Positions 1 through 64,000 of a stretch of DNA of 64,000 nt are shown here, piece after piece. The stretch is from Magnetospirillum sp. XM-1 (GTDB lineage: Bacteria; Pseudomonadota; Alphaproteobacteria; Rhodospirillales; Magnetospirillaceae), in the NCBI RefSeq assembly GCF_001511835.1, contig NZ_LN997848.1:744001-808000 (forward strand), read 5' to 3'. The notes under the pieces were generated by a model. That model had not been told where the DNA came from. It made no database searches and saw only the letters and a program-made list of their open reading frames with translations. Made by a program: the position numbers and the translations under genes. Position 1 is the stretch's first letter, and each line of letters starts with the position of its first letter.

Positions 1-1133
1 TAGAGCACCTTGCCGGCGCAGGACTGGGCCGCCGAATGGTCGCCAACGCTGGGCAGCAGCATGACGAACTCGTCGCCGCCCAGCCGGCCGATGACGTCAC
101 TGGCCCGCACGCAGGCCTTGAGGCGGCGTGCCACTTGGCGCAGCAGCTCGTCGCCCACCGCGTGGCCATAGCTGTCGTTGATGTCCTTGAAACGGTTGAC
201 GTCGAGATAAAGCATGGCCAGGCGCTCGCCGGTCTGCTCGGCCCGCACGATGGCCTCGCCCAGCGCCTCCATCACCGTGTGGCGGTTGGGCAGGCGGGTC
301 AGGGCGTCGTGGCTGGCATGAAAGCGGATGCGCTGCTCGTCGCGGCGCTTGCGGGTGATGTCGCGCAGCAGCAGCACGAAGCGCCCATCGTCGCCCTTGG
401 CGTCCTCTCCCTGGTCCACCGCGGTTAGCGCCAGGGCGGCGGGGAAGGGCTCGGAGTCCTTGCGCCGCGTCCAGGTCTCGCCCGACCATTGGCCGCTGGC
501 GGCGGCCAGACGCCACATCTCCTCGATCTCGCGGTTGCCGATCATCTCGACGGCCAGCAGGTCGCAGGGCTGGCCCATGACCTCGGCGGCGGTCCAGCCG
601 GTCATGGGCTCGAAGGAATCGTTGACCGCCAGGATGCGCCGCTCGCGGTCGGTGACCACGATAGCCTCACCCACCGTCTCGAACACCGTGGCGGCGAGAC
701 GCAGCGAATCCTCGGCCTTCTTGCGTGCCGTGATGTCCTGGACGGTGCCTTCGTAGCACACCAGCCGGCCGCGCCCGTCATAGACGGCCCGCGCGTTCTC
801 GGCGATCCAGATGATGCCGCCGTCATGGGTCCACACCCGCGCCTCGAAATTGCGCACCACCGAATCGCGGGCCAGGATTTCGCGGAAGCGTTCGCGGTCG
901 GACGGATCGACGTAGAGGGAGCGGGCGATATCGGTCAGGCCGGCGATCAGCTCAGCCGGGTCCTTGTAGCCGTAGATCCGCGCCAGCGCCGGGTTGGCGT
1001 CGAGATAACGCCCGTCCGGCGTGGTGCGGTAGATGCCCTCGACCGCGTTCTCGAACAAGGAGCGATAGCCGCCGAGGTCATCGTCACTGCGGGCAAAGGC
1101 TACGACGTCGCCGCTCATCACATTCGAACCCAT
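1..1133 (-). CDS. PAS-PAS-GGDEF signalling protein (partial, C-terminus beyond window)
   Basis: Reads leftwards and runs off the window edge, so only about 377 N-terminal residues are visible. Two consecutive PAS/PAC sensor segments are seen: the first (roughly residues 20-135) ends in a typical PAC tail (YEGTVQDITARKKAE), the second (roughly 140-265) ends in LLLRDITRKRRDEQR. A diguanylate cyclase domain follows, with DALTRLPNR, the metal-binding LYLDVNRFKDIND and an intact active-site loop LGGDEFVML (GGDEF near residue 352). By family knowledge an intact GGDEF makes cyclic di-GMP from GTP under PAS control. No membrane segment is visible, so a cytosolic location is likely. An EAL domain could follow outside the window. 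The first ATG has no clear ribosome-binding site and a second in-frame ATG lies five codons on, so the start is uncertain. Ligand and output are unknown. Confidence 0.88.
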   Translation of the reverse strand, partial: MGSNVMSGDVVAFARSDDDLGGYRSLFENAVEGIYRTTPDGRYLDANPALARIYGYKDPAELIAGLTDIARSLYVDPSDRERFREILARDSVVRNFEARVWTHDGGIIWIAENARAVYDGRGRLVCYEGTVQDITARKKAEDSLRLAATVFETVGEAIVVTDRERRILAVNDSFEPMTGWTAAEVMGQPCDLLAVEMIGNREIEEMWRLAAASGQWSGETWTRRKDSEPFPAALALTAVDQGEDAKGDDGRFVLLLRDITRKRRDEQRIRFHASHDALTRLPNRHTVMEALGEAIVRAEQTGERLAMLYLDVNRFKDINDSYGHAVGDELLRQVARRLKACVRASDVIGRLGGDEFVMLLPSVGDHSAAQSCAGKVL

Positions 1134-1278
1134 TTGGATCAATTCCAATTGGACAGTGCCACTGACGGATTATGCACTGCAACAGAATCCGGTGATCACC
1201 CTACTTTTGTCTCTCGATGCTGGATTTTGAGCCCGGCTGCCTCTAAGAAAGTGGGTCTGTTTTCGAAAGGACCAGGGC

Positions 1279-2076
1279 ATGAGGATCGGAATCGTCGGAT
1301 GCGCCGGGCGCATGGGCCGGATGCTGATGGAGGCGGTGCTGGCCGCCGAGGGTTGCCGGCTTTCCGGCGGCACCGAACGGGCCGGAACCGAGTTCATGGG
1401 TCGTGACTTAGGCGTTCTGCTGGGCCGTGAATCCGTGGGCGCCTCGGTGAGTTCCGACCCGGCGGCCCTGTTCGCCGCCTCGGACGCCGTCATCGACTTC
1501 ACCGCGCCGGCCGCCACCCTGGCCCACGCCGCCCTGGCCGCCGAATTGGGCAAGGTGCTGGTGGTGGGCACCACCGGCCTTTCCAAGGACGACGAGGCCC
1601 GGCTGGCCGAGGCCGCCAAGCGCGCCCCCATCGTCTACGCCCCCAATTTCAGCGTCGGCGTCAATCTGCTGATGGCGCTGACCGAGCGCGCCGCTTCCAT
1701 CCTGGGCGAGGATTACGACATCGAAATCGTCGAGATGCACCACCGCCACAAGGTGGACGCGCCCTCGGGCACGGCGCTGGGCCTGGGCCGCTCCGCCGCG
1801 CTCGGCCGCCAAAAGGCGCTGGATTCCGTGTGGTGCAAGAGCCGCGACGGCCATACCGGGGCGCGGCCCAAGGGCGAGATCGGTTTCGCCACCTTGCGCG
1901 GCGGCGACGTGGTGGGCGACCACACCGTGATGTTCGCCGCGGAAGGGGAAAGGGTCGAACTGACCCACAAGGCGTCGTCCCGCGCCGTGTTCGCCAAGGG
2001 CGCGGTGCGCGCCGCCCGCTGGGCCGCCGATTGCCGGCCGGGGCTTTATTCCATGCGCGACGTTCTGGGGCTGTGA
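1279..2076 (+). CDS. dapB: 4-hydroxy-tetrahydrodipicolinate reductase
   Basis: Reduces 4-hydroxy-tetrahydrodipicolinate with NAD(P)H in the diaminopimelate/lysine pathway (cytosol). The protein has 265 residues, normal for DapB. The N-terminus holds the nucleotide-binding GCAGRMG loop after a beta strand. The family signature EMHHRHKVDAPSGTA, containing the catalytic His and substrate-binding Lys, lies near residues 152-167. FTAPAAT and VVGTTG match the conserved cofactor-side motifs. An AAAGGA ribosome-binding site precedes the ATG. The next small gene starts 2 bases after the stop, so they are probably cotranscribed. Confidence 0.97.
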   Translation: MRIGIVGCAGRMGRMLMEAVLAAEGCRLSGGTERAGTEFMGRDLGVLLGRESVGASVSSDPAALFAASDAVIDFTAPAATLAHAALAAELGKVLVVGTTGLSKDDEARLAEAAKRAPIVYAPNFSVGVNLLMALTERAASILGEDYDIEIVEMHHRHKVDAPSGTALGLGRSAALGRQKALDSVWCKSRDGHTGARPKGEIGFATLRGGDVVGDHTVMFAAEGERVELTHKASSRAVFAKGAVRAARWAADCRPGLYSMRDVLGL

Positions 2077-2078
2077 GA

Positions 2079-2243
2079 ATGAGCGACGAGCAAAAGGCCC
2101 CCCAAGCGCCGGTCGGACGCCGCTACAAGGAGTGGGAGCACACCTCGGCCGAGGAAGTGGCGTTCTCGCGCAAGGTGTTCTACGGCATGATGACCTTGCT
2201 GGCGATTCTGCTGGGGGCGCTGGTCTACGGGGCGCTAAGATAG
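2079..2243 (+). CDS. Small single-span membrane protein, unknown function
   Basis: 54 codons starting 2 bases downstream of the dapB stop. The N-terminal half is charged and cytosol-like (MSDEQKAPQAPVGRRYKEWE); the C-terminal half is one hydrophobic helix (GMMTLLAILLGALVYGAL). Length and tight coupling to dapB suggest a real translated gene, but I recognise no family and infer no function. Translation probably reinitiates from dapB. Confidence 0.65.
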   Translation: MSDEQKAPQAPVGRRYKEWEHTSAEEVAFSRKVFYGMMTLLAILLGALVYGALR

Positions 2244-2319
2244 GCCTGTCGTCCTGGTGTCGTGGCGCTGTCGCGGGGTCCGCCCCATGCTGGCGCCACC
2301 TTTCCCGAGGGTCCGAAGC

Positions 2320-2760
2320 ATGACCGATACCGCCGAAACCATCCGTGAGCTGCGTCTGCAACGCGCCTGGTCCCAGGAGCAACTGGCCGAGATCGCGGGT
2401 ATCAGCGCCCGCACCGTCCAGCGGCTCGAACAGGGCCAGGCCGCCGCGCTGGAAACGCTGAAGGCCCTGGCGGCGGCCTTCGACATGCCGATCGATCGCC
2501 TTCGGGGAGGCTCCGCCCCCCTCGCCAAGGATGATTCCATGATGACTGAAACCGCTGTGCCGTCGCCCGCCCCCCGTGACCCCCAAAGGACGTTCCGCCG
2601 TCATCTTCTGGTGTTCGCGGCCGTGATGAGCGGGCTGGCCGCCATCAACCTCTTCCACAACCCGGATCATCTGTGGGTGATCTATCCGGCGCTGGGCTGG
2701 GGCGTTCCCCTGGCCATCAAGGCCCTGTCCCTACGCCACACGCCGCCGGCCGCCGGCTGA
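2320..2760 (+). CDS. XRE-type HTH regulator with C-terminal two-helix membrane domain
   Basis: 146 residues. Residues about 5-60 form a classic XRE/Cro helix-turn-helix (IRELRLQRAWSQEQLAEIAG followed by ISARTVQRLEQG). After a linker, residues about 90-140 contain two predicted membrane helices separated by a short HNPDHLW turn, like the 2TM domain found on other XRE proteins. It is therefore probably a membrane-anchored DNA-binding protein; its signal and targets are unknown. The start was chosen at the ATG after GAGGGTCCGAAGC; an upstream in-frame start would add 21 residues with no resemblance to the family. A strong terminator follows directly. Confidence 0.82.
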   Translation: MTDTAETIRELRLQRAWSQEQLAEIAGISARTVQRLEQGQAAALETLKALAAAFDMPIDRLRGGSAPLAKDDSMMTETAVPSPAPRDPQRTFRRHLLVFAAVMSGLAAINLFHNPDHLWVIYPALGWGVPLAIKALSLRHTPPAAG

Positions 2761-2764
2761 AAGC

Positions 2765-2797
2765 AAAACCCCCGCCGATGAGGCGGGGGTTTCTTGT
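2765..2797. terminator. Bidirectional Rho-independent terminator
   Basis: Perfect 8-bp G/C stem (CCCCCGCC at 2769-2776, GGCGGGGG at 2782-2789) with a 5-nt loop, flanked by AAAA on the left and TTT on the right. It can therefore stop transcription of the XRE gene from the left and of hrcA-grpE from the right. Confidence 0.9.
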
Positions 2798-2801
2798 TTC
2801 G

Positions 2802-3401
2802 TCAGACGCTGGTGTCGACGTTGTTGCCGCCGCTCTTGGGGCCGCCCTTGGCGACGCCCACCAAGGCGGGGCGCAGCAAGCGGTCGTGCAGCGTGTAGCC
2901 CGCCTGCATCACCAGCACCACGGTGCCTTCGATCTGGCTGGGGTCTTCCATCTCCATCATGGCCTGATGCAGGTTGGGGTCAAACTTCTCGCCCTGGGCC
3001 GCCACCGGCTTGATGCCGTAGCGCTCGAAGGTGGCCAGCAATTCCCGTTCGGTCATCTCGACGCCGGTGGTCAGCGCCGCCAGGGATTCGTTGCCGTCCC
3101 GCGCCGCCGCCGGCACCGAATCCAGCGCCCGGCGCAGGTTGTCGGCCACCGACAGCACGTCCTTGGCGATGTTGGAGACGGCGTACTTGCCGCGATCCTC
3201 GGCCTGCTGCTCCAGGCGGCGGCGCGTGTTCTCGGTCTCGGCCTTGGCGTAGAGCACGTCGTTCTTCAGCTTGGCGATTTCCGCCTCCAGCTGGGCGATG
3301 CGGTCGGATTCGGCGGCCGGCGGCGCGGCGGATTCGGCGGCCGGGCCCGGTTCGGCGCTTTCGGCGGCGGGCATCTGCTCGGCGGTCTGATCCTGGGTCA
3401 T
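2802..3401 (-). CDS. grpE: GrpE nucleotide exchange factor
   Basis: Cofactor that releases ADP from DnaK in the heat-shock folding cycle. 199 residues. An acidic, Ala/Pro/Glu-rich N-terminus is followed by the long dimerisation coiled coil (about residues 35-95, RIAQLEAEIAKLKNDVLYAK) and the C-terminal beta domain with FDPNLHQAMMEME and GYTLHDRLLRPALVGVAKG, both strong GrpE signatures. The start ATG has GAGAG upstream. It lies 32 bases after hrcA in the same direction, so the two are probably one heat-shock transcript, ended by the terminator near 2780. Confidence 0.97.
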   Translation of the reverse strand: MTQDQTAEQMPAAESAEPGPAAESAAPPAAESDRIAQLEAEIAKLKNDVLYAKAETENTRRRLEQQAEDRGKYAVSNIAKDVLSVADNLRRALDSVPAAARDGNESLAALTTGVEMTERELLATFERYGIKPVAAQGEKFDPNLHQAMMEMEDPSQIEGTVVLVMQAGYTLHDRLLRPALVGVAKGGPKSGGNNVDTSV

Positions 3402-3433
3402 ATCAAGGCTCTCTCGACAGGTTGAAGTTGCAA

Positions 3434-4498
3434 TCAGGTGGGTTGCCCGATCAGGCGGCCGATCACACGCGCGGTGTAATCGACCATGGGAATGATGCGG
3501 GCGTAGTTGATGCGTTGCGGGCCGATCACCCCGATGGCGCCGACGATGCGCTCGCGCGAATCGCGGTAGGGCGCCACCACCATGGAACAGCCGGTGACGC
3601 CGAACAAATCGCTTTCGGCGCCGATGAAGATCTGCACCCCGTCGGCGACCCGGGTCAGGTCCACCAGGCGCAGGAACTGCTCGGAGGTTTCCAGCGCCTC
3701 GAACAGCGAGCGGATGCGCTCCAAATCCTCGACGGCGGTGACGTCTTCCAGCAGATGGGACTGGCCGCGCACGATCAGCGCCGACTGGCTTTCGCCGCCC
3801 GCCCAGGTGGCCAGCCCGGCCTCGATCACCCGCTTGGTGAGCGAATCGAGCAGGGTGCGCTGGTGTTCGAGCTCTGCGGTGATCTCGTCCCTGACCTCGT
3901 CCAGCGAGCGCCCCGCCAGCCGGGCGTTCAGGTAATTGCCGGCCTCGACCAGGGTGGACATCTCGACGCCGTCGGGCAGGTCGAGGATGCGGTTCTCCAC
4001 CATGCCGTCCTCGGTGACCAGGACCACCAGGGCGCGGTTGCGGCCCAGCCAGACGAATTCCACGTGTTTCAGCGTGCGCTGGATCTTGGGCGCCACCACC
4101 ACGCCGGCGCAGCGGCTCAATCCCGACAGCGCGCCCAGGGCCTCGCCCAGCACCTGCTCCATGGAGCGGCCCGCCGCCTTGCACTGGGCGTCGATGGCCG
4201 AGCGCTCGGATTCGGCCATGCGGCCCACTTCCAAGAGGCCGTTGACGAACAGGCGCATGCCCGCCTGGGTGGGCAGCCGCCCGGCCGAGGTATGGGGCGC
4301 GTAAAGGAGGCCGAAATCTTCCAGATCGGCCATGACGTTGCGGATGGTGGCCGGCGACAGGCCGAGGGTGAGGCGGCGCGACAGGGTGCGCGAGCCGATG
4401 GGCTCGCCGGTTTCCACATAGGATTCCACGATCTGGCGGAAGATTTCCCGCGATCTGTCGTTCAGCTCGGTAATGACGGGGCCCTTGGTCCGTACCAT
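3434..4498 (-). CDS. hrcA: Heat-inducible transcription repressor HrcA
   Basis: Represses heat-shock genes by binding CIRCE operators. 354 residues. N-terminal winged helix (about 10-85) carries [18 protein letters not shown] and [14 protein letters not shown], the HrcA hallmark; a GAF-like and dimerisation region follows. It precedes grpE in an operon. I searched the 137-bp gap to rph and the hrcA-grpE gap for TTAGCACTC-N9-GAGTGCTAA and found none, so HrcA does not appear to control its own operon through a classic CIRCE; targets such as groESL or dnaKJ would be elsewhere. Confidence 0.97.
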
Positions 4499-4635
4499 TG
4501 CCTTCTCCGGTGCGGCGAAAATCTAGTGGCGCCTTGCCCCCTCGTCAATGTCGGGGGGTCGAGATTGTGGACGACACCCACCATATGGAGGTAGCTTGCC
4601 GCCTCTTTGCCTTCCTTCGAGGATTCAGACCCGTC

Positions 4636-5355
4636 ATGAGACCGTCCGGCCGCGCCCCCGACCAGCTTCGCACCGTCATCCTGGAAACCGGCGTGTCGCG
4701 CCATGCCGAGGGCTCGTGCATCGCCAAGTTCGGCGACACCCATGTGCTGTGCACCGCCTCGGTGGAAGAGAAGGTTCCGCCCTTCCTGCGCAACACCGGC
4801 AAGGGCTGGGTCACCGCCGAATACGGCATGCTGCCGCGCTCGACCCATACCCGCACCGACCGCGAGGCGGCCAAGGGCAAGCAATCGGGGCGTACCCACG
4901 AGATTCAGCGCCTGATCGGCCGCTCGTTGCGCTCGGTCACCGATCTCGCCGCCATGGGCGAGCGCCAGATCAAGATCGATTGCGACGTGCTGCAGGCCGA
5001 CGGCGGCACGCGGACCGCATCGATCACCGGCGCCTTCGTCGCCCTGCACCTGGCCTTCCAGCGCCTGGTGCGCCTGGAGCTGTTGAAGGAGGTGCCGCTC
5101 ACCGACCACGTGGCCGCCATCTCCTGCGGCATCTACGAAGGCACCGCCGTCCTCGACCTGGACTACCCCGAGGATTCCAACGCCCAGGCCGACGCCAATT
5201 TCGTCATGACCGGCACCGGCGGCATCGTCGAGATCCAGGGCACCGCCGAGGAACGCCCCTTCTCGCGCGCCCAGTTCCTTGCACTCACCGACCTGGCCGA
5301 AGCCGGCATCCGCCAGCTGGTCCAGGCGCAGAAGAAGGCCCTCGGATTGGCATGA
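4636..5355 (+). CDS. rph: Ribonuclease PH
   Basis: Phosphorolytic 3'-5' exoribonuclease that trims tRNA 3' ends. 239 residues, the usual length. Motifs: [18 protein letters not shown] at the N-terminus, [13 protein letters not shown], and GRSLRSVTD with the RNA/phosphate-binding arginines, then [19 protein letters not shown]. Longer upstream readings exist in the same frame, but the chosen ATG matches the family start. It is divergent from hrcA. Its stop overlaps the rdgB start (ATGA), indicating translational coupling. Confidence 0.96.
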
Positions 5356-5972
5356 CCCGCAAGTTCCCCTCTCGGCGTTTCGACGGAGGCCGGCTGGTCA
5401 TCGCCAGCCACAATGCCGGCAAGGTCCGCGAGATCGGCGAGCTTCTCGCCCCCTACGGCACCCAGGTCGTCTCGGCCGGCACCTTGGGGCTGGCCGAGCC
5501 CGACGAGACCGGCGACACCTTCGTCGCCAATGCCGAGCTCAAGGCCCGCGCCGCCGCCTCTGCTTCCGGCCTTCCCTCGCTGGCCGACGATTCGGGGCTG
5601 GCGGTGGACGCCCTGGCCGGGGCGCCCGGCATCTATTCCGCCCGCTGGGCCGGCGAGAAGAAGGATTTCGCCTTCGCCATGGCCAAGGTCCAGTCGGCGC
5701 TGGGCGAGGAGAAGGACCGCACCGCCCGCTTCGTCTGCGCCCTGGCGCTGGCCTGGCCCGACGGCCATTGCGAGACCTTCGAGGGCGTGGTGGAAGGCGA
5801 CATCGTCTGGCCGCCTAAGGGCGAGAACGGCTTCGGCTACGACCCCATCTTCCTGCCCAAGGGCGGCGCGCTCACCTTCGGCGAGATGGATGCGGCGGCC
5901 AAGCACGCCATCAGCCACCGCGCCGACGCCTTCGCCAAGCTGGTGGCGGCGTGTTTCGGAGCGGAGCATTAA
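5352..5972 (+). CDS. rdgB: dITP/XTP pyrophosphatase (RdgB/HAM1 family)
   Basis: Hydrolyses deaminated purine triphosphates (dITP, XTP) to keep them out of DNA. 206 residues. Motifs: [12 protein letters not shown] near the N-terminus, [26 protein letters not shown] (metal and substrate loop) and [11 protein letters not shown]. It overlaps the rph stop by 4 bases, a pairing common in proteobacteria. Repeat copy A begins on the base after its stop codon. Confidence 0.96.
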
Positions 5973-6078
5973 TTGGGCTATCGCCCAAACCCATCCGGGG
6001 TGATACCCCGGACCCCTTTTGATTATATCAATGGGGTTTGGGGCCCAAGGCCCCAAGCGGGTATGGGCGGCAGCCCAT
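5973..6078 (+). repeat. Multi-hairpin intergenic element, copy A
   Basis: Starts directly after the rdgB stop and ends at the hemW start. Five hairpins in a row: TTGGGC-TATC-GCCCAA (5973-5988); CCGGGG-TGATA-CCCCGG; TTGAT-TAT-ATCAA; TTGGGGCC-CAA-GGCCCCAA; and ATGGGC-GGCA-GCCCAT (6063-6078). Copies B (28388) and C (29224) have the same order with compensatory base changes. The last hairpin contains the first two bases of the hemW ATG, so it may limit access to that start codon. Confidence 0.85.
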
Positions 6079-7210
6079 GATCTCGTCCTCCCCCGGCTTC
6101 GGCATCTACATCCACTGGCCGTTCTGCCTGTCCAAGTGCCCCTATTGCGACTTCAACAGCCATGCCGCCCAAAGCATGGATCAGGCGCGCTGGCGGGCCG
6201 CCCTGCTGGCCGAGCTGGATCATTTCGCCAGTGAAACCGCGGGCCGCACCCCCACCAGCATCTTCTTCGGCGGCGGTACGCCCTCGCTGATGGCCCCCGA
6301 GACGGTGGGCGCCCTGGTGGCGATGGTGAAAAGCCGCTGGGCTTGCGCCCCCGATCTGGAAGTGACGCTGGAGGCCAACCCCACCAGCGTCGAGGCCGAC
6401 CGCTTCCGCGCCTTTCACGATGCCGGCATCAACCGTCTGTCGCTGGGCATCCAGGCGCTCGACGCGGAATCGCTGGCCTTTCTCGGACGCAGGCATTCGG
6501 CGGACGAGGCGCTGGCGGCGCTGAAACTGGCCCAGGCCATCTTTCCCCGCGTCTCCTTCGACCTGATCTATACGCGGCCCGGCCAGACCGAGGCCGGGTG
6601 GCGGGCCGAACTGGCCCGCGCCCTGGATCTGGCCGGCGAGCATCTGTCCTTGTACCAGCTGACCGTCGAGGACGGCACCATGTTCGCCCCCGCCCAAGCC
6701 CGCGGCGATTTCGTCCTGCCCGACGAGGACGAGGCGACGGCTCAGTTCGAGGCCACCCAGGAGCTGTGCGAGGCCGCCGGGCTTCCCGCCTACGAAATCT
6801 CCAACCACGCCCGCCCCGGGGCCGAGTGCCGCCACAACCTCACCTACTGGACGGGGGGCGAGTGGCTGGGCGTCGGTCCCGGCGCCCATGGCCGCTTTGG
6901 CGGCGAGGCGCTGGCCCAGGCGCGCTCACCCGGCACCTGGCTGGCCCAGGTGGAGCAAAACGGCCACGCCACCGAGACCCGCTATCCCCTCGACCCGGCC
7001 GAACGTCTGTCGGAACTGGCGCTGATGGGATTACGGCTGCGCAACGGCCTGGGCCCCGCCTTGCTGGCCGAGTTGCGCCCCGCCTTTGATCCCGCCGGCC
7101 TCGCCCGCATGATCGAGGGCGGCTTCCTGGTGGAGGACGCGCACGGCCTGCGCACCACCGACAAGGGACGGCTGGTGCTCAACGCCGTGCTGGGCGAGCT
7201 GCTCGCCTGA
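6077..7210 (+). CDS. hemW: HemW-like radical SAM protein (heme chaperone family)
   Basis: 377 residues. The N-terminus reads GFGIYIHWPFCLSKCPYCDF: radical SAM cysteines at about 17, 21 and 24 (CxxxCxxC) with the following Phe typical of HemW rather than oxygen-independent coproporphyrinogen oxidase HemN. FFGGGTPSLM, SLGIQALD and the HemW C-terminal domain with ISNHARPGAECRHNLTYW and GVGPGAHGR are present. HemW is known as a heme-binding chaperone; older annotations call it coproporphyrinogen III oxidase. An upstream in-frame ATG at 6038 lies inside repeat A and encodes only repeat, so the start is placed at 6077. No clear Shine-Dalgarno is seen; the start sits in the repeat's last hairpin. 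Confidence 0.92.
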   Translation: MISSSPGFGIYIHWPFCLSKCPYCDFNSHAAQSMDQARWRAALLAELDHFASETAGRTPTSIFFGGGTPSLMAPETVGALVAMVKSRWACAPDLEVTLEANPTSVEADRFRAFHDAGINRLSLGIQALDAESLAFLGRRHSADEALAALKLAQAIFPRVSFDLIYTRPGQTEAGWRAELARALDLAGEHLSLYQLTVEDGTMFAPAQARGDFVLPDEDEATAQFEATQELCEAAGLPAYEISNHARPGAECRHNLTYWTGGEWLGVGPGAHGRFGGEALAQARSPGTWLAQVEQNGHATETRYPLDPAERLSELALMGLRLRNGLGPALLAELRPAFDPAGLARMIEGGFLVEDAHGLRTTDKGRLVLNAVLGELLA

Positions 7211-7211
7211 G

Positions 7212-8570
7212 CTACTGGAACGCGCTGGGCGCCGCACCCACTTCCCGGGCACCCGTCGGGGCGATTTCCTTGACGGTCAGGCCACGTTCGGCCACGCCGC
7301 TGGCGCCTAAGCGGAAGATACCGTCCACGCCGGCGAAGCCGTTGGGGTTCTGCAGCACGGCCGAGCCGTAATCGCCCATGCCGTTGCGGGCCAGGGCGGC
7401 GGCGAGCGCGGTGGAATCATAGGCGATGCCGGCCAGCCCGCTTAAGCGGGGCGGCAGGGCGCCGAACGCCTTGGCGTAGCGCTGCTCGAAGGCCATATGG
7501 CCGGCGGCGGGCGGGGCGGGATACCAGCCGCCGACCAAAGCCGGTTCCTGGGTCAGCTTGGGATCGTCCCACAGCAGGGTGCCCAGCAGGCGCGGCACCT
7601 CGGCGCCGCCCTCGCTCATGAAATAGGATAGTAGCGAAGCAATGTTCCTGAGCCGCACGCCCTCGTCGGGCACCAGCACGGCGTCGTAGGCCGAGCCGGG
7701 GACGCCCTTGGACGTCACGCCCTTGCGCGCAGCGAAGCGCTTGACCACCTGGGTGAAGTCGGTGGCGGCGGGATCGTAATAATCCACGGCCACCAGCTCG
7801 AGGCCTTGGGCGGCGGCGGCCTCCTTGGCGGCATCAGCCACGGCGCGGCCGTAATCGTCAGAGCGGGCCAGCACGCCGATGCGCCGCATTCCCTGTTCAT
7901 GGGCATGGGCCAGGACGCGGGCCACCTGCGGGCCGGGCAGGAAGCCCAGGGCATAGACGCCGCTTCCCGCCACCGAACGGTCGGTGGTGTAGGCCAGCAG
8001 CGGCACGACCTGATCACGCGCCACCGGCGCCGCCGCCTTGACCTCGAAGCTGAACACCGGGCCCAGCACGATGGTGGCGCCCTGGGCCATGGCCGCGCTC
8101 GCGGCGGCGGCGGCGCCTTCGGCGGTGCCCTTGGTGTCGAGCGGAATCAGGCTGAACTTGGCATCGGCGATCTCGAACAGCGCCAGCTGCGCGGCGTTGG
8201 ACAGGGCCTGGCCGATGGCGGCCTGCGGCCCCGACAGCGGCAGCAGCAGGGCGGCGCGCACCTCGCCCTGATGGAGGGTCCGGGCGGGGGCCGGCATGGA
8301 GGGAGGGACGGCTTGCGGCAGGCTGGCCACCTGCGGCTCGGCCGAAGCCGGAGCGGGAACGGAAGCGGGCGCGTCCTTGGCCGCCGGAGCCGTCTTGGCG
8401 GCGGCGGGCGGCGGGACGGGAGCCGGAGCGGACTGCGCCTGGGGAGCGGGCTTGGTTCCGCCGAGCCAAGGTGGTAACTCTGACGCCTGTTGACAGCCCG
8501 AAACCATCAGCATGGCGGCAAGCAATGGCAGGAACGGGGCGGGGCGCCGGAAAAAGCCCAAATGGCGCAA
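7212..8570 (-). CDS. LppC/LpoA-like penicillin-binding-protein activator lipoprotein
   Basis: About 452 residues. The N-terminus is a lipoprotein signal peptide ending LLAAMLMVSGC (lipidated Cys near 26), then a Pro/Ala-rich linker (about 35-105), then a periplasmic type-I substrate-binding-like fold (from VRAALLLPLSGPQAAIGQAL on), with GVLARSDDYGRAVADAA typical of ABC-binding/LpoA proteins. LpoA activates peptidoglycan synthase PBP1A in gammaproteobacteria; the same role here is inference. Start: a TTG at 8570 has an excellent GAGGAGG site 6 bases upstream, whereas longer upstream readings lack one and add an Arg-rich stretch that would spoil the signal peptide. Divergent from rsmI, as in many proteobacteria. 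Confidence 0.88.
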   Translation of the reverse strand: MRHLGFFRRPAPFLPLLAAMLMVSGCQQASELPPWLGGTKPAPQAQSAPAPVPPPAAAKTAPAAKDAPASVPAPASAEPQVASLPQAVPPSMPAPARTLHQGEVRAALLLPLSGPQAAIGQALSNAAQLALFEIADAKFSLIPLDTKGTAEGAAAAASAAMAQGATIVLGPVFSFEVKAAAPVARDQVVPLLAYTTDRSVAGSGVYALGFLPGPQVARVLAHAHEQGMRRIGVLARSDDYGRAVADAAKEAAAAQGLELVAVDYYDPAATDFTQVVKRFAARKGVTSKGVPGSAYDAVLVPDEGVRLRNIASLLSYFMSEGGAEVPRLLGTLLWDDPKLTQEPALVGGWYPAPPAAGHMAFEQRYAKAFGALPPRLSGLAGIAYDSTALAAALARNGMGDYGSAVLQNPNGFAGVDGIFRLGASGVAERGLTVKEIAPTGAREVGAAPSAFQ

Positions 8571-8602
8571 GACAAGCCTCCTCGGACGACGGCCCCGGAG
8601 CC

Positions 8603-9502
8603 TTGGAGCCCGGCGGCGACACTGAGGCGAAAGGTAGACCCTGGGCACGCGGAAGTAAACCAAGCGCCGGCCTCTATCTGGTCGCCACCCCCATCGGCAA
8701 TCTGGGCGACATCACGCTGAGGGCCCTCGAGGTGCTGGGCCACGCCGATCTGGTGGCCTGCGAGGATACCCGCGTCACCGGCAAGCTGATGCAGCTGCTG
8801 GGCCTGAAAGCCCCGCTCACCCCCTATCACGACCACAACGCCGACAAGGCGCGGCCCGCGCTGCTCGCCCGCCTCGGCAGGGGCGAGGTGGTCGCGCTGG
8901 TGTCCGACGCCGGCACCCCCATGGTCTCGGACCCGGGATTCAAGCTGGTTCGGGATTGCATCGAATCGGGTATCTCCGTCACCGCCCTGCCCGGCGCCTC
9001 GGCGGTTCTGACGGCTTTACAACTATCAGGCATTGCTTCCGAGCGATTCCTCTTCGCCGGCTTCCTGCCGTCCAAGGGGGCGGCGCGCCGCGCCGCGCTG
9101 CAGGAGCTGGCCCAGGTCCCCGCCACCTTGGTGTTTTACGAATCCCCCCACCGGACGGGGGAGTCCCTGGCCGACATGGTCACCGTGCTGGGCGACCGGA
9201 TGGGGGCGGTGACCCGCGAGCTGACCAAGCTGCACGAGGAGGTGGTCCGGGGCAGCCTGTCCGAACTGGCCGGTCGCTATGGCGATTCGCCGCCGCGCGG
9301 CGAAGTGGCCATCGTCGTCTCGGGACCCCAGGCGGGGGGACCGGCCACGCCGGCCGACATGGAGGGCCGTTTGCGCGCTGAAGTGGAAAAAGGCCTTTCC
9401 ATCAAAGATGCCAGCGCCCTGGTGGCGGCCGAAACCGGCCATCCGAGGCGCGATGTCTACGCCACGGCGCTGCGACTGTTCCGAGGGGGCAACGAGGAAT
9501 GA
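8603..9502 (+). CDS. rsmI: 16S rRNA (cytidine-1402-2'-O)-methyltransferase
   Basis: SAM-dependent enzyme that 2'-O-methylates C1402 in the decoding centre of 16S rRNA. The tetrapyrrole-methylase fold begins GLYLVATPIGNLGDITLRAL and continues with ACEDTRVTGKL, VALVSDAGTPMVSDPG and LPGASAVLTALQLSG, all diagnostic. The start is uncertain: no ATG with a ribosome-binding site lies near the domain. TTG at 8603 gives 22 residues before the fold; ATG at 8525 or GTG at 8471 would make the gene overlap the divergent lipoprotein gene. Its stop overlaps yraN by 4 bases. Confidence 0.93.
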   Translation: MEPGGDTEAKGRPWARGSKPSAGLYLVATPIGNLGDITLRALEVLGHADLVACEDTRVTGKLMQLLGLKAPLTPYHDHNADKARPALLARLGRGEVVALVSDAGTPMVSDPGFKLVRDCIESGISVTALPGASAVLTALQLSGIASERFLFAGFLPSKGAARRAALQELAQVPATLVFYESPHRTGESLADMVTVLGDRMGAVTRELTKLHEEVVRGSLSELAGRYGDSPPRGEVAIVVSGPQAGGPATPADMEGRLRAEVEKGLSIKDASALVAAETGHPRRDVYATALRLFRGGNEE

Positions 9503-9888
9503 ATTCCGCACCCCGTTCGCGCTCCCATCAGGCGGCGCAACGGCGCGGCCGGATGGCGGAGCGGATTGCCGCCCTGTTTTTGCGCCTCAAGGGTTATGCA
9601 ATCCTGGCCCAAGGGCTGAAATCCGGCCGGGGATCGGGGGCGGGCGAGGTGGATCTGGTGGCCCGGCGCGGCGATCTGGTGGCCTTCGTCGAGGTCAAGA
9701 ACCGCCCCAGCCTAAACCAAGCTATTGAATCTCTTACATCTTTTCAGAGACAGCGGATCGAGCGCTCCGCGGCCGCCTTCCTGGCCCGACGGCCCGAGCT
9801 GGCCCGCTGCGGCGTGCGCTTCGACATGGTGCTGGTCGCCCCCTGGCGCCTGCCCCGCCATATCCCCGACGCTTGGAGAATTGATTAG
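9499..9888 (+). CDS. yraN: YraN family (UPF0102) nuclease-like protein
   Basis: 129 residues, an endonuclease-like fold with the conserved GEVDLVARRGDLVAFVEVKNR (D and E-x-K of a PD-(D/E)xK-type core), preceded by AERIAALFLRLKGYAILAQ. The biological role of the family is not established. Its ATG overlaps the rsmI stop (ATGA); rsmI-yraN is a widely conserved pair. Confidence 0.93.
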   Translation: MNSAPRSRSHQAAQRRGRMAERIAALFLRLKGYAILAQGLKSGRGSGAGEVDLVARRGDLVAFVEVKNRPSLNQAIESLTSFQRQRIERSAAAFLARRPELARCGVRFDMVLVAPWRLPRHIPDAWRID

Positions 9889-9950
9889 CGACTCGCGCCC
9901 GCCGTACACTGGGGGCCGAAATCCTCTGCCGTTCATCAAGGAGAGTCCCC

Positions 9951-10550
9951 TTGCGCCCGCTGCTCAATGCCCTGCTGATCGCCGCCATGGGCGGAATGCT
10001 GTCCGGCTGCGCCGCCACCGTGGTGGGGGCCGGCGCCTCGGCCGGCGTGGCCGCCGCCGAGGAGCGCGGCCTGGACGGCGCCGTCGATGACCTGAAAATC
10101 AGGACGGAAATCAATCACTTATGGTTCCAGAAGGATGTGGAGATGTACCGCAAGGTCACTCTCAACATCTCGGAAGGCCGGGTGATGCTGACCGGTCTGG
10201 TCGCCACCGAGCAGGCCCGCGCCGACGCGGTGCGCCTGTGCTGGCAGGTGGGCGGTGTCAAGGAGGTCCTGAACGAGATCAAGGTGGTGGCCGCCGGCGA
10301 ATCCGGCTGGGACCAGGCCAACGATTTGTGGATCCAGAACAAGCTGAAGGCCCGGCTGCTCACCGACGGCGACGTGAAGAACATCAACTACATCGTCGAT
10401 GTCACCGATTCCGTGGTCTACCTGCTGGGCATCGCCCAGAGCAGCGCCGAGCTGGACCGGGTGATCGCCCATGCCCGCGACGTCAGCGGGGTGAAGCGGG
10501 TGATCAGCCATGTGCGCCTGAAGACCGATCCCAAGCGGAACGGCGGCTGA
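9951..10550 (+). CDS. BON-domain lipoprotein (OsmY/DolP-like)
   Basis: 199 residues. TTG start supported by AAGGAGAG 5 bases upstream. Signal peptide [20 protein letters not shown] places a lipidated Cys at residue 20. Two BON domains follow (about 50-115 and 120-190), each with the pattern of Val/Gly-rich strands ([36 protein letters not shown]). Architecture resembles DolP (YraP), an outer-membrane lipoprotein of envelope integrity, which also lies beside rsmI-yraN in enterobacteria; equivalence is inferred from domains and context. It is coupled to the next gene by a TGATG overlap. Confidence 0.9.
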
Positions 10551-11398
10551 TGAGCGAGGCCGCCGCCCGGGTGCGCGAACGCCTGACGGCCCTGGGCCGG
10601 CTGGAGGATCGCGACCTGGACCCGGCGGAACCCGCGCTGCTGCTGGCCGCCCTGGGCCAGGCGCGGCGGGGAGCCCTTCTGGACATCGCCCCCTATCTGG
10701 CCCTGCTCGACGAGATGGCCGCCCAATTGCGGACCGAGGCGGAAGATTGCCCCGACGCCGAGGCCCTGGCCCTTCGCCTGTTCCAGCTGTTGGGACGCCG
10801 CCATCGCTTCCAGGGCGACGAGCGCGACGACGACGATCTGGGCGATCTGGACCTGCTGACCGTGATGGATCGCCGCCGCGGCGGCAACGACGCGCTGGGC
10901 CTGCTGGCCCTGGCGGTGACCCGGCGGGCCGGGATGGTGGCCGAGGGGCTGGCCTTTCCCGCCCATTTCCTGCTGCGCTTAGGGCTCGCCGACGGCAGCC
11001 GGGTGATCGTCGATCCCCTGGGCGGCGGCCAGCCGCTGTCCGCGCCCGATCTTCGCGCCATGCTGAAGGCGGCCGCCGGCCTGGACGCCGAGCTGGAACC
11101 GGCCCATTACGCCGCCATGAGCAACCGCGACCTGCTGCTCAGGCTGGGCAACGCCGCCAAGCTGCGGCTGCTTCGCCTGGGCTACGTGGATCGCGCCCTG
11201 GCCATGGTGGAATCCCTGCTGCTGGTGGCCCCCGACGCCTGCCTGTTGTGGCGCGAGGCCGGGCTGATGCACATGCGGCTCGACCACGCCGCCCAGGCCG
11301 TCGCGGCGCTCGAGCAATTCCTGGCCCGCACCTCCAGCGCCCAGGCCAAGGCCCGCACCCTGGCGCTGCTGGCCGAGCTGAGACGCCGCCTGACCTGA
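10550..11398 (+). CDS. SirB1-type transglutaminase-like/TPR protein
   Basis: 282 residues. The central part shows the SirB1/transglutaminase-like core ([33 protein letters not shown]), followed by a helical C-terminus with a TPR-like repeat ([34 protein letters not shown]). The usual catalytic Cys of transglutaminases is not evident: the core helix reads [14 protein letters not shown] where related proteins have a Ser/Cys-rich helix. It is probably non-enzymatic or a scaffold; function unknown. Start codon overlaps the previous stop by one base. Confidence 0.8.
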
Positions 11399-11415
11399 AC
11401 AAGAAGGACCCCGTC

Positions 11416-12363
11416 ATGAGCCTTGCCGTCGCCATCCAGATGGATCCCATCGAGTCCATCGACATCGATGCCGATTCCACCTTCGTCCTGGCGCTGGAGG
11501 CCGAGAAGCGGGGCCATGTCCTGTACCATTACCTGCCGCGCGACCTGGCGCTGAGAAACGGCAAGATCCTGGCCCGCGTGCGGCCCCTGACGGTGCGCCG
11601 GGTCAAGGGCGACCATTTCAGCCTGGGCGAGGCCAGGACCATGGACCTGGCGGAGATGGACGTGGTGCTGATGCGCCAGGACCCGCCCTTCGACATGGCC
11701 TACATCACCGCCACCCACCTGTTGGACCACATCCATCCCCGCACCCTGGTGGTCAACGACCCCACCCATGTGCGCAACGCCCCGGAAAAGCTGCTGGTCA
11801 CCCATTTCGGCGATCTGATGCCGCCCACCCTGATCACCTCGGACCGCGAGCAGATCCTGGATTTCAGGGACGAGCACAAAGACATCATCGTCAAGCCACT
11901 GTTCGGCAACGGCGGCGCGGGCGTTTTCCACCTGCTGCCCGGCGACGAGAACCTCAATTCCCTGCTGGAGATGTTCACCCAGCTCTACCGCGAGCCGGTG
12001 ATGGTCCAGCGCTATCTGCCCGAGGTGCGCCAGGGCGACAAGCGCATCATTCTGGTGGACGGCGTGGCGGTGGGCGCGGTGAACCGCGTGCCGGCCGAGG
12101 GCGAGGCCCGCTCCAACCTGCATGTGGGCGGCACCGCCAAACCCACCACGCTGACGGCCCGTGAACAGGAGATCTGCGCCGCCATCGGCCCGACGCTCAA
12201 GGAACGCGGCCTGATTTTCGTGGGCATCGACGTCATCGGCGACTACCTGACCGAGATCAACGTCACCTCGCCCACCGGCATCCAGCAGATCGATCGGTTC
12301 GATGGCGTGTGCATCGAGGGCCTGATCTGGGACGCCATCGAAGCTCGCAGGGCGTCTTCATAA
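11416..12363 (+). CDS. gshB: Glutathione synthetase
   Basis: ATP-grasp ligase joining gamma-glutamylcysteine and glycine to make glutathione. 315 residues, normal length. N-terminus [70 protein letters not shown] (nucleotide lid) and [21 protein letters not shown] (metal/ATP residues) are all GshB signatures. AAGAAGGA precedes the ATG. Last gene of the run starting at rsmI; the region after it has no gene for 0.8 kb. Confidence 0.97.
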
Positions 12364-12474
12364 ACTGTTATAACCTTCAGATATTTCATAAATTCCCCCA
12401 TCCGCGATCAACGGATGCAGTTGCGCGAGCCATTGTCGCGCCACTGCGACTGCGTTTGTGGTTGAGAAAATCGG

Positions 12475-12522
12475 GTCCCCCGGACCTCTCAACTGCGTTT
12501 GCGGTTGAGAGGTCCGGGGGAC
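12475..12522. repeat. 19-bp perfect inverted repeat (hairpin, 10-nt loop)
   Basis: Left arm 12475-12493 (GTCCCCCGGACCTCTCAAC) pairs exactly with 12504-12522; the loop is TGCGTTTGCG. The stem extends by AAATC/GATTT beyond a 2-base bulge. The loop plus the start of the right arm duplicates the sequence at 12449-12466. No T-tract follows, so it is not a typical intrinsic terminator. Confidence 0.9.
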
Positions 12523-12910
12523 GATTTGACCAGCGACCGGCCCAGGATTTGAGCGGAGACGTCCGCACCTTGATTAACGGATGTTTTTCCTATTTTCTTG
12601 CCTCGCCTTCCTTCGCCTCGACGCTGTCGACGCAGAATGGCGAATCAGGCGATTGGAAAAGGCCAACAGGCGGCAACAACCGAATGGCGACCACGCCATT
12701 CTCGCCGCCAATGGGAAGCCGGCCGGATTAACGGGCCTCCAGGCCGCAGGTTTTCCTTCCGGAAACCATATCGGCCATGGCCGGACGGCCGCAGCCGGCG
12801 GGCGATCCCCTCGGGCCGGCGGTGTTCCGACCCCGTCCCGCCCCTGCCGGAACCATCTTGCGTCACGGCCTGAACGAATGCCCCCTTCTCTCAGTTCCCC
12901 ATCGCCGCCA

Positions 12911-12958
12911 CCCCGTCCGGCCGGCGGCGGATTCCACCCGTCCGCCGGCCGGACGGGG
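12911..12958. repeat. 17-bp perfect inverted repeat (hairpin, 14-nt loop)
   Basis: CCCCGTCCGGCCGGCGG at 12911-12927 pairs exactly with 12942-12958. No T-tract on either side. Second of two long hairpins in the gene-free stretch. Confidence 0.88.
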
Positions 12959-13181
12959 ATCGTTCCAGGCATCGGTCCCTGGCTCGAACTTGCCAGCGAA
13001 ACGATTCCCCGCAGGCGGATTGGCCCCTGGTCCCGTCCATCGGAGCGATACATCTTGAGGTTGCAGCTTCGGCGGCGGCCGGTTTGGCCTCCGGACAAGC
13101 TGCCGATTGCCCATTACCCCGGCTTATGGCATTCGGATGGTCCGTATCTCCCGCAACAGGGACACCGTCCGGGGCCGCGCC

Positions 13182-14270
13182 ATGAAGATCGAAGGCAATA
13201 CCGTCGTCACCTTGCGCCTGAAGGTGGCCAACCTGGATGGCGAGACCGTCGATTCTCCGGCCGAGCCCATCAGCTATCTGCACGGCGGGCACGGCGGACT
13301 GTTTCCCAGGCTGGAAGCAGCCCTGGACGGCAAGACGGCCGGGGATGCCGTCGACATAACCCTGGAGCCCAAAGACGGGTTCGGGGCCCGTGACGCCGGG
13401 CTGGTCATGACCGTGCCGCTGGACCACGTCGAGCAGCCCCCCAAGGTGGGCGAGACGCTGGAGCGGGAATATCGGGGAACCTCGCTCCAATACCGCGTGG
13501 TCGCGGTGGACGACCGCAACGTCGAGCTGGACGCCAACCACCCGCTGGCCGGCATGACGCTGGTGTTTTCCGCCACGGTGACGGAGGTGCGGGCGGCCAC
13601 CCCCGAGGAGGCCGCGGCGGAAGTCGCCGCCCTGAACCAGGCCGCCTGGGACTGGAAGGCGCGGGAAAGAGCCCTGCTCCAGGCCAGGGACGAGGCGAAG
13701 GACGAGGCCGAAGCCGCCATTGTCGCCGAGGCCGAGGCGGCGGGACTGGTCGAGACCACCTATGTGCCCCAGCTGGGGACCCAGTTCCGTTTCGTCTTCC
13801 GCTCGCAGACCCACAAGCTGTGCTGGCTGGCGCCCCTGTTCCTGTTGCCCGCAGTGGCGGCTTGGGCGGGCTATCGCGGCTGGGAGAAGACCTGCGCCGC
13901 CCTGCTCGTGCTGTGGCTCGCCTGGACCTTCCTTGCTCCGGCCGCCATCGGTAAGGCGATTAAGCTGTGGGGCTATCGGTTCCTGTTCTTCGACTTCTCG
14001 CCCAACCTCACCCCCAGCCGGCTGGAAAGCGGCATCGCCAACGGCGGCACAGCCCTTTCGGTTTTGGCGGTCGTGGTCTTTACCCTGGTCGCCTTGTTCA
14101 AGATCGAGCATCTGTCCGACCTGTTCACCATTATCGGCGTCGACTTGGCCTTGCTCTTCGCGATCGGCGTGCTGATGATGATCCTGTTGCCGTTCATGGT
14201 GATCATCCTCACCGCGTTCCGGGTCCGGCCGGTCGTCGACAAGCAACCCGCCGGCCAGCCGGCGCCGTAA
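13182..14270 (+). CDS. SlyD-like FKBP-type peptidyl-prolyl isomerase domain fused to a multi-span membrane domain
   Basis: 362 residues. Residues 1-142 match the SlyD type of FKBP, including the inserted chaperone flap: VTLRLKVANLDGETVDS, ISYLHGGHGGLFPRLEAAL, PKDGFGARDAGLVMTVP and the diagnostic LDANHPLAGMTLVF (NHPLAG at 119-124), ending VRAATPEEA. Residues 143-190 are a charged Ala/Glu helical linker, possibly coiled coil. Residues about 214-345 contain four or five predicted membrane helices. SlyD normally ends after the FKBP part with a His-rich tail, so this is an unusual membrane-anchored form. Metal-binding His-rich tail is absent. Start ATG has GGGG upstream; an earlier in-frame ATG at 13137 is possible. 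Role inferred: folding or proline isomerisation at the membrane. Confidence 0.8.
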   Translation: MKIEGNTVVTLRLKVANLDGETVDSPAEPISYLHGGHGGLFPRLEAALDGKTAGDAVDITLEPKDGFGARDAGLVMTVPLDHVEQPPKVGETLEREYRGTSLQYRVVAVDDRNVELDANHPLAGMTLVFSATVTEVRAATPEEAAAEVAALNQAAWDWKARERALLQARDEAKDEAEAAIVAEAEAAGLVETTYVPQLGTQFRFVFRSQTHKLCWLAPLFLLPAVAAWAGYRGWEKTCAALLVLWLAWTFLAPAAIGKAIKLWGYRFLFFDFSPNLTPSRLESGIANGGTALSVLAVVVFTLVALFKIEHLSDLFTIIGVDLALLFAIGVLMMILLPFMVIILTAFRVRPVVDKQPAGQPAP

Positions 14271-14344
14271 GCCCGTGAACGGGCATGGCAGCCATTGCAT
14301 ACAACAGGTATGATCCCCGCGCCGAATAGGGGAACCGCCTTTCC

Positions 14345-15859
14345 ATGACCACCCGCACCGCTACCGTCGCCTTTTCCGGCATCGACTGCCTCGACATCGA
14401 CGTTCAGGTGCAGGTGGCGGCGGGCATGCCGGCCTTCACCCTGGTGGGGCTGCCCGACAAGGCGGTGGGGGAAAGCCGCGAACGGGTCCGCGCCGCCTTC
14501 AACGCCATCGGCCTGGCGCTTCCCCCTAAGCGCATCACCGTCAATCTGGCGCCCGCCGATCTGTTGAAGGAAGGCAGCCATTTTGACCTGCCCATCGCGC
14601 TGGGCCTGCTGGGCGCCATGGGGGTGATTCCCGCCGACGAGATCATGGGCTATGTCGCCCTGGGCGAACTGGGCCTGGACGGTTCCATCGCTCCGGTGGC
14701 GGGCGTGCTGCCCGCCGCCATCGCCGCCAATGCCAGCGACAGAGGTCTGATCTGCCCCCAGTCCCAGGGCTCGGAAGCCGCCTGGGCGGGCGAGGTGGAG
14801 GTGCTGGCCGCTCCCTCCCTGCTGGGGCTGATCAATCATTTCAAGGGCAGCCAGATTCTCGCCCGCCCCACCCCGCGCCGCATGGACGAAGACGGGGCCT
14901 ATCTGGATCTGAAGGACATCAAGGGCCAGGAAACGGCCAAGCGCGCCCTGGAAGTGGCCGCCGCCGGCGCCCACAATCTGCTGATGATGGGCCCGCCCGG
15001 TTCGGGCAAGTCCATGCTGGCCGCCCGTCTGCCCGGCCTGCTGCCGCCCTTGGAGCCCGCCGAGGCGCTGGAGGTCAGCATGATCCACTCGGTGGCGGGG
15101 CAGCTGGCCGAAGGCCGCCTGCTCACCCGGCGGCCCTTCCGCGACCCCCATCATTCCGCCTCCGTACCCTCCCTGGTGGGCGGCGGATTGCGGGCGCGGC
15201 CGGGCGAAGTGTCGCTGGCCCATAACGGCGTCCTGTTCCTCGACGAGCTGCCGGAATTCCAGAGGGGTGCGCTCGAAGCACTGCGCCAGCCCCTGGAATC
15301 GGGCCGCGCCGTGGTGGCTCGCGCCAACGCCCACGTCACCTATCCCGCCCGCATCCAGCTGGTGGCGGCCATGAATCCCTGCCGCTGCGGTCATCTGGGC
15401 GACCCGGCGCTCGCCTGCTCCAAGGCGCCCAAATGCGGCCAGGACTACCAGTCCAAGATTTCCGGCCCGCTGTTCGACCGCATCGACCTGCATGTGGAGG
15501 TGCCCGCCGTCAGCCCCGCCGATCTGTCCCTGCCGCCGCCCGCCGAAGGTTCGGCGCAAGTTGCGGCGCGGGTGGCGGCCGCCCGCGCCCTGCAGCTGGA
15601 CCGCTACCGGGGTGCCGCCATCCGCACCAATGCCGAAGCCGACGGGGAATTGCTGATGAAGGTGGCCTCGCCCGACGAGGCCGGGCGCCGCCTGCTCACC
15701 GAGGCGGCCGAGCGCATGCGCCTGTCGGCGCGCGGCTGGCACCGGGTGCTGCGCGTCGCACGCACGCTGGCCGACCTCCAGGGGGCCGAGGCGGTCGGGC
15801 GCCTGCAGGTGGCCGAGGCGCTCTCATACCGAAGACTGATGCCGGGCCGCGCCGGTTGA
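14345..15859 (+). CDS. comM: ComM/YifB-type AAA+ Mg-chelatase-like ATPase
   Basis: 504 residues, standard length. N-terminal Lon-protease-like fold (MPAFTLVGLPDKAVGESRERV, AINLAPADLLKEGSHFDLPIAL-type pattern), then AAA+ core with Walker A MGPPGSGKSML, Walker B LFLDELPEF, the zinc-finger-like cysteines in AAMNPCRCGHLGDPALACSK and a C-terminal Mg-chelatase helical part. In Vibrio, ComM is a hexameric helicase promoting branch migration during natural transformation; in other bacteria the role is less clear. Stands alone here. Confidence 0.95.
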   Translation: MTTRTATVAFSGIDCLDIDVQVQVAAGMPAFTLVGLPDKAVGESRERVRAAFNAIGLALPPKRITVNLAPADLLKEGSHFDLPIALGLLGAMGVIPADEIMGYVALGELGLDGSIAPVAGVLPAAIAANASDRGLICPQSQGSEAAWAGEVEVLAAPSLLGLINHFKGSQILARPTPRRMDEDGAYLDLKDIKGQETAKRALEVAAAGAHNLLMMGPPGSGKSMLAARLPGLLPPLEPAEALEVSMIHSVAGQLAEGRLLTRRPFRDPHHSASVPSLVGGGLRARPGEVSLAHNGVLFLDELPEFQRGALEALRQPLESGRAVVARANAHVTYPARIQLVAAMNPCRCGHLGDPALACSKAPKCGQDYQSKISGPLFDRIDLHVEVPAVSPADLSLPPPAEGSAQVAARVAAARALQLDRYRGAAIRTNAEADGELLMKVASPDEAGRRLLTEAAERMRLSARGWHRVLRVARTLADLQGAEAVGRLQVAEALSYRRLMPGRAG

Positions 15860-15951
15860 GTCCTATCGCCCTATGACGTCTGTGGGCATTGCGCCTTTTG
15901 CGTGCCCGGCCCCATGCTCGGACAGCCGGTGAGAAATGGGGTCAATACCCG

Positions 15952-16626
15952 ATGAATGTCTCCGCACCGATTAAGGGCTGTGGATCGGCCACGGATAAGC
16001 GGCGTTGCCATGACATGGCGATGATCGTTACCGACGTGATCTTGACCCTGGCCCGCGAAAAGGCCCAGGACGGCAAGGTCGGACTGCACGACCTCGAACG
16101 CATCTCGGCGCTGATCAGCGGCGGCAGCATGGTGCTGGACGCCGCCTATATCCGTCAGGAAGAGGCCTGCCGCAAGGTCCACCAGATGCCCAAGGGCAAT
16201 GTGGGGGCGCGTTCCAACCCCTTCCACCGCCTGATGGTACGTCCCTTCGAGCATCTGCTGGCCGGCGACGGCATGGTGTTGCAGCGCGGCTACCTGCCCC
16301 ATTACTTCGAATTTTTAGAGCACGCCCTGGAAAAGCGCTTCGAGGCCTTCGAGCGCCATTGCCGCACCATCATCCAGGCGCTGATGGTCATCCACGGCAA
16401 CAATCTGACCTGGGACCAGTTCTACGCCGACAGCCGCACCGTCAAGACCCTGCAGGGCGCGCTGAAATTGCTGCGCGTCTACATGGACGGGCCGGAAGGC
16501 CAGCGGGTCTGGCACGCCTGCATGATGCGCCCCATGGGCGATTTGCCCCAACCGGCGGTCGGCCAGGTCAACCACATCCGCCAGGTCCTGCTGGAAACCG
16601 CCCGCGGGCTGGAAGCGGCAGAATAG
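15952..16626 (+). CDS. Conserved-looking protein of unknown function
   Basis: 224 residues, soluble, mostly helical. I do not recognise a family. Visible features: an N-terminal CGSATDKRRCH segment, a repeated pattern of basic and aromatic residues in the middle (HYFEFLEHALEKRFEAFERH) and a conserved-style TWDQFYADSRTVKTLQGALKL. Start taken at the ATG after GATGGGGTCAATACCCG; another Met (MAMIVTDVILTLARE) lies 21 codons on and may be the true start. Good codon-position GC bias supports a real gene. No operon partners. Confidence 0.6.
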   Translation: MNVSAPIKGCGSATDKRRCHDMAMIVTDVILTLAREKAQDGKVGLHDLERISALISGGSMVLDAAYIRQEEACRKVHQMPKGNVGARSNPFHRLMVRPFEHLLAGDGMVLQRGYLPHYFEFLEHALEKRFEAFERHCRTIIQALMVIHGNNLTWDQFYADSRTVKTLQGALKLLRVYMDGPEGQRVWHACMMRPMGDLPQPAVGQVNHIRQVLLETARGLEAAE

Positions 16627-16678
16627 GCGGATCGTTTCGGTCCGGTTGCCGTTCCTGAAAACGGTTCCGACAATTTTT

Positions 16679-16792
16679 AGACACGGATGGACGCGGATGC
16701 CGCTTCGCGGCCACGGATAAGCGCGGATAAAAGGAATCTCCCATTCATCCGTGAGCGGCGCGGCAGCACCGCATCCGCGTCTATCCGTGTCT
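16679..16792. repeat. 22-bp imperfect inverted repeat enclosing 70 bp (MITE-like)
   Basis: Left arm 16679-16700 (AGACACGGATGGACGCGGAT plus GC) pairs with 16771-16792 at 21 of 22 positions. The interior has further CGGATAAGCGCGGAT and ATCCGTG words. The element fills the gap between the orphan gene and the HIT gene. No transposase. A short related word, CCACGGATAAGCG, occurs at about 15988 near the start of the preceding gene. Confidence 0.75.
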
Positions 16793-16803
16793 GATGACTC
16801 GGC

Positions 16804-17172
16804 CTACGCCCCGGTCTTGGGCAGCATGTGACCGAGCTTGCGGCCGCCGAAGATGTGGATATGCAGGTGGGGCACTTCCTGGTGGCCGTTCTCGCCGATA
16901 TTGCTCAGCATGCGCCAGCCGTCGGCAGTAACGCCGGCCATCTCGGCCACCTTGCCCACGGCGCGCACCAGACCGGCGATCTCGGCATCCGAGGCCCGCG
17001 CCGAGAAATCGTTCATGGAGACATAGGCGCCCTTGGGAATCACCAGGATATGGACGGGGGCCTGGGGATTGATGTCGTGGAAGGCCAGGGTGTGCTCGTC
17101 CTCGTGCACCTTCTTGCAGGGGATTTCCCCCCGAAGAATACGGGCGAAGATGTTGTTGGAATCGTAGGCCAT
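16804..17172 (-). CDS. HIT-family (HINT-like) nucleotide hydrolase
   Basis: 122 residues. Histidine-triad motif HLHIHIFGG at residues 102-110 with the catalytic middle His. N-terminus NNIFARILRGEIPCKKVHEDE and FHDINPQAPVHILVIPK are typical of HINT. Family members hydrolyse purine nucleotide phosphoramidates. GGGAGAGAG sits immediately upstream of the ATG; the longer upstream reading is out of family. Lies 23 bases after hisE, same strand, the order hisE-hinT being common in alphaproteobacteria. Confidence 0.94.
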   Translation of the reverse strand: MAYDSNNIFARILRGEIPCKKVHEDEHTLAFHDINPQAPVHILVIPKGAYVSMNDFSARASDAEIAGLVRAVGKVAEMAGVTADGWRMLSNIGENGHQEVPHLHIHIFGGRKLGHMLPKTGA

Positions 17173-17195
17173 CTCTCTCTCCCGTGCAGGAATCG

Positions 17196-17525
17196 TCACT
17201 TCTTGGCGCGCGACTTCTTCTCGTCGATGCCCGACGTGCCGGTGCGCCGGGCCAGTTCGGCCCACACCTTGGCCGGCTCGACGCCGCAATCGGCCCACAG
17301 CACCAGCAGGTGATACAGCGTGTCGGCGCTTTCGCCCACCAGCTGCTCCTTGCCCTCGGACAGGGCGGCGACCACGGTCTCCACCGCTTCCTCGCCGAAC
17401 TTCTGGGCGATCTTGCCACGCCCGCGGGCGAACAGCTTGGCGGTATAGGACTTGTCGGGATCGGTGCCCTTGCGGCTGGCGATCACCGTGTACAGTTCCT
17501 CGAGAATCTTGCTGTCCTGGGCCAA
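17196..17525 (-). CDS. hisE: Phosphoribosyl-ATP pyrophosphatase
   Basis: Second step of histidine synthesis, hydrolysing PR-ATP to PR-AMP. 109 residues. MazG-like helical fold with SYTAKLFARGRGKIAQKFGEEAVETV and ESADTLYHLLVLW, the metal-binding E-E-x-x-E and D/E positions intact. Separate from hisI, as usual in alphaproteobacteria. About 100 bases separate it from hisF. Confidence 0.96.
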   Translation of the reverse strand: MAQDSKILEELYTVIASRKGTDPDKSYTAKLFARGRGKIAQKFGEEAVETVVAALSEGKEQLVGESADTLYHLLVLWADCGVEPAKVWAELARRTGTSGIDEKKSRAKK

Positions 17526-17625
17526 CGCACCCTCTCTTTAAACTTGATCCAGACCGTCATCTTTCCCCAACGCCCCTGCCTAACAGATGGCGGCGGGACT
17601 GTCACCCCCCTCAAGGGCACCCCCC

Positions 17626-18384
17626 TCAGGGGCGGACGGGAATTCCGGCGGCGCGCATGTGCGCCTTGGCCTGGGCGATGGTATAGGTCCCGAAATGGAA
17701 GATGGAGGCGGCCAGCACGGCGGTGGCGTGGCCGTCGCGGATGCCTTCCACCAGATGGTCGAGATTGCCCACGCCGCCCGAGGCGATCACCGGCACGGTG
17801 ACGGCGTCGGCCACGGCGCGGGTGAGCGGAATGTTGAAGCCCTGCTTGGTGCCGTCGCGGTCCATGGAGGTCAGCAGAATCTCGCCCGCCCCGTATTCGG
17901 TCATGCGCCTTGCCCATTCCACCGCATCGATGCCGGTGGGATTGCGGCCGCCATGGGTGAAGATCTCGAACTTGCCGGGCCCGGTCTGCTTGGCGTCGAT
18001 GGCCACCACGATGCACTGGCTGCCGAACTTCTCGGCCGCCTCGCGCACGAATTCCGGGCGATGCACGGCGGCCGTGTTGATGGAGACCTTGTCGGCCCCG
18101 GCCAGCAGCAGCTTGCGGATGTCGTCGTTGACCCGCACGCCCCCGCCCACGGTCAGCGGCATGAAACATTGCTCCGCCGTGCGGCGCACCACGTCGTAGA
18201 TGGTGTCGCGGTTCTCGTGGCTGGCGGTGATGTCGAGGAAGGTCAGCTCGTCGGCGCCGGCCTTGTCATAAAGCTTGGCCTGCTCCACCGGATCGCCAGC
18301 GTCAATCAGATCGACGAAGTTGACCCCCTTGACCACGCGCCCGTCCTTGACGTCCAGGCAGGGGATGATGCGCATCTTGAGCAT
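17626..18384 (-). CDS. hisF: Imidazole glycerol phosphate synthase, cyclase subunit
   Basis: Uses ammonia from HisH to convert PRFAR into imidazole-glycerol phosphate and AICAR. 252 residues, a TIM barrel. Starts [20 protein letters not shown] with the catalytic Asp; PLTVGGGVR and [12 protein letters not shown] phosphate loops; [15 protein letters not shown] contains the second catalytic Asp; VIASGGVG is the last phosphate loop. Four bases after hisA. The gap towards hisE holds a short direct repeat (CCCCCTCAAGGGCA / CCCCCCTCAGGGGC). Confidence 0.98.
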
Positions 18385-18388
18385 GGGC

Positions 18389-19108
18389 TCAGGCCTTCAG
18401 GAGCGCGATGGCCTGGGCCACGTCGATGCGCCCGTCATAGATGGCGCGGCCCGAGATGACGCCTTCCAGCTTGGGGTACGCCTTCAGCGCCTTGAGGTCG
18501 TCGAGGCTCGACACGCCGCCCGAGGCAATCACCGGAATGGAGATGGCATCGGCCAGCGCCGCCGTGGCCGCCACATTGGGGCCGGCCAGCACGCCGTCGC
18601 GATCGATGTCGGTGTAAATCAGGGCGGCGACGCCGCAATCCTCGAACTTGCGGGCCAGTTCCAGCACGGTGAGGTCCGAGGTCTCGGCCCAGCCTTCCAC
18701 CGCCACCTTGCCGCCCTTGGCGTCGATGCCCACCGCCACCCGGCCGGGAAAGCGCTTGCACGCCTCCTTGACCAAAGACGGGTTCTTCAGCGCCACGGTG
18801 CCGAGGATCACCCGGCGGATGCCGCGCGCCAGCCAATCCTCGATGGTGGCCATCTCGCGGATGCCGCCGCCCAGTTGGACCGGGACCGTAACGGATTTGA
18901 GGATGCTGTCCACCGCGGCGCCATTGACCGGCTTGCCGGCGAAGGCGCCGTTGAGGTCGACCACGTGAATCCACTCGGCGCCGGCGGCGGCGAAGTCGCG
19001 GGCCTGGGCGCCGGGATCGGTGTTGAACACCGTGGATTCCTCCATCAGGCCCAGTTTGAGCCGAACGCAGGCGCCGTCCTTGAGGTCGATGGCGGGAAAC
19101 AGGAACAT
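18389..19108 (-). CDS. hisA: ProFAR isomerase (HisA)
   Basis: Amadori isomerase of histidine synthesis converting ProFAR to PRFAR. 239 residues. [17 protein letters not shown] includes the catalytic Asp; [32 protein letters not shown] and [14 protein letters not shown] (second catalytic Asp) follow, then [13 protein letters not shown]. It starts one base downstream of the hisH stop codon. Confidence 0.98.
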
Positions 19109-19109
19109 C

Positions 19110-19760
19110 TTAAGGAGTCCACGTCAGGAAGTTGGAAATCACCTTGAGCCCCGTGATCTGGGACTTCTCGGGATGGAACTGGGTGCCGACCATGTTGTCG
19201 CGGCCCACCACGGCGGTGACCGGGCCGCCATACTCCACATGGGCGAGGCAATGGGCGGGATTGGCCGGCACGAACTTGTAGGAATGGACGAAATAGGCGT
19301 GGGCCTCGGAATCCAGCCCGGCCAGCAGCGGATGGGACAGCCCGTCCGGCACCAGCTGGTTCCAGCCCATGTGCGGGACCTTGAGCCCCTGGTCCTCGAC
19401 GCCCAGCGGCACCACCTCGCCGGCCACCCAGCCCAGCCCGGCATGCATGCCGTGCTCGCGGCCGATGGAGGCCATCAGCTGCATGCCGACGCAGATGCCG
19501 AAGAACGGCACGCCGCGCGCCAGCACCCGCTCGGTCAGGGTCTCGGCCATGCCGGGCAGATCCATCAGGCCGGCGCGGCAATCGGCGAAGGCGCCGACGC
19601 CGGGCAGCACGATGCGCGTCGCGCGCTCCACCACCTTAGGGTCGTTGGTGACCGCCACGCTGAGGTCCAGACTGGCCTCGGCCACCACCCGCTCAAAGGC
19701 CTTGGCGGCCGAGCGCAGGTTGCCCGAGCCGTAATCGATAATGGCGACGACACCGCTCAC
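19110..19760 (-). CDS. hisH: Imidazole glycerol phosphate synthase, glutaminase subunit
   Basis: Class-I glutamine amidotransferase that supplies ammonia to HisF. 216 residues. [17 protein letters not shown] at the N-terminus, oxyanion strand [10 protein letters not shown], nucleophile in [10 protein letters not shown], and the His-Glu pair in TQFHPEKSQ complete the triad. A GTG start at 19760 overlaps the hisB stop (GTGA), which fits translational coupling; a longer reading through hisB in this frame is an artefact. Confidence 0.96.
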
Positions 19761-20356
19761 AGCGATCCCCCGAGGGTGCCCTTGGTCGAGGGCACGGCAT
19801 CGGCCTTGCGCGGGTCGATCTCGGTGGCGGCGCGCAAGGCCCGCGCCAGGGCCTTGAAGCAGCTTTCCACAATGTGGTGGTCGTTGTCGCCGTACAGGCT
19901 TTCCACGTGCAGGGTCGCACCCGCCGCCTGAGCGAAGGCCTGGAACCACTCCTTGAACAGCTCGGTGTCCATGGTGCCCAGCTTGTCGCGGCCGAACGTC
20001 ACCTTCCAGATCAGGTAGGGGCGGTTGGACAGGTCGAGCGCCACGCGGGTCAGGGCCTCGTCCATGGGGACATAGGCCGAGCCGTAGCGGGCGATGCCCT
20101 TGCGGTCGCCCAGCGCCTGGTTCACCGCCTGGCCGATGGCAATGCCCACGTCCTCGGTGGTGTGGTGGGCGTCGATGTGCAGATCGCCCTTGGCCTCCAC
20201 CTCGAGGTCCATCAGCGAATGCCGGGACAATTGCTCCAGCATGTGGTCGAGGAAACCCACCCCGGTCTTGACGGCGTACTTGCCGCTGCCGTCCAGATCG
20301 ACGGCGACCTTGATGCTGGTCTCGGTGGTATTGCGCGTGATGGCAGCCTTGCGCAT
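19757..20356 (-). CDS. hisB: Imidazoleglycerol-phosphate dehydratase
   Basis: Dehydrates imidazole-glycerol phosphate to imidazole-acetol phosphate. 199 residues; monofunctional (no histidinol-phosphatase part). Signatures: [36 protein letters not shown] (metal-binding His cluster) and [17 protein letters not shown]. Two ATGs are possible: 20356 is preceded by GGAGGG 4 bases away, and 20368 would add MEGP; the inner one is preferred. First gene of hisB-H-A-F-E, divergent from hslVU, an arrangement typical of alphaproteobacteria. Confidence 0.96.
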
Positions 20357-20488
20357 GGGGCCCTCCATAATCTGCCCCGTTTAGTATCAGGAATACGCGC
20401 CCTATGCCAGTCCGAGCCCCAATTTTCTCGGGCATGGCTGCCAGCCTTTGCTATGATGCCCGCCCCTTTTCCCTTCGGGTCCATTGCA

Positions 20489-21037
20489 ATGTCCGAATCC
20501 CCCCTTCCCTCCTGGCACGGCACCACCATTGTGTGCGTGCGCAAAGCGGGCCGCGTGGTCATCGCCGGCGACGGCCAGGTCAGCCTGGGCGCCACGGTGA
20601 TCAAGGGCAACGCCCGCAAGGTGCGCAAGGTGGGTGGCGACACCATCCTGGTGGGTTTCGCCGGCGCCACCGCCGACGCCTTCACCCTGCTGGAGCGCCT
20701 GGAAGCCAAGCTGGAGAAGCATCCCGGCCAGCTGACCCGGGCCTGCGTCGAGCTGGCCAAGGATTGGCGCACCGACCGCTACCTGCGCCGCCTGGAAGCC
20801 ATGATGGCGGTGGCCGACAAGGACGTCTCGCTGGTGCTGACCGGCCAGGGCGACGTGCTGGAGCCCGAGGACGGCATCATCGGCATCGGCTCGGGCGGCA
20901 ATTATGCCCTGGCCGCGGCACGGGCCCTGATCGACGTGGATGGATTGGACGCCGAGGCCATTGCCCGCAAGGCCATGAGCATCGCCGCCGGGATCTGCGT
21001 CTACACCAACGGCAACATGATCGTGGAAAGCCTGTAA
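20489..21037 (+). CDS. hslV: HslV (ClpQ) protease subunit
   Basis: Proteasome-like peptidase of the HslUV complex. 182 residues. The N-terminal Thr nucleophile is in [20 protein letters not shown]; ten residues before it ([11 protein letters not shown]) must be cleaved, as in other alphaproteobacterial Hsl[36 protein letters not shown] and [10 protein letters not shown] are family motifs. It shares one base with the hslU start (TAATG). Confidence 0.97.
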
Positions 21038-22365
21038 TGAGCGCCGCCGCCTTCTCCCCCCGCGAAATCGTTTCGGAACTGGACCGGTTCATCGTCGGCC
21101 AGAACGACGCCAAGCGCGCCGTGGCCATCGCGCTCAGAAACCGCTGGCGCCGCCAGCAATTGTCGGAAAGCCTGCGCGAGGAGGTTCTGCCCAAGAACAT
21201 CCTGATGATCGGCCCCACCGGGGTGGGCAAGACCGAAATCGCCCGGCGTCTGGCGCGCCTGGCCCAGGCCCCCTTCCTGAAGGTGGAGGCCACCAAGTTC
21301 ACCGAGGTGGGCTATGTGGGCCGCGATGTGGAGCAGATCGTCCGCGATCTGGTCGAGGTCGCCATCCTGATGACGCGCGAACGCCTGCGCAAACAGGTCA
21401 CCGCCAAGGCCGAGATCGCCGCCGAGGAACGGCTGCTCGACGCCCTGGTGGGCGAGACCGCCGGCGCCGACACCCGCCAGAAGTTCCGCAAGATGCTGCG
21501 TGAAGGAGCCCTGGATTCCAAGGAGGTGGAGATCCAGGTGGCCGATACCGGGGCGGGCGGCATGCCGGCCTTCGACATTCCCGGCATGCCGGGCTCGCAG
21601 GTGGGCATGATCAACCTGTCGGACATGCTGGGCAAGGCGTTCGGCGGTGGCCGCACCCGGCCGCGCAAGCTGCCGGTCAAGGAGGCGCTGGACGTCCTGA
21701 CCAAGGAGGAATCCGACAATCTGCTCGACCAGGACAAGGTGGTGAAGGAGGCCATCTGGTCGGTGGAGAATCACGGCATCGTCTTCATCGACGAGATCGA
21801 CAAGATCTGCGCCCGCTCAAGCGAGCACCACGTGGGCGGCGATGTCAGCCGCGAAGGTGTGCAGCGCGACCTGCTGCCGCTGATCGAGGGCACCACGGTG
21901 GCCACCAAGCACGGTTCGGTGAAGACCGACCACGTGCTGTTCATCGCCTCGGGCGCCTTCCATCTGGCCAAGCCCTCGGACCTTTTGCCCGAACTGCAGG
22001 GCCGCCTGCCCATCCGCGTCGAGCTGAAGGCTTTGTCCCGCGACGACCTGATGCGCATCCTCATCGAGCCTGAGGCCAGCCTCTTGAAGCAGTACGAGGC
22101 CCTGCTGGCCACCGAGGAGGTGAATTTGAGCTTCGAGCCCGGCTCGGTCGAGGCCATCGCCGACCTGGCCGCCGAGATCAATGCCAGCGTCGAGAACATC
22201 GGGGCGCGCCGCCTGCAGACCGTCATGGAGCGGCTGCTGGAGGAGATCAGCTTCACCGCCCCCGACCAGCCCCCCGGCACCAGCATCAGTATCACCGCCG
22301 AGATGGTGCGCGAGCGGGTGGGCGCCCTGGCCAAGAAGGCCGATCTGGCTAAGTTCATCCTGTAG
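21037..22365 (+). CDS. hslU: HslU (ClpY) AAA+ unfoldase subunit
   Basis: ATPase ring that unfolds substrates for HslV. 442 residues. [23 protein letters not shown] at the N-terminus; Walker [28 protein letters not shown] pore loop; I domain about residues 110-240 with LGKAFGGG; Walker [11 protein letters not shown]; sensor [22 protein letters not shown]-terminal ADLAKFIL tail that inserts into HslV. Coupled to hslV by overlapping stop/start. Confidence 0.98.
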
Positions 22366-22375
22366 GATTTTTCCC

Positions 22376-22834
22376 TCAGTGATGCCGCAGGTGGCGATAC
22401 TGCGCCACCTGTTCCGGCGTCAGCGCCTCGGCCATGGCCAGATGGGTCCGCAGATGGACCCAGCGCAAACGGCCCTGAAGGGCGGCGATCTCGGCCACCA
22501 GGGTTTCGGCCCCTGCCCCGTCGGCGGCGAAGGCGGAATCCAGGCGGCTTTCCCGCTCCACCACCTCCCGGCCGAGAGGAATGGCCTCGGCCTTCATGGC
22601 CGCCACCAGCCCGACGGCGGTTTGGCGCTGCACCTCGCTCAGACCCAGGGAATCGGCATGCTCCAGCACATGCAGGGGTCCCGGCTTGCCGTTCATCTCG
22701 GCGGGCATGGACAGGCCCATGCCGCGCCCGGCCAGCAATCCCTCCATCTGCTGCGGCGCGAGGCCGCTGGGCCGGTCGGCGGCGCAAACCGGCAGGGCGA
22801 TCAGGACAAGGACGGCGGCAAGGACGCTCTTCAT
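22376..22834 (-). CDS. Spy/CpxP-like periplasmic protein
   Basis: 152 residues with a clear signal peptide (MKSVLAAVLVLIALPVCAAD, cleavage probably after CAA). The mature part is helical with an LTPEQ motif near the C-terminus (ALTPEQVAQYRHLRHH) and a related GLSEVQRQ earlier, the pattern of Spy/CpxP/heavy-metal-sensor periplasmic proteins. His at the C-terminus could bind metal. Start ATG follows GGGAGG. Divergent from the Crp/Fnr-type gene with a palindromic operator in between. Function inferred: envelope stress or metal/oxidant response. Confidence 0.8.
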   Translation of the reverse strand: MKSVLAAVLVLIALPVCAADRPSGLAPQQMEGLLAGRGMGLSMPAEMNGKPGPLHVLEHADSLGLSEVQRQTAVGLVAAMKAEAIPLGREVVERESRLDSAFAADGAGAETLVAEIAALQGRLRWVHLRTHLAMAEALTPEQVAQYRHLRHH

Positions 22835-22887
22835 GGAAACCTCCCGGAACGGCATGTCTCAACCATAGGCAAGACACGGTCCTTCTC

Positions 22888-22905
22888 TTATGATCCCGAT
22901 CATAA
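22888..22905. promoter_or_regulatory. Candidate Crp/Fnr-type operator
   Basis: TTATGATC-CC-GATCATAA, an 8-bp perfect dyad. It contains TGAT-N4-ATCA, the same core as FNR/NNR-type boxes (TTGAT-N4-ATCAA). It ends 13 bases before the start codon of a Crp/Fnr-family gene (22919) and lies 53 bases from the divergent Spy-like start, so it could control both. Confidence 0.72.
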
Positions 22906-22918
22906 CTTGGAGGATGGC

Positions 22919-23503
22919 ATGGAAGATTGGGGCAAGGTGCTGGGCGGCATCGGCGGCACCACCCGCGACCTGGACGCGGGCGAGACGCTTTTCCGGCGCG
23001 GCGACGAGGCCCGCGCCGTGTTTCACGTGGAGCAGGGCCGCCTGCGCATGACGCGCTTCGGCCCCGACGGGTCGGCGGTGACCCTGCACCTGGCCCGCGC
23101 CGGCTCGCTGTTTGCCGAGGCCGCCCTGTTCGCCTCCCATTACCATTGCGACGCCGTGGCCGAGACCGCCGCCCGCGTGCGTATCTATCCCAAAGCGGCC
23201 TTGCTGCTGTTCCTGCGCGCCCATCCCGATCTCAACCTGGCCTTCTCGGCCTATCTCGCCCGCGAGGTGCAAAGGCTGCGCGGCCGCCAGGAGGTGATGC
23301 GCCTGCCGGGAGCAAAGGACCGAGTGGTGGCCTGGCTGACCCAATTGGGCGCCGCCGAGGATTCCGTCGCCCTCGACCGCCCCATTTCCGTCGCCGCCCA
23401 GGAAATCGGCCTGACCCACGAGGCGCTTTACCGCACCCTGGCCGCCCTGGTGGCCGAGGGAAGGCTGGAGCGTCCGGATAAAAGGGTGTTTCGGCTGAAA
23501 TGA
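22919..23503 (+). CDS. Crp/Fnr-family transcription regulator
   Basis: 194 residues. N-terminal cyclic-nucleotide-binding-like beta barrel (GETLFRRGDEARAVFHVEQGRLRMTRFGPDG, then GSLFAEAALFASHYHCDAVAE), dimerisation helix about 105-125, and C-terminal winged helix with ISVAAQEIGLTHEALYRTLAAL. No N-terminal FNR-type cysteine cluster, so it is not an FNR iron-sulfur sensor; the barrel contains a His-x-His-Cys near HYHCD that could sense metal or redox, which is speculation. GGAGG precedes the ATG. A dyad operator sits just upstream, suggesting autoregulation. Confidence 0.88.
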   Translation: MEDWGKVLGGIGGTTRDLDAGETLFRRGDEARAVFHVEQGRLRMTRFGPDGSAVTLHLARAGSLFAEAALFASHYHCDAVAETAARVRIYPKAALLLFLRAHPDLNLAFSAYLAREVQRLRGRQEVMRLPGAKDRVVAWLTQLGAAEDSVALDRPISVAAQEIGLTHEALYRTLAALVAEGRLERPDKRVFRLK

Positions 23504-23592
23504 TCGGGCTGCCGCCCAGACCTCCAGATTCCTGAAACAAAGGGTGGGTTCGGAAGGTTCTCCTCCCGATGGGGACCGGGGCAAAGCCCCGC
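23503..23592 (-). repeat. Multi-hairpin intergenic element, copy E (subtype 2)
   Basis: Begins at the last base of the crp-like stop and ends just before the XRE gene. In minus orientation it reads CGGGGCTTTGCCCCG ... ATCGGGAG ... CTGGAGGTC ... GGGCGGCAGCCCGAT, which lines up block by block with copy D at 59089-59203. The GGGC-GGCA-GCCC hairpin is shared with copies A-C. Confidence 0.7.
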
Positions 23593-23593
23593 T

Positions 23594-23944
23594 TTATTCC
23601 CCCAACACCTTCAGCAACCGCACCACCGTTTCCTCCGGCAGGTCGCGGATGGTCTGGCCCAGGCGGTTGGCCAGTTCGGTGTGGACGGGCGACAGGCCCG
23701 AGGTGTCCAGCGTCACCTTGGGATGGGACAGCTCGGCCAGGGCCTTCAGCTCCTCGGCCTCGTCCCAGATGCAGCCGAGATAGCCGCAGATCTGCATCAC
23801 CAGGCCGGGAGCGGGGCGGCCGCGATGGCCGTGCTCCAGCGCCGAGAGATAGGCGGCCGAGATGTGCAGGTCGGCGGCCATCTTGCGCAGCTGGATACCC
23901 TTGGCGTCGCGCAATGCACGGACACGGGCGCCGAACGGAGTCAT
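23594..23944 (-). CDS. XRE-type HTH regulator
   Basis: 116 residues. N-terminal helix-turn-helix MTPFGARVRALRDAKGIQLRKMAADLHISAAYLSALEHG covers residues 1-40; the rest is helical with LANRLGQTIRDLPEETVVRLL, resembling small alphaproteobacterial XRE regulators of stress genes. Ligand and targets unknown. ATG is unambiguous. Upstream, 103 bases separate it from the Smr gene on the same strand. Confidence 0.86.
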   Translation of the reverse strand: MTPFGARVRALRDAKGIQLRKMAADLHISAAYLSALEHGHRGRPAPGLVMQICGYLGCIWDEAEELKALAELSHPKVTLDTSGLSPVHTELANRLGQTIRDLPEETVVRLLKVLGE

Positions 23945-24047
23945 GAAGATTCCTTTCCGGCCCTCGCCGGGCGCGAACTCCGTTCGCTTGGCCGCGGCCT
24001 CAATGGCCGCCGGAGCCGAAATCCGGCCTCATCGTCCGTCTTTCGTC

Positions 24048-24638
24048 TCATGCCCGTTGCCTGCGGATCAGGACATAAAGCGCCCCGTCGCCGCCGTGGC
24101 GGGGCTGGGCGTAGGAGAAGCCCAGGATGCGTTCGCGCAATGGGCTCTGGTTCAGCCAGCGCGGCACCTGGGCGCGCAGGATGCCGTGGCCCTGCGATCC
24201 CTTGCCGGTCACCACCAGGACGCAGCGCCGCTGCTGAACCCAGCAGCGTTGGATGAAAGTCAGCAGCTGGGCATGGGCCGCGTCCTGGGTCAGGCCGTGC
24301 AGGTCGATATCGGCCTCGATCTCCATCTCGCCCTTCTTCAGGCGCTCGGCGGAGCGGCGGTCCAGGCCGGGAGAGCTGCCGTGGCGCAGCTCGCCATGCC
24401 CGTGACGGGGCGGCGCGGGGGGATGGGCCGAGGGCCGGACCGGCGGTTTGCCGGGGGGGGGGGGAGGCGAGGCCACCGGTTCCGGCCCGGTCTCGGCGCC
24501 GGGCGGCGGCTCGGTGGGGACGGAACGGCCGGGAAGCGGCTTGGCGTCGGCCACCACCGCCTTCCACACGCGGATCTCGTCGGCGCTGACCGCCCGGCGG
24601 CGAGGCTGGCGCGGCTCGACCAGACGTGTCCGGCTCAT
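24048..24638 (-). CDS. Smr-domain protein
   Basis: 196 residues. The Smr (small MutS-related) domain fills the C-terminal half: EADIDLHGLTQDAAHAQLLTF (DLHG motif) and VVTGKGSQGHGILRAQVPRWL (TGxG motif), ending SYAQPRHGGDGALYVLIR. Smr domains nick or bind nucleic acids; recent work on relatives points to cleavage at stalled ribosomes. The N-terminal half is a Pro-rich linker that contains a 12-C (coding strand) homopolymer, a possible slippage site. The start overlaps the upstream gene's stop by 4 bases. It is downstream of mltA and Tim44-like genes, a conserved alphaproteobacterial order. Confidence 0.92.
   Translation of the reverse strand: MSRTRLVEPRQPRRRAVSADEIRVWKAVVADAKPLPGRSVPTEPPPGAETGPEPVASPPPPPGKPPVRPSAHPPAPPRHGHGELRHGSSPGLDRRSAERLKKGEMEIEADIDLHGLTQDAAHAQLLTFIQRCWVQQRRCVLVVTGKGSQGHGILRAQVPRWLNQSPLRERILGFSYAQPRHGGDGALYVLIRRQRA
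24453..24464. repeat. 12-G homopolymer inside the Smr gene
   Basis: Twelve consecutive G on the plus strand (C on the coding strand), encoding four of the five prolines in ASPPPPPGK. A one-base slip would frameshift before the Smr domain. Could be a contingency tract or an assembly error. Confidence 0.9.
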
Positions 24639-25399
24639 GATCTGGGCACGACCTCGTCGCGGGGCGGGTCCTCGTCGGTGACGGAGGCCCAGCGGTCGCC
24701 GGGCTTGGGGCTCGGCGGAGCCAGCGCGATGTCGGGCTCGACGGCAACGGCGGAAGCGGGCTGGATGGCGTCGGCCAGGGGGGCGGTCTCCACCACCATG
24801 GCCGGGGCCGGTTCGGGAGTCGGTTCAAAAGCCGCTTCCGGCTCGGGCGTCGGCGCCGCCGGCTGGGCGGGCGGCGCGGTCATGCGCGGGCCGGCGGGAA
24901 CCGGAGCGTTGGCCATGGGAGCCTGGGTCTGGGTCTCGCCCTCGCCGAGATTGCGGCGGATGAACTTGCGCCAGTCGCCCTTGGGCGCCAGGCAGGGCGC
25001 CTCGTTGACGCCCTTGACCACCAGGGCGATGCCGCCCAGCTGCCACAGGGTGACGAATTGCTGGTAATTGCCCATCAGATAGGCCAGGGCGCGAGTCTTC
25101 AAGCGCCACGCCACGTAGTACTTGTTGCCGTAAAGATGGGCCAGCACACACAGCGTCATGGCGACGATGCCGGTGGCGACGCCGGTGGCCAGCAGGATCA
25201 CCAGGGCCAGGGTGGATTCGATGGTCAGCGGCAGCAGGTGATCCCAGTGCTGATGCACCGGCGAGCCCTGGAAGTCCAGCAGGCGGGGATCGGTGTAGAC
25301 CTGGACCTGGCCACCGCGGATGGCGACGCACAGCTGCTCGTGCAGCAGCTCCTCCTCGCGCCCCTTGCGTTCGCGCCACTCGGCCAGCAACCGGCTCAT
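24635..25399 (-). CDS. Membrane protein with Pro-rich tail, unknown function
   Basis: 254 residues. The N-terminal part is charged (LLAEWRERKGREEELLHEQL); two membrane helices lie around residues 62-98 (STLALVILLATGVATGIVAM region); a soluble middle has KYYVAWRLKTRALAYLMGNYQQF; the last 90 residues are Pro/Ala/Glu-rich and disordered. No family recognised. ATG at 25399 has GGAGAGG 8 bases upstream; a GTG at 25417 has none. Overlaps the Smr gene start by 4 bases. Confidence 0.7.
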   Translation of the reverse strand: MSRLLAEWRERKGREEELLHEQLCVAIRGGQVQVYTDPRLLDFQGSPVHQHWDHLLPLTIESTLALVILLATGVATGIVAMTLCVLAHLYGNKYYVAWRLKTRALAYLMGNYQQFVTLWQLGGIALVVKGVNEAPCLAPKGDWRKFIRRNLGEGETQTQAPMANAPVPAGPRMTAPPAQPAAPTPEPEAAFEPTPEPAPAMVVETAPLADAIQPASAVAVEPDIALAPPSPKPGDRWASVTDEDPPRDEVVPRS

Positions 25400-25473
25400 C
25401 GCCGCGATCCTCTCCACGGTGAGATCATGATGTCAGGGCGAAGGATGGAGAAGAGGGACCCGGAAGGCAACCC

Positions 25474-26652
25474 CTACCTCTCGGCCGCCTGCGCCAGACG
25501 GGGAGACCGGGCCCTGGGCAGGAACACCACCAGGCGGCCGGGGCTCTTCATCTTGCCGGCGATCTGGAAGGCGGTTTCGCCCGCTCCCCAGAAGACGTCG
25601 CCGCGCACCGGGCCCTTGATGGCGGCGCCGGTATCCTGGGCCATCATCATGCGCCGCAGCGGCCGGCCCGCCGGATCGACGCTGTCCAGCCAGACCGGCG
25701 CGCCCAGCGGTACGAAGCGGGGGTCGACGGCCAGCGAGCGCTCGGGCGTCAGGGCCACGCCCTCGGTGCCCATGGGCCCGTCGGTGGCAGGATTGGGGCC
25801 GTAGAAGATATAGCGAGGATTGCGGGCCAGCAGGGCGCGGCCTTCCTCGGGATTGGCTTTCAGCCAGGCGCGGATGGCGGGCATGGAGGTGTCGGCGCCC
25901 AGCTTGCCCTCGTCCTTCAGCACCTTGCCGATGCCGATGAATTTATGGCCGTTGCTGCCCGCCACGCCCAGGCGGATCACCGTGCCGTCGTCCAGGCGCA
26001 CCCGGCCCGAACCCTGGATATGCATGATGGCCAGATCCACCGGATCGTCGGTCCAGGCCAGCACCGGGGCCTTGCCGGCCAGGGCGCCCCGTTCGATCTC
26101 GGCGCGGGTGTGATAGGGCACCAGCCGCCCGTTCTCCATCCGGCCGATCGCCTGCTCTTCCGGCCCGGATTTGGTGACGACCAGATCATTGGGCTTGCCG
26201 TGGATGGGGTGGACATAAGCGCCCTTACGATGGCGCGAGCCCCTGATCTCCGGCTCGAAATAGCCGGTGAACAGGCCGTCGGCCCGGCCGTCATTGGTAA
26301 CCTGCCAGGGGGTGAACCACGTCTCGAACATGGCGCGCGCGCCGTCATGGTCGCCCGCCGCCACCCGGGCGGCGGCGGCGCAGGGGGAATACCAGTCGGC
26401 GGCGGTGCCGCCCACGCCCTCGAAGCCGATGGACTTGTCCACCGGCAGCTTGGTGATGCGGTTGCACGACTTCTGCAGGGCGGGCAGCACGCGGGCGATG
26501 TCGTCGGCGGACCAGCCGGCCAGCCGGTCAAAGGCAATGGGCTGCAGCACCATGCGATCCGGGCCGGGCAGCGGCGGCCTGGGAGCCGGCTCCGGCGTGG
26601 CGCAGCCGGCCAGGGACGCGGCCAGCAGCAGGGCGGCGGCCCTTGTCCTCAT
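25474..26652 (-). CDS. mltA: Membrane-bound lytic murein transglycosylase A
   Basis: 392 residues. Lipoprotein signal ends LLLAASLAGC (Cys17). MltA domain with FTGYFEPEIRGSRHRKGAYVHPI and the C-terminal 3D domain (SLAVDPRFVPLGAPVWLDS, MMMAQDTGAAIKGPVRGDVFWG) whose Asp residues are catalytic. Cleaves peptidoglycan between MurNAc and GlcNAc, forming 1,6-anhydro ends, from the outer membrane. Its ATG overlaps the Tim44-like stop; mltA next to a Tim44-like gene is conserved in alphaproteobacteria. Confidence 0.96.
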   Translation of the reverse strand: MRTRAAALLLAASLAGCATPEPAPRPPLPGPDRMVLQPIAFDRLAGWSADDIARVLPALQKSCNRITKLPVDKSIGFEGVGGTAADWYSPCAAAARVAAGDHDGARAMFETWFTPWQVTNDGRADGLFTGYFEPEIRGSRHRKGAYVHPIHGKPNDLVVTKSGPEEQAIGRMENGRLVPYHTRAEIERGALAGKAPVLAWTDDPVDLAIMHIQGSGRVRLDDGTVIRLGVAGSNGHKFIGIGKVLKDEGKLGADTSMPAIRAWLKANPEEGRALLARNPRYIFYGPNPATDGPMGTEGVALTPERSLAVDPRFVPLGAPVWLDSVDPAGRPLRRMMMAQDTGAAIKGPVRGDVFWGAGETAFQIAGKMKSPGRLVVFLPRARSPRLAQAAER

Positions 26653-27308
26653 GGCTCGGGGGTATGGGTGGCGGCCAGCGCCCAGTTGGGATCGGCGGAG
26701 CGGGTGTCGCGGCGGAAGGTCCACAGGTCGACCACGTCGATGACCCGCTCGGGATTGCCTTCCACCACCTCGCCCTTGGCGTCGCGCAGCGCGTTGACCT
26801 GCTCGCTGACGAAGCGGATGGTCACCGCGGCGAAGCGGCCGTCCATGCCCGCTTCCACCAGCTCGGCCGAGCGGATGCCCACCAGTTCGGTCTGCAGCGT
26901 CTCGCCATGCTGGCGCCTTGCCTCGATGGCATCGCTGAAATGGCGGTACACGTCGGGGGCCAGCAGCGGCTGCAGCGTCGCCTTGTCGCCATGGGCGAAG
27001 GCGATGACGATCATCTCGAACGCCGCCTTGGCCCCGCCTAGGAACACGTCCAGGTCGAAGCCGCGATCGGCGGCGCGGATGGCGGCCAGACCCTGGCCCA
27101 GGGGCGTTTCGGCCGGCGGCTCGAAGGCCGAGCGGCGGACGCTTTGCAGATCCACCACGTTATCGGCGGCGGAATCCGGCGGCGTCCACTGTTCGGGCGG
27201 ACGCTCGGCGCCGGTGCGCTTGCCCAGCACGCTGCGCAGGCGCAGCACCAGGAAGGCGGCGACCATGGCGAAAAAAACGATGTCGAGAAGGTGATAGCCG
27301 TCGTTCAT
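26649..27308 (-). CDS. Tim44-like domain protein
   Basis: 219 residues. One N-terminal membrane anchor (GYHLLDIVFFAMVAAFLVLRL), a linker, then a Tim44/mL45-like domain (about 85-215) with FDLDVFLGGAKAAFEMIVIAFAHGDKATLQPLL and VIDVVDLWTFRRDTRSADPNW. The mitochondrial homologue tethers the import motor; the bacterial role is unproven, possibly envelope assembly. Divergent from fxsA and secB. Confidence 0.93.
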   Translation of the reverse strand: MNDGYHLLDIVFFAMVAAFLVLRLRSVLGKRTGAERPPEQWTPPDSAADNVVDLQSVRRSAFEPPAETPLGQGLAAIRAADRGFDLDVFLGGAKAAFEMIVIAFAHGDKATLQPLLAPDVYRHFSDAIEARRQHGETLQTELVGIRSAELVEAGMDGRFAAVTIRFVSEQVNALRDAKGEVVEGNPERVIDVVDLWTFRRDTRSADPNWALAATHTPEP

Positions 27309-27375
27309 CAGGCCGGTCCAGGGTAGAGTGCAAGTCCAGTCAAAGACATAAGGCGGGTTGGGAGAAAGAGCAAGC

Positions 27376-27846
27376 ATGGCATGGGCTTTCCTGGTCGGCG
27401 CGCTGACCTTGCCGGTGGCCGAGATCATGGTCTGGATCCACGTGGCCGATTCCATCGGCGGACTGGCCACCGTGGCGCTGACCGTGCTGGCCATCCTGGC
27501 CGGCTCGGTCCTGCTGCGGCATGGCGGCCTGGGCATGGCGCTGGAGGTCCGCGCCCGCATGGAACGCGGCGAGCCGCCGGGACCGGCGGTGTTCGACGGG
27601 CTGTGCATCGCGCTGGCCGGATTCCTGCTGCTGCTGCCCGGCTTCATCTCCGACGGGCTGGCGCTGCTGCTGATGTTCAGGCCGGTGCGCGTCCTGCTGC
27701 TGCGCGCGGTGGCGTCCCGCGTGGTGGTGGCGAACCAGGGACCGGCCCCCCAGTCCGGGCCCACCGTCATCGACGGCGAATACGAGATCATTCCGCCGGA
27801 ATCCGGCCCGCCCCCGTCCCCGGATCACAAGCGGCTTGAGCCGTAA
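27376..27846 (+). CDS. fxsA: FxsA-family membrane protein
   Basis: 156 residues. Three or four hydrophobic segments: AWAFLVGALTLPVAEIMVWI, TVALTVLAILAGSVLL, and LAGFLLLLPGFISDGLALLLMF with the FxsA-specific LLLPGFISD. Cytosolic Pro-rich tail. In E. coli FxsA (YtfQ-linked name, suppressor of F exclusion of phage T7) binds the inner membrane; its role is unclear. GGAGAAAGAG precedes the ATG at 27376; a TTG at 27358 is less likely. Confidence 0.92.
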   Translation: MAWAFLVGALTLPVAEIMVWIHVADSIGGLATVALTVLAILAGSVLLRHGGLGMALEVRARMERGEPPGPAVFDGLCIALAGFLLLLPGFISDGLALLLMFRPVRVLLLRAVASRVVVANQGPAPQSGPTVIDGEYEIIPPESGPPPSPDHKRLEP

Positions 27847-27904
27847 AGGTGTCCGTGCTACGCCCCTTGCCAGCCCTTTGAACGATTTTCCATCGGAGAG
27901 CACC

Positions 27905-28378
27905 ATGACCGACGCCCAGACGCCGTCCGAGGATCTGCCCCAGCTGCAGGTCAACATGCAGTACATCAAGGACCTGTCCTTCGAAATCCCCGGCGCCCCC
28001 CACTCGTTCATCGAGATGCAGGGCAAGAACCCCGAGATTCCGATCCACGTGGACGTCAACGTCGCCAATGTGGGCGCCAACGCCTACGAAGTGGTGCTGC
28101 ACCTCAAGGTCGAGGCCCTGCTGGAAGGCAAGGCGCTGTTCATCCTGGAACTGGCCTATGCCGGCGTGTTCACCCTCAACCTGCCGGAAGACCAGATTCA
28201 TCCGGTGCTGCTGATCGAGTGCCCGCGTCTGCTGTTCCCGTTCGCCCGCAACATCGTGGCCGACATGACCCGTGATGGCGGCCTGCCGCCGCTGCTGCTG
28301 CAGCCCCTGGATTTCGTCCAGCTCTACCGCGCCCGCGTGGAGGAGATGAACGCCCAGCAGGCCGCCGGTCAGGCCTGA
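27905..28378 (+). CDS. secB: Protein-export chaperone SecB
   Basis: Tetrameric chaperone that keeps precursors unfolded and delivers them to SecA. 157 residues. QVNMQYIKDLSFEIPGAPHSF, VNVANVGANAYEVVLHLKVEAL and FILELAYAGVFTL then LLIECPRLLFPFARNIVADMTRDGGLPPLLL are the core family blocks; LQPLDFVQLY follows. GGAGAG precedes the ATG. Converges on dnaQ with repeat copy B between them. Confidence 0.98.
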   Translation: MTDAQTPSEDLPQLQVNMQYIKDLSFEIPGAPHSFIEMQGKNPEIPIHVDVNVANVGANAYEVVLHLKVEALLEGKALFILELAYAGVFTLNLPEDQIHPVLLIECPRLLFPFARNIVADMTRDGGLPPLLLQPLDFVQLYRARVEEMNAQQAAGQA

Positions 28379-28387
28379 GAAAGCCTA

Positions 28388-28493
28388 CTGGGCTATCGCC
28401 CAGACCCATCCGGGGCCAATGCCCCGGACCCCATTTTATTCATGAATGGGGTTTGGGGCCCTGGGCCCCAAGCGGGTGCGGGCGGCAGCTCGC
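28388..28493 (+). repeat. Multi-hairpin intergenic element, copy B
   Basis: Same block order as copies A and C: CTGGGC-TATC-GCCCAG, CCGGGGC-CAAT-GCCCCGG, ATTCATGAAT, TTGGGGCC-CTG-GGCCCCAA, GCGGGC-GGCA-GCTCGC. It occupies the convergent gap between secB and dnaQ, where it could serve as terminator. Confidence 0.88.
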
Positions 28494-28504
28494 CTATGGG
28501 TCGA

Positions 28505-29197
28505 CTATTCCCTGAGCCACACGGCGTTCTTGAGCTTGCCCACGAACGCCGTGTGCGCCGCGGTTTCCTCCTCGGTCGGGGCATGGGGCCGGGGCGCGCG
28601 GAACTCGCGCTTGGCCTGAACGGTCGACGCGGCGGCGGCGGAATTGCCGCCATTGCCCTTGCCGCCCCCCAGCTCGAGGCCCGGCTGGCGGCCGCCGATC
28701 AGCTGCAGATAGACCTCGGCCAGCAATTCCGAATCCAGCAGCGCGCCGTGCTTGGTGCGGTGCGTGTTGTCGATCTCGAAGCGGCGGCACAGCGCATCCA
28801 GATTGGCCTGGGCGCCGGGGAACTTCTTGCGCGCCATCAGCACGGTGTCGATGGAGCGGCTCATGGGCAGCGGCGGAAAGCCCAGCCGCGCCATCTCGGC
28901 ATTAAGGAACCGCATGTCGAATTCGGCGTTGTGGATCACCAGCGGCGCGTCGCCGATGAATTCCAGGAAGTCGGCGACGATCTCGGCGAACAGCGGCTTG
29001 TCCGACAGGAACTCGGCGGACAGGCCGTGGACCTTGAACGCCTCCTCCGGCATGTCGCGCTCGGGATTGCAGTAGCGATGGAAGACGTTGCCGGTGGGCA
29101 GGTGGTTGAACAGCTCGACGCAGCCGATTTCCACCAGCCGGTGACCGGACAGCGGGTCGAAGCCGGTGGTTTCCGTATCGAGCACGATCTCGCGCAT
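28505..29197 (-). CDS. dnaQ: DNA polymerase III epsilon subunit (3'-5' proofreading exonuclease)
   Basis: 230 residues. DnaQ exonuclease motifs: Exo I VLDTETTGFDP (Asp7, Glu9), Exo II VIHNAEFDMRFLN, Exo III HGALLDSELLAEVYLQL. A C-terminal Ala/Lys/Pro linker would bind the alpha subunit. The upstream in-frame reading through repeat C is spurious: the proper start MREIVLDTET has GGCGAGAA nearby. Lies beside coaE-aroE-maf, the classic alphaproteobacterial near-origin group. Confidence 0.96.
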   Translation of the reverse strand: MREIVLDTETTGFDPLSGHRLVEIGCVELFNHLPTGNVFHRYCNPERDMPEEAFKVHGLSAEFLSDKPLFAEIVADFLEFIGDAPLVIHNAEFDMRFLNAEMARLGFPPLPMSRSIDTVLMARKKFPGAQANLDALCRRFEIDNTHRTKHGALLDSELLAEVYLQLIGGRQPGLELGGGKGNGGNSAAAASTVQAKREFRAPRPHAPTEEETAAHTAFVGKLKNAVWLRE

Positions 29198-29223
29198 GGA
29201 TTCTCGCCTTTCGCCAGTAACCA

Positions 29224-29330
29224 TCGGGCTATCGCCCGAACCCATCTGGGGCTTATGCCCCAGACCCCCTTTTGATTCATGAATGGGGTTTGGGGCCCAA
29301 GGCCCCAAGCGGGTCGGGGCGGCAGCCCCG
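29224..29330 (+). repeat. Multi-hairpin intergenic element, copy C
   Basis: TCGGGC-TATC-GCCCGA, CTGGGGC-TTAT-GCCCCAG, a TTGATTCATGAA block, TTGGGGCC-CAA-GGCCCCAA, CGGGGC-GGCA-GCCCCG. Closest to copy A in the middle but with paired substitutions in three stems. The right half (29277-29330) is translated on the minus strand as the last 17 codons plus the stop of coaE. Confidence 0.88.
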
Positions 29331-29912
29331 CATTCTCTGAACCAAAGCCTTCAGCCGCTTCCACGCCGGGCCTTTGCCCAGACCGGTGGGAATCACCACG
29401 TCGGCCCGGCGGCGTTTTTGCCCGTCGGGCATCTGCTTGGCAAGCACCGCGTCGAGGCGGGCCCGCGTCATGCCGGGCCGGGCCAGCACGCGGGCGGCCT
29501 GGAGGAAGGCCGGGGCGCTGACCACCGCCACCAGGTCGCAGCGCCTCTCGCCACGGGTCTCGAACAGCAGGGGGATGTCGAGCACCACCAGCCGGGTGCC
29601 ATGGCGGCGGTGCCGGGCCAGGAAGTCGCGCTCGGCGGCGCGCACCAGGGGATGGACGATGGCCTCCAGCCTCTTCAGGGCCGCATCGTCGCCGAACACC
29701 CTTGCGCCCAGCGCCGCCCGGTTCACCGCGCCGTCGGCGCCGACCACGCCGGGAAAGGCGGCGTCCACCGCCGCCACCGCCTTGCCGCCGGGGCCGAACA
29801 GCCCGTGGACGGTGGCGTCGGCGTCGTGCACCGGCACGCCCAGGCGGCGCAGCATGGCGGCCGCCGTGCTTTTGCCCATGCCGATGGAACCGGTGAGACC
29901 CAGGATTTTCAT
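29277..29912 (-). CDS. coaE: Dephospho-CoA kinase
   Basis: Last step of CoA synthesis: phosphorylates the 3'-OH of dephospho-CoA. 211 residues. P-loop LTGSIGMGKSTAAAML, VHDADATVHGLF, IVHPLVRAAERDFLARHR and VVLDIPLLFETRGERRCDLVAVV are diagnostic. The C-terminal 17 residues (RGCRPDPLGALGPKPHS) and the TGA come from repeat copy C, so the native C-terminus was probably altered by insertion of the element. Start overlaps the aroE stop by 4 bases. Confidence 0.94.
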   Translation of the reverse strand: MKILGLTGSIGMGKSTAAAMLRRLGVPVHDADATVHGLFGPGGKAVAAVDAAFPGVVGADGAVNRAALGARVFGDDAALKRLEAIVHPLVRAAERDFLARHRRHGTRLVVLDIPLLFETRGERRCDLVAVVSAPAFLQAARVLARPGMTRARLDAVLAKQMPDGQKRRRADVVIPTGLGKGPAWKRLKALVQRMRGCRPDPLGALGPKPHS

Positions 29913-30748
29913 GACGACAGGACGAAGCTCCGCAATTCCTCGGTGACCTCGGGCCGCCGGCCGAACCAGGCGGCAAAGCCGGGCACCGCCTGATGCAGCA
30001 GCATGCCCAGCCCGTCCACCACTTGATTGCCCCGCGCCCGGGCGCGGGCCAGCAGGTCGGTTTCCAGCGGCACATAGACGATATCGTTGACCAGGGCCGT
30101 TTGGGGAAGGGCCGAAAGGTCCAGATCCAAGTTCGACTGACCGGTCATCCCCAGCGTGGTGGTGTTGACCAGCAGGGCGCAGTTTTCCAGCATGTCGGCC
30201 CGTTCGGCCCACTCCACCACCCGCACCGGCCCGCCCAGATCGGCGGCCAGCGCCTCGGCCCGTTCCCGCGAGCGGTTGGCAAGGCGGATCTCCGGCACCC
30301 CGGCATCGGCCAGCGCCGCCACCACGGCCCGCGCCGCGCCGCCGGCGCCGATCACCGCCGCCGGACCCGAGGACGGCACCCAGCCGGGGCAACCCTGGCG
30401 CAGATTCTGGAAGAAGCCGTAGGAATCGGTGTTGCGCCCCTCCAGCGCCCCGTCCTCGCCGACCACCAGGGTGTTGACCGCGCCGATACGCGCCGCCAGG
30501 GGGTCGAGGCGATCGACCAGCCGCATCACCGCTTCCTTGTGGGGCACGGTGACGTTGGCGCCGGCGAAGCCCATGCGGGGCAGGGCGCAAATCACGCTTT
30601 CCAGGTTTTCGGGGGCCACCGCCAGCGGCAGGTAGGCGCCGTCGATGCCAAGCTTCTCCAGCCAGAAGCCGTGCAGGCGGGGCGAGCGGGAATGGGAGAC
30701 CGGCCAGCCCAGCACCCCGGCCAGTCTGGCCTTGCCCGATACGATCAT
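29909..30748 (-). CDS. aroE: Shikimate dehydrogenase
   Basis: Reduces 3-dehydroshikimate to shikimate with NADPH in aromatic amino-acid synthesis. 279 residues. GVLGWPVSHSRSPRLHGFWL binds shikimate; GANVTVPHKEAVM contains the catalytic Lys; IGAGGAARAVVAALADAG is the dinucleotide loop; NRSRERAEALA the NADPH specificity loop. ATGA overlap with maf upstream and coaE downstream. Confidence 0.97.
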   Translation of the reverse strand: MIVSGKARLAGVLGWPVSHSRSPRLHGFWLEKLGIDGAYLPLAVAPENLESVICALPRMGFAGANVTVPHKEAVMRLVDRLDPLAARIGAVNTLVVGEDGALEGRNTDSYGFFQNLRQGCPGWVPSSGPAAVIGAGGAARAVVAALADAGVPEIRLANRSRERAEALAADLGGPVRVVEWAERADMLENCALLVNTTTLGMTGQSNLDLDLSALPQTALVNDIVYVPLETDLLARARARGNQVVDGLGMLLHQAVPGFAAWFGRRPEVTEELRSFVLSS

Positions 30749-31335
30749 GGAACCAGCTCTCCGTTCTCGCGCAGGAAATCCATCAGGGCCAGCAGCGGCA
30801 GGCCGAGGATGGTGAAGAAGTCACCCTCCACCGTCAGGAACAGCTGGGCCCCCAGGCCTTCCAGCTGATAGGCCCCCACCGAGGACAGCACCGCGTCGCC
30901 CGCCTGTTCCAGATAGCGGTCGAGGAAGGCTTCGCTGAAATTGCGCATGGTGAGCTTGGCGGATTCGGTGTGATGCCACACCCGTCTTCCGTCCCTCACC
31001 ACCACCACGGCGCTGGTCAGGCGATGAGTCTTGTGGCGCAGTGACAGCAGCTGGTCGCGCGCCGCTTTCGCGTCCGTGGGCTTGTCGAACCATACGCCAT
31101 CGCAGTCGAGCATCTGGTCGGCGCCGATCACCAATGCGCCGGGATGACGCGAAGACACCCGCACCGCCTTCAGCTCGGCCAGTACCTCGGCCACCCGGGC
31201 GGGGTTGCGCGTCTCGGCGGCCAGCGAATCCTTGACCGCCTGCTCGTCCACCGCCGCCACCTCGACGGTGAATTCTATCCCTGAATCCGCCAGCATGCGG
31301 GCACGGGCGGAGCTGCCCGAAGCCAGGACGATCAT
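30745..31335 (-). CDS. maf: Maf-family nucleoside triphosphate pyrophosphatase
   Basis: 196 residues. IVLASGSSARARMLADSGIEF (phosphate loop), ALVIGADQMLDCDG with the catalytic Asp, KPTDAKAARDQLLSLRHKTH, and GDAVLSSVGAYQLEGLGAQLF. Maf proteins hydrolyse non-canonical nucleotides (such as dTTP/UTP or m7GTP); which one is not clear here. Between ppsR and aroE with 4-base overlaps on both sides. Confidence 0.94.
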   Translation of the reverse strand: MIVLASGSSARARMLADSGIEFTVEVAAVDEQAVKDSLAAETRNPARVAEVLAELKAVRVSSRHPGALVIGADQMLDCDGVWFDKPTDAKAARDQLLSLRHKTHRLTSAVVVVRDGRRVWHHTESAKLTMRNFSEAFLDRYLEQAGDAVLSSVGAYQLEGLGAQLFLTVEGDFFTILGLPLLALMDFLRENGELVP

Positions 31336-32186
31336 GACGGCGCGCTCTCCGCCTTGATACCGTTCCTGACGCCGCTCTTTTCCAGATGGCGCTCGTAGAG
31401 CTGGATGATGGCGGCCGAGGCTTCCTCGATGGAGCGCCGGGTCACGTCCACCACCGGCCAGCCCAGGCGCGAGAAGATGCGGCGCGCCTGCTGTACCTCT
31501 TCCTTGACCTTCTCGAACTGGGCGTAATCGGCTTCCTCTTCCTGGTTGAGCAGGCGCAGCCGGGCGCGGCGGATGTCCGAAAGGCTCTTGGGGTCCTTGG
31601 TCAGGCCCACCACCAGCGGCTTCTTGGCCCGCTCGAGCTCGGGCGGAAGCGGCACGCCGGGCACCAGGGGATAATTGGCGCATTTGAGGCCGCGATTGGC
31701 CAGATACATGCAGGTCGGCGTCTTGGACGAGCGCGACACCCCCACCAGCACGATGTCGGCCTGGTCCACCAGCTCGATCAGCTGGCCGTCGTCATGGGAC
31801 AGCGTGAACTGCATGGCGTCGATACGGCGGAAATACTCGGCATCCAGCTGGTACTGGCGGCCGGGCAGGGCGGTGACCTCCACGTCGAGGAAGGCCGACA
31901 GCCCCGCCATCACCGGGTCGAGCAGCGAGATGCAGGGAATGCCGCGATGGCGGCAGGCCTCTTCCAGCAAGCCGCGCACCGCGCCGTCCACCAGGGTGAA
32001 GAACACCAGGCCGGGCTTGTCCTCGATGCCGGCGATGACCCGCTCCACCTGGCCCTGGGTGCGGACCAGCCACCAATTGTGCTGGATGGGCTGCACGCCC
32101 TCGAACTGGACGAGGCAGGCGCGCACCACCGAGGTGACCGTCTCGCCGGTGGCGTCGGAAACGAGATGAAGGTGAAAGCTCCGCAT
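31332..32186 (-). CDS. ppsR: PPDK/PEP-synthase regulatory protein (DUF299)
   Basis: 284 residues. Bifunctional kinase/phosphorylase family (DUF299) that turns pyruvate phosphate dikinase or PEP synthase on and off. FHLHLVSDATGETV at the N-terminus, LSHDDGQ, and the P-loop-like GVSRSSKTPTCMYLANRG are signatures. Start at the ATG giving MRSFHLHLVSDATGE; longer upstream readings run through the candidate origin and are rejected. First gene of the minus-strand run ppsR-maf-aroE-coaE, leading away from the candidate origin. Confidence 0.95.
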   Translation of the reverse strand: MRSFHLHLVSDATGETVTSVVRACLVQFEGVQPIQHNWWLVRTQGQVERVIAGIEDKPGLVFFTLVDGAVRGLLEEACRHRGIPCISLLDPVMAGLSAFLDVEVTALPGRQYQLDAEYFRRIDAMQFTLSHDDGQLIELVDQADIVLVGVSRSSKTPTCMYLANRGLKCANYPLVPGVPLPPELERAKKPLVVGLTKDPKSLSDIRRARLRLLNQEEEADYAQFEKVKEEVQQARRIFSRLGWPVVDVTRRSIEEASAAIIQLYERHLEKSGVRNGIKAESAPS

Positions 32187-32580
32187 GGCTGTGGATAACC
32201 CGCAAGTCCGTGGATAAGAGGGGGTCCCGGCGGGAGGCGGAAAAACGCTCCCCGCTCGCCCCGATTCCATGGAGGCACATCCCCCCATGTCCAAAACCGT
32301 TCCGCACTTCCCGACAATAGCGTGAATTGCATTCCGCCACACCCGATTTCCCCATTTTCCCCACCGGGCGAAGACGTGGAAAAACAACGTGGTGGCTCTG
32401 TTGCGGCGCACTCGTCCACAGGCGGCGCGCGACTTGAGAAAAATCGGGGCAAGTCTGTGGATGGCTTAGGCAAAAGGTCCAATCCCCGTTTTCCACAGGC
32501 ATCAACAAGCCACAGCAACCTTTTCTCTAAACCTTAAAATCTGATAGAGAGAGCCATCCCCAGCCTGCGAGGAAATATCC
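32187..32580. other. Candidate chromosomal replication origin (oriC)
   Basis: 394-base gene-free gap between divergent ppsR and hemE. DnaA-box-like sequences: TGTGGATAA (32190-32198, perfect reverse box), CGTGGATAA (32209-32217, one mismatch), TTTTCCACA (32489-32497, one mismatch), and weaker CGTGGAAAA (32375-32383), TCGTCCACA (32412-32420), TGTGGATGG (32456-32464). An A/T-rich patch (about 32518-32546) near hemE could be the unwinding element. One GANTC site (GATTC, about 32263) is present. In Caulobacter and Rickettsia the origin is beside hemE. No initiation data here, so this is a strong but unproven call. Confidence 0.75.
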
Positions 32581-33621
32581 GTGTCCAGCTCGTCCAAGCC
32601 TTTCCTCCGCGCCCTCGCCGGCGAGACCCTCACTCCCCCGCCGTTCTGGCTGATGCGCCAGGCCGGACGCTATTTGCCGGAATACCGCGCCACCCGCGCC
32701 GAGGCCGGAAGCTTCCTCGACCTGTGCTACAATTCCGACCTCGCCTGCGAAGTCACCTTGCAGCCCTTGCGGCGCTACGGCTTCGACGCCGCCATCCTGT
32801 TCTCCGACATCCTGGTGGTTCCCGACGGGTTGCGTCAGCAGGTTGCCTTCAAGGAAGGCGAAGGTCCGGTGTTGACGCCCATTCGCTCGGCAGAGGATCT
32901 GAACGCCCTCGACCTCTCGGGCCTGCACGACCATCTCGCGCCGGTCTATGAAACGGTGAAGAAGCTGTCGGCCGCCATCCCCAAGACCACCGCCCTGATC
33001 GGCTTCGCCGGCGCACCGTGGACGGTGGCCACCTACATGATCGAGGGCAGCGGCTCCAAAGACTTCTCCAAGGCCAAGGGCATGATGTTCGGCCAGCCGG
33101 AGCTGTTCGCCCGCCTGATGGCGCTGCTGGTCCAGGCCACCGGTGATTACCTCATCCGCCAGATCGACAACGGTGCCGAAGCCATCCAGATTTTCGACAC
33201 CTGGGCCGGGGCCCTGCCCGAGGACATGTTCGAAAAGTGGGTGATCGGGCCGACCCGCGCCCTGGTGGAGCGTATCCGCGCCGAGCGGCCGGGCATCCCC
33301 GTGATCGGCTTTCCGCGCGGTGCAGGTTATCTCTACAAGCGCTACGTGGCCGAGACCAAGGTCAGCGGCGTCTCGATCGATCCTTCGGTACCGCTGGACT
33401 GGGCGGCGGCCGAACTGCAGACCAAATGCACGGTCCAGGGCAATCTCGATCCCATTCTGCTGGTGGCGGGCGGCGAGGCGCTGGACGCCGGCATCGACCG
33501 GGTGCTCAAAGCCCTGGCCAAGGGACCGTTCATCTTCAACCTGGGCCACGGCATCACGCCGCCCACCCCGCCGGACAACGTGGCGCGGCTGGCCGAACGG
33601 GTGAAGGGCTGGAAGGGCTGA
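32581..33621 (+). CDS. hemE: Uroporphyrinogen decarboxylase
   Basis: Decarboxylates uroporphyrinogen III to coproporphyrinogen III. 346 residues. GTG start with GAGGAAA upstream. [19 protein letters not shown] and [18 protein letters not shown] are the two PROSITE-type signatures; Asp in [11 protein letters not shown] and FNLGHGITP at the C-terminus complete the active site. First gene of hemE-hemH-hemJ-rho. Confidence 0.97.
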
Positions 33622-33625
33622 GATC

Positions 33626-34639
33626 ATGAGCATGGCCGCGGGAAGAAAAACGGCCGTCGTTCTGTTCAACCTGGGCGGACCGGATTCGCCCGAGGCGGTG
33701 AAGCCGTTCCTGTTCAACCTGTTCTTTGATCCGGCCATCATCGGAGCGCCGGGTCCCATCCGCTGGCTGTTGGCCAAGTACATCTCGGCCAAGCGGGCGC
33801 CGGTGGCACGCGGCATCTACCAGATCCTGGGCGGCCGTTCACCCCTGGTGCCCGAGACCGAGGCGCAGGGCCGCGCCCTCGAACACGTGCTGGGCCACGG
33901 CTTCAAGTGCTTCATCGCCATGCGCTACTGGCATCCCTTCACCTATGAGGCGGTTTCCGCCATCAAGGAATGGGGCGCCGACGAAGTGGTGCTGCTGCCG
34001 CTTTATCCCCAGTTCTCGACCACCACCACCGGGTCGTCGCTCAAGGAATGGCGCAAACAGGCGGAAAAACAGGGCCTCGTCGCGCCCACCCGCATGGTCT
34101 GCTGCTATCCCACCGAACCCGGGCTGGTGGAGGCCATGGCCGATCTGGCCAGGACCGGCCACGCCGAGGCGGCTGGCGCCGGCAAGCCCCGTATCCTGTT
34201 CTCCGCCCATGGCCTGCCCAAATCGGTGATCGACAAGGGCGATCCCTATCAGGCTCAGGTGGAGCTGACCGCGGCCGCCGTGGCGCGGGCCACCGGCATC
34301 GAGGATCTGGACTGGTCCATCTGCTATCAAAGCCGGGTGGGTCCCATGGAATGGATCGGCCCCAGCACCGAGGCCGAACTGGAACGCGCGGCAAAGGACG
34401 GCGTGCCGGTAGTGATCGTGCCGGTGGCCTTCGTCTCCGAGCATTCCGAGACCCTGGTGGAACTGGACATCGAATATCGCCACAAGGCCGACCAGCTGGG
34501 CATCCCTTCTTACGTGCGGGTGCCGGCGCTGGGCTGCCATCCCGCCTTCATCCGGGGACTGGCCGACGTGATTCACCGGCCGCAGGCGTTCAACGGCCAG
34601 GCCTGCAAACTGTTGCAACGGAGCTGTCCGGCATGCTGA
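33626..34639 (+). CDS. hemH: Ferrochelatase
   Basis: Inserts Fe2+ into protoporphyrin IX at the membrane surface. 337 residues. VVLFNLGGPDSPEAVKPFL, MRYWHPFTYEAV, LLPLYPQFSTTTTGSS, and FSAHGLPKSVIDKGDPY (catalytic His) are clear. The C-terminus ends CKLLQRSCPAC (Cys327, 334, 337); some bacterial ferrochelatases, including Caulobacter's, hold a 2Fe-2S cluster through C-terminal cysteines, so a cluster is possible. The stop overlaps hemJ by 7 bases. Confidence 0.97.
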   Translation: MSMAAGRKTAVVLFNLGGPDSPEAVKPFLFNLFFDPAIIGAPGPIRWLLAKYISAKRAPVARGIYQILGGRSPLVPETEAQGRALEHVLGHGFKCFIAMRYWHPFTYEAVSAIKEWGADEVVLLPLYPQFSTTTTGSSLKEWRKQAEKQGLVAPTRMVCCYPTEPGLVEAMADLARTGHAEAAGAGKPRILFSAHGLPKSVIDKGDPYQAQVELTAAAVARATGIEDLDWSICYQSRVGPMEWIGPSTEAELERAAKDGVPVVIVPVAFVSEHSETLVELDIEYRHKADQLGIPSYVRVPALGCHPAFIRGLADVIHRPQAFNGQACKLLQRSCPAC

Positions 34640-35070
34640 GCGGATCGGCCTATCTGTGGATCAAGGCGGTGCATGTCATCGCCATCATCTCGTGGATGGC
34701 GGGATTGCTCTATCTGCCGCGCCTGTTCGTCTACCACACCGGCGTCAAGCCGCGTTCCGAGGCGTCGGAAACCTTCAAGATCATGGAACGCCGGCTGATC
34801 AAGGCGATCATGACGCCGGCCATGGTGCTGGCCTGGACCCTGGGTCTGGTCATGGCGGTGGACGCGGGCCTGTTTTCCCAGGGCTGGTTTCACCTCAAGC
34901 TGGCCTGCGTGGTCGGCATGACCGTCGCCCACTTTTTCCTGGCCCGCTGCAAGGACGGCTTCGCCCAGGACCGCAACACAAGGTCCGAGAAGTTCTACCG
35001 CGTCATCAACGAAGTCCCCACCCTGCTGATGATCGTCATCGTCATCGTGGTGATCGTGAAGCCGTTCTGA
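34633..35070 (+). CDS. hemJ: Protoporphyrinogen IX oxidase HemJ
   Basis: Membrane enzyme oxidising protoporphyrinogen IX in bacteria lacking HemG/HemY. 145 residues with four membrane helices. The conserved His in KAVHVIAIISWMAGLLYLPRLF and Lys in RRLIKAIMTPAMVLAW are retained, as is LACVVGMTVAHFFLAR. Overlaps hemH by 7 bases, placing the last two heme steps in one transcript. Confidence 0.95.
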   Translation: MLSGSAYLWIKAVHVIAIISWMAGLLYLPRLFVYHTGVKPRSEASETFKIMERRLIKAIMTPAMVLAWTLGLVMAVDAGLFSQGWFHLKLACVVGMTVAHFFLARCKDGFAQDRNTRSEKFYRVINEVPTLLMIVIVIVVIVKPF

Positions 35071-35272
35071 AAGGTTTTGACAGCGTCGCCGGCTTTGGCT
35101 AATGCTCTAGCGAAATCCCAGGGCGGCCAACACGCCCGTTTCCCACCATCCTCCTTTTCGCGCCGGATCATCTGTATCCGTCCCTGATCGGCAGCCGGTC
35201 CGCTCTCGTCCGGACCCGTCCCACCTTAAGTCCGATCGATCGCGCGAAATATCCATTCAACGGATTTTTCCC

Positions 35273-36529
35273 ATGCATTTGCAGGACCTGAAGAAGAAGA
35301 GCCCGGCCGAACTCCTGGCCTTTGCCGAAGAGCTGGAAGTGGAAAACGCCAGCACGCTTCGTAAGCAGGACATGATGTTCGCCATCCTGAAGCAGCTGGC
35401 CGACAACGACACGCCCATCTACGGTGACGGCGTGCTGGAGATCCTGCAGGACGGTTTCGGCTTCTTGCGCAGCCCCGAGGCCAACTATCTTCCCGGCCCC
35501 GACGACATCTATGTCAGCCCCAGCCAGGTGCGCCGCTTCGGCCTTCGCACCGGCGACACGGTGGACGGCCAGATCAGAGCGCCCAAGGACGGCGAGCGCT
35601 ATTTCGCCCTGCTCAAGGTCAACAACATCAATTTCGAGGACCCGGAAAAGGTCCGCCACCGCATCAACTTCGACAACCTCACCCCGCTTTATCCCGACGA
35701 GAAGCTGAAGCTGGAGATCGAGGATCCCACCCGCAAAGATCTCACCACCCGGGTGATCGATCTGGTGGCCCCCATCGGCAAGGGCCAGCGCGCTCTGATC
35801 GTCGCGCCGCCGCGCACCGGCAAGACCGTGATGCTGCAGAACATGGCGCACGCCATTTCGCTCAATCACCCCGAGGTCTACCTGATCGTGCTGCTCATCG
35901 ACGAGCGGCCCGAGGAAGTGACCGACATGGCCCGTTCGGTGAAGGGCGAGGTCATCTCGTCCACCTTCGACGAGCCGGCGTCGCGCCACGTCCAGGTCAC
36001 CGAGATGGTGCTGGAGAAGGCCAAGCGTCTGGTCGAGCACAAGCGCGACGTGGTGATCCTGCTCGATTCCATCACCCGCCTGGCGCGCGCCTACAACACC
36101 GTGGTTCCCAGTTCGGGCAAGGTGCTGACCGGCGGCGTCGACGCCAACGCCCTACAGCGTCCCAAGCGCTTCTTCGGCGCGGCCCGCAATATCGAGGAAG
36201 GCGGCTCGCTGTCCATCATCGCCACCGCCCTGATCGACACCGGCTCGCGCATGGACGAGGTGATTTTCGAAGAGTTCAAGGGTACCGGTAACTCGGAAAT
36301 CATCCTGGACCGCAAGCTGTCGGACAAGCGCACCTTCCCGGCCATCGACATCACCAAGTCGGGCACCCGCAAGGAAGAGCTGCTGGTCGACAAGGGCATC
36401 CTGTCCAAGATGTGGGTTCTGCGCCGCATCCTGATGCCCATGGGTGTGGTCGACGCTATGGAATTCCTGGTGGACAAGCTCAAGCACTCGAAGAACAACG
36501 GCGATTTCTTCGAAGCGATGAATTCGTAG
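35273..36529 (+). CDS. rho: Transcription termination factor Rho
   Basis: 418 residues. N-terminal [21 protein letters not shown]; cold-shock-like RNA-binding domain with [23 protein letters not shown]; Walker [12 protein letters not shown]; Walker [19 protein letters not shown] loops [25 protein letters not shown]. Sits downstream of hemEHJ after a 202-base leader that could allow autoregulation, as is known for rho in other bacteria. A strong terminator follows. Confidence 0.98.
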
Positions 36530-36552
36530 TTTCGAGTGTTCGCCTGAACGAG

Positions 36553-36584
36553 AAACGCCGGTCGAAAGACCGGCGTTTTTTCTT
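36553..36584. terminator. Rho-independent terminator after rho
   Basis: AAACGCCGGTC (36553-36563), GAAA tetraloop, GACCGGCGTT then TTTTTCTTT. GNRA loop and U-tract are ideal for the plus strand; the A-rich left side lets it act weakly on the convergent minus-strand gene. Confidence 0.93.
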
Positions 36585-36588
36585 TGGC

Positions 36589-36966
36589 TCAGTGATGGCT
36601 GGACGTCCGACGCCGATGATGGCGCCGATGGCTTTGGCTCAACAGGTCGTCCGAGGGGCCGTCGTCGTCGGAACGCCGGCGCCACAGATGGATGCCGCCG
36701 GCCAGCAGCATGGGCGGTACCACCACGATGGCGATACGGCCCAGCATGTTGAAGAACGAGGTGCGGTCGGTGTCGATGACCACCTGGTTCTTGCATTCAT
36801 AGCGCTGCTTGAAGGTGCCCGAGCAGTCGCGCAGCCGTTCCTTGACGGTGTCGGAGGAATGGTTCTCCACCGTGCCTTGGGGAAGGTTGGCGAACTGGTC
36901 CCAGCCCGCCCAGGCCATCCAGGCCAGACTGACCACCGTCACCATCACATTGCCGATCTTGGACAC
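36589..36966 (-). CDS. Two-span membrane protein of unknown function
   Basis: 125 residues. GTG start with GGAGGGAAG directly upstream. Membrane helices at about 8-24 and 75-93; the segment between them carries two cysteines (DCSGTFKQRYECKN) and would be periplasmic, possibly a disulfide. The C-terminus is basic and His-rich (HRRHHRRRTSSHH). No family recognised. Converges on rho. Confidence 0.65.
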   Translation of the reverse strand: MSKIGNVMVTVVSLAWMAWAGWDQFANLPQGTVENHSSDTVKERLRDCSGTFKQRYECKNQVVIDTDRTSFFNMLGRIAIVVVPPMLLAGGIHLWRRRSDDDGPSDDLLSQSHRRHHRRRTSSHH

Positions 36967-37028
36967 GCCTTCCCTCCAACTCCGGGTGAAACCCGAACCC
37001 GGAGACTACTATCCTTTCGGAAGGGGCT

Positions 37029-38006
37029 TCACGGCAAGAGGAGAGTGGAGCCCGTGGTCTTGCGCCCTTCCAGATCGCGATGGGCCTGGGGCGCCTCCAT
37101 CAGGGGGTAAGTCTGGTTGACCTCCACCTTGACCACACCCTTTTGCACCACCTCGAACAACTCGTTGGCCGAGTCCACCAGATCGGAACGCTTGGCGGTG
37201 TAGGCCATCAGCGAGGGCCGGGTCAGGAACAGCGAGCCCTTGGCGGCCAGCAGGCCGGTGTCCAGGGGCTCGACCTTGCCCGAGCTTTGGCCGAACGACA
37301 CCATCATGCCCAGCGGACGCAGGCAATCCAGCGACTTCAGGAAAGTGTCCTTGCCCACCGAATCGTAGACCACCGGCACGCCCTCGCCGTTGGTGATCTC
37401 GCGCACGCGGGCGACGAAATCCTCGGACTTGTAGAGAATGGGATGGTCGCAGCCATGCGTCCTGGCCAGCTCCGCCTTTTCCTCCGACCCCACCGTGCCG
37501 ATCACCGTGGCGCCCAGGTGCCGGGCCCATTGGCAGACCAGCAGGCCGACACCGCCGGCGGCGGCGTGAATCAGGATGGTGTCGCCCTTCTGCACGGGGT
37601 AGGTCCGGCGCAGCAGATACTGGGCGGTCATGCCCTGGAGCATCATGGCGGCGGCCTTGCGGTCGTCGATGTCGTCGGGCAGCTTCACCAGCCGGTCGGC
37701 GGGCATCAGGCGCACCTCGGCATAGGCTCCCAGCGGCGGATTGGCGTAGGCCACCCGGTCGCCGGGCTTGAACTCCGTCACGCCGTCGCCCACCGCCTCG
37801 ATGATGCCGGCACCTTCCAGACCGGGCGTGAAGGGCAGCGGCGCAGGATAGAGCCCGGTGCGGTGATAGACGTCGATGAAGTTGAGCCCCACGGCGGTGT
37901 GGCGCAGCAGCACCTGGCCGGCGGCGGGGGCTGCGACCTCGACCTCTTCCCAGACCATGACCTCGGGGCCGCCGGGCTGGTGGATTCGGATGGCGTAAGT
38001 CTTCAT
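37029..38006 (-). CDS. qor: Zinc-independent quinone oxidoreductase (QOR/zeta-crystallin family)
   Basis: 325 residues. MKTYAIRIHQPGGPEVM, GLNFIDVYHRTGLYP, PFTPGLEGAGIIEAVGDGV, then the NADPH-binding IHAAAGGVGLLVCQWARHLGATVIGTV and SVGKDTFLKSLDCLRPLG. No zinc-ligand cysteines of the MDR alcohol dehydrogenases, typical of QOR. NADPH-dependent one-electron quinone reduction is the family activity. ATGA overlap with ogt. Confidence 0.93.
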   Translation of the reverse strand: MKTYAIRIHQPGGPEVMVWEEVEVAAPAAGQVLLRHTAVGLNFIDVYHRTGLYPAPLPFTPGLEGAGIIEAVGDGVTEFKPGDRVAYANPPLGAYAEVRLMPADRLVKLPDDIDDRKAAAMMLQGMTAQYLLRRTYPVQKGDTILIHAAAGGVGLLVCQWARHLGATVIGTVGSEEKAELARTHGCDHPILYKSEDFVARVREITNGEGVPVVYDSVGKDTFLKSLDCLRPLGMMVSFGQSSGKVEPLDTGLLAAKGSLFLTRPSLMAYTAKRSDLVDSANELFEVVQKGVVKVEVNQTYPLMEAPQAHRDLEGRKTTGSTLLLP

Positions 38007-38455
38007 TTCACCGGGACTCCCTCGTGACGCAGCAGGAATTCCTTGGTCTCGATGCCGTCGATGCCGGAATAGCCGCCCATGGCGCCATTGGCGGCCAGCA
38101 CCCGATGGCAGGGAATGATCACCGGAATGGGATTGCGGCCGCAGGCGCCGCCCAGGGCCCGGGCCGCCGTTCCCAACTCCTCGGCCAGTTCGCCGTAGCT
38201 CTTGGTCTGGCCGAAGGGGATCCTGGCCAGGGCCGCCCAGACCTTCTGCTGGAACGCCGTGCCGTGGGGGGCCAGCGGCAGGTCGAAGGTGGTGCGCTTG
38301 CCGTCGAAATATTCCTCCAGCTGGTCGCGGGCCTTGAGCAGAAGGGGGGTCTCGTCGTTTTCGGGCAGAAATCCCCAATCCACGGCGACGATGGCGCCGT
38401 CGGCCTCGAACAGGGCCAACGGCCCGATGGGGGAATTGAAGGCAAGCTGCGGCAT
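38003..38455 (-). CDS. ogt: Methylated-DNA-protein cysteine methyltransferase
   Basis: Repairs O6-alkylguanine in a single-turnover reaction. 150 residues. Active site IPVIIPCHRVLAANGAMGGYSG (acceptor Cys about 116), RIPFGQTKSYGELAEELG helix-turn-helix. Lacks the Ada N-terminal domain, hence the Ogt type. Located 8 bases after the YyaL-like gene and overlapping qor, so one minus-strand operon. Confidence 0.95.
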   Translation of the reverse strand: MPQLAFNSPIGPLALFEADGAIVAVDWGFLPENDETPLLLKARDQLEEYFDGKRTTFDLPLAPHGTAFQQKVWAALARIPFGQTKSYGELAEELGTAARALGGACGRNPIPVIIPCHRVLAANGAMGGYSGIDGIETKEFLLRHEGVPVK

Positions 38456-38463
38456 GGCGGCGA

Positions 38464-40479
38464 TCACTTTTCGCTGAGCAGGGCGGCCAGTCGTTGGGGA
38501 TCGGTGACCGGCGCCTTGCAGGTGGAGCCCCGGCAAATATAGGCCGCCGCCTTGCCCTCTGCCAGCGACTTGCCATGGGCGGGATGGCCTATGGCCAGGG
38601 ATGCGCCGTCCTCGACCCTGAGCAGCGAGACGGCGGGCAGCGGGTGGGCGGCGAAGGCGCCGAGCAGGGCAAGGCTGCCAGGATCGTCCAGGGGCCCGAC
38701 GATCACCACCTGCAGCGGCTCGGCCAGGATGGAAAAGGCCTCGAGCAGGGAGGTCATGTGGGGGATCTGTTCGGGGATGGCGGCGGCGAAGGAATCGATC
38801 ACCGCGTTCGCGCGCTCGCGCCAGGCTTCGTCGCCGGTGGCCAGCCACAGCCGGGCCAGGGCCTCGGCCATCATGCCGTTGCCGCTGGGCACCGCCGAAT
38901 CGAAGGTGGGCTTGGTGCGGATCACCACGTCGGTGGCGTCCCCGGCGGAATGGAAATAGCCGCCGCCCGTCTCGTCCCAATGATGGGCGTGAACCTGTCC
39001 GGCCCAGGCCTTGGCGCGGTCCAGGTAGTCGGGCCGGGCGGTGATCTCGTGCAGCGCCAGCGCCGCCAGCATCAACCAGGCGTAATCGTCGAGCACGGCG
39101 GCGGTTTCGGCCCGGCCCTGGCACAGGGAATGGGCGGGGCGTCCGTCGGGCCGGGTCATCTTCTCGATGATGATCCCGAAGGCATGCTCGGCCGCGGCCA
39201 GCCAGTCGGGGCGGTCGAAGGCCAGCGCCGCCTCGGCCAGAGCCGCGATCATCATGGCGTTCCAGTCGGCCAGCACCTTGCCGTCGCGGCCCGGCCAAAC
39301 CCGCTTGTCGCGCTCGGCCAGCAAGGCCGCCTTGGCCGCCGCCAGTCCTGAATCGTCGCCGCCGCCCCTGGGGTGGTTGCGATGCAGGATGTTGCGCCCC
39401 TCCCAATTGCCGTGGGGCTGCACGCCGTACAATTTGCAGAATTCCGAAGCGGTCTCCAGGTCCAGCAGGGCCGAGATCTCTTCCGAGGTCCAGGTGTAGA
39501 ACAGCCCTTCCTCGCCCTCGCTGTCTGCGTCGAGTGCGGCGGCGAAGGCGCCGCCCTCGGCGGTCATGTCGCGCAACAGCCAGCCCACCGTCTCGAAGAT
39601 GCGGGCGCGGTAAAGGGGCGAGCCGGTATGCTTCCACACCTTGGTCAGCAGCGACAAAAGCTGGGCGTTGTCGTAGAGCATCTTCTCGAAATGGGGCACC
39701 AGCCAGATGTCGTCGGTGGAATAGCGCATGAAGCCGCCGCCCAGGTGGTCGTAGATGCCGCCCTGGCAGATATGGTCCAGCGTCACCGTCACCGCGTCCT
39801 TGAGGCTGGAATTGCCGGTCCGCAAGTACGAGTGCCACAGGAAGCGGAACAGGCCGGGCTGGGGAAACTTGGGCGCGCCCACCGTGCCGCCGTCCTCGAA
39901 ATCGATCAGCCGCAGGCATTGGGTGGCGGCCAGATCCACCACCTCCATGTCGAGGCCCATGGGTCCGGGCGAGCGGGCCATCTGTTCCAGCGCACCCCGG
40001 ATGCGCTCCACATTGTGGCCGATCTTTTCCGGGTCCTTGTGGAAGGTGTGGGCGATGCCCTCCAGCACGTCGGGGAAGGCGGCGCGGCCATAGCGCGGCG
40101 TGGCGGGGAAATAAGTGCCGCCCCAGAACGGCTCGGCGTCGGGGGTGAGGAACATGGTCAGCGGCCAGCCGCCGTGCTGGCCCATCAGCGCCAGCGCGTT
40201 CTGGTACAGCGCATCCAGATCGGGGCGTTCCTCGCGGTCGACCTTGATGTTGACGAACAGGTGGTTCATCAGCCCGGCGATGCCTTCGTCCTCGAAGCTT
40301 TCATGGGCCATGACATGGCACCAGTGGCAGGCGGAATAGCCCACCGAAAGGAGGATCGGCTTGTTGGCGGCCTTGGCCTCGGCCAGGGCGTCCGCTCCCC
40401 AGGCCCACCAGTGGACGGGGTTATGGGCGTGCTGCAGCAGATAGGGGCTGGTCTCGGCGGCCAGTCGGTTGAAAGACAT
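38464..40479 (-). CDS. YyaL/SPATA20-type thioredoxin-fold protein (DUF255)
   Basis: 671 residues. N-terminal thioredoxin-like domain with [19 protein letters not shown] and [20 protein letters not shown]; the CHWC motif is at residues 51-54. The rest is an (alpha/alpha)6 barrel like N-acylglucosamine epimerases, with [17 protein letters not shown] and [17 protein letters not shown]. Widespread but biochemically undefined; a role in thiol redox or sugar metabolism is often guessed. No signal peptide. Confidence 0.93.
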
Positions 40480-40568
40480 TCCTTGATCCTTGAACGGCGG
40501 GACATTGCGTCCGGGAGGGCTAATGCTTAGTTTGGGAGGAGGTGGGCCGAGCGCAAGACGAGGATGAC

Positions 40569-40820
40569 ATGAAGATCACCGTGGATGTGGACTGTACGCC
40601 GGAAGAGGCGCGGACCTTTCTGGGCCTGCCCGACGTCAAGCCCATGCAGGAAGCGCTGATGAAGCAGATTCAGGACCAGATGGCCGCCAGCCTGCACGCC
40701 ATGGAGCCCGAGACCATGCTGAAGGTCTGGCTGCCCGCCGGCGTCCAGGGCATGGAGCAGCTGCAGAAGATGTTCTGGTCGCAGTTCGCTTCCGGCGGAC
40801 GGCAACCCAAGGAGAAGTGA
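40569..40820 (+). CDS. Small DUF6489-like protein
   Basis: 83 residues: [37 protein letters not shown] then helices and a [13 protein letters not shown] motif. Matches my memory of a small alphaproteobacterial family (DUF6489) of unknown role. The start is the ATG after GAGGATGAC. It immediately precedes the 2Fe-2S protein and mnmE. Confidence 0.75.
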
Positions 40821-40822
40821 AA

Positions 40823-41164
40823 GTGAGCCGTCTGCCCAGCGATCCGCCCGACTTTTTCCGGGTCCACGTCTTCATCTGCACCAACCGCCGCCCCGACGAC
40901 AACAAGCGCGGCTCGTGCGCTCAGAAGGGGTCCGAGGATTTGCGCGAGCACATGAAGAATGCGCAGAAGAAGCTCGGCCTCAAGGACGTGCGCATCAATT
41001 CCGCCGGCTGCCTCGACCGCTGCGGCCAGGGGCCGGTGATGGTGATCTATCCCGAGGGCATCTGGTACAGCTTCCACACCATCGCCGACATCGACGAGAT
41101 CCTGGACACCCATGTGGTCAAGGGCGGCCGGGTCGAGCGTCTGATGCTCGCCGCCCAGCCCTGA
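40823..41164 (+). CDS. Thioredoxin-like 2Fe-2S ferredoxin-domain protein
   Basis: 113 residues. Four cysteines (about 19, 32, 63, 67) in FICTNRRPDDNKRGSCAQKG and SAGCLDRCGQGPVMVIYP form the Shethna/NuoE-like 2Fe-2S site. Stand-alone proteins of this kind are electron carriers; the partner is unknown. GTG at 40823 is spaced well from GGAGAA; GTG at 40817 is closer to it and less likely. Just upstream of mnmE, an enzyme needing reduced flavin in its complex, which may be coincidental. Confidence 0.88.
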   Translation: MSRLPSDPPDFFRVHVFICTNRRPDDNKRGSCAQKGSEDLREHMKNAQKKLGLKDVRINSAGCLDRCGQGPVMVIYPEGIWYSFHTIADIDEILDTHVVKGGRVERLMLAAQP

Positions 41165-41174
41165 CGGCATCCCC

Positions 41175-42500
41175 ATGTCCGACACCATCTATGCCCTTGC
41201 CAGCGCCTCGGGCCGCGCCGGCGTGGCGGTGTGGCGACTGTCGGGCGAGAGGGCGGGCGAGGCCCTTCGCGCCCTGACCGGCAAGGATCTGCCCGAACCC
41301 CGCAAGGCTTCGCGCGCCCGCATCCGTGACGCAAGCGGCGAGGCGATCGACGACGGGCTGGTCCTGTGGTTCGCCGCGCCGTCTTCCTTCACCGGCGAGG
41401 ACGTGGCCGAGTTGCATCTGCATGGCGGCCGGGCGGTGGCGGCGGCGCTGACCCGGCGGCTGGGCGAATTGGGCCTGCGTCCCGCCGAGCCGGGCGAGTT
41501 TTCCCGCCGCGCCTTCCTCAACGGCAAGCTCGATCTCACCCGCGCCGAGGCCATCGCCGATCTGGTCGATGCCGAGACGGCGGCGCAGCAGCGCCAGGCC
41601 CTGCGCCAGCTGGACGGTGGACTGGCCGGGCTGGTGGAGGAGTGGCGGGCGGGCCTGATCCGCGCCATGGCCCATCTGGAAGCGGTGATCGACTTCGCCG
41701 ACGAGGACATCCCCGACACGTTGGCAGAGCAATCGGTGGCCGAGGTCCGCGCCCTTAAGGCCGAGATGGCGGGCCATCTGGACGAGCGCCGCAGCGGCGA
41801 GCGGCTTCGGGACGGCATCCATATCGCCATCCTGGGTGCGCCCAATGCCGGCAAGTCCAGTCTGCTGAACCGCCTTGCCGGGCGGGAAGCCGCCATCGTC
41901 TCGGCCCAGGCCGGCACCACGCGGGACGTGATCGAGGTGCATCTGGACCTGGACGGCTGGCCGGTGATCGTCGCCGACACCGCCGGCTTGCGGGAGTCCA
42001 CCTGCGAGATCGAGAGCGAAGGCGTACGCCGGGCGGCAGCCCGGGCGGCAGGCGCCGATCTCAAGCTCTGCGTCTTCGACGGGTCGCTCCATCCCGATCT
42101 GGACGCGGCGACCTTGGAAATGATAGACGACGCCACCCTGGTGGTGCTCAACAAGCGCGACCTGATGGCGGGCGAGGTTCCGGCCGTCATCAATGGCCGC
42201 CCGGTCCTGGCCCTGTCGGCCAAGCGGGGCGAGGGGGTGGACCAACTGGTCGCCGCCCTGGCCGAGACGGTGGAACACCGCTTCGCCGTGGGCGCCGCCC
42301 CGGTGCTGACCCGCGAGCGTCACCGTGTGGCGGTGGCCGAGGCGGTGGACTCACTGGCTCGGTTCGACCCGGCGATGGGTATCGAGATGGCCGCTGAGGA
42401 TTTGCGACTGGCGGCGCGCTCACTGGGCCGTATCACCGGACGGGTCGATGTGGACGAGATTTTGGACGTCATCTTCCACGAGTTCTGCATTGGAAAGTGA
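41175..42500 (+). CDS. mnmE: tRNA modification GTPase MnmE
   Basis: With MnmG, modifies wobble U34 of certain tRNAs (cmnm5U). 441 residues. N-terminal tetrahydrofolate-binding domain ([21 protein letters not shown]), G domain with G1 [13 protein letters not shown]3 DTAGLRE, G4 NKRD, and the C-terminal CIGK that carries the catalytic Cys. Last codons overlap the mnmG GTG (GTGA). Confidence 0.98.
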
Positions 42501-44383
42501 CTCCCCCTAGATATGGTGTGTTTCACGTGAAACAAACAAGCTCTTGCGATGTGGTGGTAATCGGGGCGGGCCATGCCGGGTGCGAGGCCGCCGCCGCCGC
42601 CGCGCGCTTCGGCGCACGCACCGTGCTGCTCACCCAGCGGCTCGAGACCATCGGCGAGATGAGCTGCAACCCGGCCATCGGCGGTCTGGCCAAGGGTCAG
42701 CTGGTGCGCGAGATCGACGCCCTGGACGGGCTGATGGGCCGCGCCATCGACCGCGCCGGCATCCAGTTCCGCATCCTCAACCGCAGCAAGGGACCGGCGG
42801 TGCAGGGACCCCGCGCCCAGGCCGACCGCAAGCTCTATCGCCTCGCCATGCGCGCCCTGCTGGACGAGACCGCCAACCTGTCGCTGCTGGAGGGCTCGGC
42901 CGAGGATCTGGTGGTGGAAGGGGGAAGGGTAAGCGGTGTGGTCCTGGCCGACGGCTCGACCCTTGTCTGCGGCGCCGTGGTGATCACCACCGGCACCTTT
43001 CTGCGCGGCCTGATCCATCTGGGCGAGAAGACCTGGGCCGCTGGAAGGGTGGGGGACGCGCCGTCGCTGGGCCTGTCGCTGGCGCTGGAGCGGGCGGGTC
43101 TGCCGCTGGGCCGTCTCAAGACCGGCACCCCGGCCCGCCTGGACGGCCGCACCATCGATTGGGAGTCCCTCGACCGCCAGGAGGGCGACGACCCGCCGGT
43201 GCCGTTCTCGTATCTGACGGACCGCATCACCACGCCGCAGGTGGCCTGCGGCATCACCGCCACCACGCCCGAAACCCACGCCATCATCCGCGCCAACCTG
43301 GAACGCGCCCCCATGTATTCCGGCCAGATCCAGAGCACCGGCCCGCGCTATTGCCCCAGCATCGAGGACAAGGTGGTACGCTTCGCCGACCGCGAGCGGC
43401 ACCAGATCTTCCTCGAGCCCGAGGGTCTGGACGACGACACCGTCTATCCCAACGGCATCTCCACCTCGCTGCCCGAGGACGTGCAGCTGGCCATGATCGC
43501 CACCATTCCCGGCCTGGAGAAGTGCCGGGTGATCCGTCCCGGCTATGCCATCGAATACGATTTCGTCGATCCCCGGGCCCTGCACCGCTCGCTGGAGACC
43601 CGCGCGGTGGAAGGCCTGTTCCTGGCCGGACAGATCAATGGCACCACCGGCTACGAGGAGGCGGGGGGCCAGGGCCTGCTGGCCGGGCTCAACGCGGCGC
43701 GCAAATTGGGGGGGACGGCGCCCCTGGTTCTCGACCGGGCCGACGCCTATCTGGGCGTGATGGTCGACGATCTGGTCAGCCTGGGAACATCCGAGCCCTA
43801 TCGCATGTTCACCTCGCGGGCCGAGTACCGGCTGCTGCTGCGGGCCGACAACGCCGATCTGCGCCTGACGCCCAAGGGCCGCGAGGCGGGATGTGTGGGG
43901 TCGGAGCGCTGGGCTTCCTTCGTGGTCAAGGCCGCCGGGCTGGAGCGGGGCAGGGCGCTGCTGCGCAGCCTGAAGGCCTCGCCCGACATGCTGCGCAAGC
44001 AGGGGCTGGAGATCAACCGCGACGGGGTGGTGCGCTCGGCCTGGGACCTGCTGGCCTATCCCGATCTTGACCTCGTCCGTCTCGCCCAGGTGTGGCCCGA
44101 GCTGGGCAGCCTGCCCGCCGGCGTGGCCGAACAGCTGGAGATCGAGGGCAAGTACGCCAGCTATCTCGACCGGCAGGAGGCCGACATCCGCGCCTATCGC
44201 CGCGAGGAGGGGCTGGCCCTGCCGGATGATCTGGATTACGACGCCATCGGCTCGCTGTCCAACGAGGTGCGGCAAAAATTCAAGGCGGCGCGGCCCGAGA
44301 CCTTGGCGGCGGCGGCCCGCATTCCCGGCATCACGCCGGCGGCGGTGACGGCGCTGTTGGGCTTTGTGAAAAGAGCCTCCTAG
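42497..44383 (+). CDS. mnmG: tRNA uridine 5-carboxymethylaminomethyl modification enzyme MnmG (GidA)
   Basis: FAD enzyme, partner of MnmE. 628 residues from GTG 42497. [74 protein letters not shown] and C-terminal tRNA-binding helical domain. parS site 1 lies inside the first codons, encoding GVFHVKQ; a second GTG start at 42518 (MFHVKQTSS) is an equally plausible initiation point with no clear ribosome-binding site. The MFHVKQ-type N-terminus imposed by parS is seen in many bacteria. Confidence 0.97.
42519..42534. promoter_or_regulatory. parS site 1 (ParB-binding centromere)
   Basis: Perfect 16-bp palindrome TGTTTCACGTGAAACA, the consensus ParB/Spo0J site. Inside the 5' end of mnmG. Confidence 0.96.
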
Positions 44384-44389
44384 ATTTTG

Positions 44390-44405
44390 TGTTTCACGTG
44401 AAACA
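44390..44405. promoter_or_regulatory. parS site 2
   Basis: Perfect TGTTTCACGTGAAACA in the short gap between mnmG stop and rsmG start. Confidence 0.96.
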
Positions 44406-44414
44406 GAACACTGC

Positions 44415-45047
44415 ATGGGGAATCGGATTGTGGGTCCGGAAGAGTTCCTAACGAAATCTGGTGTTTCACGTGAAACACTCGAGCGCCTGAAGCTCTATGC
44501 CGAGCTGCTGGTCAAATGGCAGGCCCGCATCAATCTGGTGGGACCCGACACCTTGGCCGATCTGTGGTCGCGGCACTTCCTCGATTCGGCTCAAGCCTTT
44601 GCCCTGATCAAGCCGGGGGCCAGGCGGCTGGTGGATCTGGGAAGCGGCGCCGGCTTTCCCGGTCTGGTGCTGGCGGTGATGGGAGCCCCCGACGTGCATC
44701 TGGTGGAGAGCGACGGGCGCAAATGCGCCTTCCTGCGCGAGGTGGCCCGAATCACCGAAACCCCGGTCACCGTGGTCAACAAGCGCATCGAGCAGATGGC
44801 ACCGCTTTCCGCCGACGTGGTGACCGCCCGCGCCCTGGCGCCGCTCGACCGGCTGCTGGGCTGGGCCTTTCCCCACCTGGCCCCGGGGGGCGAATGTCTC
44901 TTCCTGAAGGGTAGGGGGGCGGAAGACGAATTGACCGCAAGTGCGAAAGAATGGAATATCACGGCGAGCCGGGTGCCATCGCTCACCGATCCCGGCGGTC
45001 TTGTCCTTCATCTGCGTGAGGTATCCCGTGGCCGAGCCCAGCCGTAG
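44415..45047 (+). CDS. rsmG: 16S rRNA (guanine-527-N7)-methyltransferase (GidB)
   Basis: SAM-dependent methylation of G527 in 16S rRNA; its loss gives low-level streptomycin resistance. 210 residues. LLVKWQARINLVGPDTLADLWSRHFLDS, VDLGSGAGFPGLVLAV (SAM loop), VESDGRKCAFLREVARIT, ARALAPLDRLLGWAFP. parS site 3 is inside codons 16-21 (SGVSRET). The 3' end overlaps the parA start by 20 bases. Confidence 0.97.
   Translation: MGNRIVGPEEFLTKSGVSRETLERLKLYAELLVKWQARINLVGPDTLADLWSRHFLDSAQAFALIKPGARRLVDLGSGAGFPGLVLAVMGAPDVHLVESDGRKCAFLREVARITETPVTVVNKRIEQMAPLSADVVTARALAPLDRLLGWAFPHLAPGGECLFLKGRGAEDELTASAKEWNITASRVPSLTDPGGLVLHLREVSRGRAQP
44462..44477. promoter_or_regulatory. parS site 3
   Basis: Perfect TGTTTCACGTGAAACA within rsmG, 72 bases from site 2 and 1.94 kb from site 1. 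Confidence 0.96.
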
Positions 45048-45828
45048 CAGCGCCCGCGTCATCGCCGTCGCCAACCAGAAGGGCGGAGTGGGCAAGACCA
45101 CCACCGCCATCAATCTGGCGACCGCCATGGCGGCGACCAAGAAGACGGTGCTGATCATCGATCTCGACCCCCAGGGCAACGCCAGCACCGGGCTGGGCAT
45201 CGACCGTTCGGCCCGCGACGTCAATTCCTATCACGTGATGCTGGGCGAGGCGGCCCTGGCCGACGCGGTGATCGCTACCTCCATTCCCGGCCTATCCGTG
45301 GTGCCGTCGGGCGTCGACCTGTCGGGCGCCGAGATCGAGCTGGTGGAGTTCGAGCGCCGCGAGCACCGTCTCAAGGAATCCCTGGCCGGGTCGCTCGCCG
45401 CCTACGACTACGTGCTGATCGACTGCCCGCCGTCCCTGAACCTGCTGACGCTGAACGCCCTGGTGGCGGCCAATGCGGTGATGGTGCCCCTGCAGTGCGA
45501 GTTCTTCGCCCTGGAAGGCGTCAGCCATCTGATCAAGACCATCGAGCGGGTGCGCCAGGCCTTCAATCCCGGCCTGGAATTGCAGGGCATCATCCTCACC
45601 ATGTTCGACAAGCGCAACAACCTGTCCGACCAGGTGGCCGCCGACGTGCGCGAGTATTTCGGCGACAAGGTCTACAAGACGGTGATTCCGCGCAACGTCC
45701 GGGTGTCCGAGGCGCCCAGCCACGGCAAGCCGGTGCTGCTTTACGACATGAAGTGCTTAGGCTCCGAGGCCTATATCAATCTGGCTTCGGAAGTGTTGAA
45801 GCGCGAACGGGAATTGTTGAGGGCATAA
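45028..45828 (+). CDS. parA: ParA/Soj chromosome-partitioning ATPase
   Basis: 266 residues. Deviant Walker A (VANQKGGVGKTTTAINLATA; Lys18, Lys23), Walker A' DLDPQGNASTGLG, Walker B DYVLIDCPPSLNLLTLNAL, and ILTMFDKRNNLSDQVAADVRE. Cytosolic, non-specific DNA-binding ATPase moved by ParB. GTG at 45028 with GAGG upstream; the longer reading from 44941 overlaps rsmG too much. Followed by parB after 122 bases. Confidence 0.97.
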   Translation: MAEPSRSSARVIAVANQKGGVGKTTTAINLATAMAATKKTVLIIDLDPQGNASTGLGIDRSARDVNSYHVMLGEAALADAVIATSIPGLSVVPSGVDLSGAEIELVEFERREHRLKESLAGSLAAYDYVLIDCPPSLNLLTLNALVAANAVMVPLQCEFFALEGVSHLIKTIERVRQAFNPGLELQGIILTMFDKRNNLSDQVAADVREYFGDKVYKTVIPRNVRVSEAPSHGKPVLLYDMKCLGSEAYINLASEVLKRERELLRA

Positions 45829-45863
45829 CTCCGACGCGCCGGAGGCGGGGAGGCAAGGCCAAA

Positions 45864-45900
45864 GGCCGCCGCGGCTTAGGCCGCCGCGGCTTAGGCCGCG
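45864..45900. repeat. Tandem repeat (15 bp x 2.5) between parA and parB
   Basis: GGCCGCCGCGGCTTA twice, then GGCCGCG. Each unit holds the CCGCGG palindrome. Purpose unknown. Confidence 0.85.
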
Positions 45901-45950
45901 AAAGCCAAGCGAAGCGCCCGGCGATTGAGGGCTGACCAAGAGGGTTTAAA

Positions 45951-46895
45951 GTGGCTGACGAAAAGAAGAAGGGCCTGGGGCGCGGCCTGTCCGCCCTGTT
46001 GGGTGATCACGCGGCCTCGGCCATCGCGGCGGTGACCAGCGCCGCTGCCGCGGGGCCGGAGGGGCAGGCGGCCATCAAGGGCTTGCGGACCATGCCGCTG
46101 GAGCATCTCCAGCCGGGCAAGTTCCAGCCGCGCCGCACCTTCGACGAGGACCGCATCGCCGACCTGGTGGAATCGGTGCGCGAGAAGGGCATTCTCCAGC
46201 CGCTGCTGGTGCGTCCCCTGCCGGGCAATCCGGCGCGCTTCGAGATCATCGCCGGCGAACGCCGCTGGCGGGCGGCCCAAGGCGCCAAGCTGCACGAGGT
46301 TCCGGTCATCGTCCGCGAGCTCTCGGACCGCGAGGCCCTGGAAGTGGCACTGGTCGAGAACCTGCAGCGCCAGGACCTGTCGCCTTTGGAAGAGGCCGAC
46401 GGCTACCGCCGCCTGATGGACGAGTTCTCCCACACCCAGGAGGAGCTGGCCAAGGCGGTGGGCAAGTCGCGCTCGCACGTGGCCAACATGATCCGCCTGC
46501 TGGCGTTGCCCGATCCGGTCAAGATCATGCTGGAGAGGGGCGAGCTGACGGCGGGCCACGCCCGTGCCCTGCTGACGGCGGCCGACCCGCTGCGGCTGGC
46601 GCGTGACGTGGTGGGGCGCGCGCTCAACGTGCGCCAGACGGAAAAGCTGGTCAACGACGAGGGCAAGGCCAAGCCCACCAATGGCGGCCGCCCCGCCGGC
46701 GGCGGAAAGGATCCCGACATCGCGGCGCTGGAACGCGACCTGACCTCGCAGCTGGGCTGCAAGGTGGCGATCCGTTCGCTGGGCAAGGGTGGCGAGCTGA
46801 CCATCTCCTACGGCTCGCTGGAACAGCTCGACGATCTCCTGGCCCGCCTGTCACGCAATCCCGACCGGTCGGTCGAGGATCTGGACGCGGTCTGA
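45951..46895 (+). CDS. parB: ParB/Spo0J chromosome-partitioning protein
   Basis: 314 residues. GTG start, MADEKKKGLGRGLSALLGD N-terminus that stimulates ParA; ParB/Srx CTPase domain with LQPGKFQPRRTFDEDRI, GILQPLLVRP and FEIIAGERRWRAA (CTP-binding GERRxRA); helix-turn-helix HTQEELAKAVGKSRSHVANMIRLLALP; C-terminal dimerisation LEQLDDLLARL. Binds the three parS sites upstream and spreads. Confidence 0.98.
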   Translation: MADEKKKGLGRGLSALLGDHAASAIAAVTSAAAAGPEGQAAIKGLRTMPLEHLQPGKFQPRRTFDEDRIADLVESVREKGILQPLLVRPLPGNPARFEIIAGERRWRAAQGAKLHEVPVIVRELSDREALEVALVENLQRQDLSPLEEADGYRRLMDEFSHTQEELAKAVGKSRSHVANMIRLLALPDPVKIMLERGELTAGHARALLTAADPLRLARDVVGRALNVRQTEKLVNDEGKAKPTNGGRPAGGGKDPDIAALERDLTSQLGCKVAIRSLGKGGELTISYGSLEQLDDLLARLSRNPDRSVEDLDAV

Positions 46896-46979
46896 TCCTC
46901 CTGAATCTCGGCTCTATGAAGACGCCGCCCGCCTTTGTAGTATGGGCGGGCGGCGCGGAAGAATCCGGGGGAGGCGAGG

Positions 46980-47336
46980 ATGGCGACGGAACAACAAAAC
47001 GATTCCCTTGACGCGTTGCTGGCCAATCTGCCGGACGACGTCGTCGAATCCTTCACCGCCGACCAGCGGGCCGCCCTGTGGAACGCCGCCAAGCCCATCA
47101 GCTGGCGCAAGCATCCCATCAACATCCGCATCACCTTTCCCTTTTTCGGCGGCCGCCACTTCGTCACCATCGTCGGTGGCTACGAGCGCCGCTCCATCGA
47201 CCGCATCGACCGCGACCGCCACATGCACCCGCTGCGCACCGCCGGCAACGTTCTGTTCATGCTCGGCGTGGGCGGGGCCTTCTACCTGGCCGCCGTCATC
47301 GGCATCTTCATGTTCTCCAACCTGATCGAGTTTTAA
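46980..47336 (+). CDS. Small membrane protein of unknown function
   Basis: 118 residues. Cytosolic N-terminal half with LPDDVVESFTADQRAALWNAAKPISWRKHPI, then a VNIRITFPFFGGRHFVTIVGG-like amphipathic stretch and one C-terminal membrane helix (FMLGVGGAFYLAAVIGIFMF). The SWRKHPINIRITFPF pattern recurs in my memory of alphaproteobacterial hypothetical proteins but I can assign no role. TAA is followed at once by the ATG of the next gene. Confidence 0.7.
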   Translation: MATEQQNDSLDALLANLPDDVVESFTADQRAALWNAAKPISWRKHPINIRITFPFFGGRHFVTIVGGYERRSIDRIDRDRHMHPLRTAGNVLFMLGVGGAFYLAAVIGIFMFSNLIEF

Positions 47337-47828
47337 ATGACCACGTGTCCCTGCGGCTCCGGCCAGACCTTTGCATCCTGCTGCGAACCCTTCATCGCCG
47401 GCAAGGCCCTGCCGCCTACGCCCGAGGCGCTGATGCGCTCGCGCTATTCCGCCTTCACGGTGGCGGCCATCGACTACCTGCACGACACCCTGGCGCCCGA
47501 CGAGCGCGGCGACTTCCATCGCGCCGAGACCGAGAAGTGGGCCAAGTCGTCCCAGTGGCTGGGCCTGACCATCCACGGCGCCACGGGCGGCGGGGAGGGA
47601 GACGACGAGGGAACGGTGGATTTCACCGCCCGTTTCCGCATGGACGGCAAGAACGAGGCCCATCGCGAGCTCTCCACCTTCCGGCGCGAGGACGGCCGCT
47701 GGTACTACGTGGCCGGCCGCATCGGCGGCGCCCCGGTGGAGCAGCGCCGCGTGACGGTCAAGGCGGGCCGCAACGATCCCTGCCCCTGCGGTTCGGGCAA
47801 GAAATTCAAGAAGTGCTGCGGCGCCTGA
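47337..47828 (+). CDS. YchJ-family (UPF0225) SEC-C motif protein
   Basis: 163 residues. Two SEC-C zinc motifs: [17 protein letters not shown] at residues 4-20 and [16 protein letters not shown] at the C-terminus, with the YchJ NTF2-like domain between ([50 protein letters not shown]). Role unknown. Coupled to the gene upstream. A terminator lies 42 bases after the stop. Confidence 0.93.
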
Positions 47829-47869
47829 TCGCCGCCGCTTGAGTTCGCCACAACGCGAATGACGCGAAG

Positions 47870-47896
47870 GGGCCGCGGTTTTCCGCGGCCCTTTTT
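47870..47896. terminator. Rho-independent terminator
   Basis: GGGCCGCGG (47870-47878), TTTT loop, CCGCGGCCC (47883-47891) then TTTTT. Ends the ychJ-like transcript. Confidence 0.92.
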
Positions 47897-47978
47897 GTCG
47901 CCCCATCCGGAACGAGCCGCTGTCCCTGGTCCGCGGACATCAACTGTGCTTCACTGGAATCGGTCGAAGGAGGCGCGC

Positions 47979-49898
47979 ATGCAGTTCCATCAAGATGGAT
48001 TTCACCCCGGCGATCCCCGCTTCGCCGATCCCCAGGATAGGGTGGTGCCGCCGCCCATCAAGCGCCCCTTGCCCGCCGAGGTGGACGTGATGATCGTCGG
48101 CTGCGGCCCCGCCGGGCTCAATCTGGCGGCCCAGCTGTCGAAATTCCCCGAGATCAGGACCTGCATCGCCGATCTGAAGGATGACCGGCTGCTGGTGGGC
48201 CAGGCCGACGGCATGGCGTGCCGTACGCTGGAGATGTTCCAGGCCTACGGCTTCGCCGACCAGGTCATCCAGGAAGCCTATGGCGTCAACGAGGTCACCT
48301 TCTGGAAGCCCAATCCCGATGCGCCCGCCGGGATCATGCGCAACGACCGTATCCAGGATGTGGAGGACGACCTGTCGGAAATGCCGCACGTGATCATCAA
48401 TCAGGCGCGCATCCACGACCTGTTCCTCGATGTCATGCGCCAGGGCCCGGCGAAGATCGAGCCCTTCTACTCGCGCAAGCTGGTGGGGCTGGAGGTGGAC
48501 CGGAACGCGGCGGACCATCCGGTGACCCTGACCTTCGAGCGGGCGGTGACCCATTCCCAGACCTCCAAGACCCTGGAAACCGTCCGGGCCCGCTATGTGG
48601 TGGGCTGCGACGGCGCGCGCAGCACGGTGCGCCAGGCCATCGGCCGCGAGCTGGTGGGCGACGCGCTCAACCAGGCCTGGGGCGTGATGGACGTGCTGGT
48701 GGTCACCGACTTCCCCGACATCCGCCTCAAGGCGGTGATCCATTCCGCCAACGAAGGCAACATGCTGATCATCCCGCGCGAAGGCGGGTACATGGTGCGG
48801 CTCTATATCGAGCTGGACAAGTTGCAGGAAAACCAGCGTATCTCCCGCGATAGTGTTACTGCCGACTACCTGATCGCCGCGGCCCGCAGGATCATGCGGC
48901 CCTACGCCATCGACGTGAAGGAAGTGGCCTGGTGGAGCGTCTACGAGATCGGCCAGCGCCTGACCACCGCCTTCGACGATTCCGAGCCCGGCCGGGCGCC
49001 TCGCGTCTTCCTGGCCGGCGATGCCTGCCACACCCACAGCCCCAAGGCGGGGCAGGGGCTCAACACTTCGGTCAACGACACCTGGAACCTGGGCTGGAAG
49101 CTGGCCCACGTGCTGAAGGGGCGGGCCGATGCCGACCTTTTGCTCAGCTATTCGGCCGAGCGCCAGGACATTGCCAAACAGCTCATCGACTTCGACCGGG
49201 AACTGGCCCGGATGTTCAGCGCCAAGCCCAAATCGGCCGATAATCCCGACGGAATCGACCCCGCCGAATTTCAGCGCTACTTCACCCAGTTCGGTCGTTT
49301 CACAGCCGGAACGGCCACCCATTACAAGCCTTCAGCCCTGGTGGGCGACGGCGCGCACCAGCATCTGGCCAGGGGCCAGATCCTCGGCATGCGCTTCCAC
49401 TCGGCTCCCGTCATCCGGCTGGCCGATGCCAAGCCCATGCAATTGGGCCATTGCATCGAGGCCGACGGCCGCTGGCGCGTCTTCGCCTTCGCCGGCCGGG
49501 CTGAACCCATGGGACCCGATTGCGGTATCCGCGCCCTGTGCGAGTACCTGGCGGGTGATTCCACCTCGCCCTTGCGCCGCCATACGCCTGAAGGCGCCGA
49601 CCCGGATTCCGTCATCGACCTGCGGGCGGTGTTCCAGACGCCCCATCGCCACATGCGGCTTGAACGCCTTCACCCCTTGCTGGTTCCGGCCAAGGGCCGC
49701 CATGGCCTGAAAGATTACGAGAAGGTGTTCTGCCCTGATTTCAAGAGCGGCCGGGACATCTACGACATGCGGGGAATCGACCGGGACAAGGGTTGCGTGA
49801 TCGTGGTGCGTCCTGACCAGTATGTGGCGCAGGTCCTGCCCCTGGCCGATCATGACGGGCTGGCTCGGTTCTTCGCCGGCGTGCTGAGGGCCCGCTAG
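47979..49898 (+). CDS. FAD-dependent aromatic-ring hydroxylase (phenol 2-monooxygenase / 3-hydroxybenzoate 4-monooxygenase type)
   Basis: 639 residues. FAD-binding VDVMIVGCGPAGLNLAAQLSK, RYVVGCDGARSTVRQAIG and the second FAD motif VFLAGDACHTHSPKAGQGLNTSVNDTWNLGWKLA; C-terminal thioredoxin-like phenol-hydroxylase domain (LGMRFHSAPVIRLAD onward). Architecture equals class-A flavin monooxygenases acting on phenols; resemblance to MobA (3-hydroxybenzoate 4-hydroxylase) is strongest in my reading, but substrate is not proven. GGAGG ribosome-binding site. No aromatic-degradation neighbours are visible. Ends in CTAG that also encodes the stop of the convergent CHAT gene. Confidence 0.9.
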   Translation: MQFHQDGFHPGDPRFADPQDRVVPPPIKRPLPAEVDVMIVGCGPAGLNLAAQLSKFPEIRTCIADLKDDRLLVGQADGMACRTLEMFQAYGFADQVIQEAYGVNEVTFWKPNPDAPAGIMRNDRIQDVEDDLSEMPHVIINQARIHDLFLDVMRQGPAKIEPFYSRKLVGLEVDRNAADHPVTLTFERAVTHSQTSKTLETVRARYVVGCDGARSTVRQAIGRELVGDALNQAWGVMDVLVVTDFPDIRLKAVIHSANEGNMLIIPREGGYMVRLYIELDKLQENQRISRDSVTADYLIAAARRIMRPYAIDVKEVAWWSVYEIGQRLTTAFDDSEPGRAPRVFLAGDACHTHSPKAGQGLNTSVNDTWNLGWKLAHVLKGRADADLLLSYSAERQDIAKQLIDFDRELARMFSAKPKSADNPDGIDPAEFQRYFTQFGRFTAGTATHYKPSALVGDGAHQHLARGQILGMRFHSAPVIRLADAKPMQLGHCIEADGRWRVFAFAGRAEPMGPDCGIRALCEYLAGDSTSPLRRHTPEGADPDSVIDLRAVFQTPHRHMRLERLHPLLVPAKGRHGLKDYEKVFCPDFKSGRDIYDMRGIDRDKGCVIVVRPDQYVAQVLPLADHDGLARFFAGVLRAR

Positions 49899-52633
49899 GT
49901 TCCCACGTATACGAAGGGCGCCCAGAAGAACGGATGGGTCGGCACGAAGGGCCTGGATCCCGGAACCGTCTGGCCGCGCAGGGATCGGCGCGCGGCCTCC
50001 AGTGCCGCCAGGGGCCGGTCGCCTTGGGCGATGCGGCCGAAGGTGACGGTGATCAGCTCCTGGGCGGACAGGCTTTCCACGCTCCAATGGCTGACCACCA
50101 GCCCATGGGCGCCGGCGAACATGAATGCCCGGGTCAATCCGGCGAAGCCCTCGCCGGTTCCCGCCCGGCCCGGCTCGCCGGCGGTGTTGCAGGCCGACAG
50201 CACCACCAGATCGCTGTTCAGTTTCAGCTCCTCGATGACCTCGCGCATGGTGAGCAGGCCGTCCTCGCCGTTGAGGTCGCCGACCATGGTGAGCGCCAGG
50301 GCGGGCTGAGGCGGCGGCGCGGTGTCGTCGCCACCCAGGGACAGGAACTCGCCCGACAGCAGGCCGTGGGTGGCGAAGTGCAGATAGCGGGTCTTGTCCA
50401 ATTTGGCCCGCTTGACGGCGTATTCATTGGCCTCGGCGCGCAGGTAAAGCCGGCTGTCGCCGCCCAGGGCCTTGGCCACGGCGCGGGCTTCGTCGGCGGT
50501 TTCGGGCAGGCGCGGCAGCGCCGCCTTGTCGCCCGTGGCCGGGAATACGGGATCGGCGAAGGAGACCAGGCCGGTGGCCGCACTTTGCGACGGGGCGTAG
50601 AGCCGTTCGGACGCCAGGGCGGCCAGACTGGGCAGGTAGGCGAAGCGGTAGCGGTTGGCCAGCCAGGGAAGAGTGGCGTATTCCGCCAAAAAGGGGCCGG
50701 CGGCACGGGCGGCCTGGAACGTCTTCTTTTCCGCCTCGCCCCAGTTGGTTACCAGTACTTCGAAGGGAAGCGTCTGGAGCGAATGGTCGGCGACGACGAA
50801 GACTTGCGTCGCCCCGGACAGCAGCGGCTCCAGCGGCGCCACCAGGTGCCGGTACAGGCCGTGCGACAAGGCGGGGTCGAAGGCGGCGAACGCCTCCCTG
50901 GTTCCCTCGGATGCCGTTTCGATAGAGGAACGGAGTGCCAGGACCGAAGCGTCCACCTCCTTCCGGCCTACCGGAGCGGTGACCATGCGAAAGGCGTCGC
51001 GGGTCACGGCGAATACCAGGGTGACGTCGGGCAGGGTGGCGGTGGACAGCAGGGTCTCGCCCGGCCGCAGCAGACGCTGCTGCAGATCATCGACGGTTAC
51101 CGGGCGCGGTTGGACCAGCTCCATGAAGCGGGGAAAGTCCCGCCACATCTCGTCCTCCGCCGTCCTGGCCGCCGCCATGGCGGTCTGGAGTTCGGCGGCG
51201 ACCGACCGGGGAATGTCGCCTTCACCCCCATCCAGACCGCCGAGCGCATCGCTTTCGCGCAATTGCGCCAGACGTTTTCGGGCCTGTTCCAGCCGCTCCT
51301 TTCTGTCGAGGAAGCGCGGCTCGGAGGAAAATCGCCGGATGTCGGCCTGGCGCATCAGGTCGGTGAAGATGCGGCTTTGCGCCTGGCTGGCGACCGCCAG
51401 GGCCTGGCGGTCGTGGCCAGCTGCCGGATTGATGGCGTGCAGACCGGCCAGCACGCCCAGGACATCGGCATAAAGTCCCGAGAACCGGTCGGTCAGGCCC
51501 AGGCGTGATCCTTCGTCCAGGGCGCGGGCACCCGAAAAAATCCGCTCCAGCCGGGTGATCGCGGCCAGGTAATGGGGCAGGGCCTGTTCCGGCTGGTTGC
51601 GGCGCTTGAAGAACTGGGCGGCCCGCCGGTCGGCATTGGCGGCCTGAAGATCGGAGCCCGAGGAGCGGGCGGCGGCGGCGCGCCGGTGAAGCATCGCTGC
51701 CGGCTCGAATTGCTGCTGCCGCTCACGCAGATCGGCAAGGTCCTGGGCGATGGAAGGGAAGAAATCGCTGGTGGGGCCGAACACGCGCTCGGCGTCGGAC
51801 AGGGCGGTGGCGAGAAGGGGCTCGGCCTCCTCCAGGCGTTCCAGCCTCAGGGCCAGGGACCCGGCAAGGGCGCGGGCGACGATGGTCAGCATCCCCTGGG
51901 CACCGGACAGCCGCTCCCGGATGGCCAGGGCGCGGCGGGCCTGATCATAGGCTTCGGCGGTCTTTCCCTCCTCGGACAGCACCCGGGCCAGCATGAAGGC
52001 CGCCCCCGCCCGGGGCCCCTCCAGATTGGGATCGGACCCGGCGGCGGCCAGAACCTGCTCGATCCGGTCTTTGGCGCCCTGTCGGTCACCCACCAGACGC
52101 GACAGATCGGCCAGTTGCAGCCTGGCGCGCAAGCCGTGGCGGGTGGCGCCATCCTCATCGCCGGTCAACGGTACCCGGTCCAGGATCTCGCGGGCCTCGG
52201 CGAAGCGGCCCATGCGGCGAAGCAGGGTGCCGTTGTCGGCGCGGATTCGCATGACGGGTGCGCCACCGTCGCCCAGCCGCCGCGCCAGATCGTCCCCGGC
52301 CCGGCGCAGCAGGGATTCGGCTTCCTCGGCGCGGCCGCGCGCCGCCAGGGCGTTGGCCATGATCGACAATGCGATGGGACCGGCCCGGCGTTCGATCATG
52401 GAATTGGGCGGCAGGGTTTCCAGCACCTGCCGGGCCGTGTCGAAGGCGCGTTCGAACTCGCCCTGGGCAATGGCCTGGCGGGCGTCCTGCAAGGAATCCT
52501 TCGGTCGCGGCTGGGCGCCGGCCGGCGAGATGGCCAGCAGCAGCACGGCGCAAAGTGCCAGGGCCGCATGCCTTATCCGCCGGACTATCTGTGGGGGAAC
52601 GGTTGAATCATTGGAAAGGATGGTCCCGACCAC
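49895..52633 (-). CDS. Exported TPR-CHAT protein (caspase-like)
   Basis: About 912 residues. A long N-terminus holds a hydrophobic signal sequence (AALALCAVLLLAISPAGAQ), so the protein is probably periplasmic. About residues 45-420 are TPR-like helices (repeated AEAREILDRV, AEEAESLLRRA). The C-terminal third is a CHAT domain: YLHFATHGLLSGE with catalytic His about 756 and LVVLSACNTAGEP with catalytic Cys about 815, both intact. CHAT proteins are caspase-family peptidases; TPR-CHAT fusions occur in toxin, gasdermin and separase-like systems but the periplasmic ones are little studied. The start is a GTG at 52633; a further upstream GTG at 52729 would give a much longer, charged leader. Divergent from the SulP gene. 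Confidence 0.85.
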   Translation of the reverse strand: MVGTILSNDSTVPPQIVRRIRHAALALCAVLLLAISPAGAQPRPKDSLQDARQAIAQGEFERAFDTARQVLETLPPNSMIERRAGPIALSIMANALAARGRAEEAESLLRRAGDDLARRLGDGGAPVMRIRADNGTLLRRMGRFAEAREILDRVPLTGDEDGATRHGLRARLQLADLSRLVGDRQGAKDRIEQVLAAAGSDPNLEGPRAGAAFMLARVLSEEGKTAEAYDQARRALAIRERLSGAQGMLTIVARALAGSLALRLERLEEAEPLLATALSDAERVFGPTSDFFPSIAQDLADLRERQQQFEPAAMLHRRAAAARSSGSDLQAANADRRAAQFFKRRNQPEQALPHYLAAITRLERIFSGARALDEGSRLGLTDRFSGLYADVLGVLAGLHAINPAAGHDRQALAVASQAQSRIFTDLMRQADIRRFSSEPRFLDRKERLEQARKRLAQLRESDALGGLDGGEGDIPRSVAAELQTAMAAARTAEDEMWRDFPRFMELVQPRPVTVDDLQQRLLRPGETLLSTATLPDVTLVFAVTRDAFRMVTAPVGRKEVDASVLALRSSIETASEGTREAFAAFDPALSHGLYRHLVAPLEPLLSGATQVFVVADHSLQTLPFEVLVTNWGEAEKKTFQAARAAGPFLAEYATLPWLANRYRFAYLPSLAALASERLYAPSQSAATGLVSFADPVFPATGDKAALPRLPETADEARAVAKALGGDSRLYLRAEANEYAVKRAKLDKTRYLHFATHGLLSGEFLSLGGDDTAPPPQPALALTMVGDLNGEDGLLTMREVIEELKLNSDLVVLSACNTAGEPGRAGTGEGFAGLTRAFMFAGAHGLVVSHWSVESLSAQELITVTFGRIAQGDRPLAALEAARRSLRGQTVPGSRPFVPTHPFFWAPFVYVGT

Positions 52634-52805
52634 GTTCTGTCGATCCTTCCGCTTTGTCGTCCTGGGGCAAGTGTCCAATCTCCGGGAAATCTTGTCGAGG
52701 GGAATTGGCCGGCCCCGCGGTCGCAGCACCGTTCATGTCATTCCGCCTTTCGGCAGGGCGGGAATAGGTTTACTTTTGTATGGATCTCGGGCGGGGAGAT
52801 GCGGG

Positions 52806-55004
52806 ATGAAAGCTGTCAAATCCGGCACTCTATCTGGCGATCTATGGGGCGGCACCGCGGCCATGCTGGTGGCCTTGCCCTCGGCCATCGCCTTCGGCGT
52901 CACCATCTTTTCGGCGCTGGGCAGCCAGTTCGGCGCCCAGGGCGCCGTGGCCGGCATCCTGGGCACCGTGGCGCTGGGCCTGCTGGCGCCGCTGTTCGGC
53001 GGCACCAACCGGCTGATCAGCGCGCCCTGCGCGCCGGCGGCGGCCGTGCTGTCGGCTTTCGCCATCGATCACGTGGCGCGGGGCGGCAGCCCCGAACTGG
53101 GCCTTCTGCTGCTGGCCCTGATGGGGCTGATGGCCGGCGGCCTGCAGCTGCTGATGGGCGCGCTCAAGCTCGGCCGCCTGATCAAGTACATGCCCTATCC
53201 GGTGGTCAGCGGCTATCTGTCGGGCGTCGGCATGATCATCATCGGTAGCCAGCTGCCGCGTTTTCTCGGCACGCCCAAGGGCGTCAAGTTCGCCGAGGCG
53301 CTGGTTTCGCCCGCGCTGTGGCGCTGGCAGGGCATGCTGGTGGGCGCCGCCACCATCGTCGTGATGCTGGCCGCGCCCAAGGTGACCAGGAAGGTTCCCG
53401 CCCCGGTGCTGGGTCTGCTGGCCGGCATCTTCACCTATCTCGGGCTTGGGCTGTTCGACCCCGCCCTGATGACGCTGGACGGCAACGCCTTCGTGGTCGG
53501 CGCCCTGGGCGGCGAGGGCGGCAGCCTGGTAGACAGCTTTGCCGCCCGCTGGTCGGCCCTGGGGCAGCTGGGGTTCGCCGCCCTGCGCGAGCTGCTGATT
53601 CCAGCGCTGACCCTGGCGGTGCTGCTGTCCATCGACACGCTCAAGACCTGCGTGGTGCTCGACGCCCTGACCCGCACCCGCCACGATTCCAACCGGGAAC
53701 TGATGGGCCAGGGCCTGGGCAATCTGGCGGCTGGCCTGGCTGGCGGCGTTCCCGGCGCCGGCACCATGGGCGCCACCCTGGTCAACATGTCCAGCGGCGC
53801 CCAGACCAAGCTGTCGGGGCTGGTCGAAGGCGTTTCCGCCCTGATCGCCTTCGCGCTGCTGGCTAATCTGATCTCGTGGGTGCCGGTGGCCTCGCTGTCG
53901 GGCATCCTGCTGGTCATCGGATTGCGCATGATCGACCGGCACAGCCTGAATTTCCTCAAATCGCGCGACACCGTCATGGATTTCGTGGTGATCGCCGCGG
54001 TGGTGGCTTGCGCCCTGTCCGTCAGCCTGATCGTCGCCTCGGGGATCGGCGTGGTGCTGGCCGTCCTCCTGTTCATCCGCGAGCAGGTCCACGGCTCGGT
54101 GGTCCGCTGCATCGCCACCGGCGACCAGTCCTTCTCCAAGCGGGTCCGCACCCAGGACGAGATGGACATCCTGGCCGAGCGCGGCGGCCAGACGGCCGTT
54201 GCCGAATTGCAGGGCAGCCTGTTCTTCGGCACCACCAGCCAGCTGTTCCATGCCCTGGAGAACGACCTCAAGATCCGCAAATACCTGATCCTGGACATGC
54301 GCCGGGTCCAGTCGGTGGATATCACCGCCGCCCACATGCTCGACCAGATCAAGGACATCCTGGCCGAGCGCCAGGGTGTGCTGATCTTCAGCCAGATGCC
54401 TAAGCACCTGCCCAGCGGCAAGGACATGGAGAAATACTTCGACCAGACCGGGGTGGTGCGCTCGGGCCAGCCGGTCCGCATCTTCGGCGAGGCCGACGAG
54501 GCCCTGGAATGGGTCGAGGACCGCATCCTCGCCGAGGCGGAACTGGCCTCCAACGAGGAGACCTTGCTGGAACTGGCCGAGATCGAGCTGTTCAAGGCCC
54601 GCAAGCGCGAAACCCTGGACGAGCTTGAGAAAAGCATGGAAGTCCGGGTGATCTCCGCCGGCGAGAAGATCTTCTCCATCGGCGACCAGGGCGACGAGCT
54701 GTTCCTGATTCGCAAGGGCATCGTGCGCATCATGCTGCCCCTGCCCAGCGGCCATACCAGGCATATCGCCACCTTCGGCCGGGGCGCCTTTTTCGGCGAG
54801 ATGGCCTTCCTCGACGGCGAATCCCGCTCGGCCGACGCCATGGCCTTCACCGAGGCCCATCTCTACGTGCTGTCGCGCCAGGCCTTCGACCTGTTCGCCG
54901 AGAACCACAAGAAGGTGGGCATGAACATGATGGAGAGGCTGGCGAGCATCCTGGCTAGCCGCCTGCGCTACACCAACGCCGAGCTGCGCGCCCTGGAAGG
55001 GTAG
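52806..55004 (+). CDS. SulP anion transporter with STAS and cyclic-nucleotide-binding domains
   Basis: 732 residues. Residues about 10-420 form the SulP membrane domain (LPSAIAFGVTIFSALGSQFGAQGAVAGI, TNRLISAPCAPAAAV, TLKTCVVLDALTRTRHDSNREL). A STAS domain follows (about 450-560, AVAELQGSLFFGTTSQLFHAL and LILDMRRVQSVDITAAHML), then a linker and a Crp-type cNMP domain with the phosphate cassette FFGEMAFLDGESRSADAMA. Such SulP-STAS-cNMP fusions are known for bicarbonate/sulfate/dicarboxylate transport; the ion here is unknown. GGGGAG precedes the ATG. The cNMP module suggests gating by cyclic nucleotides. Confidence 0.92.
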   Translation: MKAVKSGTLSGDLWGGTAAMLVALPSAIAFGVTIFSALGSQFGAQGAVAGILGTVALGLLAPLFGGTNRLISAPCAPAAAVLSAFAIDHVARGGSPELGLLLLALMGLMAGGLQLLMGALKLGRLIKYMPYPVVSGYLSGVGMIIIGSQLPRFLGTPKGVKFAEALVSPALWRWQGMLVGAATIVVMLAAPKVTRKVPAPVLGLLAGIFTYLGLGLFDPALMTLDGNAFVVGALGGEGGSLVDSFAARWSALGQLGFAALRELLIPALTLAVLLSIDTLKTCVVLDALTRTRHDSNRELMGQGLGNLAAGLAGGVPGAGTMGATLVNMSSGAQTKLSGLVEGVSALIAFALLANLISWVPVASLSGILLVIGLRMIDRHSLNFLKSRDTVMDFVVIAAVVACALSVSLIVASGIGVVLAVLLFIREQVHGSVVRCIATGDQSFSKRVRTQDEMDILAERGGQTAVAELQGSLFFGTTSQLFHALENDLKIRKYLILDMRRVQSVDITAAHMLDQIKDILAERQGVLIFSQMPKHLPSGKDMEKYFDQTGVVRSGQPVRIFGEADEALEWVEDRILAEAELASNEETLLELAEIELFKARKRETLDELEKSMEVRVISAGEKIFSIGDQGDELFLIRKGIVRIMLPLPSGHTRHIATFGRGAFFGEMAFLDGESRSADAMAFTEAHLYVLSRQAFDLFAENHKKVGMNMMERLASILASRLRYTNAELRALEG

Positions 55005-55013
55005 GGGCTTGAT

Positions 55014-55994
55014 TCAGCCGACCGGCCAGCGCAGCGGCCGTCCGGCGAAGAACTCCTCCAGATTGGCGATGGCGTCCATACCCATGCGGTCGCGGGTCTC
55101 CACCGTGGAGGTGCCGATATGGGGCAGCAGGGTGGCGTTGGGCAGGTCCAGGTAGCGGCGGTCGAAGGCGGGCTCGCCGGCGAAGACGTCCAGCCCGGCC
55201 GCCGCCAGCCGGCCCGAACGCAGCGCCGCGATCAGATCGTCGTCCACCACCTGATCGCCGCGGGCGGTGTTGATCAGCACCGCGCCCTCGGGCAGCCAGG
55301 ACAGGCTTTGGGCGTTGATCTGGCCCAGGGTCTCGGGCGTGCTGGGGGTATGGAGCGAGACAATGCGGCTGGCCCGAAACAGGCTTTCCAGGCTGGAGTG
55401 AAACTCCGCCCCGTCTTCCAGTTCGGGGGAAAGGCGGCGGCGCTGGTGATAGGCGATACGCATTCCGAAGGCGCGCGCCCGCTGGGCCACGGCGCGGCCG
55501 ATCCGCCCCATGCCCACCAGCCCGAGAACCTTGCCGCCGGGGTCCATGCCGAGATTGTTCCAGGCGTTCCAGGCCCCCCACTGGCCCGAACGCAGGATCG
55601 CCTGATGCTCGTGGGCGCGCCGGCAGGCCGAAAGCAGCAGCAGCAGGGCCAGATCGGCGGTGGCCGCGGTGGTGGCGTCCGGGGCATAGCCGACGGCGAT
55701 GCCGCGCGCCTGGGCCGCCGCCAGATCGATGTGGTTGGTTCCCACCGAAACCGTGGAAATGACGCGCAGGCTGCCGGGAAGGCGGGACATTGTCCCGGCA
55801 TCCAGACGTTCGGTCAGGCAGATCAGCAGGGCGTCGGCGCGGTGGCGGCTTGCCCGCTCCACCAGTTCGCCGGCGCTCCACAGGGTGTCGGCGGGATTGA
55901 GCTCGGCCTCGAACAGCGTCCGGGCCCGCTCTTCCACGGCGGGCGGCAGGCGGCGGGTGACGAGAAGACGCGGTCTGTCCGTAGCGAGGCTCAT
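55014..55994 (-). CDS. D-isomer-specific 2-hydroxyacid dehydrogenase
   Basis: 326 residues. GRHB/GyaR-type: VSVGTNHIDLAAAQARGIAVGYAP, NAD loop VLGLVGMGRIGRAVAQRARAFG, TPSTPETLGQINAQSLSWL, INTARGDQVVDDDLIAAL (catalytic Arg), LDVFAGEP and LPHIGTSTVETRDRM (catalytic Glu and His). Probably glyoxylate/hydroxypyruvate reductase; substrate is a guess. Convergent with the SulP gene. The start is the ATG at 55994; a long upstream reading includes tRNA sequence and is rejected. Confidence 0.93.
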   Translation of the reverse strand: MSLATDRPRLLVTRRLPPAVEERARTLFEAELNPADTLWSAGELVERASRHRADALLICLTERLDAGTMSRLPGSLRVISTVSVGTNHIDLAAAQARGIAVGYAPDATTAATADLALLLLLSACRRAHEHQAILRSGQWGAWNAWNNLGMDPGGKVLGLVGMGRIGRAVAQRARAFGMRIAYHQRRRLSPELEDGAEFHSSLESLFRASRIVSLHTPSTPETLGQINAQSLSWLPEGAVLINTARGDQVVDDDLIAALRSGRLAAAGLDVFAGEPAFDRRYLDLPNATLLPHIGTSTVETRDRMGMDAIANLEEFFAGRPLRWPVG

Positions 55995-56033
55995 CTGACA
56001 CGTCCCATTCCAGGGGGTGACCCGAAAACACGA

Positions 56034-56057
56034 AAGGCCGCGGTTTCCCGCGGCCTT
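56034..56057 (-). terminator. Hairpin downstream of tRNA-Gly
   Basis: Perfect 10-bp stem (56034-56043 with 56048-56057, TTTC loop on plus), 14 bases past the tRNA 3' end. Followed on the minus strand by TTTCGTGTTTTC, a weak U-tract; probable terminator of the tRNA transcript. Confidence 0.75.
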
Positions 56058-56071
56058 GTTCGTGGTCCGAT

Positions 56072-56146
56072 TGGAGCGGGCGAAGGGATTCGAACCCTCG
56101 ACCCCAACCTTGGCAAGGTTGTGCTCTACCCCTGAGCTACGCCCGC
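56072..56146 (-). tRNA. tRNA-Gly (anticodon GCC)
   Basis: 75 nt including an encoded CCA end. Acceptor stem GCGGGCG/CGCCCGC, D arm TAGCTCAGGGGTAGAGCA, anticodon arm CAACCTTGCCAAGGTTG with GCC in the loop, T arm GAGGGTTCGAATCCCTT. All stems pair. It reads the Gly codons GGC/GGU. Confidence 0.97.
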
Positions 56147-56335
56147 TCAATTCGGCGTCTTCGCTGCCGTTTCCAGCGGCGAGGCCCGGATAATACGAAA
56201 AGAATTGGCCGACGCAAGCACTTTTTCGCAGGCTTTTTTCCAGGGCGACAAATGGCGGGGTTTGGACTTGCCACAAGGGCGGCAACGGTCCATCTATTGC
56301 GGGTCGAACCCGCCAGCTTGAGGGACCGCATAACC

Positions 56336-57268
56336 ATGGATCTGATGTTCAATTCCGGTGCAAAGGGAGCCCCCGGCGGCACCCAATCCGTGCCGGGCGA
56401 ACTGATCAAGGACGCCACCACCGCCACCTTCGTGGCCGACGTCATCGAGATGTCCCAGAAGGTGCCGGTTATCGTCGATTTCTGGGCGACGTGGTGCGGC
56501 CCGTGCAAGACCTTGGGCCCCGCCCTGGAAAAGGTGGTGCGCGAAGCCAGGGGCGCGGTGCGCATGGTCAAGGTGGACGTGGACAAGAACCAGGACCTGG
56601 CGGCGCAGCTGCGCATCCAGTCGGTTCCCACCGTCTACGCCTTCAAGGGCGGCCGCCCGGTGGACGCCTTCACCGGCGCCCAGCCCGAAAGCCAGCTGAA
56701 GGAATTCGTCAAGCGCCTGATCGCCGGTGGCAATGCCGGTCCGACCATCGACGACTACATCGCCGAGGCCAAGCAGGTCCTGGAAGACGGCGACCCCCAG
56801 ACGGCGGCCGGCATCTTCAACCAGATCCTGCAGGAAGCCCCCGACAACGCCTCGGCCATGGCCGGGCTGCTGCGCTGCCTGATGGCGGTGGGCCAGAGCG
56901 CCCAGGCGGAATCCATGCTGGCCCGTCTGGCGCCCGAAATGCTCCGCAACCCCGAGATCGCCGCGGTGGCCACCGCGCTGGAACTGGCCAAGAGCGCCGG
57001 GGGCGTGGGCGAGGCAGCCGAGCTGCGCCGCCGCCTGGCTTCCGACCCCGACGACCATCAGGCACGCTATGACCTGGCGCTGGCCTATTACGCCGCCGGC
57101 GAGGGCGAGGCGGCGGTGGACGAGCTGCTGGACCTGTTCAAGCGCAACCGCACCTGGAACGAGGACGCGGCGCGCAAGCAGCTGGTCAAGCTGTTCGAGG
57201 CCTTCGGTCCCACCCATCCGCTGACCGTCGCCGGGCGCAAGCGGCTGTCCACCCTGCTGTTCTCGTAA
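56336..57268 (+). CDS. cnoX: Thioredoxin-TPR co-chaperone (CnoX/YbbN type)
   Basis: 310 residues. Thioredoxin domain with WATWCGPCKTLGPAL: the CGPC pair at 54-57 is intact, unlike E. coli CnoX which has SxxC. Then LRIQSVPTVYAFKGG and a C-terminal TPR-like domain (about 145-300, FNQILQEAPDNASAMAGLLRCLMAVG). E. coli CnoX is a holdase linking GroEL to oxidative stress; the intact active-site cysteines here suggest redox activity too. Upstream of the LON-domain gene, 7 bases. Confidence 0.92.
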   Translation: MDLMFNSGAKGAPGGTQSVPGELIKDATTATFVADVIEMSQKVPVIVDFWATWCGPCKTLGPALEKVVREARGAVRMVKVDVDKNQDLAAQLRIQSVPTVYAFKGGRPVDAFTGAQPESQLKEFVKRLIAGGNAGPTIDDYIAEAKQVLEDGDPQTAAGIFNQILQEAPDNASAMAGLLRCLMAVGQSAQAESMLARLAPEMLRNPEIAAVATALELAKSAGGVGEAAELRRRLASDPDDHQARYDLALAYYAAGEGEAAVDELLDLFKRNRTWNEDAARKQLVKLFEAFGPTHPLTVAGRKRLSTLLFS

Positions 57269-57275
57269 TTCCGCC

Positions 57276-57935
57276 ATGCAGGCCGACCGCCCCTTGCGCA
57301 TCGACGACCTGCCCCGCGACCTGCCGGTCTTCGCGGTGTCGGGCGCCATCCTGCTGCCCAAGGGCAGCGCGCCGTTCATGGTGTTCGAGCCCCGCTATCT
57401 GGCCATGGTCGACGACGCGCTGGGACTGGGCCGGCTGTTCGCCCTGGTTCAGCCGCGCGACGACAAGGACAAGGGCGGCACGGTGCCCGGCCTCTACGAC
57501 ACCGGCTGCCTGGCGCGCATCACCGCCTTCGGCGAGACCGGCGACGGCCGCTACCTGATCACCGCCGCCGGCATCTGCCGTTTCCGTTTGGCCGGCGAGG
57601 TGGAGGGCCGCGCCGGCTATCGCCGGGTGCGGACCGACTACATCCCCTATTCCGCCGACCTGGACGGCAGCGATTCCGGTCCGGTGGACCGGCGCGGCCT
57701 GCTTTCCATCGTGCGCGCCTATCTGGGGGGGCTTGGCATGTCGGCCGACATTGCCCAATTGGAAAAGGCCGACGACGCCGATCTCACCGTCCGTCTGGCC
57801 ATGGCCTGCCCCTTCGCGCCCGTGGAGAAGCAGGCCCTGCTTGAGGCGGCCAGCCATGCCGAGCGCTGCCGCCTGATGATCACCTTGATCCAAAGGGAGC
57901 TGCTGAACGAAAGCGGCGGCTCTTCGATACATTAG
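57276..57935 (+). CDS. LON N-terminal domain protein
   Basis: 219 residues. LON substrate-binding (N) domain only: [65 protein letters not shown]. No ATPase or protease domain, so it is not Lon itself. Stand-alone LON-N proteins are common next to thioredoxin-TPR and Trm112-like genes in alphaproteobacteria. Role unknown. Confidence 0.92.
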
Positions 57936-57946
57936 GAGCGTTGTTC

Positions 57947-58144
57947 ATGCCCGAGCGTGTTTCGGCCTTCGACACGAAGCTGCTGGAGATCCTGGTGGCT
58001 CCCGGCACCCATGCACCGCTGCGCTATGACGCGGCCGCCCAGGAGCTGATCGACGACAAGGGCGGACTGGCCTATCCCATCCGCGACGGCATTCCGATCA
58101 TGCTGGTGGACGAAGCCCGCGCCATCGAGGGAGACGCACGATGA
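57947..58144 (+). CDS. Trm112-family small protein
   Basis: 65 residues. [21 protein letters not shown] and [23 protein letters not shown] match Trm112/YcaR, normally a zinc-ribbon partner of methyltransferases. The zinc-binding cysteines typical of the family (CPxC) are replaced here (VAPGTHAPL), which is common in alphaproteobacterial members. AGGAG positions the ATG at 57947. Overlaps the DUF971 gene by 4 bases. Confidence 0.88.
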
Positions 58145-58593
58145 ATATCCCCGCCGAACGCCCCTGGCCCGAGGAACTCAAGGTCGACAAGGCGGCGCGC
58201 ACCCTGAAAGTCGCCTTCTCCGACGGCAAGACCTTCGTGCTGCCGGCCGAGCTGCTGCGGGTGGAAAGCCCGTCCGCCGAGGTCCAGGGCCATTCCCCCG
58301 ACCAGAAGCAGCTGGTCTCGGGCCGCATGCATGTGGGCATCATCGGCGTCGAGCCGGTGGGCAATTACGCCGTCAAGCTGGTGTTCGACGACCTGCACGA
58401 CAGCGGCATCTATTCGTGGGACTACCTCTACGCGCTGGGCGCCAACCAGGACGCCATCTGGGCCGATTACCTGGCCGAGTTGGAAGCCCTTGGCCTGTCG
58501 CGCGACCCGGCGCTGTCCAAGGCGCCGCCGCCCAAGGCTCACGGTTGCGGCGGGGGCGGGGGCTCCAAGTCGGGTGGGTGCGGCTGCGGCTGA
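58141..58593 (+). CDS. DUF971-family protein with Cys/Gly tail
   Basis: 150 residues. DUF971 (also called GBBH-like N-terminal domain): [59 protein letters not shown]. The last 17 residues are Gly/Cys-rich ([17 protein letters not shown]), a possible metal-binding tail. DUF971 proteins are linked to iron-sulfur carrier functions in other bacteria (often beside Mrp). Overlaps the Trm112-like gene. Confidence 0.9.
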
Positions 58594-58603
58594 AACCACT
58601 CCC

Positions 58604-59077
58604 ATGTCCAAGACGACGCGGGCCACCCAGGCGCTGGACAAGGCGGGTATCGCCTACGAGGTCCGCCTCTACGACTACGACGGCAACGCCGACAAAGTGG
58701 GCATGCAGGCGGCCGAGGCGCTGGGCGCCGATCCCGCCATGGTGCTGAAAACCCTGATGGTGCTGGCCGACGGCAAGCCGGCCTGCGTCGTGGTGCCCTC
58801 GGATCGCGAGGTCTCCATGAAGAAGCTGGCCGCCGCCCTGGGGGCCAAGTCCGCCCAGATGATGAAGCCCGCCGACGCCGAGCGCGCCACCGGCTACGTG
58901 GTGGGCGGCATCTCGCCCTTCGGCCAGAAGAAGACCGCCCCCACCGTGATGGAGGAGGCCGCCCTCGCCCATCCCAAGGTGTTCATCAATGGCGGCGGAA
59001 GGGGCGTGCAGGTCCACCTGTCGCCTGGGGACGCGTTGCGCGCCCTTGGGGCCAAGTCGGCGGCGGTGGTGGCTTAG
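58604..59077 (+). CDS. ybaK: YbaK-type Cys-tRNA(Pro)/aminoacyl-tRNA deacylase
   Basis: 157 residues. TRATQALDKAGIAYEVRLYDYDGNADKVG, MVLKTLMVLADGKPACVVVPSDREVSMKKLA, TGYVVGGISPFGQKKTAP (substrate loop). Hydrolyses Cys-tRNA(Pro) mischarged by ProRS. Follows DUF971 by 10 bases; stop is just before repeat copy D. Confidence 0.94.
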   Translation: MSKTTRATQALDKAGIAYEVRLYDYDGNADKVGMQAAEALGADPAMVLKTLMVLADGKPACVVVPSDREVSMKKLAAALGAKSAQMMKPADAERATGYVVGGISPFGQKKTAPTVMEEAALAHPKVFINGGGRGVQVHLSPGDALRALGAKSAAVVA

Positions 59078-59088
59078 CATCGCCGCTA

Positions 59089-59203
59089 TTTGGGGCTTTC
59101 GCCCCAAACCCCAATCGGGAGAAATCTCCCGAACCCTCTCTCGTTTCAAAAAACTGGAGGTCCGGAGGCTGTGTCTCCGGGCGGGTACGGGCGGCAGCCC
59201 GGT
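59089..59203 (+). repeat. Multi-hairpin intergenic element, copy D (subtype 2)
   Basis: TTTGGGGC-TTTC-GCCCCAAA (59089-59108), TCGGGAGA-AA-TCTCCCGA (59115-59132), CCGGAG-GCTGTGT-CTCCGG (59162-59180), CGGGC-GGCA-GCCCG (59188-59201). Fills the convergent gap between ybaK and ubiH. Shares the last hairpin with copies A-C and the overall order with copy E. Confidence 0.82.
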
Positions 59204-60427
59204 CTAAAGGGCTTCGCCCTTCATCAGCCGGGGCAGGTCGCCCACCAGGCCCATGGCGTGGCGCATGAAGAAGCGCTTGGTGTGGCCCAGCTGGTGAACA
59301 CCGGCCAGACCCAGGCGGCGCAGATGCTTCAAGGGCTCGATATCGTTGGAGAACAGGCGGTCCAGCCCGTCGGTGAGGCCCAGCATCAGCATGGTGTCGA
59401 AGCGCCGCCAGCGCTGGTAGCGCTCCAGCCCGTCCGGCCCGCCGGGATCGAGGCCGAGACGCATGGCGTCGGCGATGACCTCGGCCAGGGCGGCCACGTC
59501 GCGGATGCCCATGTTCATGCCCTGGCCGGCGATGGGGTGCATGCCGTGGGCGGCGTCGCCGATCAGGGCCAGGCGGTGGTCGATCATCCTCTCGGCGAAT
59601 TGCAGGGTGAGGGGATGGTGGAAGCGCGCTCCTTCCACCGTCACTTCGCCCAGGAAGCCGCCGACTTTGGCCGCCAGCTCGGCGCGGAAGGCCCCGTCGT
59701 CCTGGCCGCAGATGGCGGCGGCGACGTCGTTGGCTTCAGTCCACACGATGCCGCTGCGGTTTCCCGCCAGCGGCAGGATGGCGAAGGGCCCGGCGGGCAG
59801 GAAGCGCTCGTGGGCGATGCCGTGGTGGGGACGCTCGTGGGCCATGATGCAGACGATGCCGCTTTCATGGTAGTCGCGCCGCCTCACCTTGATGCCCGCC
59901 TGATTTCTGAGCACGGAGCCGCGTCCGTCGGCGGCCACCGCCAGGGCGGCGTGAATGACGCGACCGTCCTCCAGCTCGGCCTCGACCCGGTGGGCCAGGC
60001 GCTCCAGGCGCTTCAGCCGGGCCGGGGCCAGCAGGTGGACCGAGGGCGCGCGGGCGAGCGCGCCCAGCAATTCGCGGCGGATGGCCGGATTGGGGACGAT
60101 CCAGCCCAGGGGATCGTCGCCGATATCTTGGTGGTCGTAATGCAGGTAAAGGGGCGAGCCGTCGTCGGTGACGCGGATTTCCAGGATCTCGCCCGCCTCG
60201 TCCTTCATGCCGTCCCAGGCGCCGGCGGCAGCGATCACCTTGCGCGCAGTATAGGCGATGGCGATGGCCCGGGCGTCGGTGCCGGGCCGGGCGAGGATTG
60301 CCGGAGGAGCCGCCTCGACTACCGCCACGCGGATGCCGGCCTTGCCCAGGGCGCAGGCCAGCAGGGCGCCGACCGGGCCGCCGCCGTTGATCAGGACATC
60401 GACGCGCAAGGGAGAAGAGCTGCTCAT
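59204..60427 (-). CDS. UbiH/COQ6-family FAD monooxygenase (ubiquinone synthesis)
   Basis: 407 residues. VDVLINGGGPVGALLACALGKAG (FAD), DARAIAIAYTARKVI (UbiH-type), ADGRGSVLRNQAGI (DG motif) and LALIGDAAHGMHPIAGQGMNMGIRDVAALAEVI, the ubiquinone-hydroxylase signature. Adds a hydroxyl to the quinone ring; which position (C5, C6 or C1) cannot be told from sequence. Divergent from glnK. Confidence 0.93.
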   Translation of the reverse strand: MSSSSPLRVDVLINGGGPVGALLACALGKAGIRVAVVEAAPPAILARPGTDARAIAIAYTARKVIAAAGAWDGMKDEAGEILEIRVTDDGSPLYLHYDHQDIGDDPLGWIVPNPAIRRELLGALARAPSVHLLAPARLKRLERLAHRVEAELEDGRVIHAALAVAADGRGSVLRNQAGIKVRRRDYHESGIVCIMAHERPHHGIAHERFLPAGPFAILPLAGNRSGIVWTEANDVAAAICGQDDGAFRAELAAKVGGFLGEVTVEGARFHHPLTLQFAERMIDHRLALIGDAAHGMHPIAGQGMNMGIRDVAALAEVIADAMRLGLDPGGPDGLERYQRWRRFDTMLMLGLTDGLDRLFSNDIEPLKHLRRLGLAGVHQLGHTKRFFMRHAMGLVGDLPRLMKGEAL

Positions 60428-61097
<670 letters not shown>

Positions 61098-61125
61098 TAT
61101 TTCCATATCGCGGTGCAAGCCCTCG

Positions 61126-61162
61126 AAGCCCGGAAGGCCCAATCCTTCCGGGCTTTTGTTTT
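61126..61162. terminator. Rho-independent terminator after glnK
   Basis: AAGCCCGGAAGG (61126-61137), CCCAAT loop, CCTTCCGGGCTT then TTGTTTT. Separates glnK from amtB, so amtB needs its own promoter (see 61342). Confidence 0.93.
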
Positions 61163-61341
61163 GCCCGTCGGCGGGGATCAAATGCCTGGAATTGAAGCAT
61201 TTCCCGCACAATATTAATAAAGCACAATTTTTCACCACGCCCTGATTTGGCTGCCCAAAACTTCATCATGCATGCGCCCCTTCATGGACCACCAAGGTCG
61301 TGTCGGGGACAAAATCGCGGAATTCCGGGCTTTTCCCGCAC

Positions 61342-61359
61342 TTGGCACGGTTCTTGTTA
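61342..61359 (+). promoter_or_regulatory. Sigma-54 (RpoN) promoter for amtB
   Basis: TTGGCACGGTTCTTGTTA: GG at 61344-61345 and GT at 61356-61357, 10 bases apart (consensus TGGCAC-N5-TTGCA, here TTGTT). About 85 bases before the amtB ATG and downstream of the glnK terminator, consistent with NtrC-dependent expression of ammonium uptake. Confidence 0.8.
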
Positions 61360-61440
61360 CTGAAAGGGCAGCCGATCGAGCCCGAGGATCATCGAAGGCC
61401 GATCAAACCGTTCACTTGCTGAGCCGCTTCGGGGGTAACC

Positions 61441-62799
61441 ATGAGCAATCGTTTGAAGTCCGTCCTGTTAGGCGTAGGCCCCGCGCTCGGCCTGACGCTT
61501 CTCGCCTCCGTGGCGGGCGCCGAGGAAGCCGCCGCTCCCGCCGCCGCCGCGGTGGCCGCCGCTCCGACCGCGGTCGATACCGGCAACACCGCCTGGATGC
61601 TCACCTCCACCGCCCTGGTGTTGCTGATGACCATCCCCGGCCTGGCGCTGTTCTACGCCGGCATGGTGCGCAAGAAGAACCTGCTCGGCACCATGATGCA
61701 GAGCTTCGCCATCACCTGCGTCGTGACCCTGCTGTGGGTGATCGTCGGCTACTCGCTGGCCTTCACCGGCGAAAGCCCCTTCATCGGCGGCCTGGACCGC
61801 TTCCTGCTGAACGGCCTCGAGAAGGGCTCGCTGGCGTTGCCCAACGCCATTCCCGAATCGGTCTTCATGATGTTCCAGATGACCTTCGCCATCATCACCC
61901 CGGCCCTGATCACCGGCGCCTTCGCCGACCGCATGAAGTTCTCCTCCATGCTGGTGTTCATGACCCTGTGGCTGCTGATCGTCTATGCCCCCATCGCCCA
62001 CTGGGTGTGGATGATGGACGAGAAGGGCACCGCCACCGGCTTCCTGGGCGCCATGGGCGTGCTGGACTTCGCCGGCGGCACCGTGGTCCACATCAACGCG
62101 GGCATCGCCGGTCTGGTCGCCTGCTTGGTCATCGGCCCGCGCAAGGGCTACGGCACCGACAACATGGCTCCCCATAACCTGTCGCTGTCCATCATCGGCG
62201 CCGCCCTGCTGTGGGTGGGCTGGTTCGGCTTCAACGCCGGTTCCGCCGTGGCCGCCGACGGCCGTGCGGGCATGGCCATGGCCGTGACCCAGGTGGGTGC
62301 CGCCGCCGCCGCCGTGTCGTGGATGTTCGCCGAGTGGCTGCTGCGCAAGAAGCCGTCCGCTCTGGGCATCATCTCGGGCGCCGTGGCCGGTCTGGTCGCC
62401 ATCACGCCTGCCGCCGGCTTCGTGGACGTCAAGGGCGCCCTGGTCATCGGCTTGGTCGCCGGTGTGGTCTGCTACTGGGGCGCCACCGGCCTCAAGCATG
62501 CGCTCAAGTACGACGACTCGCTGGACGCCTTCGGCGTGCATGGCATCGGCGGCATCACCGGCGCCATCCTGACCGGCGTCTTCGCGGTCGAGAAGATCGG
62601 CGGCACCGCCGGCCTGCTGGAAGGCAATGCCGGCCAGGTGATGACCCAGGTCTACGGCGTGCTGATCACCGGCGTCTACACCGCCGTGGTGTCGTTCATC
62701 CTGCTCAAGGCCATCGACATGGTCATGGGCCTGCGCGTCACCGCCGAGGAAGAGCGTGAAGGCCTGGACATCGCGCTGCACGGCGAGACCGTCCACTAG
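61441..62799 (+). CDS. amtB: Ammonium transporter AmtB
   Basis: 452 residues, 11 membrane helices after a cleavable signal peptide (KSVLLGVGPALGLTLLASVAGA). GLALFYAGMVRKKNLLGTMMQ, FAGGTVVHINAGIAGL and GVHGIGGITGAILTGVF contain the two pore histidines; MTFAIITPALITGAFADR is the family signature. Inner membrane. Forms a complex with GlnK. Own sigma-54 promoter and own terminator. Confidence 0.97.
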   Translation: MSNRLKSVLLGVGPALGLTLLASVAGAEEAAAPAAAAVAAAPTAVDTGNTAWMLTSTALVLLMTIPGLALFYAGMVRKKNLLGTMMQSFAITCVVTLLWVIVGYSLAFTGESPFIGGLDRFLLNGLEKGSLALPNAIPESVFMMFQMTFAIITPALITGAFADRMKFSSMLVFMTLWLLIVYAPIAHWVWMMDEKGTATGFLGAMGVLDFAGGTVVHINAGIAGLVACLVIGPRKGYGTDNMAPHNLSLSIIGAALLWVGWFGFNAGSAVAADGRAGMAMAVTQVGAAAAAVSWMFAEWLLRKKPSALGIISGAVAGLVAITPAAGFVDVKGALVIGLVAGVVCYWGATGLKHALKYDDSLDAFGVHGIGGITGAILTGVFAVEKIGGTAGLLEGNAGQVMTQVYGVLITGVYTAVVSFILLKAIDMVMGLRVTAEEEREGLDIALHGETVH

Positions 62800-62844
62800 G
62801 ATCCTCCGGCCTCGACCCGTCGCCGCGGGAGAGAGGTTGAGGCA

Positions 62845-62871
62845 GGGCGCCGGGGCAACCCGGCGCCCTTT
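62845..62871 (+). terminator. Rho-independent terminator after amtB
   Basis: GGGCGCCGGG (62845-62854), GCAA loop, CCCGGCGCCC (62859-62868) then TTT. GNRA-type loop, short U-tract. Confidence 0.82.
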
Positions 62872-62890
62872 CCCGTTATATGTCCAACCG

Positions 62891-62984
62891 TTTTCTCCCT
62901 CCCCCGGCTTTGCTGGGGGAGGGTCGGGGAGGGGGGGCCCCCCCCCCTCCCGGCCTCCCCCCGGCAAGCCGAGGGGAGGAGAAA
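62891..62984. repeat. Long C/G-rich imperfect palindrome (about 94 bp)
   Basis: TTTTCTCC at the left mirrors GGAGGAGAAAA at the right; inner arms CCCCCGGCTTTGCTGGGGG and CCCCCCGGCAAGCCGAGGGG are themselves hairpins; the centre is G7C10. Looks like a REP/BIME-type element. Lies between the amtB terminator and the aminotransferase gene. Confidence 0.8.
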
Positions 62985-63084
62985 ATGGCTGCTCGGCTGG
63001 GTCTGCGCCCTTTCCCTTTGGGCCGGAGGATAAATTGAGGTAATGAATGTTCCACCAACGTTTGCCTGAGCCCGTACCGGACCC

Positions 63085-64000
63085 ATGACCATCGCGCCCA
63101 ATCTCGACGCCCGCCTCGACGGCCTGCCCGACTATCCCTTCGCCCGGCTGGCCAAGCTGCTGGGCGCGCCGGCCAGGCCCGATTCCATCGTCATGTCCAT
63201 CGGCGAGCCCCAGCACAAGCCGCCCGCCATGGTGGCCGAGGCGCTGGCCGCCAACGCAGGCCTGTGGGGCAAGTATCCGCCGGCCAACGGCCCGGCCGAG
63301 CTGCGCCGGGCGGTGGTCGACTGGGCCGGGCGGCGCTATGGCCTGCCCCAGGGGCTGATCGACCCGGAAAAGGCCGTCCTGCCGGTGGCCGGTACCCGTG
63401 AGGCCCTCTACCTGATCGCCCAGACGGTGTGCGGCGACCGGGGCGGGGAGCGGCCGCTGGTGCTGCTGCCCAACCCCTTCTATCAGGTCTATGCCGGCGC
63501 GGCGGTGATGGCCGGGGCCCATCCGGTCTTCGTGCCCGGCGCCAACGGTCCCGCCAGCCAGCCCGATTATTCCACCCTGCCGCCCGATCTGCTCGACCGC
63601 ACGGCGCTGGCCTATCTGTGCAGCCCGGCCAACCCCCAGGGCATGGTGGCCGACGCCGCCCTCTTGGAGCGCCAGGTGCTGACGGCGCGCAAGCACGGCT
63701 TCGTGCTGGCCGCCGACGAGTGCTATTCCGAGATCTGGGACAAGGCGCCGCCGCCCGGCGTGCTGGCCACCTGCGCCGCCCTGGGCGAGGGACTGGCCAA
63801 TGTCGTCATGTTCAATTCGCTGTCGAAACGGTCCAGCGTACCGGGCCTGCGCTCCGGCGTGGTGATGGGCGACGAGACGGTGATTCACGCCTTCGCCCGC
63901 CTGCGCTCCTATGGCGGCGCGGCCACGCCGCTGCCCATCGCGGCGGCCGCCACCGCCCTGTGGCAGGACGAGGCGCATGTGACCGAAAGCAACGACCTCT
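63085..64000 (+). CDS. Class-I/II PLP aminotransferase (partial, runs off the window)
   Basis: 305 residues visible. Aminotransferase fold-type I: MSIGEPQHKPPAMVAEALAAN, GKYPPANGPAELRRAV, LPVAGTREALYLIAQTV, LPNPFYQVYAGAA, YLCSPANPQGMV, ADECYSEIWD (PLP Asp/Tyr) and NSLSKRSSVPGLRSG (PLP Lys). Resembles the DapC/N-succinyldiaminopimelate aminotransferase group; I also recall an aminotransferase gene (aat) linked to a PII gene in Azospirillum, so nitrogen context is possible. Substrate is not settled. Confidence 0.88.
   Translation, partial: MTIAPNLDARLDGLPDYPFARLAKLLGAPARPDSIVMSIGEPQHKPPAMVAEALAANAGLWGKYPPANGPAELRRAVVDWAGRRYGLPQGLIDPEKAVLPVAGTREALYLIAQTVCGDRGGERPLVLLPNPFYQVYAGAAVMAGAHPVFVPGANGPASQPDYSTLPPDLLDRTALAYLCSPANPQGMVADAALLERQVLTARKHGFVLAADECYSEIWDKAPPPGVLATCAALGEGLANVVMFNSLSKRSSVPGLRSGVVMGDETVIHAFARLRSYGGAATPLPIAAAATALWQDEAHVTESNDL

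Follow-up and report, generated by a model that had tools for sequence, protein, structure and literature searches.

A REP-like family of inverted two-hairpin repeats in the Magnetospirillum/Paramagnetospirillum group with pairing probably kept at the DNA level

Covariation is usually taken as evidence of a functional RNA. BOX, RUP, ERIC and the RIME/ABC mosaic elements are short modular palindromic intergenic repeats of other taxa, and the family described here is likened to them by description, not by sequence. Br-REP1 of Bradyrhizobium japonicum is reported, in the available part of its description, to consist of three palindromes, to lie where the 3' UTRs of convergent genes overlap, to be transcribed and to occur at about 200 sites, unevenly among relatives (PMC5082802). 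Frequent GT pairing in REPs has been taken as a sign of RNA function, according to the accessible sections of PMC3733652. Here we describe repeats in a window of 64,000 nucleotides of Magnetospirillum sp. XM-1 (positions 744,001 to 808,000 of contig NZ_LN997848.1). The first-pass annotation had proposed that three five-hairpin copies, A, B and C, with compensatory differences in their outer pairs around a constant GGCA loop, bear the signature of selection on RNA (or DNA hairpin) structure. We found that they belong to a large family of bacterial repeats that covary very strongly, yet have near-equal mismatches on both strands and copies that decay freely; covariation alone could therefore mislead RNA discovery.

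Copies in the window and structure of the element

The coordinates and sequences of copies A, B and C proved exact (Table 1), and so did their stem pairs, which are, in this order, TTGGGC/GCCCAA, CTGGGC/GCCCAG and TCGGGC/GCCCGA in stem 1; CCGGGG/CCCCGG (A and B) and CTGGGG/CCCCAG (C) in stem 2; and ATGGGC/GCCCAT, GCGGGC/GCTCGC (with one G.T) and CGGGGC/GCCCCG in stem 5. The window also holds a truncated copy and a fourth full copy, D, with the stem variants TGGGGC/GCCCCA and TCGGGAG/CTCCCGA. Repeats can supply parts of genes: copy A ends with the first two bases (AT) of the start codon of hemW, and coaE runs into copy C, which provides its last 17 codons and stop codon (to 29277). The truncated copy lies directly 3' of a stop codon (23501-23503) and is followed by a convergent gene. 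The gene that ends at this stop codon contains a weak CRP/FNR-like stretch.

Table 1. Positions of the element copies in the window and of the parts of copy A
Feature	Position	Strand	Description
Copy A	5973..6078	+	Between rdgB (stop 5970-5972) and hemW (ATG 6077-6079), genes codirectional
Copy A hairpin 1	5973..5988	+	TTGGGC-TATC-GCCCAA; loop reads cGATAg on the other strand
Copy A multi-branch core	5989..6062	+	Closing helix ACCC (5989-5992) / GGGT (6059-6062)
Copy A hairpin 2	5995..6011	+	CCGGGG-TGATA-CCCCGG
Copy A central hairpin 3	6012..6037	+	ACCCC ... GGGGT, A+T-rich centre
Copy A hairpin 4	6038..6056	+	TTGGGGCC-CAA-GGCCCCAA
Copy A hairpin 5	6063..6078	+	ATGGGC-GGCA-GCCCAT
Truncated copy	23504..23591	+	Hairpin 1 and right half present, hairpin 2 lost; profile match 23516-23590
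Copy B	28388..28493	+	In the 126 bases separating the stops of convergent secB (+) and dnaQ (-)
Copy C	29224..29330	+	Between coaE (-) and dnaQ (-), orientation opposite to both
Copy D	59091..59202	+	Between ybaK (+) and a ubiH-family gene (-), convergent

The element is typically about 106 bases long (full copies, about 103-130 bp). Since the ACCC/GGGT helix encloses stems 2-4, it forms a cloverleaf with two flanking hairpins. Folding z-scores of copies A, B and C were -7.4, -5.9 and -6.2, and this folding is not due to chance because none of 200 shuffles of each copy was as stable. We aligned 131 distinct copies, leaving out identical sequences and, at each place, the strand with the weaker match, and fitting the alignment to the model. 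In this alignment, 111-128 of 128-131 cells (87-98%) at the two outermost pairs of stems 1, 2, 4 and 5 were Watson-Crick; shuffles averaged 49-70 (37-55%). This strongly supports the view that structure is kept while the outer bases are free. The outer bases pair locally in 116-125 of the 131 copies, but across hairpins 1 and 5 in only 18-20. A long-range pairing between these two hairpins, seen in minimum-energy folds, was therefore rejected; what is kept is local hairpins, not one long duplex. The constancy of the GGCA loop holds for stem 5 of copies A, B and C and not for the family, in which this loop is GGCA in 54 copies, GGGA in 33 and something else in others. Hairpin 5 has eleven fully paired outer classes, and a few stem variants recur often.

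Hairpins 1 and 5 bear cGNNAg loops on opposite strands. Read outward, the loop is c(GNNA or GNA)g in 103 of 129 copies for hairpin 1 and in 108 of 125 for hairpin 5, and never on the inward strand. The cGNRAg subset comprises 19 and 49 copies, respectively; such loops are very stable in RNA also. The left half aligned to the reverse-complemented right half scores 8.7 (shuffles, -1.3, sd 3.6; 115 copies), and the model matches both strands at 33 of 36 places in the host genome. In each unit, the end hairpin NNGGGC-loop-GCCCNN is joined through a CCC spacer to the inner hairpin (NNGGGGC.. or NNGGAGG..), and half of the central stem completes the unit. Two such two-hairpin units in inverted orientation give the full element the form of an imperfect palindrome.

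Family size and genomic position

A genome-wide covariance search found at least 36 distinct places in the host genome (E<=1, fragments counted; 34 at E<=0.01), a lower bound because scoring covered 150 of the 4131 first-look candidates, and so A, B and C are not the sole copies. With copy A as a blastn query, 22 places were found at E<=0.001. Matches occurred in 22 of 60 genomes searched, including the host, and 13 of the 22 are within the genus. A class-wide model search of 385 genomes, with strict filters and nine candidates scored per genome listed, gave one carrier besides the host. No plasmid matched the element, and phages gave a single match, weak and partial, that covers query bases 58-104 at E 2e-4 in a record without annotation. 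In Rfam 15, a tRNA alone reached the gathering threshold in the 64-kb window; eight weak matches in five loci all fell below it, and the element matched no family. The literature searched likewise gave no named element matching the hairpin family. Thus, the earlier remark that no named element matches stands for these sources, but the kind is known: this is a repeat family of the Magnetospirillum/Paramagnetospirillum group, and repeats of this REP-like sort, with several palindromes and a place at convergent 3' ends, have been described before.

From three genomes 119 element places were fetched. Of these, 47 lie between convergent genes, 59 between codirectional genes (27 in the same orientation, 32 opposite), 10 between divergent genes, and 3 are inside genes or unassigned. 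The 131-copy set gave 49 convergent, 25 same, 40 opposite (25 versus 40, p 0.08), 11 divergent and 6 remaining. These counts are approximate and vary between counts because genes were called by a simple codon-score script that miscalls some gene ends, with overlaps up to 63 nt. The median distance to the facing stop codon was 7 nt (119 copies), and copies are enriched at convergent junctions compared with the 142 of 1024 junctions that are convergent (p 5e-11). The 400-kb Fisher tests left out, of 47 matches, one with E=0.15 and two inside called genes. In the broad sense the family is REP-like, being palindromic, intergenic, present in many copies and placed 3' of genes, with few copies between divergent ones.

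This placement is what a structured 3' UTR RNA would explain, in which hairpins block 3' exonucleases or promote Rho-dependent termination and shield convergent genes from each other, and selection on RNA folding makes the compensatory changes. The convergent enrichment, the adjacency to stop codons, the scarcity between divergent genes, the very stable folds on both strands and the parallel with transcribed Br-REP1 in overlapping convergent 3' UTRs, as given in the available description (PMC5082802), all agree with it. On the other hand, the T run of an intrinsic terminator is absent 3' of the element (T at downstream positions 1-4 in 23, 39, 41 and 35 of 115 copies), a terminator scan of bases 1-20000 did not list copy A among its predictions, and at the copy A locus four of six carrier genomes retain parts only.

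Mismatches, exchange and the maintenance of pairing

Among 3340 hairpin cells of all copies, 45 G.T and 37 A.C mismatches were counted (35:32 with one copy per orthologous group), whereas 35 tRNAs taken as a control had 31 G.T and 1 A.C in 420 cells (p 5e-6 versus the element). In copies between codirectional genes, 16 wobbles fell on the transcribed strand and 20 on the other, showing no transcribed-strand bias, and both strands of the element fold equally well. These three results, together with the opposite-strand placement of the cGNNAg loops, weaken the RNA reading but do no more than that, since transcription of both strands would also predict symmetric mismatches. One-sided changes in 41 orthologous pairs, which are not independent, comprised 29 G.T, 9 A.C and 18 others (29:9, p 0.002 if independent); stem 4 accounts for 13 of the 29, and one T.G end pair recurs there. 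This G.T excess counts against a DNA reading and is compatible with RNA selection. Taken together, the evidence favours hairpins maintained as DNA, or alike on both strands, over a single ordinary RNA, and we regard the 3' UTR RNA as a somewhat unlikely explanation. Of the original phrase "RNA (or DNA hairpin)", the maintenance of structure is strongly supported and the RNA half is poorly supported.

Relatives show sites without the element (for example, the secB/dnaQ site of copy B in P. caucaseum SO-1), copies decay in place by deletion, and half copies occur. Recent transposition was rejected: copies with unrelated flanks in one genome share at most 94.6% identity, and no pair exceeds this except three copies in genome G009 with identical flanks. 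As there is no recent twin, mobility is deduced solely from the sites without the element. Flanks were analysed in 115 copies, the 4 of 119 under 98 nt being excluded. No target duplication was found when the ends were moved by -6 to 6; a repeated flank of 3-5 nt occurred in at most 8 copies, and 2-nt repeats in at best 20 of 115, higher values (37-101) falling within the conserved hairpins. The element thus has the terminal inverted repeats of a MITE of a DDE transposase and lacks its fixed-length target duplication.

Classical REP/REPIN dimers moved by a since-lost RAYT (Y1 HUH) transposase would account for the inverted dimer build, the half copies, the intergenic 3' position and the tens of copies, and RAYT loss with REPs remaining is on record in the accessible sections of PMC3733652. 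GTAG within 12 nt upstream is also slightly more frequent than expected, with 8 of 115 copies against a background of 0.7, but the other 107 copies are without it; downstream CTAC was found in 5 of 115 (background 3.2). CGTC is at background (within 12 nt of an element end, 6 of 115 copies have it upstream and 9 have it downstream, against a background of 6.2), and instead of the single 8-9 bp stem of CGTC-superfamily REPs there are five hairpins, arranged in units of two and not one. No enzyme that could mobilise the element was found: the Y1 transposase (PF01797) is absent from the host genome, G009 and G011, and in the 4 of 17 genus genomes with a Y1 gene no element lies within the surrounding 1.8-3.2 kb. 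With no gene in the host genome and none adjoining elements in the genus, RAYT mobilisation was rejected, and a REP/REPIN origin with a lost RAYT seems unlikely.

Copies also exchange parts. The right half is switched between orthologues in 5 of 34 scorable pairs (4 loci), including copy C, whose right-half type differs from its counterparts in G009 and MAG GS7. This, and the few stem variants that each recur many times, would be expected if recombination alone copied whole hairpins among elements, so that both arms change together without selection or template switching. However, exchange spreads variants and does not create new perfectly paired ones, and hairpin 5 has its eleven outer classes; recombination as the sole cause is rather doubtful. 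Template switching can make compensatory changes in one step, according to the accessible text of PMC8794818. The paired changes reported by the first-pass annotation are real, and given the exchange and this one-step route selection is not their necessary cause. Inverted loops, which would mark template switching, were absent, with 0 inward GNNA loops.

We consider it probable that the family consists of short, non-autonomous, REP-like DNA elements, now dormant-looking, whose pairing is kept at the DNA level. The units may have been dispersed in the past, by a DNA-level process that perhaps used single-stranded hairpins, into small gaps behind stop codons. In the three genomes examined they now appear dormant; they are inherited vertically, decay by deletion and swap halves between copies. 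Pairing is probably kept up through whole-hairpin exchange, perhaps together with hairpin-primed template switching aided by the DNA-stable cGNNAg loops. More specifically, and with somewhat less than an even chance, covariation may be both made and kept in DNA, in that end hairpins whose DNA-stable cGNNAg loops have opposite polarity allow a nascent strand to fold back and take one arm as template for the other, or act as single-stranded substrates of some enzyme; more than a hundred scattered copies would then remain almost fully Watson-Crick paired, and a functional RNA would not be needed. As a possible by-product, mRNAs that run into the element from either direction might gain a stable 3' end. 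With its 119 places and its orthologous and element-free sites, the family is a good system to separate selection, recombination and template switching.

Comparison with known systems

Of the known systems, Br-REP1 and REP dimers are nearest in kind. REPs with GTAG or CGTC tags and their dimers share with this element the intergenic position 3' of genes, mostly convergent or codirectional, the inverted dimers and a number of tens to thousands, but they are described in the accessible sections of PMC3733652 as single tagged palindromes of 20-40 bp, whereas here the units have two hairpins and are mostly untagged. Unlike the GT pairing noted there for REPs, G.T in the element is not clearly above A.C over all copies. 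TIRtrons, in the same sections (PMC3733652), are also inverted repeats, some of two palindromes, and are dispersed also without a transposase gene, but what defines each of their families is the RAYT-like gene that the repeats flank, and no such gene was found with this element. The printed core of Br-REP1, CCGGAATCTCGAGATTCCGG, does not occur in the window and differs from each of the 119 copies by at least 6 mismatches; Br-REP1 has three palindromes instead of five hairpins and a closing helix, and the available part of its description notes no dyad of two-hairpin units (PMC5082802). Still, going by that part, the element resembles Br-REP1 in being an alphaproteobacterial intergenic repeat that lies at convergent 3' ends and is patchy among related species.

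Architecture and base pairing of the element

The repeat, about 106 bases long, is composed of two two-hairpin units in inverted arrangement. This follows from three observations: its left half is similar to its right half in reverse complement, 33 of the 36 places in the XM-1 genome are hit by the covariance model on both strands, and half elements are also found alone. The first-pass annotation had described copies A, B, and C as covarying multi-hairpin intergenic elements, and the sequences at their coordinates bear this description out. In these copies, hairpin 1 (NNGGGC-N4-GCCCNN) is followed by ACCC, hairpin 2, a central stem (ACCCC..GGGGT with an A+T-rich centre), hairpin 4, GGGT, and hairpin 5 (NNGGGC-N4-GCCCNN). 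The GGGT after hairpin 4 pairs with ACCC to form a closing helix. All three copies fold far more stably than shuffled sequences on both strands. Right halves are of two types, GGGGT-TTGGGGCC.. and GGAGGT-TTGGAGGC.., each joined to differing left halves. At another locus (L124, 5698-5850), a variant element has behind it tandem copies of its own hairpin 5 end with a T-rich tail (GGCGGCAGCCCCCTGTTTTAATCTT x2), and in the related genome G009 (~4906427-4906760, L300) an element is seemingly split by a nested insertion of ~130 bases.

Copies of the element in the window
Feature	Position	Neighbouring genes
Copy A	5973-6078	rdgB/hemW
Truncated copy	~23504-23591	
Copy B	28388-28493	secB/dnaQ
Copy C	29224-29330	coaE/dnaQ
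Further full copy	59091-59202	

Pairing was counted in 131 distinct copies, in an alignment that was fitted to the model and thus leans to structure. Watson-Crick cells made up 755/784 in hairpin 1, 745/768 in hairpin 2, 969/1009 in hairpin 4, and 753/779 in hairpin 5; the central stem is weaker (492/648), and the closing helix has 416/518. The outer pairs that vary, in hairpins 1, 2, 4, and 5, were Watson-Crick in 111-128 of 128-131 cells, where shuffling gave means of 49-70. The outer bases pair locally in 116-125 of 131 copies and between hairpins 1 and 5 in 18-20. In 14 copies aligned with MAFFT without model fitting, 95.3% of cells pair in the true register, compared with 24-64% after one side is shifted by 1 to 3 columns. 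Between orthologues, 76 cells changed on both sides with Watson-Crick pairing kept versus 56 one-sided changes; a further 8 cells changed on both sides and lost their pairing, and 876 stayed as they were.

Distribution, sites and history of the copies

Blastn found 22 places in the XM-1 genome; with a covariance model derived from 14 copies, the count rose to at least 36 distinct places, counting fragments, at E<=1. There were 139 matches in G009 and 70 in a second related genome, G011 (E<=0.01, both strands counted). Named dnaQ relatives place the window in the Paramagnetospirillum/Magnetospirillum group. Of 60 genomes, XM-1 among them, 22 have a match at E<=0.001. Thirteen of these belong to the genus, for which 17 genomes were covered; 7 more come from the rest of the family and 2 more from the rest of the order. 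A class-wide search under strict filters, in which 9 candidates were scored per genome listed, matched 2 of 385 genomes, XM-1 included, and absence from the rest is weak evidence of absence. An unannotated phage record from human faeces (MT835598.1, 12925-12970) weakly matches the right half (85% over 46 bases).

The flanks of 119 copies from three genomes put 47 of them between convergent, 59 between codirectional, and 10 between divergent genes, with 3 unassigned, whereas 1.2 Mb of the same genomes holds 142 convergent, 741 codirectional, and 141 divergent junctions, according to gene calls from a simple script. Convergent sites are enriched (p = 5e-11; p = 2e-8 versus gaps of >=20 nt) and divergent sites depleted (p = 4e-4), and the facing stop codon is a median of 7 nt away. 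At 27 of the 59 codirectional copies the genes run in the direction of the element, and at 32 they run opposite to it; the 131-copy set has 25 and 40 (p = 0.08), so a weak orientation preference is possible.

At the copy A locus, 17 genomes showed a full element in 2, parts in 4, none with hemW near rdgB in 9, and hemW not beside rdgB in 2; one of the element-free loci (G008) carries another repeat between rdgB and hemW. The hemW start codon takes its AT from copy A, whose closing GCCCAT is followed by G (within 6063-6079), and judging from their sequences, congeners that lack the element seem to begin hemW at the rdgB stop or close to it. The copy B site of P. caucaseum SO-1 lacks the element, and its two stop codons are separated by 1 base, versus 126 in the window. 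The coaE frame enters copy C and ends inside it, its last 17 codons and stop (29277-29330) being derived from the element. Among the sites listed for 400 kb of synteny, G011 carries an element or a remnant where XM-1 has an element or fragment in 9 of 10 cases, and G009 has one at 7 of 9 sites compared; at an eighth, its element is in opposite orientation.

Other species carry a different palindromic repeat (cacagatgaacacgg.. / gacacggatggacgcgg..) at the same sites between genes (P. caucaseum SO-1, L116 ~4880-4985; L241; several sites in the 400-kb synteny), and G011 at ~2543860 (L276) has an apparent CGTC-type REP pair (CGTCACCCCCGGACTTGATCC..GACG) where G009 has the element.

The right half of copy C is type 1, and its orthologues in MAG GS7 and G009 are type 2; of 34 orthologous pairs that could be scored, 5, from 4 loci, differ in type. 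Within one genome, no copy pair with unrelated flanks exceeded 94.6% identity. Three G009 copies (C1:2821423, 3490817, 4319536) are 99-100% identical with identical 30-base flanks, and probably sit inside a larger duplicated stretch.

RNA or DNA as the paired molecule

The first-pass annotation left it undecided whether RNA or DNA hairpins are selected. Selection on one RNA strand predicts that G.U is tolerated and A.C is not. Hairpins 1, 2, 4, and 5 contain 45 G.T, 37 A.C, and 36 other non-Watson-Crick cells among 3340 (G.T:A.C 35:32 with one copy per orthologous group), whereas 35 tRNAs, most of them from XM-1, contain 31, 1, and 3 among 420 in their acceptor and T stems (p = 5e-6). Between codirectional genes, wobble occurs 16 times on the transcribed strand and 20 times on the other. 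Whole-element stability is also similar on both strands, with plus better in 66/114 by RNA and 53/114 by DNA parameters. These near-equal mismatches for both strands fit with upkeep at the DNA level. However, one-sided changes among orthologous copies (29 G.T, 9 A.C, 18 other; 41 non-independent pairs) point the other way, the 29:9 excess having p = 0.002 only if the pairs were independent.

The end-hairpin loops are directional. In the outward direction from the centre, the loop has the form c(GNNA or GNA)g in 103/129 copies at hairpin 1 and 108/125 at hairpin 5, and in the inward reading there are 0; GNRA loops number only 19 and 49, respectively. The outward strand is more stable in most copies by RNA and DNA parameters alike (102-111 of 127-130), and one transcript would carry such a loop in just one of its two end hairpins. 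According to its title, Nakano et al. 2002, a reference of PMC9969394, reportedly places d(cGNNAg) among four very stable DNA tetraloop motifs.

The simplest reading is that the family is a REP-like DNA element, which would have dispersed in the past and is now dormant, tolerated behind stop codons. Its pairing would be kept up at the DNA level, including by exchange between copies, which itself was observed, and template switching would supply new paired variants. According to PMC8794818, template switching can fix stems while leaving loops intact, and in rRNA genes it is associated with stable tetraloops. Hairpins 1 and 5 contain no loop inversions, and no direct mark of template switching was found. 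It is also possible that the element serves as a two-way 3' boundary; strand symmetry is expected of such a boundary as well, because a gap between convergent genes is read from either side.

Relation to known repeats

No Rfam family matches the element, in line with the first-pass annotation, which knew no named counterpart. Literature searches, with most subscription journals outside their reach, brought up no paper describing such repeats in Magnetospirillum; PMC3733652, PMC5082802, PMC8794818, and PMC12306157 were consulted, and a term search of PMC2817692 found nothing. The family thus appears undescribed within reach of these searches, and its kind is already known: Br-REP1 (PMC5082802) is nearest to it in kind, although not in sequence.
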